Assembly (NCBI GenBank): GCA_037074705.1
Contig: CM073596.1
Coordinates: 16,133,501-16,197,500, forward strand
Length of the DNA: 64,000 nt
Source: Zhengitettix transpicula
Taxonomy: Eukaryota > Arthropoda > Insecta > Orthoptera > Tetrigidae
Direction: 5' to 3'
The notes under the pieces were generated by a model. That model saw nothing but the letters and a program-made list of their open reading frames with translations, was not told where the DNA came from and searched no databases. Shown piece by piece: positions 1 to 64,000 of the stretch. Every line of letters begins with the position of its first letter. Position 1 is the stretch's first letter. The position numbers and the translations under genes were made by a program.

Positions 1-42
1 TACCCTCATGTAGCCTGTTGCCCTAAAAAAAAAAAATAATAA
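1..42 (+). repeat. 3' tail of SINE-like element, cut by window edge
   Basis: The window opens inside the conserved 3' end (CCTCATGTAGCCTGTTGCCC followed by a run of A). The same ending occurs in the complete copies further on. Only the last part of the element is present. Confidence 0.8.
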
Positions 43-903
43 AATATGAGTATGTCGTTTAAAGCTAGCGTCATTGATCACAGAATATTTAATTAATATT
101 GATAAGCGATGAGTTGATTCTAATTTAACGAAATGAAGTTTACTGGCAATCGTTTAGTTTTGAGCCAGGATTATTTCTTACTATTCCGTAATTTTTTCTA
201 CCGAACAATATTCATTGTTTTAGCTTCCATCAGGGGGTTATATTATAATTATTTTTCGTCGCTATAGGCTTGAATAACTGTTACAGTTAGTATTTGAAGT
301 GATGTTTTAAAGAAGACTCCCTGGTAATTTCTATTCTTCTTCTTTTAACTGTATGTAGTTTCATAATGTTTCTCAGAAGCGTATTAAATTCCATTTCTAT
401 CTGTAATATTAGTAATTTTACTGGAGCAATGACGGGATTTTTTTTGAAAGAAACTACGGTGAATCTCAAACGGCCATTTTAAATATATGTTTCGGCTTCA
501 CATTTTAGCAAACTGAAGTGAAAGTATCCTCTTATTATGTTCTTTTTTATCTCTATTCGCTTTTGATACTTGACACTCTTTTACAAGTATGCTTAAGAAA
601 TATTTACGCAACGAATATGAGTATAATAAAGTGGTATGTTGTTACTTGAGTATCGATATTTAAATGAGCTTACACATTTTATTGAAAAAAAAATCCGTTT
701 TAGTTATTTATGTAAATAAAAAAAGTAGTCCGAAAAGAGCTTGCTTTGAATGTACTTATTACGTTAAAGTTGTGCGATTTAAATCACCGCTTCAAACTTA
801 ACCTCGCCCCGTAACACCATTGGAGCGACGTTTCTGCTTACATGGCTAAATGCAAGCTTTTGTAATTGAGGGTTTCACCACTGACTCCCACCGCAGTTCT
901 AGA
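43..903. other. AT-rich stretch, no gene seen
   Basis: Low-complexity AT-rich DNA with many stops in all frames. The short minus-strand open frame at 287-469 has no recognisable domain or signal peptide and is probably chance. I see no RNA gene or repeat family member here. Confidence 0.5.
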
Positions 904-1167
904 ATGTTGGCGGTGTCAGCAACGGTCGTTTTGGTCCTCTGTGTTCTTTCGTACACACTCTGTTACGACTTTCGCACTCACGAAGATCTGAGCAGATCCC
1001 GACGTTGCCTGGTGGAACTTCCAGACTCGCTCGTCGAACGCACCACTGATGACAACTTCAAAAAGATTATGATGAAGTTGGAACGAGTAGCACGAAGTGA
1101 GTACAAACCGCGTTATAAGCAAAGGCGACTACGTATTTGGCATATAAAGTCAAGGTTTCGTATATAA
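904..1167 (+). CDS. Secreted peptide precursor with strongly cationic C-terminus
   Basis: An 87-residue product if translation starts at the ATG at 904; the frame is open from 850, but the signal peptide begins only at 904. Residues 1-20 form a classic hydrophobic signal peptide ending around SYTLC. The mature part has a single Cys (RRCLVE), an acidic middle and a very basic tail: the last 22 residues carry nine Arg/Lys and one Glu, with scattered aromatics and isoleucines (KQRRLRIWHIKSRFRI). The tail composition resembles a cationic membrane-active or antimicrobial peptide; no family is recognised. A poly(A) signal AATAAA at 1210-1215 lies 43 bases after the stop, which supports this as a complete terminal exon. 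A good donor (GTGAGT at 1097-1102) inside the frame leaves open a spliced form lacking the basic tail. Confidence 0.55.
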   Translation: MLAVSATVVLVLCVLSYTLCYDFRTHEDLSRSRRCLVELPDSLVERTTDDNFKKIMMKLERVARSEYKPRYKQRRLRIWHIKSRFRI

Positions 1168-1436
1168 AAAAAAATGTTCCACTTGATTTATTCCTAACGT
1201 TCGCTTAACAATAAATCGGTTTTCGGAATGGTCAGTAGAAACGCAATTGAAGATATCAAAGCCTCTGAAAAATTGAACGAATAGCTATAATTATTTAAAA
1301 ACGATACCTTGACCATTAAATAGATTAGAGTACCAATATTTGGCTTCATTGATCCACTGATGACGACGGCCGAGATAGTCATAAAAACAACGATAACATT
1401 TATCCATCACCAGACAGGTTACCTGAGTATCGTTTA
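1168..1436. other. 3' flank of the cationic peptide gene
   Basis: Contains AATAAA at 1210-1215, the likely polyadenylation signal of the gene ending at 1167. Nothing else is recognisable. Confidence 0.4.
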
Positions 1437-1935
1437 TTTTTTTTTGGGTGTTGACAGGCTATGTATAGGGTAATCCACATAGTGGCAACTCCCCTCTTAT
1501 AGCATAGGAAAGGGATTTGAAAGGGGGGATGCGGAAGGGTGGAGGAAGGTAGCCAAGGGTAACTAGGGCCCCCGGGCTATGGTTTAAGGATCCTACCTGG
1601 CATTCGCCTAAAGAAATGCAGGGAAAACCCTAGAAAAACCTGCATCAGGTAGGTCGGGCATTGGGTACTTTTCCCACGCCCTTCCGATAGCGGGAGACGA
1701 GTTTGCTGTGGGGACGCAGCATTCCCTTCTCCGTGCCTCGACCAGTTTAGGAGGCAGCTGGCCGACTATTCCAATGGGAATAGCGGACAACTCTTACCGT
1801 ATGCCCAAGGTCTGAGAAACCGGAACATACACCTCTCAAAACAGGCCGAGGTTCCTCGGCTTGTGGGAACCTTAGTTCAAAAACGGAGAGGAAAATGCAT
1901 CCCCAAAGGTAGCCCCTTCGTATCTCCCTGAGGAT
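1437..1935 (-). repeat. SINE-like retroposon, minus orientation
   Basis: A copy of the roughly 0.5 kb family. In its own orientation it begins near the GGGGCTACCTTTGGGGATGC block and ends in CCTATACATAGCCTGTCAAC plus a short A run, seen here as a T run at the left end. This tail marks the 'TATACATAG' subfamily. All open frames inside it are family-wide sequence and not genes. Confidence 0.8.
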
Positions 1936-2469
1936 CTTTTTAAACACTTTTATAAATAATATCAACTGACGAAAATGTACTGCAAGTTATTTAAATACGT
2001 AAACTGGCTGAATACTCACCGTATTGTCAAAATTGGACATTGAAACTGACAGGTTTAAACTGTAACTGGAATTTTTTATCAGCATGAAATCGGTGATGAA
2101 CCTTCAGTGGTACAACGCGCGATTTGATGCAAATAAATGCATTGTCGTGCGATCAATGTATAAGATAAAAGTAGATGACACTTTATACTGAACTGAAGAA
2201 CTTCGATGTCAACAATCATACAACGTTTATTTACGGGGATCTAAATTTGCGAATCCCAAAAGCAAAATGTAATTTTTTTAGTGACTTCCAAAAAAAAATT
2301 ATTGAAAAAAAATCGGCTACGGAATAATCCTTCCAGAAGTTAATTGCAATTTAACATAAAATTGTAAGCAAATGTGCACTGAAAGTTTCGAGAAGTTAGA
2401 TATATTTCACAGTTAAATTATGTCCAGTATCTATCTGAAACCGATAAATATATCGAATATAAACCTCGC
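1936..2469. other. No gene or known repeat seen
   Basis: AT-rich intergenic sequence with no long open frame, no clear repeat unit and no RNA structure that I could pick out. Confidence 0.4.
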
Positions 2470-3960
2470 CCATGGCGTTCCACACCCTCGTTTTCATACG
2501 GATTTTAACCACCTTTACGAATGGTTTTTGCAAAAATTCGTAATATATCGAAAACATTTAGAGATGTAAAATTTTAAACCCGACCGTCGCGTTCCACGCT
2601 TACGTTTTCATATGGATACGACTCTTTGTAACAACTTCTACGATTTTTCTATGAAAAAGTTCGCAGTATGTCGTAAACCGTTGGAGATTTCGGATTGAAA
2701 CCTCGCCCATCTTGCTTTTACTTAGCAAGTTTCGATGTAATGCTTCCGTGAATGTTTTACTTTGTCTTCAACTCACAACTTTGTCTAATAATAATAAATT
2801 AAACGACGGCTAGTCTCTGCTCTAGTATTATTCGTTCCGTTCTCTGTAATGTCCCGCCACTAACTAACTCTTAGCGCTCTCCAGTTTTAGCGCGCACACG
2901 CCATTTTGACTTTCCGACAAAGTAACAAAGCTCGCCTCTATTGTTGTTTTGGAAGCTCCTTCCGCTATAATGGATTTCTCAAACAACTCAAATTTTTATG
3001 TCCAAACAATTAATGTCCTAATTAATTGGCATTACAATATATATATATATATATATAATATAAAAAATAAAGTGACTATAAGGTAATCAATTGTTTTTAT
3101 TAATTAAAAACAGACGTTAAATTAAAACTTTCACCTTAACGAATATTTTTTTTGCGAAAAAATCTCGAAAACCGAGATATTGAATTTAAACCCCGACCGT
3201 GATTGTGTAAAGCATCAGTTTATATAAAAATACAGAAAACTACGTAGTTTATTTTGTTTTTTAAAAAAATTCGCAATATATCGAAATAATTTAGAGATAT
3301 CAAATTTAATACGGATACGACTCTTTGTAACAACTACAATTTTTCTGTGAAAAAATTCGCAGTATGTCGTAAACCGTTGGAGATTTCGGATTGAAACCTC
3401 GCCCATTCTGTTTCACGCCCCCGTTTCCATCGGATACGACGCATTTTAACCACATTAACGAATGGTTTTTGCAAAAATTCGCAATATATCGAAAACATTT
3501 AGAGATATCACATTTAAACCCCGAGCATCGCGATCCACGCTTACGTTTTAATATGGCAACGATTCTTTACAACAACTTCTACGAATGTACCATGAAAAAA
3601 TTAGCAGTATGTCGTAAACCGTTGGGGACTTCGGATTGAAAACTCGCCCATCGTGTTCCACGCACTCGTTTCCATACGGATACGACTCATTTTAGCCTCC
3701 TTTACGAATAAATAAAAACAATTGATGACCTTACTTTTTATTTTTTATATATAATAATATAAAAAATAAAGTGTCTGTATAAGGTCATCAATTGTTTTCT
3801 TATTCATTAAAAACAGACGTTATATTAAAACTTTCACCTTAACTAATATTTTTTTTTGCAAAAATATCTGGAAAACCGAGATATTGAATTTAAACCCCGA
3901 GTATGTTTGTGTAAAGCATCGATTTATATGAAAATAAAGATAACTAAGTTATATATTTTG
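2470..3960 (+). repeat. Degenerate tandem-like repeat block
   Basis: A short unit recurs repeatedly: an 'AACCTCGCCCAT...GTTCCACGC' start, a '...TACGACTC(A/T)TT...' middle and an 'AAAAATTCGCAATATATCG' or 'TTCGCAGTATGTCGTAAACC' end. Recurrences start near 2463, 2580, 2699, 3190, 3394, 3515 and 3640. Two copies of a longer AT-rich block (GGTCATCAATTGTTTT...AACAGACGTTA) at about 3080-3200 and 3780-3900 show that larger segments were duplicated as well. The open frame at 3391-3639 lies wholly in repeats and is not a gene. Confidence 0.7.
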
Positions 3961-4093
3961 TTTAAAGAAATTAATTTCGTAATTTCAATAAAAAAATTAG
4001 CATAAAAAATATATAATGAACATGCGAGTCAAAGAGGCTCAAAATATTAGTTTCTCGACAGTAGGGAAATAATTCAGTCATATATAAGTTGGC

Positions 4094-4556
4094 ATGGAGC
4101 TCCGTTTTTGAACTAAGGTTCCCACAAGACGAGGCACCTCGGCCTGTTTTGAGAGGTGTATGTTCTGGGGTCACAGACCTTGGGCATACGGTAATAGTTG
4201 TTCTCTGTTCCCATTGGAACAGTCGGCCAGCTGCCTCCTAAACTGGTCGAGGTACGGAGAAGGGAATGCTGCGTCCCCGCAGCAAAGTCTTCTCCCGGTA
4301 TCGGAAGGGCGTGGGACAAGTATCCAATGGCCGACCTACGTGATGCAGGTTTTTCTAGGGTTTTCCCTGAATTACTTTTAGGCGAATGCCGGGTAGGATC
4401 CTTAAACTATAGCCCGCAGGCTCTAGTTAACACTTGGCTACTTTCCTCTACCCTTCTGCATCCCCCCTTTCAAATCCCTTCCTATGCTATTTACGGGGAG
4501 TTGCCACCATGTGGATTACCCTCATGTAGCCTGTTACCATAAAAAAAATAAAAAAA
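4094..4556 (+). repeat. SINE-like retroposon, plus orientation
   Basis: A 5'-shortened copy running from the TTGAACTAAGGTTCCCAC block to the CCTCATGTAGCCTGTTACC end and an A-rich tail. It carries the shared internal blocks CGGCCAGCTGCCTCC and GGGTAGGATCCTTAAAC. Confidence 0.8.
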
Positions 4557-4560
4557 ATTA

Positions 4561-5052
4561 GTGGTGCAGGCGGAACCTTCTGGAGGGCTACCCTACCTTT
4601 GGGGATGCCTTCTTCTCTCTCTGTTTTTTACTAAGCCACACAGGCCTGTTTTGGTATGTGTATGTTCCGGTGTCGCAGACCTTGGGCATATGGTAAGATT
4701 TTCTCTTTGTTCCCATTGGGACAGTCGGCCAGCTGCCTCCTAAACTGGTCGAGGCACGGAGAAGGGCATGCAGTGTCCCCACAGAAAACCCCTCTCACGC
4801 CATCCGGAGGGCGTGGGACAAGTTCCCAATACCCGACCTACCTGATGCATGTTTTCTAGGGTTAGTCCTGTATCACTTTTAGACGAATGTCGGGTAGGAT
4901 CCATAAAATTATAACTCGGGGGCCAAAGGTATCCCTAGGCTACCTTCCTCACCTCTTCCGCATATCCCCCTTCCATTCCCTTCCTATGCTATTAAAGAGC
5001 AGTTACCTCCATGTGGATTTCCCTCATGTAGCCTGTTACCCCCAAAAATAAA
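4561..5052 (+). repeat. SINE-like retroposon, plus orientation, abutting previous copy
   Basis: A near full-length copy directly following the A-tail of the copy before it, so the two form a head-to-tail pair. It ends in CCTCATGTAGCCTGTTACCC plus A-rich sequence. It is diverged internally (CAGTGTCCCCACAG and other variants). Confidence 0.8.
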
Positions 5053-5327
5053 ATATTGATATTTTTCATTACAATAAATATACTAAAAGAATTTCGTCTT
5101 CGGTAAAATAAATTTAATTATCATACGCCATTTTATAAACGGGATTTTTTATTACGAAAGAGAAAAATCGTATTATTCATGAAGTATTTTATCCAATGAA
5201 TCAGGCTACAATTGTTCTAATTAATTTCACCAGAATCATTTAGAAATATTAATTCTACGTTATATAATTTAATTTATTATCTCCGTTGTTTATTTGATTA
5301 GGAACCACAATAGCACGTTGTGGTGTA

Positions 5328-5449
5328 AAACTTTGGCTACCTTCCTCTACCCTTCCGCATCCCCCCTTTAAAATCCCTTCCTATGCTATTAAAGAGAACT
5401 TGCCACTATGTGGATTACCCTCATGAAGCCTGTTGCCTTAAAAAAACGG
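5328..5449 (+). repeat. SINE-like 3' fragment
   Basis: Only the last 120 bases of the family are present (TTGGCTACCTTCCTCTACCC to GCCTGTTGCC plus A run), as expected for a 5'-truncated retroposon insertion. Confidence 0.75.
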
Positions 5450-6742
5450 GAATGCCTTACAATTCATTTATGGGGACAGTAGAAATTCAATAGCTGGACT
5501 CTAGTTTACGAAAAAGCTACCAGAAATTATTTGGAGTTTAGACAGGAGTTACGAGTATTCCGACATCCGTACGAACCTTTCCAATATCAGCGACAGTGCA
5601 ACACCGGATAGGGTCGCGAGGTTCCATAACAAAGGTTTTCGAGTACGAGAAGGCTCAGTTCTCACCACGCGTATTAATCCCAACGTTTATTTGTCACAGT
5701 TGTTGATACAGAGTATTTCCGAGACGGAGATATTAATTAACAAACGCGATATTGTAATCTTCGTCGGCCAAGGCTGAGAACGGAGGCAATGCAGCTGCAG
5801 GACTGATAGTGTATCAAGGAAGATATGAAAGGAGGTGTGTTAGATGTATCCAGGAAAATAACAACACGCCGTCCCGTAAACATTACTACAGCTTCGTGGA
5901 AGGCGAGATTCGAAGATTCTTCTTCGCAGTGCGTTCGAACCAAGAAATAGGGCGTGGAAACACTCGTAATCTGAAGTCGAATGTGCTTCGTCCACTCGAC
6001 TTTACGCCCAATTGGGGGGTGACATTAAAATATGTAAAATTAATTTACTCGTCTCACATCCAGCTAATATGTAGTCAGATACTTTTTTTTTGGAGGCTGA
6101 TGTTTATTGAAAACTTAACACTGGTTTAAGATAAGTCAGAGTTAAGAACAGTGACATTACACAAGGATTATATTATAAACGCTCTCCGTCCGAGTAAAAA
6201 ATTCGGCCATTGGTGAAGCAGTACGAATACAAAGGTTCACGTTCGGTTTGTAACGATACCAATTTCGCAAGAGGATTTTTCCGTCGCCGTCACGAAGGAA
6301 ATGCATTTCCCCCTGGTTGCCGTTTATATGGCGTAATGAATGACGTCATTCAGTGATTGCAAGACTCGCTATCTCTGTGCCCCCTTGGGATTGACGGAAA
6401 CGATTCTTCCTTTCCGTCTCAATTTCCCGACTTTTTTTTATCTGTATATATCGCAATAAGCGCTACTCATAAATGCTGATATGAAGTCAGTTGAGTTTCT
6501 GTGAATGAATGAGTGAAGAGAGGGAAAGCACGAGGCCTTCAAAAACATATTGACATATTAAGTAGCTTCTTATTCAATAAATATAATATCGGAAGCGTTC
6601 TGAAAATATAATAAAAAATCTTATACGAATTATCGGTGAAAATAATTTAAAATATGGTGGTAAGATTACTCCAATGAACCTGAGACCACTTTCTGCCAGA
6701 AGTTCGTTGATATTTCTGTATCTGTAGAAGTTGAATTCGAGC
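5450..6742. other. Unassigned sequence
   Basis: Moderately GC-rich islands at about 5560-6000 and 6180-6430 look exon-like in composition. The open frame at 5809-6129 has no signal peptide or recognisable domain. I cannot support a gene. The islands could be UTR exons or old repeats. Confidence 0.3.
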
Positions 6743-7207
6743 TTTGGCGGAGGCTACCTTTGGGGATGCCTTCACATCTCTGGTTTTTTTTAACTAAGGT
6801 TCCCATAGGCCGAGGCACCTCGGGGTCGCAGATCTTGGGCATACGGTAAGAGTTGTCCGCTATTTCTATTGGAATAGTCGGCCAGCTGCCTCCTAAAATG
6901 GTCAAGGCACTGCGAGGGGAAAGCTGCGACCCCACAGCAAACCCCTCTCCCGCCATCGGAAGGGCGTGGGACAAGTACCAAATGCCCGACCTACCTGATG
7001 CAAGTTTTTCTAGGGTTTTCCCTGCATCACTTTGAGGCGAATTGCCGGGTAGGATCCTTAAACCATAGCCCGGGGGCCCTAGTTAACCCTTGGCTACCTT
7101 CCTCACCTCTTCCGCATCCCTCATTCCAAATCCCTTCCTAGGCTATAAGAGGGGAGTTGCCACTATGTGGATTTCCCTATACATATCCTGTCTACACCTA
7201 AAAAAAA
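6743..7207 (+). repeat. SINE-like retroposon, plus orientation
   Basis: Runs from the GGCTACCTTTGGGGATGCC block to CCTATACATATCCTGTCTAC plus an A run, so it belongs to the second tail subfamily. The internal frame at 6853-7035 is repeat-derived. Confidence 0.8.
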
Positions 7208-7324
7208 GAACCGTAAATGTTATTACTTTTATTTTGTAAGCATTTACTGTCTTAATCTTTATTTCATTCGCCGTTATTTTTACTTTAATTGAAGAGGAAG
7301 GTATAGAGAGACTATATATATATA

Positions 7325-7737
7325 GAGTAATCCACATATATATGATAACTCCCCTCCCCAGGTAGCCAAGGGTTAACTATGGCCCCCGGGCTATGGTTTT
7401 AAGGATCCTACCCAGCAATACGCCTCAAAGTAATGCATGGAAAACCCTGCATCAGGTAGGTCGGGCATTTGGTTCTTGTCCCACACCCTTCCGATGACGA
7501 GAGAGGGATTTGCTGGGAATAGCGGACATCTCTTACCGTATGCCCAAGGTCTGTGACCCCGGAACATACACCTCTCAAAACAGGCCGAGGTGCCTCGGCT
7601 TGTGGGAACCTTAGTTCAAAAACGGAGAGGAAAAGGCATCCCCAAAGGTAGCCCCTTCTCTCTCCTATAAGGTTCTACCTGCGAGAGAATATCACTCGCA
7701 GGTACTGCCTGCGAGAGAATAGCCCTCGCAAGCCTTC
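7325..7737 (-). repeat. SINE-like retroposon with doubled head hairpin
   Basis: A minus-orientation copy lacking the last bases of the tail. Its 5' end, on the right, is intact and shows the head hairpin twice: CCTGCGAG...CTCGCAGG followed by CCTGCGAG...CTCGCAAG. Part of the body (the GCAGCATTCC...CAGCTGG block) is deleted. Confidence 0.7.
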
Positions 7738-7740
7738 CGG

Positions 7741-7953
7741 ATTAACTATGGACCCCGGGCTTTGGTTTTAAGGATCCTACCCAGCAATACGCCTCAAAGT
7801 GATGCATGGAAACCCTAGACCTGCATCAGGTAGGTCGGGCATTTGGTTCTTGTCCCACACCCTTCCAATGACGGGAGAGCGGTTTGCTGTGGGGTCGCAG
7901 CTTTCTCCTGTCCGTGCCTTGACCAGTTTAGGAGGCAGCTGGCCGACTGTCCA
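7741..7953 (-). repeat. SINE-like internal fragment
   Basis: A second, shorter minus-orientation segment carrying only the middle of the family (AGGATCCTACCCAGCAATAC to GGCAGCTGGCCGACTG). It is probably a broken copy or a duplication of part of the neighbour on its left, since both share the variant AGCAATACGCC. Confidence 0.7.
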
Positions 7954-8530
7954 TTACTACTAAATTTTATACCTATGAGGTTATTTAACGACTGCAATGA
8001 CATTTCCTAAGATGGAAACTTCAGTACCAACAGCATATAAAAAATTTTCTTTTAATTATGATAGTCCTTTTCTTCCAAAGGCGTGCAGCAGAATAATAAA
8101 ATGTTTGCTATAGTTTTTGACACGCCTTTAATCAATAATCTGCACGTCGTCAATGAACAAGTTTTTTTCTACTTTTTGCCCATACTTTTTATTGGTACAC
8201 TATCACGATCCAAGTGGTTTTATCAGGACAAATAGCAAGAAACAAAGGAATCGATGCGGATTTTATGGAAATTTTTGGGATGTTATAAGTAGTTCTTTTA
8301 AAGTACGACACATACGCAGGATTTTGCAGTTCACCAAAGTAAGCAACTACTGATTTATGATCAGTATAATCAGAAACTTGTTTATTGAAGTTTCGGCGGG
8401 ACGGTTCTTTTCTGGAAACGAGTCGCCTGACTTCGTTTGTAAACAAACACGAGACGTGTGCCGGTTTTCTGCGAACTGAACGCAACTTCCAGTCGATTGT
8501 CCTTGCGTCGCCTTCGTAGGCGGTCTGTCC
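7954..8530. other. Upstream region of the first GBP-like gene
   Basis: No gene recognised. The frames at 8153-8353 (+) and 8189-8485 (-) lack signal peptides and domains. The last 150 bases become GC-richer towards the TATA box at 8540. Confidence 0.4.
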
Positions 8531-8539
8531 GATAAGAAC

Positions 8540-8548
8540 ATATAAAAA
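8540..8548 (+). promoter_or_regulatory. Candidate TATA box of the GBP-like gene at 8582
   Basis: ATATAAAAA lies 34-42 bases upstream of the signal-peptide ATG. If it is used in the usual way, the transcript would start near 8570 and have a very short leader. Confidence 0.45.
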
Positions 8549-8581
8549 CTCTGGTTGGTCTCTCCTCGGAGCCAGAAAGAT

Positions 8582-8767
8582 ATGCGGTCACTGCTGGTAT
8601 TGACGTCGGTCCTCTTCGTCCTGGGCGCCTTTCTTGTGGGCGTCGAGGCGTTGCCATTGAGCACGGCGCCCGGAAAGAATTTTTTCTACATGTGGCCCTT
8701 CCCGCCACAGGATTGTCCCGAAGGACAGCAGAAGGATGCGCTGGGAAACTGCAGGGACGTCTGGTGA
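8582..8767 (+). CDS. GBP/ENF-like cytokine precursor, shortest member
   Basis: A 61-residue prepropeptide. Residues 1-23 are a textbook signal peptide with a cleavage motif VEA. The 38-residue mature part is rich in Pro and aromatics (FFYMWPFPP) and ends in the module CPEGQQKDALGNCRDVW with the stop codon directly after Trp. C45 and C57 would form the single disulfide loop. The pattern C-x2-G-x6-G-x-C-R and the terminal aromatic match the generalised insect growth-blocking peptide motif. In that family, secreted precursors release a C-terminal peptide cytokine acting on haemocytes and on immune and stress signalling; in Drosophila the receptor is reported to be Mthl10. The ATG at 8582 is chosen because the in-frame extension upstream has no ATG. 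A poly(A) signal lies at 9080-9085. The family assignment is by motif only. Confidence 0.7.
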   Translation: MRSLLVLTSVLFVLGAFLVGVEALPLSTAPGKNFFYMWPFPPQDCPEGQQKDALGNCRDVW

Positions 8768-9520
8768 AACGTTTCAACAGGTAACACTTCCAACCAGTAC
8801 CGACAATTTTTCTAAGGCTTCCTGTAACTTTGACTTATCACCTTTAGTTGCCGTTTCTGGGAACGAATTTTTGAGTCTTGATACTATCTGTCCACCTATG
8901 GAAAACATCTCATCCACTCGACGTCTTTAGTCGAAACCCTTGTGTTTCTATTCCTTGTTGGAAAATCCAGTAAATTGATCCTTATTTTGTAGACTAAGAC
9001 TCGGAATTTACTCTTCAAGTCTTTATCCTACGTCAATGTATTTCTGTTTTTGTTTTCTGTTGCTAACATTCTTATAAAAAATAAAATGAATTTTACGATT
9101 CTATATTTAAAGAGAAGTAATGGCTTACATAATATAATTAAAGGGATTAATATCCGAATTCCTATGAGATCAAAGTTTTCAAAGGCATTCAGGTTTGAGG
9201 AAAATAGAAGTAAAAATAATAGTTAATCATATATTTAAGAATATATTACTGAGACTCAGACCAGTATGATGGAACATTGGGCTGATTTATTTACATACAG
9301 CTATTGTAGTCAGGAAATACATGCGATACAAATCTAGACTGGAAAACTTGACCCTCATTGAGCTGTTTCGATACAGTTCTGGCTTCCATTAAGTTAGAAA
9401 CACGCTTCTAGTATTTCTAGTATCTAGTATTATGAATTTTGTCTATTAGGACTGCGAAAATAATCCCTTAAGGAAAATAACTAGTCTGTACTAATTGTGT
9501 AGTTGTACGAGTCGAATCAC
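8768..9520. other. 3' flank of GBP-like gene
   Basis: Contains a donor-like CAG|GTAACA at about 8780 just after the stop and AATAAA at 9080-9085. The frame at 8736-8930 is a shadow of the gene. Nothing else is seen. Confidence 0.4.
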
Positions 9521-9522
9521 AG

Positions 9523-9664
9523 TATATATATATATATATATATTTATGTATATATATTTATGTATATATATACTTTTATATGTATATATATATTTATGTA
9601 TATATATATACTTTGATATATATGTATATTTATGTATATATATATATATATATATATATTTATG

Positions 9665-9696
<32 letters not shown>

Positions 9697-9862
9697 TATT
9701 TATGTATATATATACTTATATATATATTTATGTATATATATACTTATATATATATGTATATATATATAAAAATATATATTTATGTATATATATATATTTA
9801 TATATATATATATTTATGTTTATATATACTTTTATATATATACATATTTATGTATATATATA
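9523..9862. repeat. AT-rich microsatellite
   Basis: About 340 bases of (TA)n interrupted regularly by TTTATG, giving spurious Tyr/Ile open frames in two registers. It is not coding. Confidence 0.95.
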
Positions 9863-10378
9863 TGGCCGACCTTAATGCGAACTAAAAACTAAAAAATAAT
9901 TTTAACTATTTCAAATTTTTCCAGACTTAAATAAAGTTTTTTTAACGTTTTAGAAAATTTATTTTTTAATAATTTATTTTAATATTTCCAATTTAGTAAT
10001 TAGAAGAAATTTTTGTGAAGCAAACATTTTGCAGCATTATGACTTTTCTGGTGGTAAAAATCTTGTGTCAGGTTAATTGCCCAATATGTCACGCAACATG
10101 GCAACGCAACCTGAACTGACAAGACTCAACACAGAGTTTTGTGTGTTTACGTGTTTACTTCGCTGGATCTAAATATTGTAACTGTGCAAATATCATCACC
10201 GGATGTTAAGTTTACCAAAACAGGTAACCACATCCTTACAGCGAATGACTACACGCTTTGCGAAAATTATTTTTTTGGGGAAACTAAGACGACCACGAGG
10301 TAACTCGTACGTAGAATAGCTTCGAAGAAAGGAGGACGCCGAACATCTTCCAGCTACGACACTTACGAATTTAGATTA

Positions 10379-10427
<49 letters not shown>

Positions 10428-10500
10428 ACTTCTGATGTTAAGTTTGAAACCAAGTTGTGATAGCATTCGACCTGCCAAACGCTGGTTGAGTTGAGTACAA
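9863..10500. other. Intergenic, with a pure AT run
   Basis: Contains a (TA)n run at about 10384-10424. I see no gene. Confidence 0.5.
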
Positions 10501-10506
10501 ACTAGA

Positions 10507-11218
10507 AATAAAGATAAAATGTTATTATCTTTAATTTGTCGTTTAAAATGTACCGCAATATAACTTGACAAATATCTCTAAAAAAATTTCAAAGTAATTC
10601 GGTACATAAACAGTTAAATATGAATCTGGCCGGGTACCAATAATTTTGTAATAAAAAAATTCTAGGACAATTATTCAGAAAAATTTTAATTTATCAGGCC
10701 AGAAATTTATTTTGTCCAGAATGAAACATTTCAATCATTAAAATTGATGCAGATAATTTAAATTTATTAGACGACCGTTGAAAATAATCGATACGATCGA
10801 TAATAAAGATCAAATTTTATTACCTTTAATTTGTCGTATAAAATGTACCGCAATATAACGTGTCAAATAACGCTAAAAATTTTCAAAGTAAATCGGTACA
10901 TAGAGAAGTTAAATGTGAATCAGACCGGGTACCAATAAATTTGTAATAAAAAAAATATTTCGAGGACAATAACATTAATTATTCAGAAACATTTCAATTT
11001 TTCAGGCCACAAATTTATTTTGTCCAGAATACAACGTTTCAATCATTAAAATTGATGCTGAAAATTTTAATTTATTAGACGACCGTTGAATAACATCGAT
11101 ACGATCGTTAATAAAGATGAAATATTATTATTTTTAATTTGTTGTATAAAATGTACCGGTACATAAACAGTTAAATATTAATCTGTCCTGGTACGAATAA
11201 GAATGTGAAAAAATCGAT
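10507..11218 (+). repeat. Tandem array with roughly 295-308 bp unit
   Basis: Each unit opens with AATAAAGAT (10507, 10802, 11110) and then runs through TTTAATTTGTCGT, AAATGTACCGCAATATAAC, CGGGTACCAATAA, GCCAGAAATTTATTTTGTCC (or a close variant) and TTATTAGACGACCGTTGA. The third unit has a large internal deletion and stops after about 110 bases. The array is non-coding. Confidence 0.85.
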
Positions 11219-12587
11219 ACGGGTTTGCACGACAGTACAAATGTTATTAAAAACAAGCAGTGACTAACTCGCATTTCGTTAGCCTACTAAATAACCCAAC
11301 GTTGGAACACAAAACGCTGATAATAAGGAAAGAATTTACGTTCATTAAATGACTGTAAAATAAATCCCCCAAATAAATTTAGCTGACCAAAATAAATATT
11401 TTGATTTGTTAGCTGGCTTTTATTGGCACGACCATCAGGCTGAATTCTTAGCGTTTCAAGGTTAGTTTCCGTAAACCCGTAGTTTTAACCAGTAGTTTAA
11501 AATTTCGAGAGCCTACATTTGTCTGAAGCTCTGTTTGTTCATGTTATTGGCATTTGTCACGCAACTGTACAGGACTGTTGTGCGTGTCGTCAGTGTTTTG
11601 TTAAATTTCTGCACGCTGTGACACTTTGAACCTTCCAAACCTGTGAGTGGTGTGGAAAATACGTAGAGTGTCCTCTGAGGAACTCACTTATAATTATATC
11701 TCTATTACCGTCTTCGAACTTTTTTCCTCTCTGATGTGAAAAAGTCAATCTAAAGAGTTTGAAGTATGCTTGCTAAGAAGGTCAAGATGAGCAGGGGAAT
11801 GGGATAAAAGTATGACCTGGAAACTAGTTCCGGCTTTTCCTCGACTCTGTCACGTTATAATTTCAAGTCCTTGTTCTGTTGTCTTTAACGGTGAATTATT
11901 TTACCAAAGACAGGCCCATCTTCCAGTTTCTTAAACGGTGACTTGCTGATTTATCAGTCTTATAGTTTTAATGTAAATCGTTACAGTAAGTTTCGAGCCT
12001 CACCCGACGTTTCAACTGTGAAACATATTTGTCACCGTCTTAATTACATTAAGGCATAAATTAGTATCTGTCGATCCTTTCTGATTAAATTCAGAACGTT
12101 CGTCTGACTAAAAAATATTTCCATTTTTTTTTCAGAGAAACTGAATGCAGCATGGCGTAAAATTGGCCGAGCTGAGAAGAAGTTGGAACATGCTATCCGA
12201 ATCTAGAAGTCTCAGCTATACCCATATGGTAGAAACACTTAGTCTGATTTCGATTGTACTCTTTTTAAAATAAATAAAGTAATCCATATTTCTATCATTG
12301 TGTCTTTTTCTGAAAATATTAGATCACGACATTTTATTTCAGTTCGGATTACGTTACGTAAGAACGGTTAAGATAACTTCTAATCAGGAAGAGATGTAAA
12401 TTTACGAATTTTATTTTGACGTCTCATAACAAAAACGAATACTTTTAGTAATCAAAGACGACTCAGATGATTTTAAATGAATTGCCAATAAATCCATAAA
12501 CCTATATGAATAATCACTTCAAAGATTCTCAACAATCAATATTGTTTTCTACATTACCAACATCTTATGTAGCGCGATAGTTTTATT
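11219..12587. other. No gene seen
   Basis: AT-rich intergenic DNA. I found no frame longer than chance, no repeat family member I recognise and no RNA gene. Confidence 0.4.
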
Positions 12588-13236
12588 ATTGATATATATA
12601 TATATATATATATATATAATAAAACAGGATGTATATTTGTATGTATGTATGTATGTATGTATGTATGTATGTATTTACGTTGTTCTTTATACAAATTTTA
12701 TCGCGTGGACAGAATGCAACAAAAATTGGTACACACATTCTTCAAAACACGAGAAACGGTACTGTGAGGGTGAGAAACGCATAGCATACATGTCGAAAGA
12801 ATTATAATTAAAAACCGTGATCATAAAATATTAAATTACTGCGCGCCAAGAGACAATGACGTCACGCGAGAGAAAGACGTTACTACGCAACGAACAAAGG
12901 AAATATTTCCTTTATTAGGAATTAAATAAAGCAGAAATATTTTCTTTAAATAAAAAGTATAATTTTATACAGCAATACTCCATCGAATGGTAATAAAGAA
13001 GAATACGAATTACTTTACCATCCTTGCGTAAAATGTAAGTTAATTTTAGCGCTATATTAGTTGTGAGTCTAGCTAACAATTTCATCAATGTAATATTTCG
13101 TAATGTATGAAGACTGAGTGACAATTGACAATTATATCCTGAAATACTCAAGGAATATTTTTAAGTATTCAATTAAATACTTTTTCGAGTTTTTATAAAT
13201 AAGTACACGAGCAACGCCGGGCACCCAGCTAGTATA
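12588..13236 (-). repeat. RTE-tail-like dispersed repeat, minus orientation
   Basis: Its right end, GCAACGCCGGGCACCCAGCT, is the reverse complement of the AGCTGGGTGCCCGG start of the other copies. Its left end shows the (TATG)n and poly-T-like tail next to an AT microsatellite. The interior shares CAGTACCGTTTCTCGTGTTTT (reverse) and a CRE-like TGACGTCA block with the other copies. The frames at 12589-12807 and 12915-13151 are inside the repeat. Confidence 0.75.
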
Positions 13237-13745
13237 TATATATATTTCATTTTAATATAATTAGATATTAGCAAGGGTTGAGAGCTTGGCAAGTTGGAAT
13301 TTGACCAGGCGCCGTCGTGCCGGATAGATAATCCCTTCGGTCTGGACTTAGGCACGTAGGTTGTTGACCCTCGGAAGTTACCTGAACTGTCGCAGCGTGG
13401 GAAACGTCTCTGAAAAAAATCCCAGAAATTTAATTAACACGTGACTGCCTGAACCAATCATATTTCTTGGTTCAGGAAAGATCGATCGAAAATTGATCGA
13501 CAACATCGATATTTCACATCCAGCGAAGGGGCTGTAAAGAAGTGTAGAGAGACTCCTCGACGAACCGTCGCCCTGGGACGGACGTACAGACCCAAACTTG
13601 CAACATCCAGAGGACTCGGAGAGATCTAGGGCCAGAAATCAACGCGATGTAACTGCCAAGTGTCTCAATCTTGAAGCGCCTGGGGGAATTACCGTAAACC
13701 ATGGTTTAACTTACCACAACACTTACAAACTTAGTATTATTATAT
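13237..13745. other. Unassigned, partly GC-rich
   Basis: A GC-richer stretch at about 13290-13700 has no supported reading frame. It contains the inverted motif TTGGTTCAGG / CCTGAACCAA around 13450-13475. The origin is unknown. Confidence 0.3.
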
Positions 13746-14467
13746 ATATTACTAGCTGAGTGCCCAGCGTTTCACGTGTACTCATTATTTACACTTGTAC
13801 AATCAAATATGTGAAATTATAATGATATACACATATACCCAAAATTTTAGAAGAATCTAACTTGAAATAATTCGTCAGTTTTAGCACATTAAAAATCTAT
13901 TATATTATAATGATTAAAAATATTAGGTATTGGTTTTACCATCATTCTATGTCTCCTCCACTTAATACAAAATTGTACAGATTAATGGTACGTGCCATAT
14001 TTATGCCATGTCAATCATTTAAAAGTCAAGTTATTTAAAAGAAAATTAGTTCCACAGATCGTATAATCTTTGGTATTGTTTTTTATTATCATCCTATGGA
14101 GTATTACTGAAAAAATTATACTTTTTTTTCAATCAAATATTTCTGCTTTATTTCATTTCGAAAAAAATGACCTATTTACTTTGTTGTGCAGTATCGTCGC
14201 GTTGTAACGTCTCATCTTTGCGTGTGCTATGACGTCATGATTTATTGTCGCACAGTAATTTAACATAAAATGATCACTTTTTTTAATTATAATTATTTAC
14301 ATCTTTATGCTACAGGTTTCTCACTCCCACAGTACCGTTTCTCGTCTTTTGAAGATTATGTGAACCAATATTTGTTGCAATCTGTTCACGAGTTTAAATA
14401 TGTATAGAGATTAACGTAAATAAATACATACATACATACAGATATACATTCTTTTTTATTATATAGA
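13746..14467 (+). repeat. RTE-tail-like dispersed repeat, copy 2
   Basis: Starts ACTAGCTGAGTGCCCAGCG and ends in CATACATACATACAGATA, then CTTTTTTATTATATAGA. These are the ends typical of insect RTE/SINE-like retroposons of the 'ACTAGCTG..CCCGGC' type. It is degenerate with no coding capacity. Confidence 0.75.
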
Positions 14468-15152
14468 ATAGCTGGTTGCCCGGCGTTGCCTGTGTACTTA
14501 TTTATATAAAGCCACAAAAGTATTTAATTCTATATTAATCTTTAGTCAAGAAGTGATTTAACCTAAATCTATCTGTTCCTAGTTCCTTACATATTTTCTA
14601 CCAATAGTACATTAATTGATCAGCTATAAAATACATTGAATTGCATCAATCCCAACAAACATACCTCCGAATTTCTGTACAAATAGAATACTTATATATA
14701 CTCATTGAGTATTGTCCCTCAATTGGGACATTACGAAAGATTAAGTTCACAATATAAACAAATGGTCGTCATATTGGACTTAACTAATATGACGACGAAA
14801 TTAACTTGCATTTCCCGCAAGGATCGTTAAGTATTTCGTATTGTTTTTTTATTATCATTCGATGGAGAATTACTGGATAAAATTATACTTAATATTCAAT
14901 GAAAATATTTCTGCTTTATTTCATTACGGAAAAAGAAACTATTCCCTTTGTTTGTCGCGTAGTAACGTCTCTCTCTCTCGCGTGACGTCACGGTCTCTTG
15001 GAGTTTCTCACCCCCCACAGTACCGTTTCTCGTGTTTTGAAGAATATGCGTACCAATTTTTGTGGCAATCTGTCCACGCGTTTAAATTTCTATAGAAATT
15101 AACTTAAATACATACATACAAATATACATCCTTTTTTTTATTATATATGATA
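14468..15152 (+). repeat. RTE-tail-like dispersed repeat, copy 3
   Basis: Begins directly at the end of copy 2 (TAGCTGGTTGCCCGGCGTTG), so the two are head to tail. It carries the same CTCGCGTGACGTCACGGTCT block and ends in TACATACATACAAATATAC plus TTTTTTTATTATATATGAT. The frame at 14841-15095 is repeat-derived. Confidence 0.75.
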
Positions 15153-16961
15153 AATGAAAAGATTTTTCAATGCCTTGTTATTTCTCCTTGATAGTTAAAG
15201 TACAAATAATTAGTCTTTAGTCGACTAAAACTTTTACTGTGATAAATCGTAATGATTGAATTATTAAAATCATACCGGCGGCAGTTGTGATAAACCGGTG
15301 ATAAGTTACCTACGAAGGATCCCCCCAAATTGACGTAATTTGTTATCTTAAAAGCTTAAAGTTTACCGAGTGAGACTATGCTGAATAAAGCAGTGGGAAA
15401 GATATGTTGCAGAAGACGAAAAAATTGCATAATATATTCATACCAGACACGCATGATTCTTAATTCCGTTAAATAAGGTCATGTCAACCCCTCAAAAGGC
15501 GTTGTTAAACAAAACAAAATATCTGGGCTAAATGAGAACGGCGTGACCAAATAATTTATATCATCACTTGCGAAAATAAGCAGCAATAAATACATGCATA
15601 CCTTAAAATTGAGATATTCATATTTTCCGAGTTTCCATATCCGGAACTCGAGAACCATAATTCACTTTACAAGAAACTATAATTCTGGTTGCAAACATTC
15701 AACAAGTGCCAATTGACATGATTTTGTTGTGGCATCTGCTCAACCCAAGAAACGTATCTGAGGTGCTGAATGAAAAAGGAAGACACTGGGAGTGAGTTAA
15801 GTATTGAACCCCCTCTGTAAAGTGATGTTTTACTTTCGACTGCCAATCTTTCGTAATTAATGCTCCTGGTTGTAAATGAAGTTTTCCCTCTTAATCCAAA
15901 CACCACTGTATAAAATATGTAAATTTTGTTTCAAGTGATTGTTTTTGTAACATTATTTAAAATAATAATTTTCGTTTGAATTATCTAAGTATAATTATTA
16001 AACTTGATAATTGTTTATTTAATTCTAGGTTCCCAATTAATCCTGAAATTGTGAATTATTTCATGTTTAAATAATTATTTTAAACCGAAGTATAGTTTAA
16101 AATTATTTTATATTTAATTAGAAATCTGCATATTAGAAGTAGTAACTAGAGTAAATAATGCTTTGTGTGAATATTTTTGAAACCTAAAAATAGCTGATTG
16201 AATATAATAAGAACAACGCAATTTTGATTCAGGAAGAGAGGCATTAAAACTAAAAAATTACTCACGATATTGTTTTTTTTTCTAATCTACCATCATTGAA
16301 TAATTTCGTTCGATTATATCATTAAAGTGTTGATATTTATTTAGTTTAAGTCCACTTAAAATTGACATCACAGTTATTAAATAAAATATATCTACAGCAG
16401 TCTATAGCAAACATTTATTTTGCACAACTTGAGTCACAGTTTAAATATTTATCTCGTGCACTTTACATCACAGTTGACGCTGATAAAACCCACTTTTTTG
16501 TATGGGATCTCTGTTGCTGAGAATATATTCGAAATATACCCAACAGGGAATTTTTCAAAGATTTTTAACTTGAACGCCACAGTTCAGGGCCCCAATAGAT
16601 TCCTCAGAGCTCGAGAGGGAATAAAACTTATGCCAGGACATCGGTGCAGTTACTTGGGCTTATCTCTGTGTATGTGTGTGCTTGTGCATTTACGTTGCCA
16701 TCTCTGCTTGGCAAAGAGTGCGTATTGACACAAGTCATGACGTCAGCTTCTGCGTAGGATCAGAGGAAACTTAGAGGCTCACTGTTCGGTTAAGTAGAAG
16801 GGTTACACAGGGGTTTTATCAACCAAGCGGCAATCATTATCTGGGCTCGAATACTCGACACAATTGCTTTTACAATCGTGGGAGACGCCTGCCTGTAGTG
16901 GTGACGTATTATCGGACCAGGTACTGACGTCTTTAGTGTCCATAATGTTGCAGTTTAAAAT
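15153..16961. other. No gene recognised
   Basis: AT-rich. The minus frame at 15667-15906 and the plus frame at 16420-16728 have no signal peptide, domain or repeat in common with anything I know. A GC-richer stretch at about 16560-16920 ends in a donor-like CAG|GTACTG and could be an unrecognised exon. Confidence 0.3.
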
Positions 16962-17252
16962 TTCCTTTTAATTGACGTTTCTGAATACGCATCTCCGATG
17001 AAAGAAAGTTATTCTAAAAAATTCGATTACAATACTTTCCATAGATGACGTTAAATAGTAGAATCCCTCTGTCAACTTTTAGTTTACCAGCGTCATAACT
17101 GCGATTTAAGTACCTTACTGCGATATGTACCAGAGCAGTGGAACGTTGCTACATTAATTATGATTCATAAGCCTGGAAAACCTAAAGGAGAGTTGTCATC
17201 ATACCGACCAATCAGCCTATTACCATTCCTGTCCAAAGTATTTGAAAAATTA
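16962..17252 (+). pseudogene. Jockey-like LINE reverse-transcriptase fragment (left copy)
   Basis: Encodes the start of a Jockey-clade RT domain (WNVATLIMIHKPGKPKGEL, then SYRPISLLPFLSKVFEK) and is then cut off by the tail of an RTE-like element inserted in the opposite orientation. The whole segment recurs at 19046-19320 with only a handful of base differences by eye, so it is one arm of a duplication flanking the inserted element. Confidence 0.8.
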
Positions 17253-17488
17253 CATACATACATACACACTGGCGTTACAGCCCTTGCAGGGCTAGAGCCT
17301 GCCTCACTATCGAAGCCCACTCTCTTCTATCTCTTGCTTTCCTCCTCCATCCTCTAATGTCCAACTCCTTCATATCTTCCTCTACATTCTCCACCCATTT
17401 CTTTATTGGTCTGCCTACACACCTTCTTCCTCCTGGTTTTCCTTTCCATATTCTTTGTAGTAGGGTTCCCTCCTCACTCCTTTCCACA
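17253..17488 (-). pseudogene. RTE-like retrotransposon, 3' part (C-terminus and tail)
   Basis: The minus-strand frame (stop near 17275) encodes the C-terminal end of an endonuclease/reverse-transcriptase polyprotein: VERSEEGTLLQRIWKGKPGG, then GRPIKKWVENVEEDM and REWASIVRQALALQGL. It is followed by a short (TATG)n tail at 17253-17268, normal for this element class. It is separated from the RT core at 18041-19038 only by an inserted SINE-like copy. Confidence 0.8.
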
Positions 17489-17503
17489 TGCCCTGCCCAT
17501 CTA
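17489..17503. repeat. Target-site duplication, left copy
   Basis: TGCCCTGCCCATCTA, identical to 18041-18055. It brackets the SINE-like element exactly. Confidence 0.9.
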
Positions 17504-18040
17504 TTTTTTTTTTAGGGTAACAGGCTACATGAGGGTAATCCACTTAGGGCAACTCCCCTTTAATAGCATAGGAAGGGATTTGAAAGGGGGGATGCGGAAG
17601 GGTAGAGGAAGGTAGCCAAGGGTTAACTAGGGCCCCCGGGCTGTATTTTAAGGATCCTACCCGGCATTCGCCTAAAGGAATGCAGGGAAAACCTTAGAAA
17701 AACCTGCATCGGGTAGGTCGGGCATTGGGTACTTGTCCCACGCCCTTCCGATAGCGGGAGAGGAGTTTGCTGTGGGGACGCAGCTTACCCCTCGCCATGC
17801 CTTGGCCTGTTTAGGAGGCAGCTGGCCGACTATTCCAATAGGAATAGCGGACAACTCTTGCCGTATGCCCAAGGTCTGCGACCCCGGAACATACACCTCT
17901 CAAAACAGACCGAGGTGCCTCGGCATGTGGGAACCTTAGTTCAAAAAAACCAGAGAGATGTGAGAGCATCCCCAAAGGTAGCCCCCGCCAGAGCTCTCTG
18001 GGAAGGTTCACCTGCGAGAAATCCTCTCGCAGGCTTCCTT
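17504..18040 (-). mobile_element. Complete SINE-like retroposon nested in RTE-like element
   Basis: This is the reference copy of the family: 537 bases, minus orientation, bounded by a perfect 15-bp target-site duplication. In element orientation it starts at the right with a small hairpin (GCCTGCGAGAGG / CTCGCAGG), runs through ACCTTTGGGGATGC, AACTAAGGTTCCCACATGCC, CGGCCAGCTGCCTCCTAAAC and GGGTAGGATCC, and ends GATTACCCTCATGTAGCCTG then TTACCCT and an A run. The A tail plus target duplication shows LINE-mediated retroposition. There is no protein-coding capacity, and I could not identify a tRNA, 7SL or 5S promoter head. Confidence 0.85.
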
Positions 18041-18055
18041 TGCCCTGCCCATCTA
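18041..18055. repeat. Target-site duplication, right copy
   Basis: TGCCCTGCCCATCTA, the partner of 17489-17503. Removing the SINE-like element and one copy of the duplication brings the RTE frame back into register across the junction. Confidence 0.9.
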
Positions 18056-19038
18056 AGTCTTGCACTCCTTATGAAGCTCACAATTTGGGGATCACCATAC
18101 AGTTCTTTGTTAGTTCTGATTCTCCATTCCTCATTTTCATACTTAGGCCCATAAATTCTTCGTAGGATTTTTCTTTCCAATGCTGCTATTCTGAATTCGT
18201 CGCACCTCAGCATACACCAGGTTTCTGCTGCATGGGTCACTACTGGTTTAATTACAGTTTTATAAATCTTTACCTTTCCCTTTTTTGAAAGGTATTGAGA
18301 TTTCAAAAGAGGAAGTAGGGCCCAGTAACATCTGTTCCCCATTTGTAGTCGTTCTCTAATTTCTTCTCCTATTGTACTATTTTCTGTTACTACTGAACCC
18401 AAGTATTTAAAACTCCGAACCCTATCAAAATTGAAGTCCTCTATGGAAATGTTATTAACATTTGCCCATCTTTCCTCCTTCCTAGATGCAATCATATACT
18501 TTGTTTTTCTCATATTCACCATCAGCCCTAATTTAGCTCCTTCCTGTTCTAATTGGGTGAACTTCAATTGTAATTCTTGGGCTGATCTGCTGATTAATAC
18601 AATGTCATCTGCATATGCCAATATTTGAGTCATTACGCTGTAAATTGACCCTCCGGGGTTTAATACCACTTTTCTAACTGCTCTTTCCAATACAATATTA
18701 AACAGTATAGCGGAAAGTGTGTCACCTTGTCTCAGTCCTTGTTTAATATCGAATTTGGTGGATACTTCTCCTTGAATTGATACTTTCCCTGTGTTGCCAT
18801 CAAGGGTCATCTGTATTAATCGAATCAATTTCCTGGGTACATAGAAATTAACCAATGTTTCAAAAAGCGCATTTCTATCAATTTTATCATAAGCTTGTTT
18901 GTAATCGATAAATAGCATATGCAGATCAATGTTAAACTCATAACATCTTTCCATAATGGTCCTTAGGATGAATATGTGAGAACTAGCAGACTTTCCTTTC
19001 CTGAATCCAGCTTGGTATTCCCCAACTGTGTTTTCCAT
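18041..19038 (-). pseudogene. RTE-like reverse transcriptase, RT core, 5'-truncated
   Basis: A long intact minus-strand frame carries the non-LTR reverse transcriptase core. Visible motifs are GEYQAGFRKGKSASSHIF, LFIDYKQAYDKI (palm motif A), GLRQGDTLSAILFN, the catalytic AYADDIVLIS (motif C, both Asp present) and the thumb/connection segment FKYLGSVV...KIYKTVIKPVVTHAAETW. The protein starts abruptly at the palm, with no endonuclease, so the element is 5'-truncated and dead. It is interrupted downstream by a SINE-like insertion; its C-terminus is at 17275-17488. It sits inside a Jockey-like remnant of opposite orientation. Its good frame preservation suggests recent activity. Confidence 0.85.
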
Positions 19039-20120
19039 GATTTTTCTTTTAATTGACGTTTCTGAATACGCATCTCCGATGAAAGAAAATTCTTCTAAAA
19101 AATTCGATTACAATACTTTCCATAGATGACGTTAAATAGTAGAATCCCTCTGACAACTTTTAGTTTACCAGCGTCATAACTGCGTTTTAAGTACCTTACT
19201 GCGATATGTACCAGAGCAGTGGAACGTTGCTACAATAATTATGATTCATAAGCCTGGAAAACCTAAAGGAGAGTTGTCATCATACAGACCAATCAGCCTA
19301 TTACAATTCCTATCCAATAAACTAACACCCATAATTAAGGAAAATAACAATACACCTAATCACCAGTTCGTATTTCGCCAAAACCATTCCACAATAGAGC
19401 AGGTCCATAGAATAGTAGACAGAATTATGAAGAGCTTCCAAGATAAAGAATAATGTTCAGGCGTTTTTCTCGATATTGTGCAGGCCTTTGGTAAGGTCTG
19501 GCACGGTGGCTTGTTATTTAAAATTAAAAAGGTATTACCCTCCTATTATTTCGAAATACTGAAGTCGGGCAGACACTTTGTTGTTAGGTATGGAGACTCC
19601 TATCAGAGCCGGCGTCCCCCAAGGAACTGTGCTGGGGCCGCTGTTGTGTCTCATATTTACTGCAGAACTTCCAGTCTCATCCAGGCCCACAGTTGCTACA
19701 TTCGCTGATATTACAGCGATACTATCATCACATTCAGACCCAAACATAGCATCTGAAAATCTAAATGTCCCAGTACTATGGTATAAAAAGTGGCGCATTC
19801 GTATAAATGAATCTAAATTAACCAATGTAACATTCACAACTACAAGAGGTACTTGCCCTTCTGTAGTCGTAAATGACAAACCAATACCTCAGGTAAAAAC
19901 ACCTAGATAGGCACCTTACAATGGGAAAGCACATATTTACAAAACGAAAACAACTGGGCCCAAAATTCCAGAAAAATGTATTGGCTAATGGGGCGGAAGT
20001 CACGCCTTCCACTGGAAAGTAAAAATACTACTTTATAAAACAACTATCCGGCCAATCTGGTCATACGGGATACAGCTTTGGGGCAGATTCAACGTCGATA
20101 TTCGGCCAGGAAAGGGGTAG
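19039..20120 (+). pseudogene. Jockey-like LINE reverse transcriptase, broken
   Basis: Continues the Jockey-like RT whose first part is duplicated at 16962-17252. Readable blocks in several frames are MIHKPGKPKGELSSYRPISL, IIKENNNTPNHQFVFRQNHS, FLDIVQAFGKVWHGGLLFKI, RAGVPQGTVLGPLL and, near the end, LLYKTTIRPIWSYGIQLWG. The catalytic box reads FADITAIL where FADDTAIL is expected, so the second catalytic Asp is lost. There is also a stop near 19453, at least one frameshift (about 19560-19600) and a small deletion after SLLQFLS compared with the left copy. It is non-functional. Confidence 0.85.
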
Positions 20121-20535
20121 ACGACCGGGAAGGTATGGCCCTAAAATAGATTGAAGTGGGTCACGTGTGGACAAGGACGGACAGAGAGAAGTCGGCGAAC
20201 ACGAGAAGAGATCGATCTGGACCGTCGGTGAGAGCAGTCTAGGAACACGTGGAGATCACTCTGGACCATCAGAGAGAGTTGATCCTGGACAATTTTGGTT
20301 TACACGTGGGTCCCCGGTCGTCTACTGCTGCTGCTGCAGAGAGAGAGTCGCCAACGGGAATCGACCCTGTCCGAGCTGCAGACCTGGTAAGTCACATTCC
20401 ATGCTTCCAGGTATCGCGTCGGTTTGCCACAAACATAACCACGGTTAATCCTGAGAAAGGGGAGGGGGGTACATGCATCCCTGGCAAGGCTGGAGAACTT
20501 TCGTGTTTAAGAATGTGTGGGCGAGTATATAAATT
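20121..20535. other. GC-rich unassigned stretch
   Basis: Two overlapping plus-strand frames (20167-20448 and 20249-20539) lack domains and signal peptides. A donor-like CTG|GTAAGT lies at about 20387-20392. This could be an unrecognised 5' exon or the leader of a retroelement, and I cannot decide between them. Confidence 0.3.
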
Positions 20536-20546
20536 CTGATAAAATA

Positions 20547-21082
20547 TTTTTTTATTTTTTAGGGCAACAGGCTACATGAGGGTAAACCCCTTTAATAGCA
20601 TAGGAAGGGATTAGAAAGGGGGGATGCGGAAGGGTAGAGGAAGGTAGCCAAGGGTTAACTAGGGCCCCCGGGCTATGGTTAAAGGATCCTACCCGGCATT
20701 CGCCTAAAGAAATGCAGGGAAAACCCCTGGAAAAACCTGCATCGGGTAGGTCGGGCATTGGGTACTTGTCCCACGCCCTTCCGATAGCGGGAGAGGAGTT
20801 TGCTGTGGGGACGCAGCATTCCCTTCTCCGTGCTCTACCAGTTTAGGAGGCAGCTGGCCGACTATTCCAATAGGAATAGCGAACAACTCTTGCCGTATGC
20901 CCAAGGTCTGCGACCCCGGAACATACACCTCTCAAAACAGACCGAGGTGCCTCGGCATGTGGGAACCTTAGTTCAAAAAAAACCCAGAGAGATGTGAGAG
21001 CATCCCCAAAGGTAGCCCCCGCCAGAGCTCTCTGGGAAGGTTCACCTGCGAGAAATCCTCTCGCAGGCTTCGCTTCTTTTCT
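20547..21082 (-). repeat. SINE-like retroposon, full length
   Basis: A full-length minus copy (T run at left, head hairpin CCTGCGAG/CTCGCAGG at right). It is flanked by CTGATAAAATA at 20536-20546 and 21083-21093, a likely target-site duplication. The right copy of the duplication is immediately followed by another SINE-like tail. Confidence 0.85.
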
Positions 21083-21093
21083 CTGATAAAATA

Positions 21094-21492
21094 TTTTTTT
21101 TTTTAGGGCAACAGGCTACATGAGGGTGATCCACATTGGGCAACTCCCCTTTAATAGCATAGGAAGGGATTGAAAGGGGGGATGCGGAAGGGTAGAGGAA
21201 GGTAGCCAAGGGTTAACTATGGCCCCCGGGCTATATTTTAAGGATCCTACCCGGCATTCGCCTAAAGAAATGCAGGGAAAACCTTAGAAAAACCTGCATC
21301 GGGTAGATTGGGCATTTGGTACTTGTCCCACGCCCTTCCGATGACGGGAGAGGGGTTTGCTGTGGGGACGCAGCTTACCCCTCGCCATGCCTTGGCCAGT
21401 TTAGGAGGCAGCTGGCCGACTATTCCAATAGGAATAGCGGACAACTCTTGCCGTATGCCCAAGGTCTGCGACCCCGGAACATACACCTTTTT
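21094..21492 (-). repeat. SINE-like retroposon, 5'-truncated
   Basis: Its T run starts directly at the target-site duplication of the previous copy. It breaks off at CCGGAACATACACC, so it lacks the head. The two copies form a tandem pair separated only by 11 bases. Confidence 0.8.
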
Positions 21493-22829
21493 GAAAATTT
21501 GTCAATAGAAAGTTTTTCACGGTGAATTTTAATCTGTATGTCAAAACAACAACTAAATGTCTCATTTTACGACAGATTGTTAGAAATAAATAATTTTTTA
21601 AATAAAGTACCTTAAAATCCCGATCTGTAGGGGATGCTCCAGGGCAAGGCACCTGGCATAGATATTATCCCTCTACGACCTTCCCCTTACGATATTCCAA
21701 TTCTGATATATCAATTGCTGCATTTTTCCTTCCTACTTTAAAACCTATATTTTTTATTTTATATTTCATAGTTTTTAAGTCTAAAAACGTAAGTTTATAC
21801 TCGATATTATTACCGTTTTATACATTAATGATTTTTTAAAGTTGATTGATGGAAGGTGAGTGCAAACACCAACACTCCATATAAGCATTTTCACCAAACA
21901 TATATTTCATATACCAGGATAAAAAATTAAATCATTGTTTACGGTATAAAATTCAAATCTATAGCATTCAAAATACTACTAAATTCAGTATTGACCTATT
22001 CATTATTATGCAATTCATTACAACTTTCTACTTTAAAGAACGTGTACTAATTGTATGGTATTAAATAGTTCTACACAAATCAGTGCAGTTTAAGAAATTA
22101 ATTATAAGGTGTGAATGACTTATTAACACAACTGCACTCGTCAGCTGACAAAACTCTTGTCTGAATTGGCTATTTTCTTATTAATTATTTTTAATTAGAC
22201 GTAAATTTTTCATTTTAAAAGATTATTTATTTGAATAATTTGATTTTCGTTAAATCACATTTTATATTTTAAGTAAATGCCTCAGTTTTTATGATAATCA
22301 AAATTTCAGGATCACTTATAGTGATTTGCAAATTTCACCCAGTTACAAAAGCAAAAAAAATGAATTTAAATTAACAATAACAATATTTTATACCAATAAC
22401 AAAAACTATAGAAATCTGATAAAGTTATAGAAATCTGGTGGTAAACGATATTTACGTAAAGGTTTACAGAAGAAAGTTTTTTGTTTTTACATACAATTTA
22501 TTTAGAGCAGCTCTGGTTTGTGCACACACGATTACTTAATTTTTATAGAACACTAATTTCATTGACAGGCCACGGCACTGATTTTATTATCGTCTCACTT
22601 TCCAAACCTTTGGACGCCTTTCTTCTTTGCTGTCATACGTATTGTCACGCCCAGTTTGCTGTGGTAAATCTTTAATAGAAAAAAATGATGATATTCAGCC
22701 CATTCTTTTATAAATTCGACCACCGCCGACTCTCGCCATGCTCCCAGAACACACGCGCTGTTCTCTGAATATGTGAGTTTTCTGACTACATACTGCTCTG
22801 CCTCCCAAATACACACTCACTGACTGTCC
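21493..22829. other. No gene seen
   Basis: Very AT-rich. The short frames at 22481-22675 (+) and 22595-22816 (-) have no recognisable features. Confidence 0.4.
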
Positions 22830-23312
22830 ATTTTTTTGGGTGTAGACAGGCTCCCCTCTTATATCATAGGAAAGGGATTTGAAAGGGGGGATGCGGAATG
22901 GTGGAGGAAGGTAGCCAAGGGTAACTAGGGCTATGGTTTAAGGATCCTACACAGCATTCGCCTAAAAGAAATGCATGACAAACCCTAGAAAAACCTGCAT
23001 CAGGTAGGTCGGGTATTGGGTACTTGTCCCAAGCCCTTCCGATGGCGGGAGAGGAGTTTGCTGTGGGGACGCAGCATTCCCTTCTCCGTGCCTCGACCAG
23101 TTTAGGAGGCAGCCGGCCGACTATTCCAATGGGAATAGCGGATAACTCTTACCGTATGCCCAAGGTCTGTGACCCCGGAACATACACCTCTCCAAACAGG
23201 CCGTGGTGCCTCGGCTTATGGGAACCTTAGTTCAAAAACGGAGAGGAAAAGGCATCACCGAAGGTAGCCCCTTCGTGTCTCTCCTACAAGGTTCTACCTG
23301 CGAGAGAATAGC
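22830..23312 (-). repeat. SINE-like retroposon, minus orientation
   Basis: Tail subfamily GGGTGTAGACAGGCT, with an internal gap just after it (the CTATGTATAGGGTAATCCAC block is missing). It extends to the start of the head hairpin (ACCTGCGAGAGAATAGCC). Confidence 0.8.
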
Positions 23313-23877
23313 CAGTTTTATTTGGGTGTAGACAGGCTATGTATAGGGTAATCCACATAGTCGCAACTCCCCTCTTATAGCATAGGAAGGGATTTGAAAG
23401 GGGGGATGCGGAAGGGTGGAGGAAGGTAGACAAGAGTAACTAGGGGCCCCGGGCTGTGGTTTAAGGATCCTACCCGGCATTCGCCTAAAAGAAATTCAGG
23501 ACAAACCCTAGAAAAACCTGCATCAGGTAGGTCGGGCATTGGGTACTTGTCCCATGCCCTTTCGATGACGGGAGAGGGGTTTGCTGTGGGGTCGCAGCTT
23601 TCCCCTCGCCATGCCTTGGCCAGTTTAGGAGGCAGCTGGCCGACTATTCCAAAAGAAATAGCGGACAACTCTTACCGTATGCCCAAGGTCTGTGACCCCG
23701 GAACATATACCTCTCAGAACATGCCGAGGTGCCTCGGCTTGTGGGAACCTTAGTTCAAAAACGGAGAGGAAAAGGCATCCCCAAAGGTAGCACCTTCGTA
23801 TCTCTCCTACAAGGTTCTGCCTGCGAGAGAACATCCCTCACAGGTTACCTTCGAGAGAAACCTCTCGCAGGCTTCTC
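23313..23877 (-). repeat. SINE-like retroposon, full length, doubled head
   Basis: Directly adjoins the preceding copy in the same orientation. It has a complete TTTGGGTGTAGACAGGCTAT tail and, at its 5' end on the right, two successive hairpin heads (CCTGCGAG...CACAGG and TTCGAGAG...CTCGCAGG), as in the copy at 7325-7737. Confidence 0.8.
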
Positions 23878-25910
23878 ATCCTGGACTGTCCAAATTTCTG
23901 ATCGTCTTATATACGCTTTCTCGACAACAATTCGTCGCAACCATTATAGTCTGCATTCTCGCACCAAACAATGCTGTTCTCTACAATGCTCTGGCCTCAA
24001 AGTTCCGCCGCCAATATTTGATTAAATAATTCAAATGAGACATTGCATTACACATTTGCAATCTCTACCACTCTCAGCTTCTATTGTCCATTCCAAAATA
24101 TATTCGGTTTACTAGAAAAAAATGTTCACTCGTTAATAATTGAACTGATGTCACCGACGTCCAACCACTAGTTATTATGGTCGTGATGTAGAAATGGAAG
24201 TATTACTTGGAGTTTTGCAACGAGATGACATGACAAGTTGAGTGTAAATTTTTCTTAGGCAATCACTAGATATAAGAGCGGTGACAAGGAAGCTGCTGTC
24301 TGCAAGACTAGCAGATAATAAACTTATTCGACGCCACTCTTAGCTTACATCACATATTATCTCAACACTGTCAACTTTGATCACTTTTATTTTAAGATAT
24401 TCCTGCATTTCTGGCATACCAAACACATTATCGGTGAGCCGCAGACGTAATTTACGATACCACGTTCCTTTTGTCATACGTAATGAATCCGATGTGGATT
24501 GTTCTGTTACTAGATAAATTAGGCAATGAAATTAATTGGTAATACGTATTCCATATTGCAGAGATACGGGCTATTAATGAATCAGACGTAATTTATTTGT
24601 GGTTCAACATAAGGATCGGGAATAGATGGTATTGAACTTCTACCTAAGCAAAGAAGACTAAATTTGGCGGAACCAGTGTATTGGAATTTGGAAAAATACG
24701 TACCAAATTGGAGTTCACTTAATTCAACGTCTGGATGGATTATCATGGATGGATTTTGAATAGGAGTACGAATCCGACTGAAATTATTTTTTAATGCGGG
24801 AAAAAAAATCATTTTCGACCAGTTTCAAATTCTTAGTAGTCGTCAGATAAAAAGTAAAGTTTAATCTATCAAATTGTTTTTCCCTTTAATAATTCAGAAT
24901 CTTCTATATGTGAATTGAGTAAAAATCTTTGTATCTGCCTTCATAAAAAAAAAAAACTTTTATGCGTAAAATCGATTCTTCCTGGCTGTGGTCTTCGCGT
25001 AACAAATTGCTTTGGTTTCCTGAGAACGAGACACTGTTCCAGTGCTTGAATTTCTTGAATGTTTGCTTCATCTCTGGTGACGAGTTGATGCAACGCAAGG
25101 AAAGAAGTAATTCTTCACAAATGCAGGATATAACTTTTATCCACGAGAAAGTATCAAAGTTGAAATCATCGTATACCATTATCGGTTGGAATCAAATCGA
25201 AGCATTACCACATTTTCGCAGATAGAAGGTTTTGCTTCATAAACAAATATTTAAGACATTAAAATAAATTATTTTTCAGTCCTTTAGAGACGTCTCGTAA
25301 ACTTTAATGAATAAATTCACTTCTGTTCTCGTATAATTATACGAGCTAATATTTAAGTATTATATTGTAATAATTTAATAATATTACAAATTGGTGAATT
25401 TAACAAATGAAAATTACATTTACCTTTTATGTGGGAATTAATGCGTCTGAAACATAGACGAAATTTGTTGTAGAAGAAATAATACTAAAGATTGAATTTA
25501 AACAGTTTTAAATTTATCAAGAATTAACGATCTCATTTTATCGATATTTAAATAATTAAAATTAAAGAACGATCTGACTTTTATCTTTTAAGAGTGGTTT
25601 ACAAATTATTTCAAAATATTTCTCTACTTACGGCCGCCCAGGTCTCATTTTAGGTTTTTCGTGCACAAAATTTGGTGATATCACTGATTCTAGTACTCAC
25701 AGACTCTAAATGTCAACAAATTCTAATTGGCGTAGTTTTGTTAGTTGGTCTAACACAAATTGGTAGATTCTCGATGCTTTGCTGCAACCTGGATTTGCAG
25801 ATCTCGTGACTTTAGTTGGAAATGTACTTCATTGGTTTGTCTATGGCCAGCAGGTTGAATTTATGCTCGGCCACCGATTACAACATTAGTTTCACTCTCT
25901 CCTTCTCGAC
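23878..25910. other. No gene recognised
   Basis: Mostly AT-rich. The overlapping frames at 24904-25179 (-) and 24962-25225 (+) have no signal peptide or domain. Nothing is supportable as a gene or RNA. Confidence 0.35.
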
Positions 25911-25920
25911 TGCAAAACTT

Positions 25921-26040
25921 TTTATAAAATGAATTTTCTGGTCTTTACACCTCGCTGTTCTATGCCCGACTGCAAAACTTTTTATAACATGAATTTTCTG
26001 GTCTTTACACCTCGCTGTTCTATGCCCGACTGCACATTTC
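25921..26040 (+). repeat. Two tandem 60-bp units
   Basis: 25921-25980 and 25981-26040 are identical except for one base (TATAAAATG versus TATAACATG). The unit includes TTCTGGTCTTTACACCTCGC. The preceding and following bases also fit a partial unit. Confidence 0.9.
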
Positions 26041-26578
26041 TGACTGTCCGTTCGTCTCGTAGATTTTGAGCGCGTAGAACCTCAACAATGTTTTCTTTGC
26101 CTCGCCGAATTGTTGCGGCGTCCGCTCTATATCCTCTAATAATGAGTCCTCTACAATCCAACTTTCCAATTAGAACAATGTCTTAATTACCAATTACTAC
26201 AATATATATATATATATATATATATATTTGTCTTGGAAGTGTTGTTTGTGTGGTCTTGAGAATTCGAAACCGTGCACGTGCCTGGGGGGTGGAGGGGATA
26301 AATATTGCGACCCCAGTAATTTCGTGTCCTGTCTCGATTGTTGGCCTTAACATGACAGAGTAGTTATCCATTGTGGACTACGGAACTGCAGCTGCGTGCA
26401 TTGAATCTTGTGATAATGGAAGAATCTGTCAACTGGAACTGCGACGAAGTTTTCAAACAATGAAAAAAGTAAAAGACTGGGAGAATATAAGGGAGGAGAT
26501 AAGATTTTGAGAGGAGTTGTTCTGCGATCACCGAAGCTGGTGGGTGTGATTAAGAGAGGGTCCGTAAAGTTGTTCTAG
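26041..26578. other. Intergenic with AT microsatellite
   Basis: A (TA)n run lies at about 26199-26227. No gene is seen. Confidence 0.45.
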
Positions 26579-26579
26579 T

Positions 26580-26690
26580 TCGAGGCAGAATCGTCGTGAG
26601 AAAGGAACCAGATATAGTTTGAGGCAGAATCGTCGTGAGAAAGGAACCAGATATAGTTTGAGACAGAATCGTCGTGAGAAAGGGGCATCA
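26580..26690 (+). repeat. 39-bp tandem repeat
   Basis: Nearly three copies of a 39-base unit beginning GAGGCAGAATCGTCGTGAG and ending GATATAGTTT. The unit is 13 codons, so a minus-strand frame stays open through it (HDDSASNYIWFLS repeated). I regard that frame as a by-product. Confidence 0.9.
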
Positions 26691-27119
26691 ATTGGTTAGT
26701 GAAGAGTTCACAGAATAGCAGCACACAATTTGGTACAACGGCTTGCCAGCATTCAATCCCAGAGGCCGACGCCTTAGCCAGCAATCAACCCCTGAGTCGA
26801 CGCCAGTACGTGGGTACGAGAGCTACAGCAGGCAACACAACACAGAATAGCAGTACGCATTTGGTACGGGCAACAGATCAATTCTATGTAAAAACCACAG
26901 GTGCCTGAGATAAGAGTTTTCATGTTTAACTTTAATAAACTTATATAAAATTTCTTTATTGGTCAAATATTTAGTTTGATTTAACGAAAAAAAACCAGCC
27001 CACGAAAACAATTCTTTAAAATATATATAACGTCTATTTCAAAGGAATAGTTGATTAGTATGTATGCAGTTATTTAAATACGTTAAGAAAACACGCTTGG
27101 CCCTTTGATAGCATTGCCC
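26691..27119. other. No gene recognised
   Basis: A GC-richer part at 26700-26900 is open on the plus strand but has no signal peptide or domain. The rest is AT-rich. Confidence 0.3.
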
Positions 27120-27425
27120 TCTTTAATAATAACTGTCCATACTGTACTCTGCTTTCCTTCTTGGTCTTCCAACTGATTTTCTATCTAGAACATTCTAATC
27201 ATGTGCCGTAGCCTAAGTCTTTGTTCATTATTCTCCAACCACCATTATTAATTATTGGCCTTAATATGTTCATTTTCCAAAATTTTACATTATCATTTTC
27301 TTCTTTCACAAAGGCCATTTCTCGCTCCCATACAAAAATATTGGTATTATCAATACTTAAGCGATAATAGCTTCCAGATTCTATATTTCCTGTATATTCT
27401 GAGAACACGTATAAATTTTAATAAC
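27120..27425 (-). pseudogene. Possible LINE reverse-transcriptase C-terminal remnant
   Basis: Minus-strand translation shows a weak resemblance to the connection region of RTE-like RTs: KMNILRPIINNGGWRIMNKD, where intact elements have a KILRRIYGP...EWRIRTN-type block. This is followed by a decayed basic segment containing KISWKTKKESRVQYG. It is heavily degraded. The identification rests only on this pattern and may be wrong. Confidence 0.3.
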
Positions 27426-27527
27426 ATTTCTTTAAGTGTAATTTATTTGATAAGGCAGTTATAGAGCAACATATTTTCTTTTATAAGAATAATTGAGCCA
27501 AAATCAGGCCCAAATTATTTTTAATAC

Positions 27528-28217
27528 TAGCTGGGTGCCCAGTGTTGCACGGGTACTCGTTCTTTACACTTTCATAATCAAATATGTGAAATTATGATAA
27601 TATACACAAATAACCAAATTTTTTTAAAGAAGCTCACTTAAAATAATTCGGCAGTTTCAGCACATTAAAAATTTATTAAATTATAATGATTAACAAATAT
27701 TAGGTATTGATTTTATCTTCATTCTATGTCTCCTCCAGTACATACAAAATTGAGCAAAATCATAATACGTGCTATATTTATGCCATGTCAGCCATGTAAA
27801 AGTCAAGTCATTTAAAAGAAAATTAGTTCCACAGATCGTATTATTTTTTTATTATCATTCAATGAGTATTGCTGGAAATAATTATACTTTTTATTCAATC
27901 AAAATAGTTCTGCTTTAATTCATTACGAAAAACGGAACTATTTACTTTGTTGTGCAGTATCGTCTCCTAGTGACGTCTCATCCTTGCGTGTGCTATGACG
28001 TCATGATTTATTGACGCGCAGTAATTTAACACAAAATGATTACATTTTAAAATTATTATTCTTTCCATCTTTATGCTACAGGTTTCTCACTCCCGCAGAA
28101 CCGTTTCTCGTCGTTTGAAGAATATGTGTACCAATTTTTGTTACAATCTGTCCACGCTTTTAAATATGTATAGAGATTAACGAAATTACATACATACAAA
28201 TATACATTCTTTTTGTA
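27528..28217 (+). repeat. RTE-tail-like dispersed repeat, copy 4
   Basis: Begins ACTAGCTGGGTGCCCAGTG and ends CATACATACAAATATACATT, CTTTTTGTATTATGTAGATT. It is closely parallel to the copy at 13746-14467 throughout, including TATGACGTCATGATTTATTG. Confidence 0.8.
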
Positions 28218-28500
28218 TTATGTAGATTAGGTTCCTGTTTAAGCACTTTTTTTTTTCACGTGACTATTCACAATTTCTCTTCTAATTTTTCTACATAATT
28301 TTCTCTATAATTTAGCATTTCAAATTACGATCTGCAGTCACGGTTGCGATTACTTGCGCAATGTATGTCAATACGTCTCGTTCTTTGACCAGATAGGTTC
28401 ATCCCAAGATAATAACGGGTTTCTCCTTTTTGGAGTATTGTCACCTTACGTCACCTGTGACTCCTGGAGGGGGGAAGACGTGTCGGTGATGTCACGGAGC
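28218..28500. other. Upstream region of GBP-like gene 2
   Basis: Non-coding. It becomes GC-rich near the gene and includes TTACGTCACCTG, a CRE-like element, at about 28447. Confidence 0.4.
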
Positions 28501-28531
28501 CGAGTTACTTAAGACAAGTTCCCGCTCAGCT

Positions 28532-28537
28532 TCAGTT
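28532..28537 (+). promoter_or_regulatory. Candidate initiator (TCAGTT) of GBP-like gene 2
   Basis: TTCAGTT fits the arthropod TCAGT initiator and lies 25 bases upstream of the ATG. An ACTTAAG at about 28507 is a weak TATA candidate at the right distance. Confidence 0.35.
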
Positions 28538-28556
28538 CTAAGAGCTTCCTTCCATC

Positions 28557-28838
28557 ATGGCACGGGCATCGCAGCTGTTCCTGGCCGTCGTTCTCCTGGT
28601 CGCCTTCGTCGAGGCGGCCCCGGCGCAAAAGAATCGCCACCGACGTATGCTGCCTCCGCCGCCCCCGCCGCTGGTGCGTCCCCACAACCCCAAGGAGACG
28701 CAGGTTTCTACGACGGCCAGCACGACCACCGCCAGAACGATCCAAGGATTTAAACCCATCCACGTCATCATCGGGCCCAAATTGTGCGACGAAGGCGAGA
28801 AGCTGGATCCCTCGGGCAACTGCAGAGAGATCTGGTAG
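28557..28838 (+). CDS. GBP/ENF-like cytokine precursor 2, Pro/Thr-rich pro-region
   Basis: A 93-residue prepropeptide. Residues 1-20 are the signal peptide (cleavage motif VEA). Residues 24-31 are basic (KNRHRR), followed by a run of six prolines (about 33-38), a Ser/Thr-rich stretch (TQVSTTASTTTART) that could be O-glycosylated, then GFKPIHVIIGPKL and the C-terminal module CDEGEKLDPSGNCREIW. The stop follows directly on Trp. C77 and C89 give the 11-residue disulfide loop, and every position of the C-x2-G-x6-G-x-C-[KR] pattern is kept. The start context ATCATGG is good, and a poly(A) signal AATAAA lies at 29093-29098. The gene lies on the same strand as the other four GBP-like genes. Codons are GC-rich compared with the flanks, as expected of a real exon. 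Confidence 0.72.
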   Translation: MARASQLFLAVVLLVAFVEAAPAQKNRHRRMLPPPPPPLVRPHNPKETQVSTTASTTTARTIQGFKPIHVIIGPKLCDEGEKLDPSGNCREIW

Positions 28839-29423
28839 ACCTGTTAGAAGCTTCGAACCGTATAGTGTTTTCAGTCTTCTCATCCCCTGGACTGATTTCC
28901 TGCTTGCACAATGCCACAATAGAATAAGGAGAAAGAATCTCAGTGTCTGATTAGCGTGTCTGAATAACGGGCATTTCGCCATTGCAACTCGTTATTGATT
29001 CAATTTCAACTAAAATGTGTTTGTGAAGCACGCTACGATCCAGTATTATCTACGGTGCCTGTGAAAAAGTATTGTTATGATGTGTTATAATTAATAAAAC
29101 GCCATTGCATCAAACTCATAAATATTTTGTCTTATTTTCTTCAATGCTAAAATTATTTCCTTAAATCTGGGTTGGGAGCCATCTGGGAGTAAGCGTCGTG
29201 TGTCCTAGTACCCTGTTAAGATGCAATCAAAACCCACTCTCAAGTAATTAGGACTCATTTATCCTGCTCCAGCATGCTTCAATAGTATAGACTGAGTTAA
29301 TAATAACCCCATCACTCGAAGCAGAAAAATATAAGAGCGTGTCGAAGCGATAGTGTAAAACTTACGAGTACATCAGGTAGGTGAAATCTATGGCACAGCA
29401 TATATATATATATATTAAATATA
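28839..29423. other. 3' flank of GBP-like gene 2
   Basis: 3' UTR up to about 29115 (AATAAA at 29093-29098), then AT-rich DNA with a short (TA)n at about 29399-29416. Confidence 0.45.
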
Positions 29424-29470
29424 GTTTTTTTGGGGGTAACAGGCTACATGAGGGTAATCCACATAGTGAC
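29424..29470 (-). repeat. SINE-like tail fragment
   Basis: Only the terminal 45 bases of the family (GGTAACAGGCTACATGAGGG, then TAATCCACATAGTG) with a T run. An extreme 5' truncation. Confidence 0.75.
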
Positions 29471-31009
29471 ATAGTTTTAAAAAAGTAGAGTTTGTATATA
29501 CAAGATCAACAAGTATGCCTGCTAGTGGTACAATATTTTTGCACAACGATGAAACGACAGGTTACTGAGATGAAGAATAATTGAGTCAACCTAATTAATA
29601 GACTAATAATATTATTTAGAGAAAAAATAGGTAAGTACCGAAATTACCAGAAGAAACATTTAGCATACACGAATAAAATAAAAAAGTTGAAATATAACAC
29701 ACGGCAAATGAATTGAGTTTAACAACTGACTATTTTAAAATTTAAAATATGGTATTTGGTTGAGATTTCATGCAGATACTATTTTTATTAACCTTTTTAT
29801 GTTCGCCAGTTTATATGCTTACGAATAAAGTGTAAATGTTGCTTCAGAAAGAAATATCTGAATTCTTTTACAACATTAATATAAATTTAATTATATCAAA
29901 GATTATCAATTTTTTAAATTTGTCTTCTGCCAGTTAACTTCAAATCCGTCAATATAATAAAAAAGATTATATGCGTAAATGATTACAAACTAATTTTCGA
30001 AATGTAAAGGAATCTTCGAAAACTGTATAAAATTCCTAACAAACTTTACAAATAATGTAAACTTAATCAAAAAAAAATTATTTTTTAAATCTTGAAGAGA
30101 GCAACAATTTTTTTTTGTTATAATTCAGACATGTTCCACTTTTGAATTTTCGTTCCTGTTGTCTTCACTCTTGATAATGAGTATATTTATCAGGTATTCA
30201 CTTATGATTACAGTAACACCTCTTTAACCGGCGTTTTATCTTTTCAGTGATACCACGTAATAGTTAAGATAATGAGGTAGTTCTATCTGGAGAGTTTTGC
30301 ATCAACCGGCATGAATGGAGTGTAACAGTACATCTAAACGAAAGCTTATTGAGAAATGTTTACCAATATTTTCCTTTTGGAAAAAAAGTTAGTTATTATT
30401 TTAGGATTAATTAGCTGCCAGTAATTAAATCTCCTTCAAAGCATTCTTTACTGTTTTTGCATCTTTATCCCAAAGCCTATAATTAGTCACCAAATTTATA
30501 AAAAGAAAAAAAGAAACCAGACATGTTGACTGAAATCTGTACAACGAAGTTATAATAATTTCTTTTTCCAAAATACGAAACTCTCCCGAGATAGATTTCG
30601 ATAAATATTCAAGTTCATCAGGCCCGTAGATGCGTGACATATTATCTTACAGGATAGCTACGCATCTAAACGAAAATATCAAGAAACAAATATTTGTGAC
30701 AAATTTAATTCGACTATGGCGAGCTACTAAAAATTCAAAATTAAATAATTTTGGCTGAAATTTATTAAGCAGGTTTTAATTTTTACGATTATAGTGAATA
30801 AAAATCCGTCAAAATGAATTTAAATATCTCGTAGAAAAATATAGCTTCGACACTTTGAATGTTTTAGTAAGTTATGAAACATTTTTAATTTCAGTGTTAT
30901 ACATAAGATTTTATCGGACTAATTTTCATCCATATTTATTACTTTTTTGTGTCTAAAATTTCCAAAGTTACCCTAAACGGAGCAAAGCATTTACCACTGT
31001 GAACAAAAA
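29471..31009. other. No gene seen
   Basis: Very AT-rich intergenic DNA. The minus frame at 30425-30640 has no recognisable features. Confidence 0.4.
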
Positions 31010-32215
31010 GTAAGGTGAATTTATTTATAAAATATAAATTCTTTATTTATTCTGTCAAATCAATTTTATCCCCTTCAAAGTAATCGCCGTCCGATAAAAC
31101 GCACTTTTTCCTACGCTTTTTCCAGTCCTCGAAACAGTCGGAATAGTCTTTTTCCGGTATAGCCTTCAAGACCTTCTTCGATTCGGTTTTTATCTCCTCA
31201 ATGGTGTCAAAATGGTGTCACCGCATTGGCCTTTTGAGTTTGCTGAATAGTCAAAAGTCGCACGGAGCCAAATCAGGTGGATTTATGGTGGTTGCGGAAC
31301 GATATGAGTCCAGTTTTTGGCAAAAAAAGTCGCGAAGAACCAATACAGTATGACACGGCGCATTATCGTGATGAAGGAACCAAGAGTTTTTCGCCCATAA
31401 TTCCGGCCGTTTCAGACGAATAACTTCATGCAAACGACGCATAACGCTCAAATATTATTCTTTGTTGACAGTTTGGCCCGGCGGAAGGAATTCATAGTGC
31501 ACTACACCACGATAATCAAAGAAAACTGTCAACATCACCTTGATTTTCGATCGACTATGCCGTTGTCTTTTCGGTCTTGCTTCACCTTTTGCACGATATT
31601 CGCTGGATTTGTCGGTGGTTTCAGGGTCGTATGCGTGAATCCAAGTCTCGTCTCCAGTAATGATGCATTTCAAGTGGTCCTGATAGTCAGACAGCAAAGT
31701 TTCACACACATCAACGCGACGCTTTTTTTCCAAAAAATTGAGCGATTTTGGCACCAATCGAGACTTGACGCGTTTGAGAAACGAAACATTCTTCAAAATG
31801 GTTTGGGCTGAGCCAAATGAGATTCCAACACTATCAGCGAGATCTCTAATTGTCCATCGACGATTTTAAAGCACCAAATCTTTGATATTTTGGACGTGGC
31901 CCTCGTCGGTAGACGTTGATCCAGGCGCGGTTCGTCTTCAACGCGTTCTCGGTCCTCTTTGAACTCGTTGTACCACTTATAAACTTTTTCTGTGCCATAG
32001 TTTGATCACCAAAGGCCTTCAACGTGTCCGCACAAGAATATATATTCGTTCCGCAAACAAAATTTGATGCAAGTTCTTTGCTCAACAAAATCATCCATTA
32101 CAAAAATCGAAAAATTCACTTTTGGTTTTGGTTTACAAAAACACGTGTAACTCGGATATAATTAAACCTTTTAACAAACAGACGCTTGGCAAATATTATA
32201 GACAGTCCTACCAAC
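31010..32215 (-). pseudogene. mariner transposon with broken transposase
   Basis: Three minus-strand frame pieces together cover a mariner-family transposase. The N-terminal part starts at about 32097 (MDDFVEQRTCIKF). The catalytic core has the three DD34D acidic sites: IITGDETWIHAYDPET (31455-31796 frame), FLHHDNAPCHT and PPDLAPCDF (31251-31451 frame). Damage includes a stop between the two core pieces at about 31452, a TGA directly after LAPCDF where Trp is usual (the downstream LFSKLKRPMR is still readable), and frameshifts in the N-terminal third. It is inactive. The terminal inverted repeats were not resolved by eye, so the ends are approximate. Confidence 0.85.
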
Positions 32216-32229
32216 CTAGGAAAAAAAAT

Positions 32230-32880
32230 TAGTTGCCTTCTTATACCCGGGAGTTTTAAATGACAAGTTCACCATACTTTTTGATCACAGTGGTATATAA
32301 CACTAGCAATCGCTCTAAACACGGCGTAGAAAAACATCGCATAAGCCTTTTTGAATCAAGCATTATAAATCTATACAATAGTCTTCCGGAAGAAATAAAA
32401 ACATTAAGTATACAAAATTTATTGATAAAGAGTTGTAAATCTCTGTTAATTACTGGAGCATATTACTCGGTGAAAGAGTTCGTAGAAAGGAAAAACAGAT
32501 TAAATTCTCTTTAGTAAAATAGTTTTGTAGTTACGCTATTATTTAACGATGATTATATTCTATAATTTAACTGCTGACTTATTTTATTTTTCATGTTCGA
32601 CGGGAATCGATGTAGTATTTTCTAGTGGAAATTCCGTCGAATATAAATTGAAGATGAATTAAAACACTTATTATTTCTTTAATTACTAATTACTGTCATA
32701 TTAATATATTTAACGTAGTTTTAAATCATATTCTTTGATAAAGTACAATGTTTGTTTATTAAACAGTCAATTTGTAATAATTATTCTTTTCATGTAATCT
32801 TATATTGTGACGTGTCCCATTTCCTTGACTGAGGACTAATGGAATGAATAATAATAAATCTTCTTATGAAAAATAAATAT
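32230..32880 (+). pseudogene. LINE 3'-end remnant (C-terminus of RT ORF)
   Basis: The plus frame 32260-32514 reads like the C-terminal tail of a CR1/Jockey-type ORF2. NRSKHGVEKHRISLFESS is followed by NLYNSLPEEIKTL (the common 'LYNSLP..IK' motif) and GAYYSVKEFVERK ('YSV.EF'). It is followed by a 3'UTR-like region ending near TGACGTGTCCCATTTCC, a frequent end of such elements. The element is 5'-truncated, so only the tail is present. Confidence 0.6.
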
Positions 32881-34480
32881 TCTAAACCTATTAAACTAAA
32901 TTTTAATATTAATTAATTTCTTTTTAATACGAATTAATAAGAAAAAACTACGAATTATGGACTTAACTTAGAGTAAGGAAGAAAGGTTTCTTATTAAAGG
33001 GAACTAATTAATTATTCCATTTACTTGGCATTGTTCGTACATTATTACTTAAGTGATTAATGTGAATTATCGATTTGTTTTTTAAAAAATTTGCGTCAAG
33101 TGAGTGAACAGTTTAATGGCTCCAATAACATTAATTCAGATATTATGATGATATATCGAGAATGATATTGGAACCTTCGAGTTATCCTGTCTGGAGGGGA
33201 AAAAAAATCGAATCATTTTGTTTGACAATTCAGAAGTCTGCTCTATTTCCAAATATTTAATTCTATTGGCAGGTTACGAGTTATATCGTTACCTTGAGAC
33301 CTTCAGATGAAAACAAAACTTTTACGGTAAATGCACTCGTTTGCGAGGAGTTGCATTGCAAATTTCCGCTAACGACGTGTCGTGACGTCCATTGGCAAAT
33401 ATTTGGGCTGCGATATTTACCTGGGAGAAAATTAACCTTGAAGGTGATGCAAACAAGAATAGAGGCTCACACCAGATTTCACTTTGCGTGAGTCTACACC
33501 AAACTACTTAATATGTCTCAGGAAAAAAATTACATAATTTAAAGTCTCAGCTATAAATAAATACGACACCATTTTACGTGAAACAGGATACACAGTAAAA
33601 AATATTGCATAACTTCAATATTTTTAATTTTGTCTTACAGTTACTTCCATAATCACTACTGATAGGCTACGACTTATTTATTTCATTTCATTATTTCCTG
33701 TAAATACGACATTTTAAGCCGTAACCAATATAAACAATGAACATTAAAAATTCTACGATTTCAAACATTTTATTTCACTTAGGTTTTTTTTTTGCTTCTG
33801 TTTGGCACATTTTTCGTTCGTCAACCTCACTCTTCTCCAATGGAATATTTGGAAATCTAAACTACCAGACGATAATACTGATTTTGTATTCGAGGCTATC
33901 ATAAATTACGTATATTTACTCAAAGTTTTCCCGTTGCATAATGTAGAGATGAAGCCCAAAACTTCGAATGGGAAATAAAGGTTTAGAGAATTAAAATAGT
34001 AAACAAGAGACGTGGATTAATATACAGGTTCACAAACCCCACTTTCACTTATTTATATTTCCAGATTTTGACCTACACTTGAAAGAGACTTGTTCGTATT
34101 TTCCATTATTACAAGTTACAGCTTAATATGCTGAGAAGAAAACCAAATTACTAACGGTAAAAAGGAAAATTGATAAAGAAGTCCCCCAATAGAAAAATCT
34201 TGAATAGCTTCAATGTTGGAAGTGAAGATAAAAGAGGAACAGATCTTAAGAATTAGCAAAGGATTCTCCTACCTATTTCCTACTTTATAATTCCCACTTG
34301 GTTCTCCTCTTCGTCTTAGGCAATCAAAAGACGCCATGTTAATGACATTACGTCATTCCTATAAAATCAAAATTAACTACAGTAAAATTATGTTATCCAG
34401 TTATCTTATTCATATCTCTGTCTTTGCCCCACATGGATCAACATTTCCGAGCTCTATTACGATAGACATAAACTTGATAC
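32881..34480. other. Mostly empty AT-rich DNA upstream of GBP-like gene 3
   Basis: No supported gene. The plus frame at 33294-33491 contains a Cys-spaced stretch, CEELHCKFPLTTCRDVHW (about 33342-33395), that faintly recalls the GBP-like module but lacks its two glycines and has no signal peptide. The rest is AT-rich and featureless. Confidence 0.35.
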
Positions 34481-34521
34481 GCCCTGCTCTATCATCGCTG
34501 CCGCCGCCCACAGATCTCTGG

Positions 34522-34528
34522 TTCAGTG
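34522..34528 (+). promoter_or_regulatory. Candidate initiator (TTCAGTG) of GBP-like gene 3
   Basis: TTCAGTG lies just before the ATG at 34532. It fits the arthropod initiator but would give an extremely short leader, so it may be coincidental. Confidence 0.25.
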
Positions 34529-34531
34529 ACC

Positions 34532-35293
34532 ATGGAAGTATTACGCCGGTTTGTCGTTAGTCTGGTCTTTCTGACAGCGACGATGGGTTTCGTTGTGTCA
34601 CCAGGTGTCACCGTAAAAACTAGTGAACATACGAGTAAGGTGCTACAGAGAAACTTCTCGAGGACCTCGATCAATCCTCGTGTCAGACTGTCCACGAAGA
34701 CCTCGTTCCGAACGCCCTTTAGGGATTCCACTCAGAGGACTAAAAACCTTGTACTTTCCAATAAGACCACGTTTCGCAGATCACTCAGCAGTACCGAGGG
34801 AACAATGCTCAATGGCCTCCTCAGCCAGAACCAGAGGACGAAGCTTATCAAGCAGTCCAAGAAGACATCATTTTCTCCGAGAACCTCATTCCAAACACCG
34901 TCCAAAAATCCCACTCACAGGACGACACAAAATGTGCCTTTCAATCGGACCACGTTTCGCAGATCTCTCAGCCAATCCCAGAGCACCACACTCAAAGGCA
35001 TCATCAGACAGACGCAAAGGTCCACGCTCAGTGGCCATATCAGAGAAACTCAGAAAACTCTTTTCCACAGGACCCTAAAATTGACTCAAGGGCCCATAGG
35101 ACACACCAAAGGCACTACACTTCGTGGAACCTTCAGACAAACCTCGAAGGCGTCTGCTCCGATGTCTTTCTTCACCGGTCACTTTCCAACCACGCAAGAC
35201 AAAAGAGGGGGTTTTCTCATCCAGGGTCCTCCTCTCTGTGAAGAAGACCAGCGTCGGGACGATAATGGTATCTGTAGAGACGTCTTTCGGTAG
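34532..35293 (+). CDS. GBP/ENF-like cytokine precursor 3 with long repetitive pro-region
   Basis: A 253-residue prepropeptide in one exon (Kozak-like GACCATGG). Residues 1-23 are the signal peptide. Residues of about 30-220 form a Ser/Thr/Arg-rich, Cys-free region of imperfect repeats: TTFRRSLS appears twice, each time followed by a T-x-L-x-G block (TMLNGLLSQNQRTKL, TTLKGIIRQTQRSTL), and FRTPF and FQTP recur. A dibasic site K224-R225 precedes the last 28 residues, which hold the module CEEDQRRDDNGICRDVF plus a final Arg. C236 and C248 would form the loop. The first conserved Gly of the GBP pattern is Asp here. Cleavage after KR would free a peptide of GBP-like size. A poly(A) signal lies at 35415-35420. 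It is by far the longest pro-region of the five. Confidence 0.7.
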   Translation: MEVLRRFVVSLVFLTATMGFVVSPGVTVKTSEHTSKVLQRNFSRTSINPRVRLSTKTSFRTPFRDSTQRTKNLVLSNKTTFRRSLSSTEGTMLNGLLSQNQRTKLIKQSKKTSFSPRTSFQTPSKNPTHRTTQNVPFNRTTFRRSLSQSQSTTLKGIIRQTQRSTLSGHIRETQKTLFHRTLKLTQGPIGHTKGTTLRGTFRQTSKASAPMSFFTGHFPTTQDKRGGFLIQGPPLCEEDQRRDDNGICRDVFR

Positions 35294-36629
35294 TGTGCTG
35301 TGTTGTTTTACTGACGACCTGCGGCAAATCTCCTCTACGTTTCAATTTGGGCCAAATCGGTTAAGTACATCATTCTATAATCTTTCTAATTTCTTAAGAT
35401 TGGGTATAATTGTAAATAAAAGATTATTTTTCACTTTCGATAACTATATAACTAGAATGAACCAAAACTTCACATTAATCTTTTATAGTGAAGGTAAATA
35501 TATTTTATAAGTAGATCAACGACGTAGAGCATCTTGAGGCTCATATATTAACGATTTATAAACTTGTTAAAATAAGTGCAAAATTAACATTCAGTAAACT
35601 AATGCCGTTTGCAATATAAAATATTTTTCTCAACACATCTCAAACGATTACTTCTCAAAGTGCTTACAAAGTTCTTCGTGATCTGTTTCTGGAAGTCTGC
35701 TTAGGGCACTGATTTTCCAGTGTTTTTGGGGGACAGGAGAATTACGTCTTTACATCAATCTGATGAACTTATGTTAACAAATTAGTTAAATGATAAAACT
35801 GACTCCAATATACAATTCGAAATTATTATACAGATGTCTTGAAATTTTGGATGTAAAGGTGAAAAGTCTGACTGATGAATGAAGAAATTTAAACAATTAT
35901 TCTGCTGAAGAAAGCTAAATAATTAAGACATTATTCTACAAAATCCAAGAAGAAAATCAAGGAACTCGAAACTAAAACTAAATGGATTATCTATCATTAA
36001 TGAAGAACAACTTTACATGATTTAACGTCCTGGAAATATAACACGCAACTTAATAAAACTCTGGTTCTCCTGGATATTGTGGTCGCTAGTTGTACTTCCT
36101 AACTCAGCAATCGTACTTCCGGTGCGGCGGAACGCTTGATTAGCTTAACCGTTAAGGATGAGAAAACTGCAACTAGACCACTCAGAATATCGCTGTGCAA
36201 ACATCTAGAACATTCAGTAAAAACTTTCAGTTCTGGTTCCGATATTTTATTAACATAGGCTCGTTGACTACTGTACAATTTCAAATATAATAAAATGAAC
36301 TGCATTGATTTATTGGATCCATTTTTTTTAAAAAAAAAATTGACGCTTATCTCACTATCATTTCAAAATAAAATTTAATAATCTATATCAGTACAATCTT
36401 GCAACATTAAAAAAATGGCTCAATCATATCTCAATACCAGGATATCCATGGACTGGATGACTACTATAATCATTATCAATACCGACGCCATAGCTGTATT
36501 CTTCAAATAAACTGCGGTATTTTTAAAAGAAAAATCTGTTCCATCGAGAATTTAGATATTTGTCCTGGCGCTGAATAACGTGCGGTCGGTACTTAGAGGT
36601 TCCAACGGAAAAGTATTCTGCCTCTAGCG
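35294..36629. other. 3' flank and intergenic
   Basis: AATAAA at 35415-35420 for the upstream gene. The frame at 35124-35510 is a shadow. The minus frame at 36099-36305 is not recognisable. Otherwise AT-rich. Confidence 0.4.
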
Positions 36630-37475
36630 CCGTATAGCTCCTAGTTTGGACTTTTGATAGTACAAATGGTTAAGTTTTCTTCCGTTTCGTCGTATAATAT
36701 TTCAACTCATAACTTTCACCTTATCTAGGATCACCTCCAACCCCTCCATAATTCCTTGTAGAAGTGCCACTACTGAAACCTCTATTTATTTTATTTTCCG
36801 TCAATTACGTTTTAAGATTCCGCCATCCAAATTCTTCATGATAGTGATCGTAATAATTCCACGACTCTTTACCCTCAGATTGTACGGTATCCCCTCACCG
36901 ACATTGACAATTACAGTATTCATTTTTAGCCATCTTTCGTGGTCCCGACGAAGTGGTACAGTGCTTAGACCAATTTTGAAATCGGAACGAACAGGACCAT
37001 AAAAGTTCTCAAAAGATCAGCTCCTAGTTGGACTTTTGATAGGACAAATAGTTGATTTTTCTTCCGTCACCGTCGTAATGCTCCCGAAGAAGTGGTACTG
37101 AACTTAGACCAATTTTGATTATACTTAAGCGTCGAAACAAACAGGACCATAAAGGTTCTCAAAAGATCAGCTCCTAGTTGGACTTTTGATAGGACAAATG
37201 GTTGATTTTTCTTCCGTCGCCGTCGTAATGCTCCCGAAGAAGTGGTACTGAACTTAGACCAATTTTGATTATACTTAAGCGTCGAAACAAACAGGACCAT
37301 AAAGGTTCTCAAAAGATCAGCTCCTAGTTGGACTTTTGATAGGACAAATGGTTGATTTTTCTTTCGTTTCCGTCGTAATGCTCCCGAAGAAGTGGTACTG
37401 AGATTAGACCAATTTTGTTTATACTTAAGGGTCGAAACAAACAGGACCATAAAGGTTCTCAAAAGATCAGCTGCG
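36630..37475 (+). repeat. 150-bp tandem array
   Basis: The unit starts CTCCCGAAGAAGTGGTACTG at exactly 37081, 37231 and 37381. A shorter, older unit begins at about 36942 (it lacks the ATTATACTTAAGC part), and an isolated half-unit lies at 36630-36695 (CTCCTAGTTTGGACTTTTGA). As 150 is 50 codons, a minus-strand frame (37067-37462) remains open through all copies with a 50-residue repeat including FVSTLKYNQNWSKF. There is no start, signal or domain to support a protein. Confidence 0.9.
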
Positions 37476-39170
37476 CCCGATATGAATGAAATATATCCAC
37501 AAACACTACCACGTCATGGAATATTTACAGTGGAATGTTGGCCTTCTTTGTATTTCCTTTCACATCACTGATTTGCTTTATTCTTTTCCAATTTAACGTC
37601 TAGTAGAATTGACAGCCGCCCACATTTTCGATCACTTCTTGAATTTGTCTGTATAAGTTTTATCACTTGAGTATTGCGTGAAATAGATTTTCTTATTTTG
37701 GATAAGGTAGATTATTTTTTTTTATAGTTAGATCCTATATTCATATAGTTCTAATTTATCGAGGAAGCTGAACCTAGTACTTGGCTTAAGAATGATCAAC
37801 ATTCATTAACTTTATTATTAAATTACCCTAACCCTGCGTTTGTTTTCAGAGCTGTGTACTTTGCATAACCGTTCATTAGTAATGAAACAATTATAAAATA
37901 ATAAGACCCTCAAATGTTTACGAACCATAGAATATTTTTATTTACTCATTCATTAAAATTGTTTTAGTATAGCAACCTTAGTCTCCCATTTCGTGCTGAC
38001 ATAAATATTAATTGTGGTGCAGAAAGTGTGTGTAACGATACAAGATTGACAATGCTTTTAGTTCAGATAATACTGTCAACATTATGCTTTGCATGCCATG
38101 AGCTCATTTTGGCATAATGCCCTACGAATGAACAGCGAAAGACATTCTCTAAAAAAAAATGTTATCGACTGAAACAACTGACCGAAGGAAAAAAAATATT
38201 AATTAATAACGAAGCCTAAATTCTCAAGAAAATCTCAATAAATTTAAATACACGATATTTTTAAAAATTGATCCAAAAAATAAGTGTTTTACATTACAAA
38301 CTGATATTTTTTTTTCCAAATTGACAAAGATAAATCTGTGATTAAAAAATAATTTTTATTCGGTCGAAATCTACAGAACATATATTAGAAAATATTTCAA
38401 TCTCCTTGTTACAGTTTAGTCAATATGAAGCAAGAAAAATAGTATCTAGCGGAATATAATATCGTATAATGTAGCCTTTAAAAGTTTTATCTTTTCATTT
38501 AAATATCTTTATTTCTAATGCGTTATAAAAACAATTATATATACTATTTTCCAATAAATTTATAAATTTCGTAAATATACTGACTAAAGGGAGACAAAAT
38601 GGATCAATAAAAGTACTTTAAAGTCTTAAAATCTTGGAAACATGAACCAAAATGGTATTTTGTGTCAGATTCTAAGTAATTCTTGATAATCATGGTTTTA
38701 CATCACTCACTTGTGGCCATACAAAATTATTTTTACATTACAGAAAGGAAAAAAATTAATAATATTGTTCCTAGTGTTCAAAACCATTCATACTGATGAT
38801 AATATATCGTTATCGTGGTTCTCATTAACTTTTTGCCGTAGTATCCCCTTTTACGTTTTATTCCGTAATTTTTGTTTCGAAATAACGTTACGGAACCAAA
38901 GACAAAAAATTGTTGAGCTGAAACTATTATGAGCCGAGCACAGAGGTTCACGAGATCTGACAATTAATTCTTTGCTTGCTTGCTGGCGCAGCTAAGTCAC
39001 ATTGTCATTGTTGAGGGTGTTTTTTTTCTTTCCTCACAGCGACTTTTTCGTATTTACTCAGATCGTGGCAACGTGATAGGGGTTTTGTATATAGCGTGAC
39101 AACTGCCCCAGTCCATTAAGGGTCATGCTCGTCACGGAATCGGCGACTCAAGCTTCGTCATTAAGCCAAA
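37476..39170. other. No gene recognised
   Basis: AT-rich. The frames at 38711-38932 (+) and 38778-38963 (-) overlap each other and have no domains. From about 39000 the sequence becomes exon-like in composition towards the donor at 39240. Confidence 0.4.
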
Positions 39171-39233
39171 GACGTTCAGTGCCCGACTTGCAGCTAGTCT
39201 AGGTGAATTAATCTGCACCTGACAATATCAGCT

Positions 39234-41234
39234 ATGGGGGTGAGTACCGGAGAATGCAACAAAATGAGTAATATTCAATATTAATCTGAATCTGTATCGG
39301 TGACTTAGGTTGGATCAGAGAGAAACATCTATCCTGACGACCGTATATGATCAAACAATACGAGACCTATGCAGCTTCTTTTCTTTTTTTAACAACTAGC
39401 ATGGCGTTGCCCATGCACTTATTTATATCAACCCGAAAAAGTATTTAATTCTATATAAATCTTTAGTCAAGAAGTGATTTAACCTAATTCTAACTGTTCC
39501 TAGTTCTGTACATACTTACAGTGAATTAATTGAACAATATAAAATACATTGAATTTTATTACATCAATTCCAACAAACATATCTCCGAATTTATTTACGA
39601 ATACAATACTTAAATATACTCCTTGAGTATTGCAGGATATAATTGTACTTGAGTCTTCAGACATTACGAAAGATTAAATTGATGAATTTCTTAGATAGAT
39701 TCACAATGTAAACAAATAGTCGCCATAATGGACTTAAGTAATATGACACAAAACTTACATTTTTTGCAAGGATCGTAATGTATTCCGTATTGTTTTTTTA
39801 ATTATTATTCAAAGGAGTATTGCTGGATAAAATTATACTTTTTCTTCAATGAAATATTTCAGCTATATTTCATTACGGAAAAAGGAACTATTCCCTTTGT
39901 TCGTCGCGTAGTAACGTCTCTCTGTCACGTGACGTCATAGTCTCTTGGCGCGCAGTAATTTAACACAAAATTATCACGTTTCTCAATTATAATTCTTTCC
40001 AGCTTTACGCTATATTTCATTACGGGAAAAGGAACTATTCCCTTTGTTCGTCGCGTAGCAACGTCTCTCTGTCACGTGACGTCATAGTCTCTTGGCGCGC
40101 AGTAATTTAACACAAAATTATCACGTTTCTCAATTATAATTCTTTCCAGCTTTACGCTATATTTCATTACGGAAAAAGGAACTATTCCCTTTGTTCGTCG
40201 CGTAGTAACGTCTCTCTGTCACGTGACGTCATAGTCTCTTGGCGCGCAGTAATTTAACACAAAATTATCACGTTTCTCAATTATAATTCTTTCCAGCTTT
40301 ACGCTAGGGGATTCTCTCCCTCACAGTATCGTTTCTCGTGTTTTGAAGAAACCAATTTAAGTTGCGATCCGTTTACAGCGTTTAAATCTGTATATAAATT
40401 AACGTAAATACATGCATACAAACATACATCCTTTTTTTATTATATAGATGTGGTATTTTGTGTATCAGTTTTCTCTGGTAGCGGGAAAGTGTCACACAAC
40501 GCCTGCGTAGATACGTAATAATGTGGAGAATAATTGTCTGGTGCATTATATCCGGTTGTGATGTAATACTTCACATTTATGAGACATTTATTGAGTTAGT
40601 AACCTCTTATAAGAGTCGAGTACCTTCTTCTGGTTTATAATATATTCCATGTTACCTATTTTAGATACATTTATTGGATTTGTAGCATTTAATGTAGTAT
40701 AATCTCTAATTACTGAGTCTTCAAAGTGTGTGAGTGTATTTTAAAACGTCCTAATCATATAATGATCCATGCTGACCTGATTATGACCTCAATTCTTCGA
40801 CGGTAGCTGGGAAATGGCAGTCTGATATAAAAGACAGAGTAAAAGGTAGGATTAAATGTGTGAATATGTCATCAGATCGCCTCGTGAGATTAAATAAACA
40901 TACTTGAATCGTATTCTAATCCGTTTTATTTGTTTTTGAGTCTAAGTAATAAGAATCAAAGGTGGTGGGCACCGAACAATGGTCCCCAAGATTTAACCTA
41001 CGAGACATTTATTTTCTACTACAGATCCTGTGTCGCGCCGTGTTGCTGATGGTTCCAGTGTGTATCCTGTTTCTGTTATCAATATCTATGGTGGAATGTA
41101 AGAGTGTGCACATGAGCAACCATGGACATTCCTATCCCAGGAGCTCCGCAAGCCAGTCTTCAGGAAACAACTCCCAGGCGGCACTGCGCTCAGAACATTT
41201 GCTTTTGCTGTTACCAATTCTCCTCATGCAGTAA
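39234..41234 (+). CDS. Small secreted or GPI-anchored peptide, two coding exons (39234-39239, 41025-41234)
   Basis: The main exon follows a clear acceptor (TTTATTTTCTACTACAG, ending at 41024) and is open to a stop at 41232-41234. A strong donor GTGAGT at 39240 is preceded exactly by ATGGGG, and joining it to 41025 is in frame, giving a 71-residue product beginning MGILCRAVLLMVPVC. Residues 1-27 form a signal peptide (up to about VECKS). The middle is polar, rich in Ser, His and Asn (HMSNHGHSYPRSSASQSSGN). The last 11 residues are hydrophobic (LLLLLPILLMQ). Signal peptide plus polar core plus hydrophobic C-terminus is the layout of a GPI-anchored surface peptide. A poly(A) signal lies at 41505-41510. 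The intron holds an RTE-tail-like repeat. The two-codon first exon is inference; an alternative start is the Met at codon 11 (MVPVC). No family is recognised. Confidence 0.5.
39393..40447 (+). repeat. RTE-tail-like dispersed repeat, copy 5, with internal triplication
   Basis: Starts ACTAGCATGGCGTTGCCCAT and ends ACATCCTTTTTTTATTATAT. It is expanded by a 147-bp tandem block inside it. It lies within the proposed intron of the neighbouring gene. Confidence 0.8.
39864..40304 (+). repeat. 147-bp unit in three tandem copies
   Basis: The unit begins TATATTTCATTACGG at 39864, 40011 and 40158 and contains TCACGTGACGTCATAGTCTC, which joins an E-box-like CACGTG and a CRE-like TGACGTCA. The copies are almost identical by eye. 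Confidence 0.9.
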
Positions 41235-41639
41235 TTTCATCCCAAGGTTAGTATAGTAAATCCGAAAGCTGCGAAAGACATGTCACAAAACTCGTGATAA
41301 TACCATCCCGGTGACACTGCCGACTTGTGATGTAAATCGAAACAATTGGGAGAGTTCTTCGATTATTACGCTATTACATCCGTGGACCCCTAAGTGGACA
41401 TTTCACATCTCAGCGACTCTACTCGTCTAAAATAATCATCTAAAAAGACCGACCGCTTGCAGATTGACGAAATCAAGTCGTTTACATTTCATTCATCAAT
41501 CCAAAATAAATTATGTTGATGATCCTGACAGACCGAAGTATATTCAGCCAGTTGATCAAATGCAGAACAGGAAATGATTTATGTGCTGGAGCAGTCACGA
41601 ATTTCAGAAAAAGAGTTACAGAGTTACACTAAGGTTATT
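41235..41639. other. 3' flank of the GPI-like gene
   Basis: 3' UTR to about 41530, with AATAAA at 41505-41510. A donor-like AAG|GTTAGT lies shortly after the stop. No other feature is seen. Confidence 0.4.
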
Positions 41640-42070
41640 CAAATCCTGCGTAGGAAATCCACAGTTTGGAAATTAATTAAAAATCATTATTATTATGCTT
41701 CTGCCTACTGGTAGATCCTTGGACTTGGTCTATAAATTTCTTTCTCCGTCTTTCCCGTTCCTGAGATTCTCCCTTCATCATTCTTCCTTCTCCCTTTAAG
41801 TCGTCTAGAAGCCACACTCTTCTTATTCCATGATCTTGAACTCCGTCCATTTTTCCTTCAATTATGTCGTGAAGTAAACAATTTCTCCTTCGGATTTATC
41901 AGATCCAGTTTGACTTTCCCTTCATAACTGAGGTCAAGATTCAATCTTCTTAAAACCCTCTTCATTTTTTGCCATTTCTGTTCCCTATATTTTTTTTAAT
42001 TCTTTCCAACACCTCATTTCGAAACCTTCCACGTTTTACTTCTCTCTTTATTAATGTCCATTTTTCTGGT
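41640..42070 (-). pseudogene. LINE reverse-transcriptase C-terminal remnant
   Basis: Minus-strand translation gives decayed but suggestive blocks: ICVKALGGPEKWTLIKREVK, then RRRNCLLHDIIEGKMDG, RVWLLDDLKGEG and KKFIDQVQG. These resemble the C-terminal tail of RTE/R-type elements, where 'LL.DI.EG', 'LLDDLK' and a final 'WR..F' segment are usual. It is frameshifted throughout. Confidence 0.45.
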
Positions 42071-42317
42071 CCACCCAAAGCCTTTACACATATGTAGCAC
42101 TTTACGATACAGGAACTCATTACTTTTATCAACTACGGCTACAAACGTAAAATCAACAGAAATGACAACGACCAGATTTCAGGACGTGTTCATAGATTCA
42201 TAATTATATAAGCTAATCGAATAATCTGTCAGTGAATATCATTGGAGATTTTCCAGAAAGTATCAACATCCTGGATCACAATCACAGGCAAATAAATGGT
42301 TTATAATTATATAAACA

Positions 42318-42655
42318 TTTTTTTAGGGCAACAGGCTACATGAGGGTAATCCACTTTGCGCAACTCCCCTTTAATAGCATAGGAAGGGATTTGAAAGGGG
42401 GGAAGTGGAAGGGTAGAGGAAGGTAGCCAAGGGTTAACAAGGGCCCCCGGGCTATATTTTAAGGATCCTACCTGGCATTCGCCTAAAGAAATCCAGGGAA
42501 AACCCTAGAAAAACCTGCATCAGGTAGGTCGGGCATTGGGTACTTGTCCCACGCCCTTCCGATAGCGGGAGAGGAGTTTGGTGTGGGGACGCAGCATTCC
42601 TTTCTCCGTGCCTCGACCAGTTTAGGAGGCAGCTGGCCGACTATTCCAATAGGAA
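42318..42655 (-). repeat. SINE-like retroposon, 5'-truncated
   Basis: T run, then AGGGCAACAGGCTACATGAG through to CGACTATTCCAATAGGAAT, where it stops. The head half is missing. The frame at 42544-42816 is partly repeat. Confidence 0.8.
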
Positions 42656-44375
42656 TTATTGATTATATAAAAGGGGAAAATTTATTTTTCTTCGCAGTTA
42701 GACTTATTCTTGTATGTACCTCACATAAGATACATAATCAAGGTTTTGTTTTTTGTCTCACAGGAAGGACACAGTTATTTTATTTTTATGTTTACTTAAA
42801 ATGTGTAAGTATGTAATGACCATTATTGCTTCAAAATTTTAATTTTGAATCTGCTTGGGCTGTGCATTCTGTAGGATTACTCGATACTCCAGAAAGCATA
42901 GCGTTTCTGTCACTGATCCTAACCACAGAAATATGTATTACGGTTGCTTCCAAATTGCTGATTAAACATCAAGAACCAGAAAGTGAAGTCGTTTAAGTCA
43001 CGACAGAAATTTACCGCCCGTTCTGTCACTATGTCAAATGTACGGCCAGCTGATCACGTCAGCTTAAAGCACTCCAGAGGGAAGATGCTGGATCGATTGA
43101 CGCACGCGCAGATTCAGTGGTCCTTGGAGCTGTGGCCGAATTACAGGGAAACGACTTCTGCTCTCTCTCTCTCACTGGGGAAAACTGGTCAGTAAGTCTG
43201 GCAAAGTGTTTTTCACACCGCGAATGTCACGAACTATTTTTTTTTTCAAAAATCATACACATATATTTTTTATTGACACATGTTATAGCTATTTAACCGT
43301 GATAATTTCGAGATGAAAATTGTGACAACGTAGAATAGGACAGCTTTCCTTCGACTGGTGCATTGACTTCTGTATTCTTATTTTTATTCCGTTATATCTA
43401 AACTGGTAGTGAAACGAAAATGCATAGTGCGTGAAAATGAGCAGTGTACTTAATGTGATTATACTTTACATTTCCTCATACTTCAATAAATTAAAAACTA
43501 TTTTTATTTTCAACAACATGGACTTAGTCTCGAATATTTGTGATAATATTTCAATGAAATACTCAATATAATTTTTTTTCTTCATAATTTACAGCTAATT
43601 TTCAAGCCATTTATTATGAAGCGTACTCTTAGCACTTTATAACTCATTTTAACTTTATTAAGCAGTAGCAGCTTTCGTTACTTGGAACGATTGGTGTAAT
43701 GAAATAAACGTTAGCGTAATTACAAAAAATTCAGACCGCGACCAACATTTTATTCAAAGGACGAATTCTAGAAACTAGCAACACAGAAATAAATGAATTG
43801 TCAAATAAAGTGATTTAAAAGTCAGTCATATAAACGATTTATTTTTCGGGAGAATCTATTGAAAAGTATAGACGAAGCCTGTTTGCTAAAGAAATACTCT
43901 GTTTTACGACATTAAAGAAGCCGAATTTTAACTGACGTCTAAGAGTTTAAGTTTTGAAAAATATACAAAGATACATTGATAAAGGAAAGTTCAATAAGAC
44001 TTTAGAACAGTCAGGTCCAAACAACTTGTCCAATTCTTGGTGTAGGTTCCGGTGTCAGAGACTGGTTTTTCCCAATTATATCATCCGACCAGTCGGTCAA
44101 CAGATTCCAAGGTTGGTCTTTCATTGGATGTCGAGACCAAACTGTATTGCCATCTAGTTAGTAATATGTTAAACTGATTTGTGATGTAACTTAGTATCGA
44201 GGTTATGTCCAAAAATTGGTTTCCTCGAGGTCAATCCTGTAGAAAAAACAATGCTGAACGTTCAGCTGAGTTCGTAATTATGCGTCCAAACACGGCTTCA
44301 CGTCTCTAAAAAGTCGATAATAGCCAAATGTGATGACTTTTTGTTGAATTTGACACCGCATTCTAGCGGGGCTCG
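42656..44375. other. No gene supported; possible leader exon near 43000-43194
   Basis: A GC-rich stretch at 43010-43194 ends in a good donor (CTG|GTCAGTAAG) and could be a 5' UTR exon of the gene at 44376. The frames at 42983-43195 and 43954-44157 lack signal peptides and domains. Confidence 0.3.
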
Positions 44376-44636
44376 ATGCGGCTGTGGGGCGTGCTCCTGC
44401 TGCTTCTGGTCTTGCAACTTCTTCTATGGGGCGATAATCCCGTGGAAGCCTGGAGGAAGAACAAGAAGAAGAAGTTGCTGAAGAAGGGCCTCAAAGCTCT
44501 CCGCGGTGACAGCGATGAGGTTGAGTACGAAGACTACGGAGACGCCAACAACACGGCGGCGGCTCTTCATTACTCGTCGTTGTTTCCGGCGGCCACGGCT
44601 CTGATGCATCTTCAGAGACTGCGGAGACAGCGGTAG
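44376..44636 (+). CDS. Secreted precursor of a Lys-rich amphipathic peptide
   Basis: An 86-residue product. Residues 1-25 are a very hydrophobic signal peptide with cleavage motif VEA. Residues 26-44 are WRKNKKKKLLKKGLKALRG: ten positive charges, no acidic residue, Leu placed to make an amphipathic helix, and an N-terminal Trp as in several cecropin-type peptides. Residues 45-56 are acidic (DSDEVEYEDYGD) and could neutralise it in the precursor. The rest is Ala/Leu-rich with a basic end (LQRLRRQR). There are no cysteines. The exon is GC-rich compared with its flanks, and a poly(A) signal lies at 45095-45100. Gly44 after Arg43 could be an amidation donor if cleaved there. The antimicrobial role is inference, and no known family is matched. 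Confidence 0.6.
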   Translation: MRLWGVLLLLLVLQLLLWGDNPVEAWRKNKKKKLLKKGLKALRGDSDEVEYEDYGDANNTAAALHYSSLFPAATALMHLQRLRRQR

Positions 44637-46555
44637 ACAGCTGTAAGGACGGCATGTGTTGGTGTACTTCGTTGTATAGTTATACTGTTCAATGTGTCCC
44701 TTTTCCCTTGCACGTTGATTTTGCTTTCGGAATCTTAGTGAAAATAACCCCTGATCATTAAGACTGTTCATATATATTCGAGGTCATTGAACGGAAAAAA
44801 ACCAGACGACCACATTCTCAGGTATATCTGGTTCTTGACATCCTCGAAGAAGTTGCCTTAAGCAAAGGCCAACATTATTGTGACCAAAGACCGTTTTAAT
44901 TGCTGCGGATTCTGTTGACCGTGATATGGTTTCAACCTGATGCAAGATATCTAACGTTTTCCAGACTTCCTCGGAAGAGAAATATATCGGGCACTTGACT
45001 GTGTTAGAAAGAACAAAGGATCAGTAAAGAAGAAAGATTTGCATCCAACTTGGCAGATGATCGCAATCAAGAACTGGTCACCTCAGACCCATTCAATAAA
45101 TTTCACGAAAAAATCCTCACTCAGCCGGGAAAATTCAGAAAGCCGACACTTGTATGGTAATCTATCATGTCGTAGCTTTGATTCCTATCTTCTTCATCCC
45201 CGATGAAGAGTTTAGAAACATCAGATAAAAATCATTCTTCTTTCTCTCGTTCATGGACAACGGAATAATCTTACGGTTGATTTCACATGCTAAAGAACTT
45301 CAAACATTTGGCCTGATTCTCTTCTTGTACTTCACTTCACACCCCCTCCCCCCCCCCCTCTCTGGCTAAAGACGGTATGTCCAGCGCAGCATCGACCAAA
45401 ATATAAGACTAACAACGTTACTGACAACACAAGTCATCTGCTGATGTTTTAATTTCAAATCCGTATTGCAAAAGCAACCAATTTTGGCGAATAAATAATG
45501 CGGTTTGTGAAACTGTTGACAAGAAAGACAGTCAATATAGTTTTAAAATTTTAGATTAATGTTTCCTGCATTGTCTGAAATGGAAACTTCATAATAGATT
45601 GCATAAAATTTAACAGGAAGTGAACTTGCTAGTGTTTGAACGTAGCAACGATTACATCAAATTTAGCCATTGCTGTTGATTGCAGATGAATCACATTCAA
45701 TGTAGACTACTGCGTGACCACTTAGTTTTAGATTCCATTACGAGTGGTTAACTGTTTCAACACCATTTAGTAACAAACAAGATGTCACAGACGCCACTGT
45801 AGCTCTTGAATTAGTAGGACTAATTTATGTTGTGATTTGAGTTGCTTTTACCTGAAGTGATCGTTTGATCGTCAGTCCATGATAACACAAAAGTAAATTT
45901 TGACGACTATCATATCGTGGAATTTTGTGATTTTTCTTTAAAAAAATATTTTTATCATCGCGGAATTTGTAGGAACGATGTCCTTGCTTGTGTGTCATAA
46001 ATTTAGATGTAGATGTGCTATTTAGATGATTATTGAAACAGTAGTGTGTATTTTGTTTTCTCAAACTGAGCATGTTCTGGGTCTAGATGTCCAGAAAATT
46101 ATAATTTTAAAATTAATTAAATTCTAGTAATGTCTTATAACAATGAAACCCCATAAATTAAATCCCCATGCGTCATTGAAACATTTTATTTTAATGTCTA
46201 ACGTGAGTCACACTAAGATGTGTTTAAAATATTTTGTAATTTATTTATATACATAACAGATGTCTTTGGATAAAGCCGAAAGCTCCTGTTGCATTACTTT
46301 ATTTGAAGTCTAATAAAAAAAATTAATTTATCGTTGACCTTATCAGTCTTCATCCTGAATTTCTACATATTATTTATTTGCAGACTTTTCACGTTTCGTC
46401 ATAGATAGAACATTAGCCACGACCTTCATGTGTGTGTGTGTGTGTGTGCATGTTGTCGGTTTGTTCGAATTTATAATGCGACGTGTAGACGAACAATACG
46501 TCGGTAAAATAGAGTGTTTTTTTGTATCAGGAAACAGTCAAGTATTATTTCCGCT
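44637..46555. other. No gene recognised
   Basis: 3' flank of the preceding gene (AATAAA at 45095-45100), then AT-rich DNA. A homopolymer-like C run lies at about 45350-45360 and a (GT)n at 46431-46448. The minus frame at 45825-46073 has no recognisable features. Confidence 0.4.
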
Positions 46556-46560
46556 TCCGG

Positions 46561-46592
46561 TATAAAACGTCTCTTTGGTTATTCCCGCAGTC
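46561..46592 (+). promoter_or_regulatory. Core promoter: TATA box and initiator
   Basis: TATAAAA at 46561-46567 and GCAGTC at 46587-46592 (near the arthropod initiator) are about 28 bases apart, the normal TATA-to-start distance. This predicts a leader of about 68 bases for the gene at 46657. Confidence 0.5.
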
Positions 46593-46656
46593 AATTTGAC
46601 TATAAAGACTGTAGATCCTGTCACCGCGGCCAGTAAACGTACCAACCGCGATAACG

Positions 46657-47101
46657 ATGATCGCCGCGAAAGTTCTCCTGATGTTGGGTGCTGCGGTGCT
46701 GGTAGCTCAGGCCATCGAGGACTTCGCAGCCAGGTCTGGAAATTTGTGTTTAGACTGTTTCCTTCCACCTTCCTCTCCACGACTAGTTCTAGCATCCATG
46801 GAGCTGCTTCTCATGTTACGTACAATTGCATTCCGCTTTCTTCAAACGATTCCACAGGGCCGATGAACCGTATCTGTCTCCAGTGGGTCCCAAGGGATCA
46901 ACAAATCCTGTCAAAGTCAAGAGCAAGAGCAGTCCCACGGCAACTACCCCGAAGAGCTCCAGTCGTATGAGATCTTCACCCCCTAAAACTAGCAGAACCA
47001 CAACTACCCGAACCACTTCCACGACAATCAGCACGTCTCCGGCTCGAGAACCAACCACCAGCACATCCTTCAGAAATACCACGAGCTTCCCTCTAGTATA
47101 G
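46657..47101 (+). CDS. Secreted Thr/Ser-rich mucin-like peptide, two exons
   Basis: Exon 1 is 46657-46733 and exon 2 is 46858-47101, separated by a 124-base intron (CAG|GTCTGG ... TTCCACAG|GG). The splice is phase 2 and recreates an Arg codon. The 106-residue product has a signal peptide (MIAAKVLLMLGAAVLVAQA), a short acidic start (IEDFAARADEPYLSP), a Lys/Ser segment and a long Thr/Ser stretch (SRTTTTRTTSTTISTS, then PAREPTTSTS) likely to be O-glycosylated. There is no Cys. Unspliced reading of exon 1 would instead give a 69-residue hydrophobic protein. I prefer splicing because exon 2 is in frame, low in stops and compositionally like the Thr-rich pro-region of the GBP-like gene at 28557. 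A donor-like GTATAG overlaps the stop, so a further exon is possible. Confidence 0.5.
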
Positions 47102-48082
47102 GTACAATTTCAATAGTCAGAAGCCGATTACACTTAGTTCTCGTCAATTTAGCGAACATATTCCCAGATATAAACCACAGGGAAAGTAAGAAAAAAATTC
47201 TAAAATTGCATTACGATTCTGATTTTAACATATCAGATAAAAAATAAGATTTTTCAGGCCATAAATGCTCAATATACGCCTTTCACAGAAATAATTTCTA
47301 AATCTTTAAATATATTTTAATTGTACTAAGACCTTCTGTTTCTGTGAGAAATGTTATTGCTATAGATAACAAGTCCTTTATATTTTTTCAAACACATTTT
47401 CCCTTTGATTAAAAATAATCTGAGTCCGCTGTATGTGATCAGTCAAACACTTCTGAACTCTCCAAGTCTTCTACATGTGTTATATGGTGAATTTGATTGA
47501 TTTTGTGTAAATGACAAATTTGTTGCCGGTGCTTCGTTACTCTCAATTAAGACATCAGTGCCTTGGGGGTTCAACAAACTGCTTTCTTAATCAGTCCCTC
47601 GAATTCTGATAGTTATATTAGGAACATAGATCTTACGCCAAAATGTTAAAATAATACTTTACCATTATTCCGTTTAGAACCAAATCTAAGATAGGAACTA
47701 TGAAAGTTCTTTTGACTGAACTTCATGACGATTTTACGGAAATTATTCATCCGCAAATTATTTTACATAAACTGCAAATAAAAACACTGAGACACACTTA
47801 ACTAAGAAGTTAAAAAACGGTCATAGCTTAAATAATTTTTAAACAAACTTATCCTGAGTATGGTATTTAGTGAACATCTACTGCCTAAAGTCATTCACTT
47901 TAAAAGTAACGTTAACGTTTTCGCGAATAAATTTCTTAATCTCGATGCATATCACATGAAATTATTTCTCCCGTATCTGAAAAAAATTCGTTAAACGTAG
48001 TAACACTATATTCTCATATGATGAGATATGACACAATAGTTTAGTACAGCCTAATATTTCTTATTCGATAATTTTGGTTATT
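47102..48082. other. No gene seen
   Basis: AT-rich 3' flank and intergenic DNA without supported features. Confidence 0.4.
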
Positions 48083-48480
48083 AATTTGTCTAATAAATAA
48101 AATAGTTTGTGTGTGTATGTATATTTGTGTGTATGTTCCGCATACAAATCTACACCCGTGGAGCAAATTTGACAAAATTTCGTACCGAAAACAAACACTT
48201 TGGGGGTCACTCACGACTATCTGGAGTGGACGGGTGTGAAAAATTTTCAAACACGCTCAGACGGTCGATATTTGCGTCGGATAAATCAATGAGGTTGATA
48301 GTGTTTCTCCCGATGTTTTTTTGTATATAATTTCAAGCCTTTTCGGCCCTGGGAGGGGAACACCCTTAGGGGTAGGGGGACGTTATATAAAAAACAACCG
48401 ATATTGGAGTCAAATCCGGGGATATGAATGTCGCTGAGTTTAAGTATGACAACGGGGGCTCCCAGCTAGTATTTAATAAA
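48083..48480 (-). repeat. Second RTE-tail-like repeat family, one copy
   Basis: The left end, TTTGTGTGTGTATGTATATT, is a short-tandem tail. The right end, GGGGGCTCCCAGCTAGTATT, is the reverse complement of an ACTAGCTGGGAGCC start, like the RTE-tail-like family, but the interior is different (GGTCACTCACGACTATCTGG, CTTTTCGGCCCTGGGAGG). Confidence 0.6.
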
Positions 48481-50112
48481 GGGAATGGTGTTTTGGACAA
48501 GGGATCACATCAAGCCAAAATTTCTTTGAGACTTATTGGAGTGCGGAAAAAAGTTGTGACATTTGTTTCCACGAGTAGGAAATATATTAAGAAATTCCTG
48601 AGTGTTTTAATTGAAATTAACGAAGTTTCCTGTGTCTATTTCTAATTTATTTGAAAGCAAAATAACTTAAAACTACAAATATAGAATGAGACATTCTTTT
48701 ATCAACATTTTCTCTCTCGATCCCTGATTGTGTGTATTTCTCTGTGATTATGTGTGAATGTGAACTACTTAAACTTCCGTTGACCGTTAAAACGGAAATA
48801 CGATATGAAGAGCCCGTGGACTTTAATGGACATTTTCCTCCAAGGAAATTTATGTCGACTCTAGTTTAGGTGAGATTTGTATACTGTTATCTTTAAGTCA
48901 CAGATATATTATACGATTGTAGATACCAATAAAACCTCAGTATCGCAAATTTTAGTTTCCTAAGAACACATTTCCTGTTTCAGTTTGCTTTTGAGAACTG
49001 ACTGTTTAGCATGGTTCATATTCTTTTTCTTCAAAATATAGCGCGTTATTGGGGATAGGCGTCTTTTCATTGATTTATACTGATTTAGTCAGTTTGTTTA
49101 ATCGCGTGAGCAACCATGTTTTGCCGATTTTTCCAACACCAGCGGAAAATACCGTTTGATGCCAGTCCGGCTGGGGTTTATAACTGTACCTCCATCGGGG
49201 GGGGGGGGGTTTCCGGTCCGAAAACAGCAGGTGCAGAGGGTCTAGCTGTTGAAATTTTCTACGTCAGATTGTCTAGGACCTGTGATTGGTCCATAACAAA
49301 TTAAATGGACCAATAGAGAGACAGTTGGAGACACAGGTCGCGAGAAGTGAATGCCTGGAGAGCATTCTAACTGGCTGTGAGCAGTTGCTCTTGTCTCTGG
49401 AAGGATGAGATCAGCGAGACTCCACCAAAGGCATCAAGTCGATGACCAGCTGCGAGGGACGTCGCTGTGTTGCTGAGACCCCCCCAGTCGTGTAACCAAT
49501 ATAGCACATTTATCATGCTTGCGTAGTGCACTTTTTATATAAAATTCGTTTTCTCGGGCCTAGTTTGCCACAACAATCCTTGGGTTTCATAACTGGCTAG
49601 TCGGGGCAAAATTTTATAATTATATATGTTTATACTTTCAAAATAAATTAGTTATGTGTAGAATGGGTTGTTGTTTTCCCTAGAACTTCCGCCTACCGCA
49701 GGTAAGCCGTTCCAAGAATTGGACCGCTGGAGACGTGCTACGGTGCGGTAGCTAGGGGAGTACTACAAAAAAATATGCATTAAGTGATCAATTGCTGTAT
49801 ATTTACAGTGTCTCACGTTTCTCCAGTTAATGCATATAAATTTGATAATTACATAATTTTAATTCCCTACCTTCATAGTCAACCTACAGTTCAAATTTTG
49901 CAACAAGTCAGACCGAACGATTGGTTGCCTTGTTAAGAGTTTTTTGTTATTTTTTTAAAAACTTGAATTTATTTGATTGTGTTTTTATGAGTAGTTGCTG
50001 TTTATTTTTGTCTCATAGTTCCTTCATAACTTTGAGATCAGCTATTATTAAGAAGAAACACATTCAGACACTAGCATTTCCAATGTCGAGTTGTTGTACT
50101 ACTTGAGAAAGG
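48481..50112. other. No gene recognised; GC-rich island at 49100-49780
   Basis: The island at 49100-49780 includes a poly-G run (about 49198-49209), the open frame 49116-49304 with no signal or domain, and a donor-like CAG|GTAAGC at about 49701. It could be an exon cluster or a retroelement leader. The rest is AT-rich. Confidence 0.3.
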
Positions 50113-50235
50113 GTTTGGGGATAACCGGCTACATGACGGTAATCCACGTGGTGGCAACCCCTATTTAATAGTATAGGAAGGGATTTAAAAGGGAAGATGC
50201 GGAAGGGTACAGGAAGGTAGCCAACGGTTGACTAT
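50113..50235 (-). repeat. SINE-like 3' fragment
   Basis: GGGGATAACCGGCTACATGA to GGTAGCCAACGGTTGACTAT, a diverged minus-orientation 3' end. Confidence 0.75.
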
Positions 50236-50350
50236 GTTTTTTTTAGGGAAACAGGCTACATGAGGGTAATCCACGTTGGGCAACTCCCCTTTAATAGCAT
50301 AGGAAGGGATTTGAAAGGGGGTATGCGGAAGGGCAGAGGAAGGTAGCCAA
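50236..50350 (-). repeat. SINE-like 3' fragment inserted next to the previous one
   Basis: Starts with a T run and AGGGAAACAGGCTACATGAG directly at the end of the neighbouring fragment and stops at GGTAGCCAA. A second, less diverged 5'-truncated insertion. Confidence 0.75.
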
Positions 50351-50970
50351 CCTGATGTTCAAGTATACATACATATGTATGTAATTAGTATCACCATTTT
50401 TTCCATCTCAACAAATTTTCAAAACGTCTTTCAGTATTATAATTTTAGTTTTGCAATTTTACCGACAATAGGATCCAACGTTGTTGTTTCCCGTAGTCAA
50501 GAAATCTATTGTCCACCAAATATTATCATTATCAAAATGAAATCAGAAGAACCATTAGGTATATTAACTTTCAAAAGTACTATTAGTTTTTATATATCAG
50601 AATGCAACTGATTAGGTGATCATTTGAAACTGACCGAAAAAAATTGTAATAAGTTACGGAATTCATGGTTTTTAAATGAATAATTTCCTTCTAATTGTAA
50701 ATCCTTACTGTAGTAATTTCTACTTATGCCGAAAATATAATTTCTTAACTTCTAAATATATTGCGAAATTCAGATTCCTCTAACCGTATAAGTCAACCTG
50801 ATCCTATTATAACTTCACCTTTGTGGTTTTCCTTAACCCCGACAGTAGTATGAAATATATAATTTCTAATGTTCGGACAACCTATTGAAAAATGTACGGA
50901 AAACGAGGGGGGGGGATGATTCCGGAATTTCTTGTAGTTTATTATAAACCATACTACACCAATTTTTTTT
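50351..50970. other. No gene seen
   Basis: AT-rich. The plus frame at 50375-50611 has a hydrophobic start but a low-complexity, AT-driven composition. I do not support it as a gene. Confidence 0.35.
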
Positions 50971-51418
50971 CCCCTTTAATAGCATAGGAAGGGATTTAAT
51001 AGGGGGGGATGAGGAAGGGTAGAGGAAGATAGCCAAGGGTTAACTTGGGTCCCCGGGCTATGGTTTAAGGATCCTACCCGGCATTCGCCTAAAAGTGATG
51101 CAGGACAAACCCTAGAAAACCTGCCTCAGGCAGGTCGGGCATTTGGTTCTTGTCTCACGCCCTTCATTAGATTGGGGACGCAGCATTACCCTCTCCGTGC
51201 CTCGACCAGTTTAGGAGGCAGCTGGCCGACTATTCCATTAGGAATAGCGGACAATTCTTACCGCATGCCAAATTTATGAGACCCCGGAACATACGCCTCT
51301 CAAAACAGACCGAGGTGCCTTGGCATGTGGGAACCTTAGTTCAAAAAATCCAGAGAGAGGAGCCTCCTCCAGAGCTCTCTGGGAAGGTTCACCTGAGCGA
51401 GATTTCTCTCACAGGCTG
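50971..51418 (-). repeat. SINE-like retroposon, minus orientation
   Basis: From CCCCTTTAATAGCATAGGAA to the head hairpin (GAGCGAGATTTCTCTCACAG). The very tail is replaced by a T run, and there is a short deletion in the CACGCCCTTC...GGGGACGC region. Confidence 0.8.
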
Positions 51419-52256
51419 CAAATGAATATGCATGCTGTATATTACGCGCCGTCGTCATTAAGACAGCGGAAAAGTCGTTAACTTGTAAGTTGCCCAACTC
51501 ATACTCGTGCTAGTCGAAATAATTACCTCTCAAGTTATTTTCAACTGATATTTTTATGATGATATAAATGTAGTAGTGCAGCTTCGTAGCGATAAATTCC
51601 AATAAATATTACTGGGCAGCTTCCAAGAGCCCAAAGTATGAACGTTCGCGGAGAAATAGGGTTGGGATTAAAATCTATTTGTAGCTTCTACGTTCTTGGT
51701 GGTGGACACCTGATTCAGTTATTCGATTTTTTTAGATCTGCGGCGTTTTTTAATTGTTAATGTATTGCGATACCTTTAGACGAATTTATCCATATTATGT
51801 GTTATCTATTAAAAAAAATGTGTGACTGAAGATTAGTCCAAAACGTGAAATTGCACGAAAGTGCTTTTTAGAACTCTTCGTCTAGAAAAGAAGTCGTTGT
51901 AGTTAAAAAGAAACTGGTTTCGTTCAGAGTTCAGAGCGAGACTTTCTGAAGACACCCATGCTATTCAAAACATAGCAAGGGAAGTGGTAAATAACGGAAA
52001 AGCCAGAAGCCTTCCCTTCTTCCACCTGGAAATGGTGCTGATACCGTGGACAACAGCTGCAAACGCTTTAGGCGGGAACGAGGTGGTCCGTCAGAGGTAA
52101 ACCTTAATCTCCCAAACAGGATGAGGTCACGCCGCACCTATACGAGTATTCATTCGAACTTCCTCGTCTGTGGAAGAAACAGACCTTTGTCAGTAAACGG
52201 TTTAACCGTAGACGCTGTATCCAGAAAAAATATATATTCGCCTGTAAAGAACGGTC
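51419..52256. other. Upstream region of GBP-like gene 4, possible leader exon
   Basis: A GC-richer stretch at about 51920-52096 ends in a donor-like AGAG|GTAAAC and may be a 5' UTR exon. AAATATATATTC at about 52229 is AT-rich and TATA-like. The frame 52046-52357 runs over the gene in another register and is a shadow. Confidence 0.3.
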
Positions 52257-52439
52257 ATGAGGAGCTCGGATCTTCTGGTCGTGGTGCTCGTTGCGTTAAC
52301 ATGTTCCTCTGCAGCGGTTTTAAATGTCTTGGAGAGGAACGTTATACAGACGCCTAACCTGCCTACAAAGTGCGAAGACGGACACCTACCAGATCTTCTG
52401 AACGAATGTCGTGAGGTCTGGAAGAGACATGAAAGGTAG
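52257..52439 (+). CDS. GBP/ENF-like cytokine precursor 4, minimal pro-region
   Basis: A 60-residue product. Residues 1-20 are a signal peptide (MRSSDLLVVVLVALTCSSAA), followed by only 18 residues of pro-region (VLNVLERNVIQTPNLPTK) and then CEDGHLPDLLNECREVW with a basic extension KRHER to the stop. C39 and C51 keep the 11-residue spacing and the following Arg-Glu-x-Trp. The second conserved Gly of the GBP pattern is Asn here, so this is the more diverged version of the module. The KR after Trp could allow trimming of the tail to the aromatic end seen in two other members. Gene 5 follows 2.5 kb downstream on the same strand. Confidence 0.62.
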   Translation: MRSSDLLVVVLVALTCSSAAVLNVLERNVIQTPNLPTKCEDGHLPDLLNECREVWKRHER

Positions 52440-53522
52440 GCGCCGCGACGTTTCGTGACCAGCTCGGTTCCACTTGCTCACGAAGAACGCGGTTTACTCC
52501 GAAACTTCTGAGCTCGACATATAATTGATATCATTTCCCCTAGAAACTAAACGAGGTGTCTTTAACAGTAAATGTGTGGAATGAGTCGAATGATTCTGAT
52601 TAATTTCTATTTTCCATTGGATCTTTCAAATGATGCGCACAGTTGAACAGAAATCGTAACGTAGCGAGTATTAAGATTATAACATGTCATATACAGGAAT
52701 AACCGAAAGTAGATTGGAACGCCGCCACGTGTATTCAGTATAATTTAGTGTTCGTTTATTAGTAAAAAATTAATTCTGAAGGATACAATTTTTGGAGTGT
52801 AGATGTTTTACAAAAGGGGTTGTATAATTAATTTTAATTTTTAATTTATATTTATTACACATTAGTCCGTCTTACGATTTTTCATTCATTATAAATAATA
52901 TATATAATACTTTTTATTTAAATAAATACTAAAAGAAAAGAAACGTTTTCTATAAAATCAGTGACAAGTTATATAATAAAAATTTATATTATAATTGGTT
53001 GAAACTGGCCAAAAGTCATAAATTTTTGTATAAACAATAAAATTTACAAGTAACTAACATAAGTATATTATTAGACAAACCATTAAAATAAATTATAAAA
53101 AGTCACATTTTAAATATATTAATAACCCACTCTTTTAAGTCATAAAATCGAGTGTGTCAATTATTTTTTGAATTGGTTACTCTTACATTGAAAAAGTAAT
53201 GGTGATCAAGGGGCGCCATTGTCGTATTAAATTTTAAAAATATTTCCCTTTAGCTAGCCTGCAATTAAGTGTTTTTAAGTTTTACGTCTTACATAACCAC
53301 TTAGTCTCCTTAATAAGTTGCATTTCAGAATTTAGTTTCCATTTCAACAGAACTCTAATTAAAACTGTCGAAGGTTTTTGTGGCCGTTGTAATAAGAAAG
53401 TCATGCTTCAGTATTTGGCCACGTTTTATAACTGCGTGACCAAAACAAAAATCGATGCATACATTTGATAAAAACAATTATTGTTCTATTGCAACGGTTC
53501 TTTGACGAATCCAAGCTTCAGA

Positions 53523-53570
<48 letters not shown>

Positions 53571-54930
53571 AACTTCAATGTACGTGACTCCATTTTGTTG
53601 TACTCATATTTAATTCTGCTTGATGTCCACAATAACTAACCCGTCTACTCCTTTGTTCCAGATGATTGCTGCCTCAGTAAATATGTGTCGTCTCGTGCAG
53701 CGTGTTTGTCTCTCTTATTATTCCTACCGTAACATGTTTTGTTAAAATTAATAAATGTATTACAAAATATGACTCTGTGTTCAATTAAAACCTAATTTAT
53801 TACACACGTCTCTGTCTGTACTCGGCATTAACGTATTATTGTGTTGTTTCCTGTTGGACCGGAAAAATACTCTTCAGCCTCGGTCACGTAAATTATTAAT
53901 TTTAATTTAATTTAACATTGATAAAAGTAACTATGTTTACTTCTTAGATATAAATAAAACTGTTGAAATATTTTTAATGAAAAAAACTTACAAGAAATTA
54001 TATACGTGCTAGGATTATTTTTGAATGTGGACATAAGTATCTTAACAATGTTTTTTGTTTTCTGTAAAAGATCAGGAATAAATGTCAAAGCTATGCAGTT
54101 ATCAGTTGTTCTCAAAAGAAAACCTAGATCCTTCCTGTTCGACGTTTGATGAACAAATATCTGAAATATTATTTGTTTCCATTTGGATGATGTGAATGCG
54201 TTAGAATGCAATCTAACTGATGACGGTGAATGCGACATATAAATAACCAAGCACATGTTCTGACTCTAGAAATCGGAAGATATTGTCAAAAGAATGAAGT
54301 AAAACTCTATATCCCTAGGCCGGCGAGATATAAGAGTTTAAAAAACAGATAGAAATAAAATGCAACCAATATTAATGACAGATAATTAATTTGTTAATGA
54401 CGAAGGAATTAAACTATAATATATCTATAAGTGGTGATAAAAAAAATTCACTAGGTTACGAATATTGATAGCTTACGTAGTTCAATGTGACGAATCGAAG
54501 AAGTGACCGCAGAATGACTTAAATATCCAAAGAAACAATTGGTTTTGGAGCCTATACAGCGAATTGTTATGAATAAAAAATCATTTTTGCCTCGTATGAG
54601 CGTGAAAACTTATAGAAACTCGTATAAAATTAGAATAATCTGAACAATATTTAAAATAAGGCTTCGTTTTGTCTATTCATTCGAAGAATTTTCTTGAGGT
54701 TTCATTCCTGTTTGGCAGGTAACACTTGGTAAGTTATAAGAGAGCAATAGATTGTTCGTAAGAACAAAGCTCCAGGATCATGAGCCGTTTATTTCATAAC
54801 TAGCCTTGGCTGTGTAGATAACCCCTTTGAGCAGTGGTCAACGTATCGATGTCAGCAAACCACAGTCGCAGATAAGAGCAGGTAGTGATTGTGTCCAAAC
54901 CGCGGTCAAGATTTCATCCCAGACCTCGTC
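52440..54930. other. Intergenic between GBP-like genes 4 and 5
   Basis: AT-rich, including a (TA)n run at about 53528-53568. The minus frame at 53912-54256 has no recognisable domain. The last 100 bases before 54931 are GC-richer and may be leader. Confidence 0.4.
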
Positions 54931-55287
54931 ATGGACGCCAGGTGGTTGCAACTTCTGCTGTTAGCGACGGTCATCTTTCCGGAGGCGCACCACCAGCGTC
55001 TGATCTTCCGCGACAACGAGTACCAGCCGGAAAAGCCGCATCTCAACGCCTTCAATGACGCCACGATCTTCAAGAGGCAACGTCTACCACCCTCGTCAGT
55101 GGATCTCAGCAGCTGTGTCAAGATCCCGACACCAACTTGGTCCTCGGAGGCGTGTGTCGTATTCAAGAGCACCACCAGTTCTGACGGGATGTTTCGTAAC
55201 ATCATAAGCTCGCCGAGTTTGCCAGACTGTGACGAGGGTCAGAAGAGGGACCCCAACGGCATATGCCGAGACGAATGGAGGAAATGA
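54931..55287 (+). CDS. GBP/ENF-like cytokine precursor 5, with extra Cys pair
   Basis: A 118-residue product from the ATG at 54931 (the frame is open from 54889 without an ATG). Residues 1-19 are the signal peptide (MDARWLQLLLLATVIFPEA). The pro-region has a basic site FKRQR at 48-51, which could be a processing site, and two extra cysteines, C62 and C75 (SSCVKIPTPTWSSEACVVF), not seen in the other members. The C-terminal module is CDEGQKRDPNGICRDEW with Arg-Lys after it. C100 and C112 form the loop, and all motif positions are kept. It is the member closest in module sequence to gene 3 (NGICRD shared). A poly(A) signal lies at 55492-55497. The exon is GC-rich in AT-rich surroundings. Confidence 0.7.
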   Translation: MDARWLQLLLLATVIFPEAHHQRLIFRDNEYQPEKPHLNAFNDATIFKRQRLPPSSVDLSSCVKIPTPTWSSEACVVFKSTTSSDGMFRNIISSPSLPDCDEGQKRDPNGICRDEWRK

Positions 55288-57739
55288 CGGAAGATAGTGA
55301 ACCCTCAGGTATGATTTAAACACTTACAAACCTTTCACTTCAAAACTTATTTGATGAAGTCCAAACCAATTCATCCAATAAGCAAACAATACCCACTATT
55401 CGAACATACACCACCTCAATTCAAGAGTAGGACTTAACATGCTATATATTTGATTTTCAAGTTCCACCCTTAGATATTTATCATTATATTAAATAAACTT
55501 ACTAAATTTATTGTCGGAAACGGTAACACTTCCAATTTTTTCGCTAGATTCTGATGGTAGCTCATAAGAATTTAAGATCACTCTCTTATTTCAAGCACCT
55601 ACACAAGAAGCCAAATATTCCACGAGCTATTATAGTTACACACATGCACCAAATATTTACGTAACACATTTCCAACCTTAATAGAATCTCCGAATGATCC
55701 AGAATTGGACGTCCATTCACAATTAATTAAGAAATTCTAAATTTAATGTCCTGTTTGGATAATGATCGAATAAGTCGACACTTTCGATCAATAGATCATT
55801 TTGCCTGTTTAATCCTTTAATTTTTCGATAGGTGATGATGGTATTGATTCAGAATAGGAGGCTATATAATAACCATTTATCATTCTGTACCTGCTACATT
55901 GTAATGAAAACATAAAATTAGAACTTGAAATAATAATAATGACAACAGGGGAGGTTACAGAAAAATACAGCGTTCAAGTACGTAATATGTTTCCAAATAA
56001 AAACTCAAATGCAGAACTGTGATATCTGAGGAAATCAAATGATAACGATGCTTCAGTAGGAAGTGTCGAACCAAAGTTGAATATTTTTATCTAAAGTATT
56101 ATTAATTGTTTTTACTTCTGTTTTAGGTATCCATTCGGATTCTAAAAGAAAATATGAACACGGTAATTTTATAAAACTGATCAAATCAATTATATGTACT
56201 GTTATGTACCTCGGAGTACCAACTACATAAGATTTGTATTAATTTTATTTTATAAGTAAATCTTTATAATAAAGTTACATCATTAAATTTCCTACTTCCC
56301 ATCTTAGAGAGAAATATTAAGGAAAAATAAATATCTGAGATGACAGCTTGGCGTCAGTAGTTTCAATATGACGTAATTTACTGTAAATTACTTGCAAATT
56401 TTGTTACGTTAACAATACCCTAAATATAGCGATAAAATAAAAAGAAAAACGATACAAAGCGGCTTCCAAAGTTACCACTTCACAATTCTGGTTAAAAATT
56501 TTTTTACAAGAATTTTAAAGACTTAGCTACATTTGAGAGGCCAATAGGAACGAGTAATTATCTGTAAATATCAGGAATGTTTCTTAATTATTTAAATTAA
56601 TTTTATAATTAGCCAAGAGTTCAAGAATAGAATTATTCTCTATTTACTTTATACCAATCAAGCAATTTTTAAATATTTCGCGGGCTTCAATTTCACCAAA
56701 AACCGAAATTTGATTTCATGTGAATTCATTTAAATGGTACCAATTAGACAGTTACATTTACTGGCAAAATATTTAATTCGACATATTCATATTTTTGTTA
56801 GGGCGGTTGCATTTGAGGTCTGTATACTGTGTGACTTGCGTATTCGACAAAAAATTGATCCAATCAAACGTCAGTTTTTTTTTGTAAACATTGCAGAAAT
56901 TTGAGATTAAAATTGGTTATATAACACCTTCTGCGTAACCGGCCCGTGAGTTTTTTAAGCAACACTTTTATGAGGATAACTATGCATAATAATAATAATA
57001 CATCTGTGATAGTGTTATCAATACTACGACCCGATACTTGATGTGCTATATTTCTAATTCTGTTTACATAATTTCCAGTAGTGTCTAATTTTTAAAAGCG
57101 GAATAATTTAGCACCAAATTGATCGCATTTTTAATAACAAAGTATTTTTTCATTCGTTCATATTTTAAATAAAGTTAATTTTTAGAAAGAGCCACTCATG
57201 ATGGCAAGGTCGTGCTGTGTATTTTTGCACTATTGTGACTCTTAAATGGTATTTTCTTTAAAGTAGCCCTTGATTGTGATTTTTTTAAAATATGACCCCA
57301 AATGTAGGAATATTATTTTTGTTTCGGAAATATAAACCACTTTAAACTAAAATTTAAAATTGCTGAATAGTTAAAATTTATTTTGATTTCGGTGCTTACG
57401 CCACCTGATGATTGGGGCCAAGTGATGTCTGATTTGTAGCATAAAAATGAGGAAGTTTGTAGAGCTTTACGGATTGCGCAGGGAGATAAAACGGTATACT
57501 GCGTATACGCATTTGTCAATCCAGTCAAAAAACCTGAGCTCAGATGCTTTGAGCCAGTTGGCTGCTTTAGCGGGAGCGCGTGCACCTGCTATGCGGGCAC
57601 TTTCAAGTCTTTGATATTGAAGCATACATTATCACTGTTAAAACGCAATTATTGTGAAAGTTCTTAAAATTAAGAACAATTAATTATTACGTAATTGTAG
57701 CACATGAGCACTAGCCGCCACCAGTCTATTCCGGTTATT
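55288..57739. other. 3' flank and AT-rich intergenic DNA
   Basis: AATAAA at 55492-55497. The minus frame at 57313-57585 is not recognisable. No RNA gene or repeat family member is identified. Confidence 0.4.
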
Positions 57740-59040
57740 AATCTCTTGCTTTATCACTCTTGTTGGTCTTTATAAATGTGCTTTATGCGCCTTATCTCTC
57801 TTCCCCAATGTTATTAGGTACTCCTCATCGAACCATTCCGTTGTATACCCTTTAGGAGCTCTTTGCCACTGCTTTGTTTCTCTCCTCCGCTATCCTCTTC
57901 CCGTATCTTTCTGATACTTCTTTGGTTCTCAATTCACTAATGTGAGGTTTACACGTTCCTTTCAGGCTTTCATGATGCGATTAAGAGTTACCTTTACCAA
58001 GACATGTTCTGATCTACAGCCGTCTCCTCTATATGATCTGACTTGCATAATGTTGGAAGACCATCTTATTTCCATCTTTACAGGGTCGATTTGATTTTTT
58101 GTCATCCCATCTGGAGAAATACCGTTGCTTGTGCACTTCTTTATGGAGAAAACACGCTGACATAACTTTCATATTCTTGCTAGTGGCGAGATCAATCAAT
58201 CTCTCGTCATTTATCATTCGTCTCTTTGTGTAGACTATGACTTCCAATGAAGTCTTAATGTATCACCTCTTTCCCAACCTGTGCATTTTGGTCTCCTATT
58301 ACCATCTTAGGTCGTTTGAAGAGCATCATAGAGACGGTCCTTTACAATCTGTTCTTTATCTTCTGTTGGCGCATATGTATTTACGATTGTTTGGTTATAG
58401 AATTTTGTTTTAACCCACAATGTTGCCAACCTTTCATTCACTGTAATCAAATAAAGACTCCACATTTTACCGAGACTCGTACTATGAATGTCATTCATCC
58501 TCATTTTGAATTCTTCAACTTCCCATTACTAAAAATTGTGTGTTTCAGTGATCCATATTTCACCTCTTCTTGACCATTTTGTCTCCTGAATGGCCGCTAT
58601 GTCTACTTTGTTAGTTTCTGCGTTCCGGCTCGGAGAAGTGTAAGTAAATTCCATGTGGCAATTACATAGTCCATTTTCCTTGGCTCAGTCTTTTAAATTC
58701 ATCGTTCCGAGGTAAATCCTGGCGCATCGTATCAATTTGTTATTCTGGAAGAAGGTTGTTAGTCTTGTTCCAACCCCCCAGCAATCCTGGAGGACCGATG
58801 TTTTTCTGTTAGGGTTGTCTCCCTTAGCTGATAGATCCCCATTTTAAAGCGTCGGGAACTCGCTTTTCGCCCTTGCATGACTTAGCCGTTAAACGTTGCC
58901 CAGGGGCCATGGCGTGGACATGCATGCATTGGACTTGGTAGGAATACATGGCATTTCCTGTGTTTTAGTAGTGTTTTTCCATCAGCAGGAAGCGCACCCA
59001 CAGGACCACATACTACCCCTCTGGCCCCCTTCAATCTGAT
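57740..59040 (-). pseudogene. RTE-like LINE, 5' half with AP-endonuclease, decayed
   Basis: Read on the minus strand from the right, leader-like sequence (58890-59040) is followed by endonuclease/exonuclease/phosphatase-fold motifs in shifting frames. These are TWNLLTLLRAG (N-terminal strand), DIAAIQETKWSRRGEIW (catalytic QE), FYNQTIVNTYAPTEDKEQIV (58307-58504 frame) and DERLIDLATSKNMKVMSACF with a degraded SRWDDKKSNRPC (58029-58247 frame), where the catalytic D-x-I-D-H is normally found. Towards the left, an EWFDEEYLI-like block precedes the missing RT. There are many stops. It is inactive. Confidence 0.75.
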
Positions 59041-59364
59041 TATGTAAACCAAAATTAATCCCATATTTATGCTGCAAGTTGGTAATTTCATTACAAACGT
59101 GTTTATCAACTGTTTGATTCCAACAAAATAAAATATATAAGCAAAGCTGTATTCTATATACCCCACAAACCGTTCGATTTTGCAAAATAATATATTTATA
59201 AATCTAAAAAAAATAATGAGAACATGTCATTAAAATTAGTGAGTTTAGTATCGATTGAAGATCTTCACTCTTTTTAAGTTGACTTTAAAGAGTTGCAATG
59301 TTTTGATCGGTCATATAAAAAACCGAAATCGGGAAAACAAATACCACGAGAAATATTTCCGTAG

Positions 59365-59461
59365 AGCAGCTGCAGGAGGTGTTATCCCGGGGGGATGGAT
59401 CGATAGCCTGGGAGATGAACTGAGGACAGAACAGTACGCTCCAGGCAGTGCTGGGTTCCAG
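59365..59461 (+). other. Possible non-coding leader exon
   Basis: A GC-rich 97-base stretch lies between an acceptor-like ATATTTCCGTAG and a donor CAG|GTCAGT. Joining it to the acceptor before 60151 gives no open coding frame, so it would be 5' UTR of the gene at 60181. This is composition and splice-signal evidence only. Confidence 0.3.
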
Positions 59462-60180
59462 GTCAGTAAACTCTATGTAAACTAATCAAATCTCGGCATG
59501 AGATTTTCCTCAATCTTAAAACGCGAAAGTCTTATTTCTGTCTACTCAAATAGAAAATGATAATCGAGAGACGGGGAAAAACAAGACAAAGAACGAGGTG
59601 AAAATAATCGAATGTGTGTTAGTTAAGATATTACTACTTCTACATAAAAAAAATTCAGCTGACTTTTGCCTGGCAATCGGAGGAAAATAAAATTACCGGA
59701 GTAAATTCTTCACCAGTTTTGTCTTCAAATATTACAGAAATTGCATAGTTCCTCTTGGATTTCTGAGTTTCTTATCGAAATTCTTGATATGGAGCCATCT
59801 ACGATTGATAGTATTATTAGGTCACATCTGATTTACACACACTGTCAAGTTTTCGTCGGCCTTATTGAGACAATAAATTTAATATTCTTTTTTCAAACCG
59901 GTTATCCCCAATTTTCCAGCGTCTCTGAAACGAACCAAGTGTACATACAGCCACCAAAGTCAAACCCAGTTGTTAATTTCTGCTCCATCATTAGGCTACC
60001 CAATGTTAAGGTTACTAAATACCAGGATTCGATCTCCTCGTGCGGGAAATAATGTTGCTTAACGCTCAGTACCTTAGACTTAACATTGTCCTAATTACTG
60101 AGATGAATACCAAATACTCCTTGTAACTGACATTGTTGGTTCTCTTTCAGCGAGGTAAATGAGCTCGCTGACTTAGAGCG

Positions 60181-60429
60181 ATGGCGAGTGTTCACGTGTG
60201 GATGTTTGTCGTGATTTTGATCTTGCTGACCGCGAGACTGATAGAACCAAAAGGAGGAGGCGGCCGCGGTGGACGTGGAGGTGGCAGAGCCTTCAGCAAG
60301 ACCGTTTGGCGAGGGGTGGCGGGTCACCACAACTCGTTTCACTCAGGAGGAGCGAGATCTTCCTTGCTGCCTGCAAGTGTTCTCATGTCCCTCACACTTA
60401 ACATAAGACTCTACGTAAGTGTCTTGTAA
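60181..60429 (+). CDS. Secreted Gly/Arg-rich peptide with hydrophobic C-terminus
   Basis: An 82-residue product in an exon preceded by a good acceptor (GGTTCTCTTTCAG at about 60150). Residues 1-21 are a signal peptide (MASVHVWMFVVILILLTARL). Residues 24-36 are the RGG-like KGGGGRGGRGGGR. The middle is basic and polar with His (VWRGVAGHHNSFHSGGARS), and residues of about 61-82 are hydrophobic (LLPASVLMSLTLNIRLYVSV plus Leu). The layout of signal, basic Gly-rich core and hydrophobic end is like the gene at 39234-41234 and like small GPI-anchored proteins; the Gly/Arg core superficially recalls Shadoo-type proteins, with no real evidence of relationship. A poly(A) signal lies at 60496-60501, so the exon is probably terminal. 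However, a consensus donor (GTAAGT) at about 60415 overlaps the last codons. Confidence 0.5.
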   Translation: MASVHVWMFVVILILLTARLIEPKGGGGRGGRGGGRAFSKTVWRGVAGHHNSFHSGGARSSLLPASVLMSLTLNIRLYVSVL

Positions 60430-62549
60430 CAGGTCATTTCCATTTCTATTGTAAACATCTGAAACAAAGAGACATAAAAGTAGACTATATGTAAGAATAA
60501 AAGATTGCTGCTATGTTAATTTCTCACTGTCAAGGGTAGTTCTGTCTTTACCGCCAACCAAGTATACAATTTGTTAAAACGGAACAACTAAACAATGGCA
60601 ATGGCAATGTCGTACACATCTATGACTCCTCCCATTTGTCACACACACAACAAATATTTTTCTTAAATCAGACAAAACCTTAAAAATACATCAACTTTTA
60701 CTTAATGAAAAGAACTTTCACACATTAATAATATAAAAATCACTCAGTGGCTTTCATTCTATCGACCACAATCATCTGAGTGTTACACATAAAAAACAGC
60801 CCTGCTCAACCTTAACAACAACACTTTTGTTTTGTTGGGAATTATAAATATTGGTTTCAATTCATCTTATAATACAATAAAATCAGGAATCATATCACTC
60901 AAACTTTTTTCGAAAATTCAAACAAATCATAAACTACTTTCTACTTGACCATTGCAATCTCATAAAAAAAAGCCTTTATACAAACAAACCATTCTTGAAG
61001 ACTCTTCTCAACATAATTTCTACACGTGCTGACAAAGGTTCACAACATTGTGAACCTATTTCTTTCTGATACTAACTTTTACAAAATTTGCAAAGCAACT
61101 TACATCAACACACTTATTGACAAATTAAAAAACTATTCTTAAGAGGTGGTAGCAAAATGAATTGATTGAATCTTTTACACCTTATCCATCACATTGCCAG
61201 AGCTTATGCCCTTCCAAAATTTATCAAACCTGAGTTATCTTTTATAATTATAATCTCTTAACATTTCTTCCTACATCCTTAACATGTTTTCTAAAGCTCT
61301 CAAAGAAAAATAACTATTCTGTGAAAAATTACACCAATTTATTGATAAAATTAATCCATCATGACCACTCTTTAATGTAATCTCCTTGTTCAACTCTATT
61401 CCCAATGTATTATTCTTTAACAGTTTCCATTCTATTTTAACTACTTTGAAACTCAAGTCCATAATTACAATAGCATAATCAACTGTGTAAGTAACCTGCA
61501 TTCATTGTTTCCTTGACTATTGGATTTCTCTATCTACATCTTAATATAGCTTGCAATAATTTCTACTGTCACAGCATTCCATCCTATACCCATATCAAAA
61601 CATTGCCCTGCTTTATTTGATTGCAGTCAACCTGATAATACTCATTGTTTTTAGTCTCATAATTTATCAAAAATTATGAGACTAATAATTTTTTTAATGA
61701 ACTGTCTCATTGCAACTGAATCTGACTTCACTTAAGAGCTTGCAAAAGTGCATTATTCACTACATCATCTTTGTACTAGTTTTAAGAATTATTTTTTCAA
61801 CTGATATGCAAACTGATATGAAAGAATTTATTTATAAGTTTGATACAATATTATTGAATATTCCATGAATTGACAGTTCATTTAATTGTGTAATAACTCA
61901 TAAACATCTAAACATATTTATTTGACACATTTTCAATTGAATATAATTGCTTCTTTTATATTAAGTAAAAGGTAGCTTTTTTAAAATTAAGTTAAATTAA
62001 GTAAAAGGTAACTTTAAACTCATTTTATATTTCCAGCTCTGATAATTAATCAGCAATATCCACTAGACCTGTGGAGACTTGTACCTCTGTCTTCCCAACA
62101 TTAACATAATAACGGGTAAATCTGTACTAAGATGTTAATCTTTTCTAAGATAATCATAATAAACACTAGTAATTTTCTTGAAGACTGAAATCTACCATTG
62201 GAAAACTGTCTTGTACATACACATTTTAATGAAAGTTTCATCTTTGTATAGTATAGTGAAATAAATGTTTACCTCATGAGTTTTCTTTATACCTTAATAA
62301 TTGAATCATACACACACAACTGTACACCATTTGGGTCCACGGAGTAATCTGTAATTTGTGAGTGCTAATTCACAACCATCAAACATAGAACAAAAAGTGT
62401 GCTACTTGGTCTTTATTGATATTTGCAGAGCTGATTTCAACATAAGGCTTTTCGTCAAAATTCAAATCTGGATGTCCACAATCACTTAAGATTCAGAATA
62501 ATTAAAACAATTTCTATGGAAAGGAATGAGAGAAATAGCTCACCTGAAT
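60430..62549. other. AT-rich stretch, no gene seen
   Basis: After the poly(A) signal at 60496-60501 the sequence is AT-rich with C/A-biased short stretches. The minus frame at 61271-61501 has no recognisable features. It contains a perfect hairpin at 61651-61685. Confidence 0.4.
61651..61685. repeat. Perfect 15-bp hairpin
   Basis: TTAGTCTCATAATTT and its exact reverse complement are separated by ATCAA. No gene lies beside it. It could be a tiny foldback or the centre of a decayed palindromic element. Confidence 0.8.
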
Positions 62550-62559
62550 TGAAACTCGG

Positions 62560-62990
62560 CTTTGCCATTCAGGACAGGAGGAAGTCATTCAAATTCAAAT
62601 TTTTCAATGCTTTAGCTTCCTTTATTACGTTATAGAAGGTACATTCCTTATATATATATAGGTATGGAAAGGAAAGAGAGATAGGTTGTGGCTTACCTGA
62701 AGGTGAAGTGTGGAACGGAAGGCTGTTCTTCAAATTTTTGAAGGCTCTCAGCCTCCTTCTTCAGGAAGGAGTGATGCACCATTCCTTGCACCGGCCGGCT
62801 GAAAAATTAATTGCAATGTCATATCCTTACTAATATCATATACATATCATAGACACACACACACACAATTCGTGCCCGGCCGACACGCAGTTTTTAACAT
62901 CCTTCCGAATGAAAGGGGCTCAGACCGTCAAAAATTTGAACTTTTGTCTTTGCCAGACTGAACCAACTACTAAATTTTAGGTAAGTTAAC
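62560..62990 (+). repeat. Duplicated repeat block, copy 1
   Basis: Shares GGCTTACCTGAA, CTTCAAATTTTTGAAGGCTC, TCAGCCTCCTT and GGTAAGT...CCTATC with 63660-64000. Inside this copy, CTCACCTGAATTGAA at about 62540-62560 begins a further, shorter relative. Confidence 0.75.
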
Positions 62991-63036
62991 ATCACTGTCT
63001 GTCTTTCCTATCCCAATGCAAATACATATATATCAC

Positions 63037-63300
63037 ACAATATTAGGAGAATCCATTAAGGAATTGGAACTAATTTGAATATAAAGTCACATTCAAACTT
63101 GGATAGTGAGGAAGGATAGAAATAAATAGGAGGGTTGCACTTTATGTGAATTCATATGCTTTGCCCGAGCATATGAATTCACATAAAGCACAATCCTCCT
63201 ATTTCTCCTATTTATTTCTATCATTCCTCACTATACAAGTTTAAATGTGACTTTGTCAACAAATTAGTTCAAATTCCTTAATGGATTCTCCTAATATTGT
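63037..63300. mobile_element. Foldback (inverted-repeat) element, MITE-like
   Basis: Two arms of about 120-130 bases face each other round a centre at about 63165. The outer ends are ACAATATTAGGAGAATCCAT (left) and its complement ATGGATTCTCCTAATATTGT (right). The inner part is TTATGTGAATTCATATGC / GCATATGAATTCACATAA. The arms are imperfect only in the middle. A third, single arm lies at about 63568-63645. No coding capacity, consistent with a non-autonomous foldback element. Confidence 0.8.
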
Positions 63301-63415
63301 ATTTATTCCTTAATGGAAGCTCCTAATACTTCATTCCCTCTACTCTATCCATTCCTCCACTAAAACTACTAATTGTCCACAATAAGACTGTCTATATTTG
63401 CCTGGTCAAGAACTT

Positions 63416-63488
63416 GACCTGGTGGCCAAAATGGTTAAGGCGTCTGTGTACTGAACAGAATACGTGGGTTCAAGTCCTGCCTGGGTCA
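63416..63488 (+). tRNA. tRNA-like cloverleaf (pseudo-tRNA or SINE head), anticodon ACT
   Basis: Folds as a full 73-base cloverleaf. The acceptor stem is GACCTGG/CTGGGTC (two G-U pairs). The D arm is GCC...GGC with the A-box-like TGGCCAAAATGGTTAAGG. The anticodon stem is TCTGT/ACAGA with loop GTACTGA (U33 present, anticodon ACT at 63450-63452). The variable loop is short (ATAC), and the T arm is GTGGG/CCTGC with loop TTCAAGT (B-box-like). TTTT occurs 5 bases downstream. The D arm looks serine-like, but a tRNA-Ser should have a long variable arm and usually GCT rather than ACT, so a tRNA-derived retroposon head or pseudogene is more likely than a working tRNA. Confidence 0.5.
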
Positions 63489-63567
63489 AATATTTTCAGT
63501 CTTTACTACTTCTTCCTTCCTTCTCTCTGCTTTGAACATACGCTTTTCTATGTGCATAATTCTTTGC

Positions 63568-63645
63568 CTGAGCATATGAATTCACATAAAGCGCAATCCT
63601 CCTATTTCACCTATTTATTTCTAACCTTCCTCACTATCCAATTTT
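63568..63645 (+). repeat. Single arm of the foldback element
   Basis: GCCTGAGCATATGAATTCAC to CTTCCTCACTATCCAATTT repeats the right arm at about 63170-63235 with few changes. It is followed by a (TA)n run at about 63645-63662. Confidence 0.75.
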
Positions 63646-63659
63646 ATATATATATATAT

Positions 63660-64000
63660 ATAATTGCGATATTGGTATGGAAATGAAAGGAAAGAAAGAT
63701 AGTTTGTGGCTTACCTGAAATTGAAGCACAGTGTAGCTACATGGAACCAAAGGATTTTCTTCAAATTTTTGGAGGCTCTCAGCCTCCTTGAGGAAGAAGT
63801 GTTACACAAATCCATGCACTGACAGTCCACAGCCATTAGGTCCAGTCAGACTGAGCAGAATTAAAAATTCAGAATTTCAAGGGCTGACACCTCCCTATGT
63901 GCCCAGGCCCTCAAAAATTTGACTTATCAACGAGTCCCAGCCTGGCAATGCAAACTTTCCATTTAAGGTAAGTCAGCAACATTCTATCCCTTTCCTATCA
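63660..64000 (+). repeat. Duplicated repeat block, copy 2, cut by window edge
   Basis: Parallel to 62650-62990: GGTATGGAAATGAAAGGAAA, GTGGCTTACCTGAA, CTTCAAATTTTTGGAGGCTC, then CTTTCCTATC at the edge. The 1-kb spacing suggests a segmental duplication containing the foldback and tRNA-like parts. Confidence 0.75.

What the first reader, a model, noticed from the sequence alone, without database searches (positions are those of the whole stretch)
8582..55287. Cluster of five GBP/ENF-like cytokine genes sharing only a C-terminal Cys-hairpin module
Seen: five same-strand secreted precursors end in CPEGQQKDALGNCRDVW, CDEGEKLDPSGNCREIW, CEEDQRRDDNGICRDVF, CEDGHLPDLLNECREVW and CDEGQKRDPNGICRDEW, with identical 11-residue Cys spacing, a fixed Asp at module position 8, Arg after the second Cys and Trp/Phe at position 17. 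Known: the insect growth-blocking peptide (ENF) family is described by C-x2-G-x(4,6)-G-x(1,2)-C-[KR] at the C-terminus of secreted precursors. Inference: this is a tandemly expanded cytokine locus with one invariant signalling module and otherwise unrelated pro-regions, possibly a family not annotated before in this lineage because each ORF is short.
Basis: partly seen in the sequence, partly recalled or inferred. Interest (0 to 1): 0.88.

Follow-up and report, generated by a model that had tools for sequence, protein, structure and literature searches.

The report
Clustered GBP-like peptide hormone genes
Five neighbouring predicted genes, with three related copies clustered on another chromosome-sized contig, each encode a small precursor ending in one shared two-cysteine module, which is likely cut out and would act as a wound, stress or growth signal like the insect growth-blocking peptides.

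Summary
Five + strand ORFs (8582-8767, 28557-28838, 34532-35293, 52257-52439, 54931-55287) end in the quoted modules; 100 dinucleotide shuffles gave the core module three times in total, against five in the window. Thirty residues of gene 5 against the whole 994-Mb genome returned seven matches at E<=10, all family copies: these five and two on contig C2; a third, decayed C2 copy came with another query. A 60-aa relative of gene 4 (82% identical) exists in an unnamed assembly. The module is constrained as protein; the codons before it are saturated. The precursors also share a hydrophobic-Pro arm. GBP membership is only partly met: the published motif fits 3 of 5 and Pfam GBP_PSP 0 of 5, although it finds a moth paralytic peptide. 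Fold matches are not significant; three of 17 for gene 5 are GBP-family entries, none of five for gene 4. Secapin-like peptides are a real rival. A Methuselah-type receptor exon exists in the genome. Secretion, cleavage and signalling are inferred.

The parts
8582..8767 (+). gene 1: 61-aa precursor, hydrophobic leader, module CPEGQQKDALGNCRDVW at the very C-terminus
   Evidence: found again genome-wide with gene 2 and gene 5 queries
8714..8764 (+). gene 1 hairpin module
28557..28838 (+). gene 2: 93-aa precursor, hydrophobic leader, Pro- and Thr-rich pro-region, module CDEGEKLDPSGNCREIW at the very C-terminus
28785..28835 (+). gene 2 hairpin module
34532..35293 (+). gene 3: 253-aa precursor with Arg/Thr/Ser-rich, internally repeated pro-region, Lys-Arg site, module CEEDQRRDDNGICRDVF plus one Arg
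35237..35287 (+). gene 3 hairpin module (lacks the first motif Gly)
52257..52439 (+). gene 4: 60-aa precursor, module CEDGHLPDLLNECREVW plus KRHER; 82% identical full-length relative P0001 in another assembly
52371..52421 (+). gene 4 hairpin module (lacks the second motif Gly); AF2 hairpin
54931..55287 (+). gene 5: 118-aa precursor, module CDEGQKRDPNGICRDEW plus RK
55195..55284 (+). gene 5 C-terminal 30 residues: RNIISSPSLPD arm and hairpin module (55228-55278); AF2 beta-hairpin

Best explanation
Five same-strand open reading frames encode small precursors, predicted to be secreted, that are likely cut at a basic residue to release 27-29-residue single-disulfide hairpin peptides, which would act as extracellular signals of the growth-blocking-peptide kind. 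They probably arose by old tandem duplication; with two intact and one decayed copy on contig C2 they form a family of at least seven intact members in this genome. The steps shown by sequence are: shared module, clustering, constraint on the module, and conservation of one member elsewhere. The steps inferred are: signal-peptide cleavage, release at the basic residue (Lys or Arg, once Lys-Arg), one disulfide closing a beta-hairpin, release into haemolymph on wounding, infection or nutrient change, and action through a Methuselah-type GPCR with calcium signalling. The divergent pro-regions would set when and by which protease each peptide is released, while the hairpin carries the signal.
For: Module far above chance (5 against 3 in 100 shuffles). 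Genome-wide query with gene 5's last 30 residues: 7 of 7 matches at E<=10 are family members, within 47 kb on C7 and 16 kb on C2 of a 994-Mb genome (best non-self E 5.2e-5, the other five 0.06 to 7); gene 2's last 28 residues gave 5 of 5 such matches, c2b 5 of 5, c2c 4 of 4. Gene 4 is conserved full length as P0001, E 9.4e-9, with 7 of the 11 differences in the 18-residue linker. Mean codon-position differences are 5.2/5.7/10.3 of 17 in the module against 12.5/11.8/11.9 in the 17 codons before it. A basic residue lies so that the peptide up to position 17 has 27-29 residues in 7 of 7 intact copies, under a rule I chose. AF2 gives a two-strand hairpin in the same register for genes 5 and 4 (pLDDT 74.8 and 69.2). 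Foldseek on the gene 5 model: 3 of 17 PDB matches are GBP or paralytic-peptide NMR structures. A published moth paralytic peptide, aligned without gaps, has the same Cys spacing, Gly4, Gly11, a basic residue at 14 and an aromatic at 17 (hhalign P 1.7e-4). A Methuselah_N exon is present in the genome (E 2.3e-8, 34.7 bits over a cut-off of 21.5).
Confidence: 0.6

Rival explanations
1. They are secapin-like peptides: a single-disulfide hairpin with a hydrophobic-Pro arm, acting in host physiology, as an antimicrobial or protease inhibitor, or in some insects as a venom component, rather than as a GBP-type cytokine.
For: The description of secapin-like peptides (single disulfide, beta-hairpin, hydrophobic pair near the N-terminus, Pro, conserved Gly) in PMC11335235 (passages read) fits the arm and module here. 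That paper reports such genes in several insect orders, citing Walker et al. 2023, of which I saw only the reference. An ant genome paper titled for tandem venom-peptide genes counts a secapin-like class among them (PMC10800049, passages read).
Against: No secapin sequence was compared in any call. The invariant Asp8 and the aromatic at position 17 are not mentioned in the passages read; the aromatic matches the moth paralytic peptide.
Confidence: 0.27
2. The module is a fragment of a larger Cys-rich inhibitor or EGF-like domain (TIL/IMPI type) that was recruited as a small protease inhibitor.
For: IMPI chains are the top Foldseek matches of both models (E 3.1 and 4.3); an EGF domain (9yio) and granulin also appear.
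Against: Only two conserved Cys; none of the five predicted released peptides has another Cys; no Pfam TIL or EGF match listed; all fold matches non-significant.
Confidence: 0.09
3. The five ORFs are chance ORFs or dead copies without function.
For: Repeat-rich surroundings; one C2 copy (c2a) is visibly decayed; two leaders are not outstanding in hydropathy; no expression data.
Against:: above chance, third-position bias in the module, conserved full-length relative, genome-wide matches confined to the two clusters.
Confidence: 0.03

Closest known systems
Growth-blocking peptide / ENF cytokine family (GBP, paralytic peptide, plasmatocyte-spreading peptide; Pfam PF02425)
   Same: C-terminal two-Cys module of a small precursor; same 11-residue Cys spacing as Spodoptera exigua paralytic peptide 2 (sequence from PMC9315633), Gly4, Gly11, basic 14, aromatic 17; predicted hairpin; several genes per genome, as in Drosophila with five GBP-like genes (PMC6439351).
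   Different: No ENF start, Asp8 invariant, hydrophobic-Pro arm, longer predicted peptide, motif met by 3 of 5, Pfam model not met.
Secapin-like peptides (bee, ant and processionary-moth peptides; non-venom relatives reported in several insect orders)
   Same: Single-disulfide beta-hairpin, hydrophobic pair, Pro and Gly (PMC11335235, passages read).
   Different: No sequence comparison made; Asp8 and the aromatic at position 17 are not mentioned in the passages read.
Insect metalloproteinase inhibitor (IMPI) and EGF-like hairpins
   Same: Top structural neighbours of the predicted hairpins, non-significant.
   Different: Larger Cys-rich domains (recalled); here only one disulfide and no Pfam match.

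Membership tests
GBP/ENF cytokine | Consensus C-x(2)-G-x(4,6)-G-x(1,2)-C-[KR] (PMC6439351) | tested here: inconclusive
   Met by genes 1, 2 and 5, not by genes 3 and 4 (3 of 5); P0001 also fails, the moth control passes.
GBP/ENF cytokine | Pfam PF02425 GBP_PSP | tested here: not met
   0 of 5 window proteins and 0 of 4 relatives; positive control paralytic peptide 2 scores 56.6 bits. The 23-position model was matched from its first position by the ENF start, so it may be narrow.
GBP/ENF cytokine | ENF N-terminus (lepidopteran members) | tested here: not met
   Absent in 5 of 5 sequences.
GBP/ENF cytokine | Active peptide of 19-25 residues, from a precursor | tested here: inconclusive
   Module at the C-terminus of a small precursor in 5 of 5; predicted length 27-29 counted to position 17; secretion predicted from leaders only.
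GBP/ENF cytokine | EGF-like hairpin fold | tested here: inconclusive
GBP/ENF cytokine | Signals through Mthl10-type GPCR and calcium | not testable with these tools
   A Methuselah_N exon exists in the genome, not typed to Mthl10; binding untested.
Secapin-like peptides | Single-disulfide beta-hairpin with hydrophobic pair, Pro and Gly | tested here: inconclusive
   Arm and predicted hairpin present; compared only with a published description, not with sequences.
Secapin-like peptides | Sequence homology to a secapin | not tested
   No secapin sequence was used in any call.
TIL/IMPI or EGF domain | Multi-disulfide domain recognised by Pfam | tested here: not met
   No such family listed at E<=10 for 5 of 5 (HMMER's filters drop most matches above about 0.1).

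The most novel reading that the evidence does not exclude
These genes are the link between two peptide groups so far treated apart: they carry a GBP-type hairpin and a secapin-type hydrophobic-Pro arm on one peptide. GBP cytokines and secapin-like (including venom) peptides would then be one insect superfamily, kept here in its ancestral, clustered, endogenous-hormone state on two chromosomes, each copy wired to its own protease by a free-running pro-region.
Probability: 0.33. Interest if true: 0.72.

Novelty: new variant of a known kind. Interest (0 to 1): 0.55.

Why it matters
GBP-type cytokines couple wounding, infection, nutrition and growth in insects, but outside moths and flies the genes are hard to find because so few residues are conserved. 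A genome with at least seven intact copies in two tandem clusters gives a testable set of ligands. It makes direct questions possible: do several hairpins share one Mthl receptor, do the divergent pro-regions encode different release triggers, and are GBPs and secapin-like venom peptides one family? In the full-text library searched, no paper holds both 'secapin' and 'growth-blocking peptide'; that library lacks most subscription journals.

Tried and rejected
Chance ORFs: rejected. More copies near the clusters: a profile scan of 174 kb (window plus 110 kb fetched) found the eight copies and one further match at window 33342 (17.9 bits), which has a stop 28 codons upstream and no leader; none lay in the 20 kb on either side of the window. 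Pfam, NCBIfam and PDB sequence searches gave no family. Protein database: gene 5 gave 3 candidates and no match, gene 3 gave 384 candidates and no match, and an alignment of four of the five proteins (gene 3 left out for length) gave one match, P0001, among 953 candidates. Viral contigs: a DNA pattern gave 0 matches, and 13 stretches matched a peptide pattern but none was confirmed; prokaryote contigs: 4 such stretches, none confirmed. Reverse transcriptase against phage records, to place the sample: no match. Shared upstream elements among the five window genes: none convincing (TTACGTCA-type site in genes 2 and 3 only; no upstream similarity). Fold search of two models and one VIA-align second look: nothing significant. 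Papers on a GBP gene cluster: the 12 papers listed (of 2,164 holding four of six terms) do not hold the name growth-blocking peptide. A whole-genome search with PF02425 and one with gene 1 did not complete; gene 3 was not sent. The species was not identified by any search.
Full report
WHAT IS THERE. The window is C7:16133501-16197500 of an unnamed 993.6-Mb genome in 337 contigs. Each is open from ATG to stop and starts with a hydrophobic leader. By hydropathy alone the leaders rank 1, 6, 6, 13 and 14 of 76 ATG ORFs in the window, so secretion is predicted, not shown.

CHANCE. A loose scan (C-x8-14-C-[KR] near a stop, with an upstream ATG) found six ORFs in six frames, these five and one other. 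In 100 dinucleotide shuffles the core module occurred 3 times in total and the ORF-terminal form once in total, against 5 and 5. ORF GC is 0.49-0.63 against 0.29-0.36 in flanks. Over the ten gene pairs the module differs on average at 5.2, 5.7 and 10.3 of 17 first, second and third codon positions, while the 17 codons before it differ at 12.5, 11.8 and 11.9. The module thus looks constrained as protein and the duplications old.

THE WHOLE GENOME. Gene 5's last 30 residues gave seven matches at E<=10 in the whole genome, 7 of 7 being family members: the five window genes and C2:31862498 and C2:31878301; best non-self E 5.2e-5, the other five 0.06 to 7. The E-values of those five are weak alone; that they fall in two small loci and nowhere else is the evidence. 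Gene 2's last 28 residues gave five matches, all of them family members. The C2 gene c2b (77 aa) gave five, all family, including a further copy c2a at C2:31852469; c2c (80 aa) gave four, all family. Gene 4 at the stricter E<=0.001 gave only itself. The tool scores only its best candidates, so more distant copies may exist. The three C2 copies lie within 26 kb, all on the + strand; c2b and c2c carry tails of 16 and 17 residues after the module. c2a is decayed: it keeps Cys1, Gly4, Asp8, Gly11 and Cys13 but has lost Arg14, the aromatic and the arm. c2b and c2c share 79% over 128 bp upstream of their ATGs, and c2a and c2b share 70-75% in pieces, so this cluster grew by tandem duplication; no such similarity is left among the five window genes. 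A profile scan of the window plus 110 kb fetched around both clusters found no further copy.

RELATIVES ELSEWHERE. In 5.8 billion proteins a profile of genes 2, 5, 1 and 4 (gene 3 left out for length) found one relative at E<=10, P0001 (60 aa, E 9.4e-9), from a 986-base contig of an unnamed assembly. It is 82% identical to gene 4 over the full length; of 11 differences, 2 of 20 leader, 7 of 18 linker, 2 of 17 module and 0 of 5 tail positions differ. The linker excess has P 0.012; the shortage in module plus tail is not significant (P 0.14). Single searches with genes 5 and 3 found nothing, nor did viral or prokaryote contigs.

ANATOMY OF THE PEPTIDE. Before the first Cys lies an arm of the form hydrophobic-hydrophobic-x-x-Pro (VIQTP in gene 4 and c2b, IISSP in gene 5, LIQGP in gene 3, VIIGP in gene 2, FYMWP in gene 1); the Pro column is invariant in the alignment of the five, c2b and P0001, while c2c, not in that alignment, has Gln there. 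Counting from the last basic residue at least eight positions before the Cys, the peptide up to position 17 is 27-29 residues in 7 of 7 intact copies; the residue is Arg in four and Lys in three, and gene 3 has Lys-Arg. That rule was mine and made after seeing the sequences: it skips Lys residues nearer the Cys in gene 2, gene 4 and c2c, and in gene 2 and c2c the chosen Lys stands before a Pro, so the cleavage site is a guess there. AF2 models of the gene 5 and gene 4 C-termini give the same two-strand hairpin (pLDDT 74.8 and 69.2).

THE RIVAL. [quoted passage not shown] That describes the arm and module here well. I compared no secapin sequence. No paper in the library holds both names.

HOW IT LIKELY WORKS. 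Inferred: the precursor is secreted, a protease cuts at the basic residue, the hairpin closes by one disulfide, and the peptide acts on a GPCR. Drosophila GBP acts through Mthl10 and calcium (PMC6439351), and a paper title seen in a reference list speaks of proteolytic activation of GBPs in wound detection. This genome has three matches flagged over the cut-off for the Methuselah N-terminal domain (26.8, 21.6 and 21.2 bits, the last 23.9 with its neighbours; one of 14 control genomes matched below the cut-off). The best lies in a 472-aa open frame that scores 34.7 bits, E 2.3e-8, and continues into hydrophobic segments as expected of a receptor. It was not typed to Mthl10, and whether it binds these peptides is untested.

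NOVELTY. Five GBP-like genes are already known in Drosophila (PMC6439351), so a multi-gene family is not new in itself; whether those are clustered I did not check. What I did not meet in the papers searched (an open library without most subscription journals) are two tandem clusters, the arm-plus-hairpin combination with Asp8 in all eight copies, and window genes whose pro-regions keep no detectable DNA similarity.

Noticed in passing
C2:31852469-31878435 (L008, L007/L004, L010; also L014-L016): Second + strand cluster of three related precursors on another contig, one decayed, with shared upstream DNA between neighbours.
   Followed up: yes
window 904-1167 (+): GC-rich ORF with hydrophobic leader and a good splice donor (GTGAGT) inside; possibly the first exon of another secreted protein.
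   Followed up: partly
window 44376-44636 (+): 86-aa ORF: hydrophobic leader, then a Lys-rich stretch (WRKNKKKKLLKKGLKALR) and an acidic tail; Pfam's best match is 19.6 bits, under its cut-off of 24, and not convincing.
   Followed up: partly
window 46657-47100 (+): Leader-like ORF start followed, after a good acceptor site read by eye, by a Thr/Ser-rich frame ending RNTTSFPLV; resembles the pro-regions of genes 3 and 5 but has no Cys module; possibly a decayed sixth copy.
   Followed up: partly
window 60181-60429 (+): 82-aa ORF with hydrophobic leader and a Gly/Arg-rich stretch (GGGGRGGRGGGR); no Pfam family.
   Followed up: partly
window 34700-34845 and 34883-35028 (+): Internal repeat (70.5% over 146 nt) in the pro-region of gene 3.
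   Followed up: no
window 17941-19107 (-) and 31455-31865 (-): Reverse transcriptase (RVT_1, E 3.6e-28) and a transposase fragment (Transposase_1, E 2.6e-10) between the genes.
   Followed up: no
window 1491-1894, 4100-7203, 17501-23772, 42312-42747, 50106-51358: Family of dispersed GC-rich repeats of a few hundred bases in both orientations.
   Followed up: no
window 63416-63488 (+): tRNA-Ser-like gene, Rfam tRNA 50.9 bits.
   Followed up: no
L027:814-2232 (-): 472-aa open frame with Methuselah_N domain (34.7 bits): candidate Mthl receptor exon in the same genome.
   Followed up: partly
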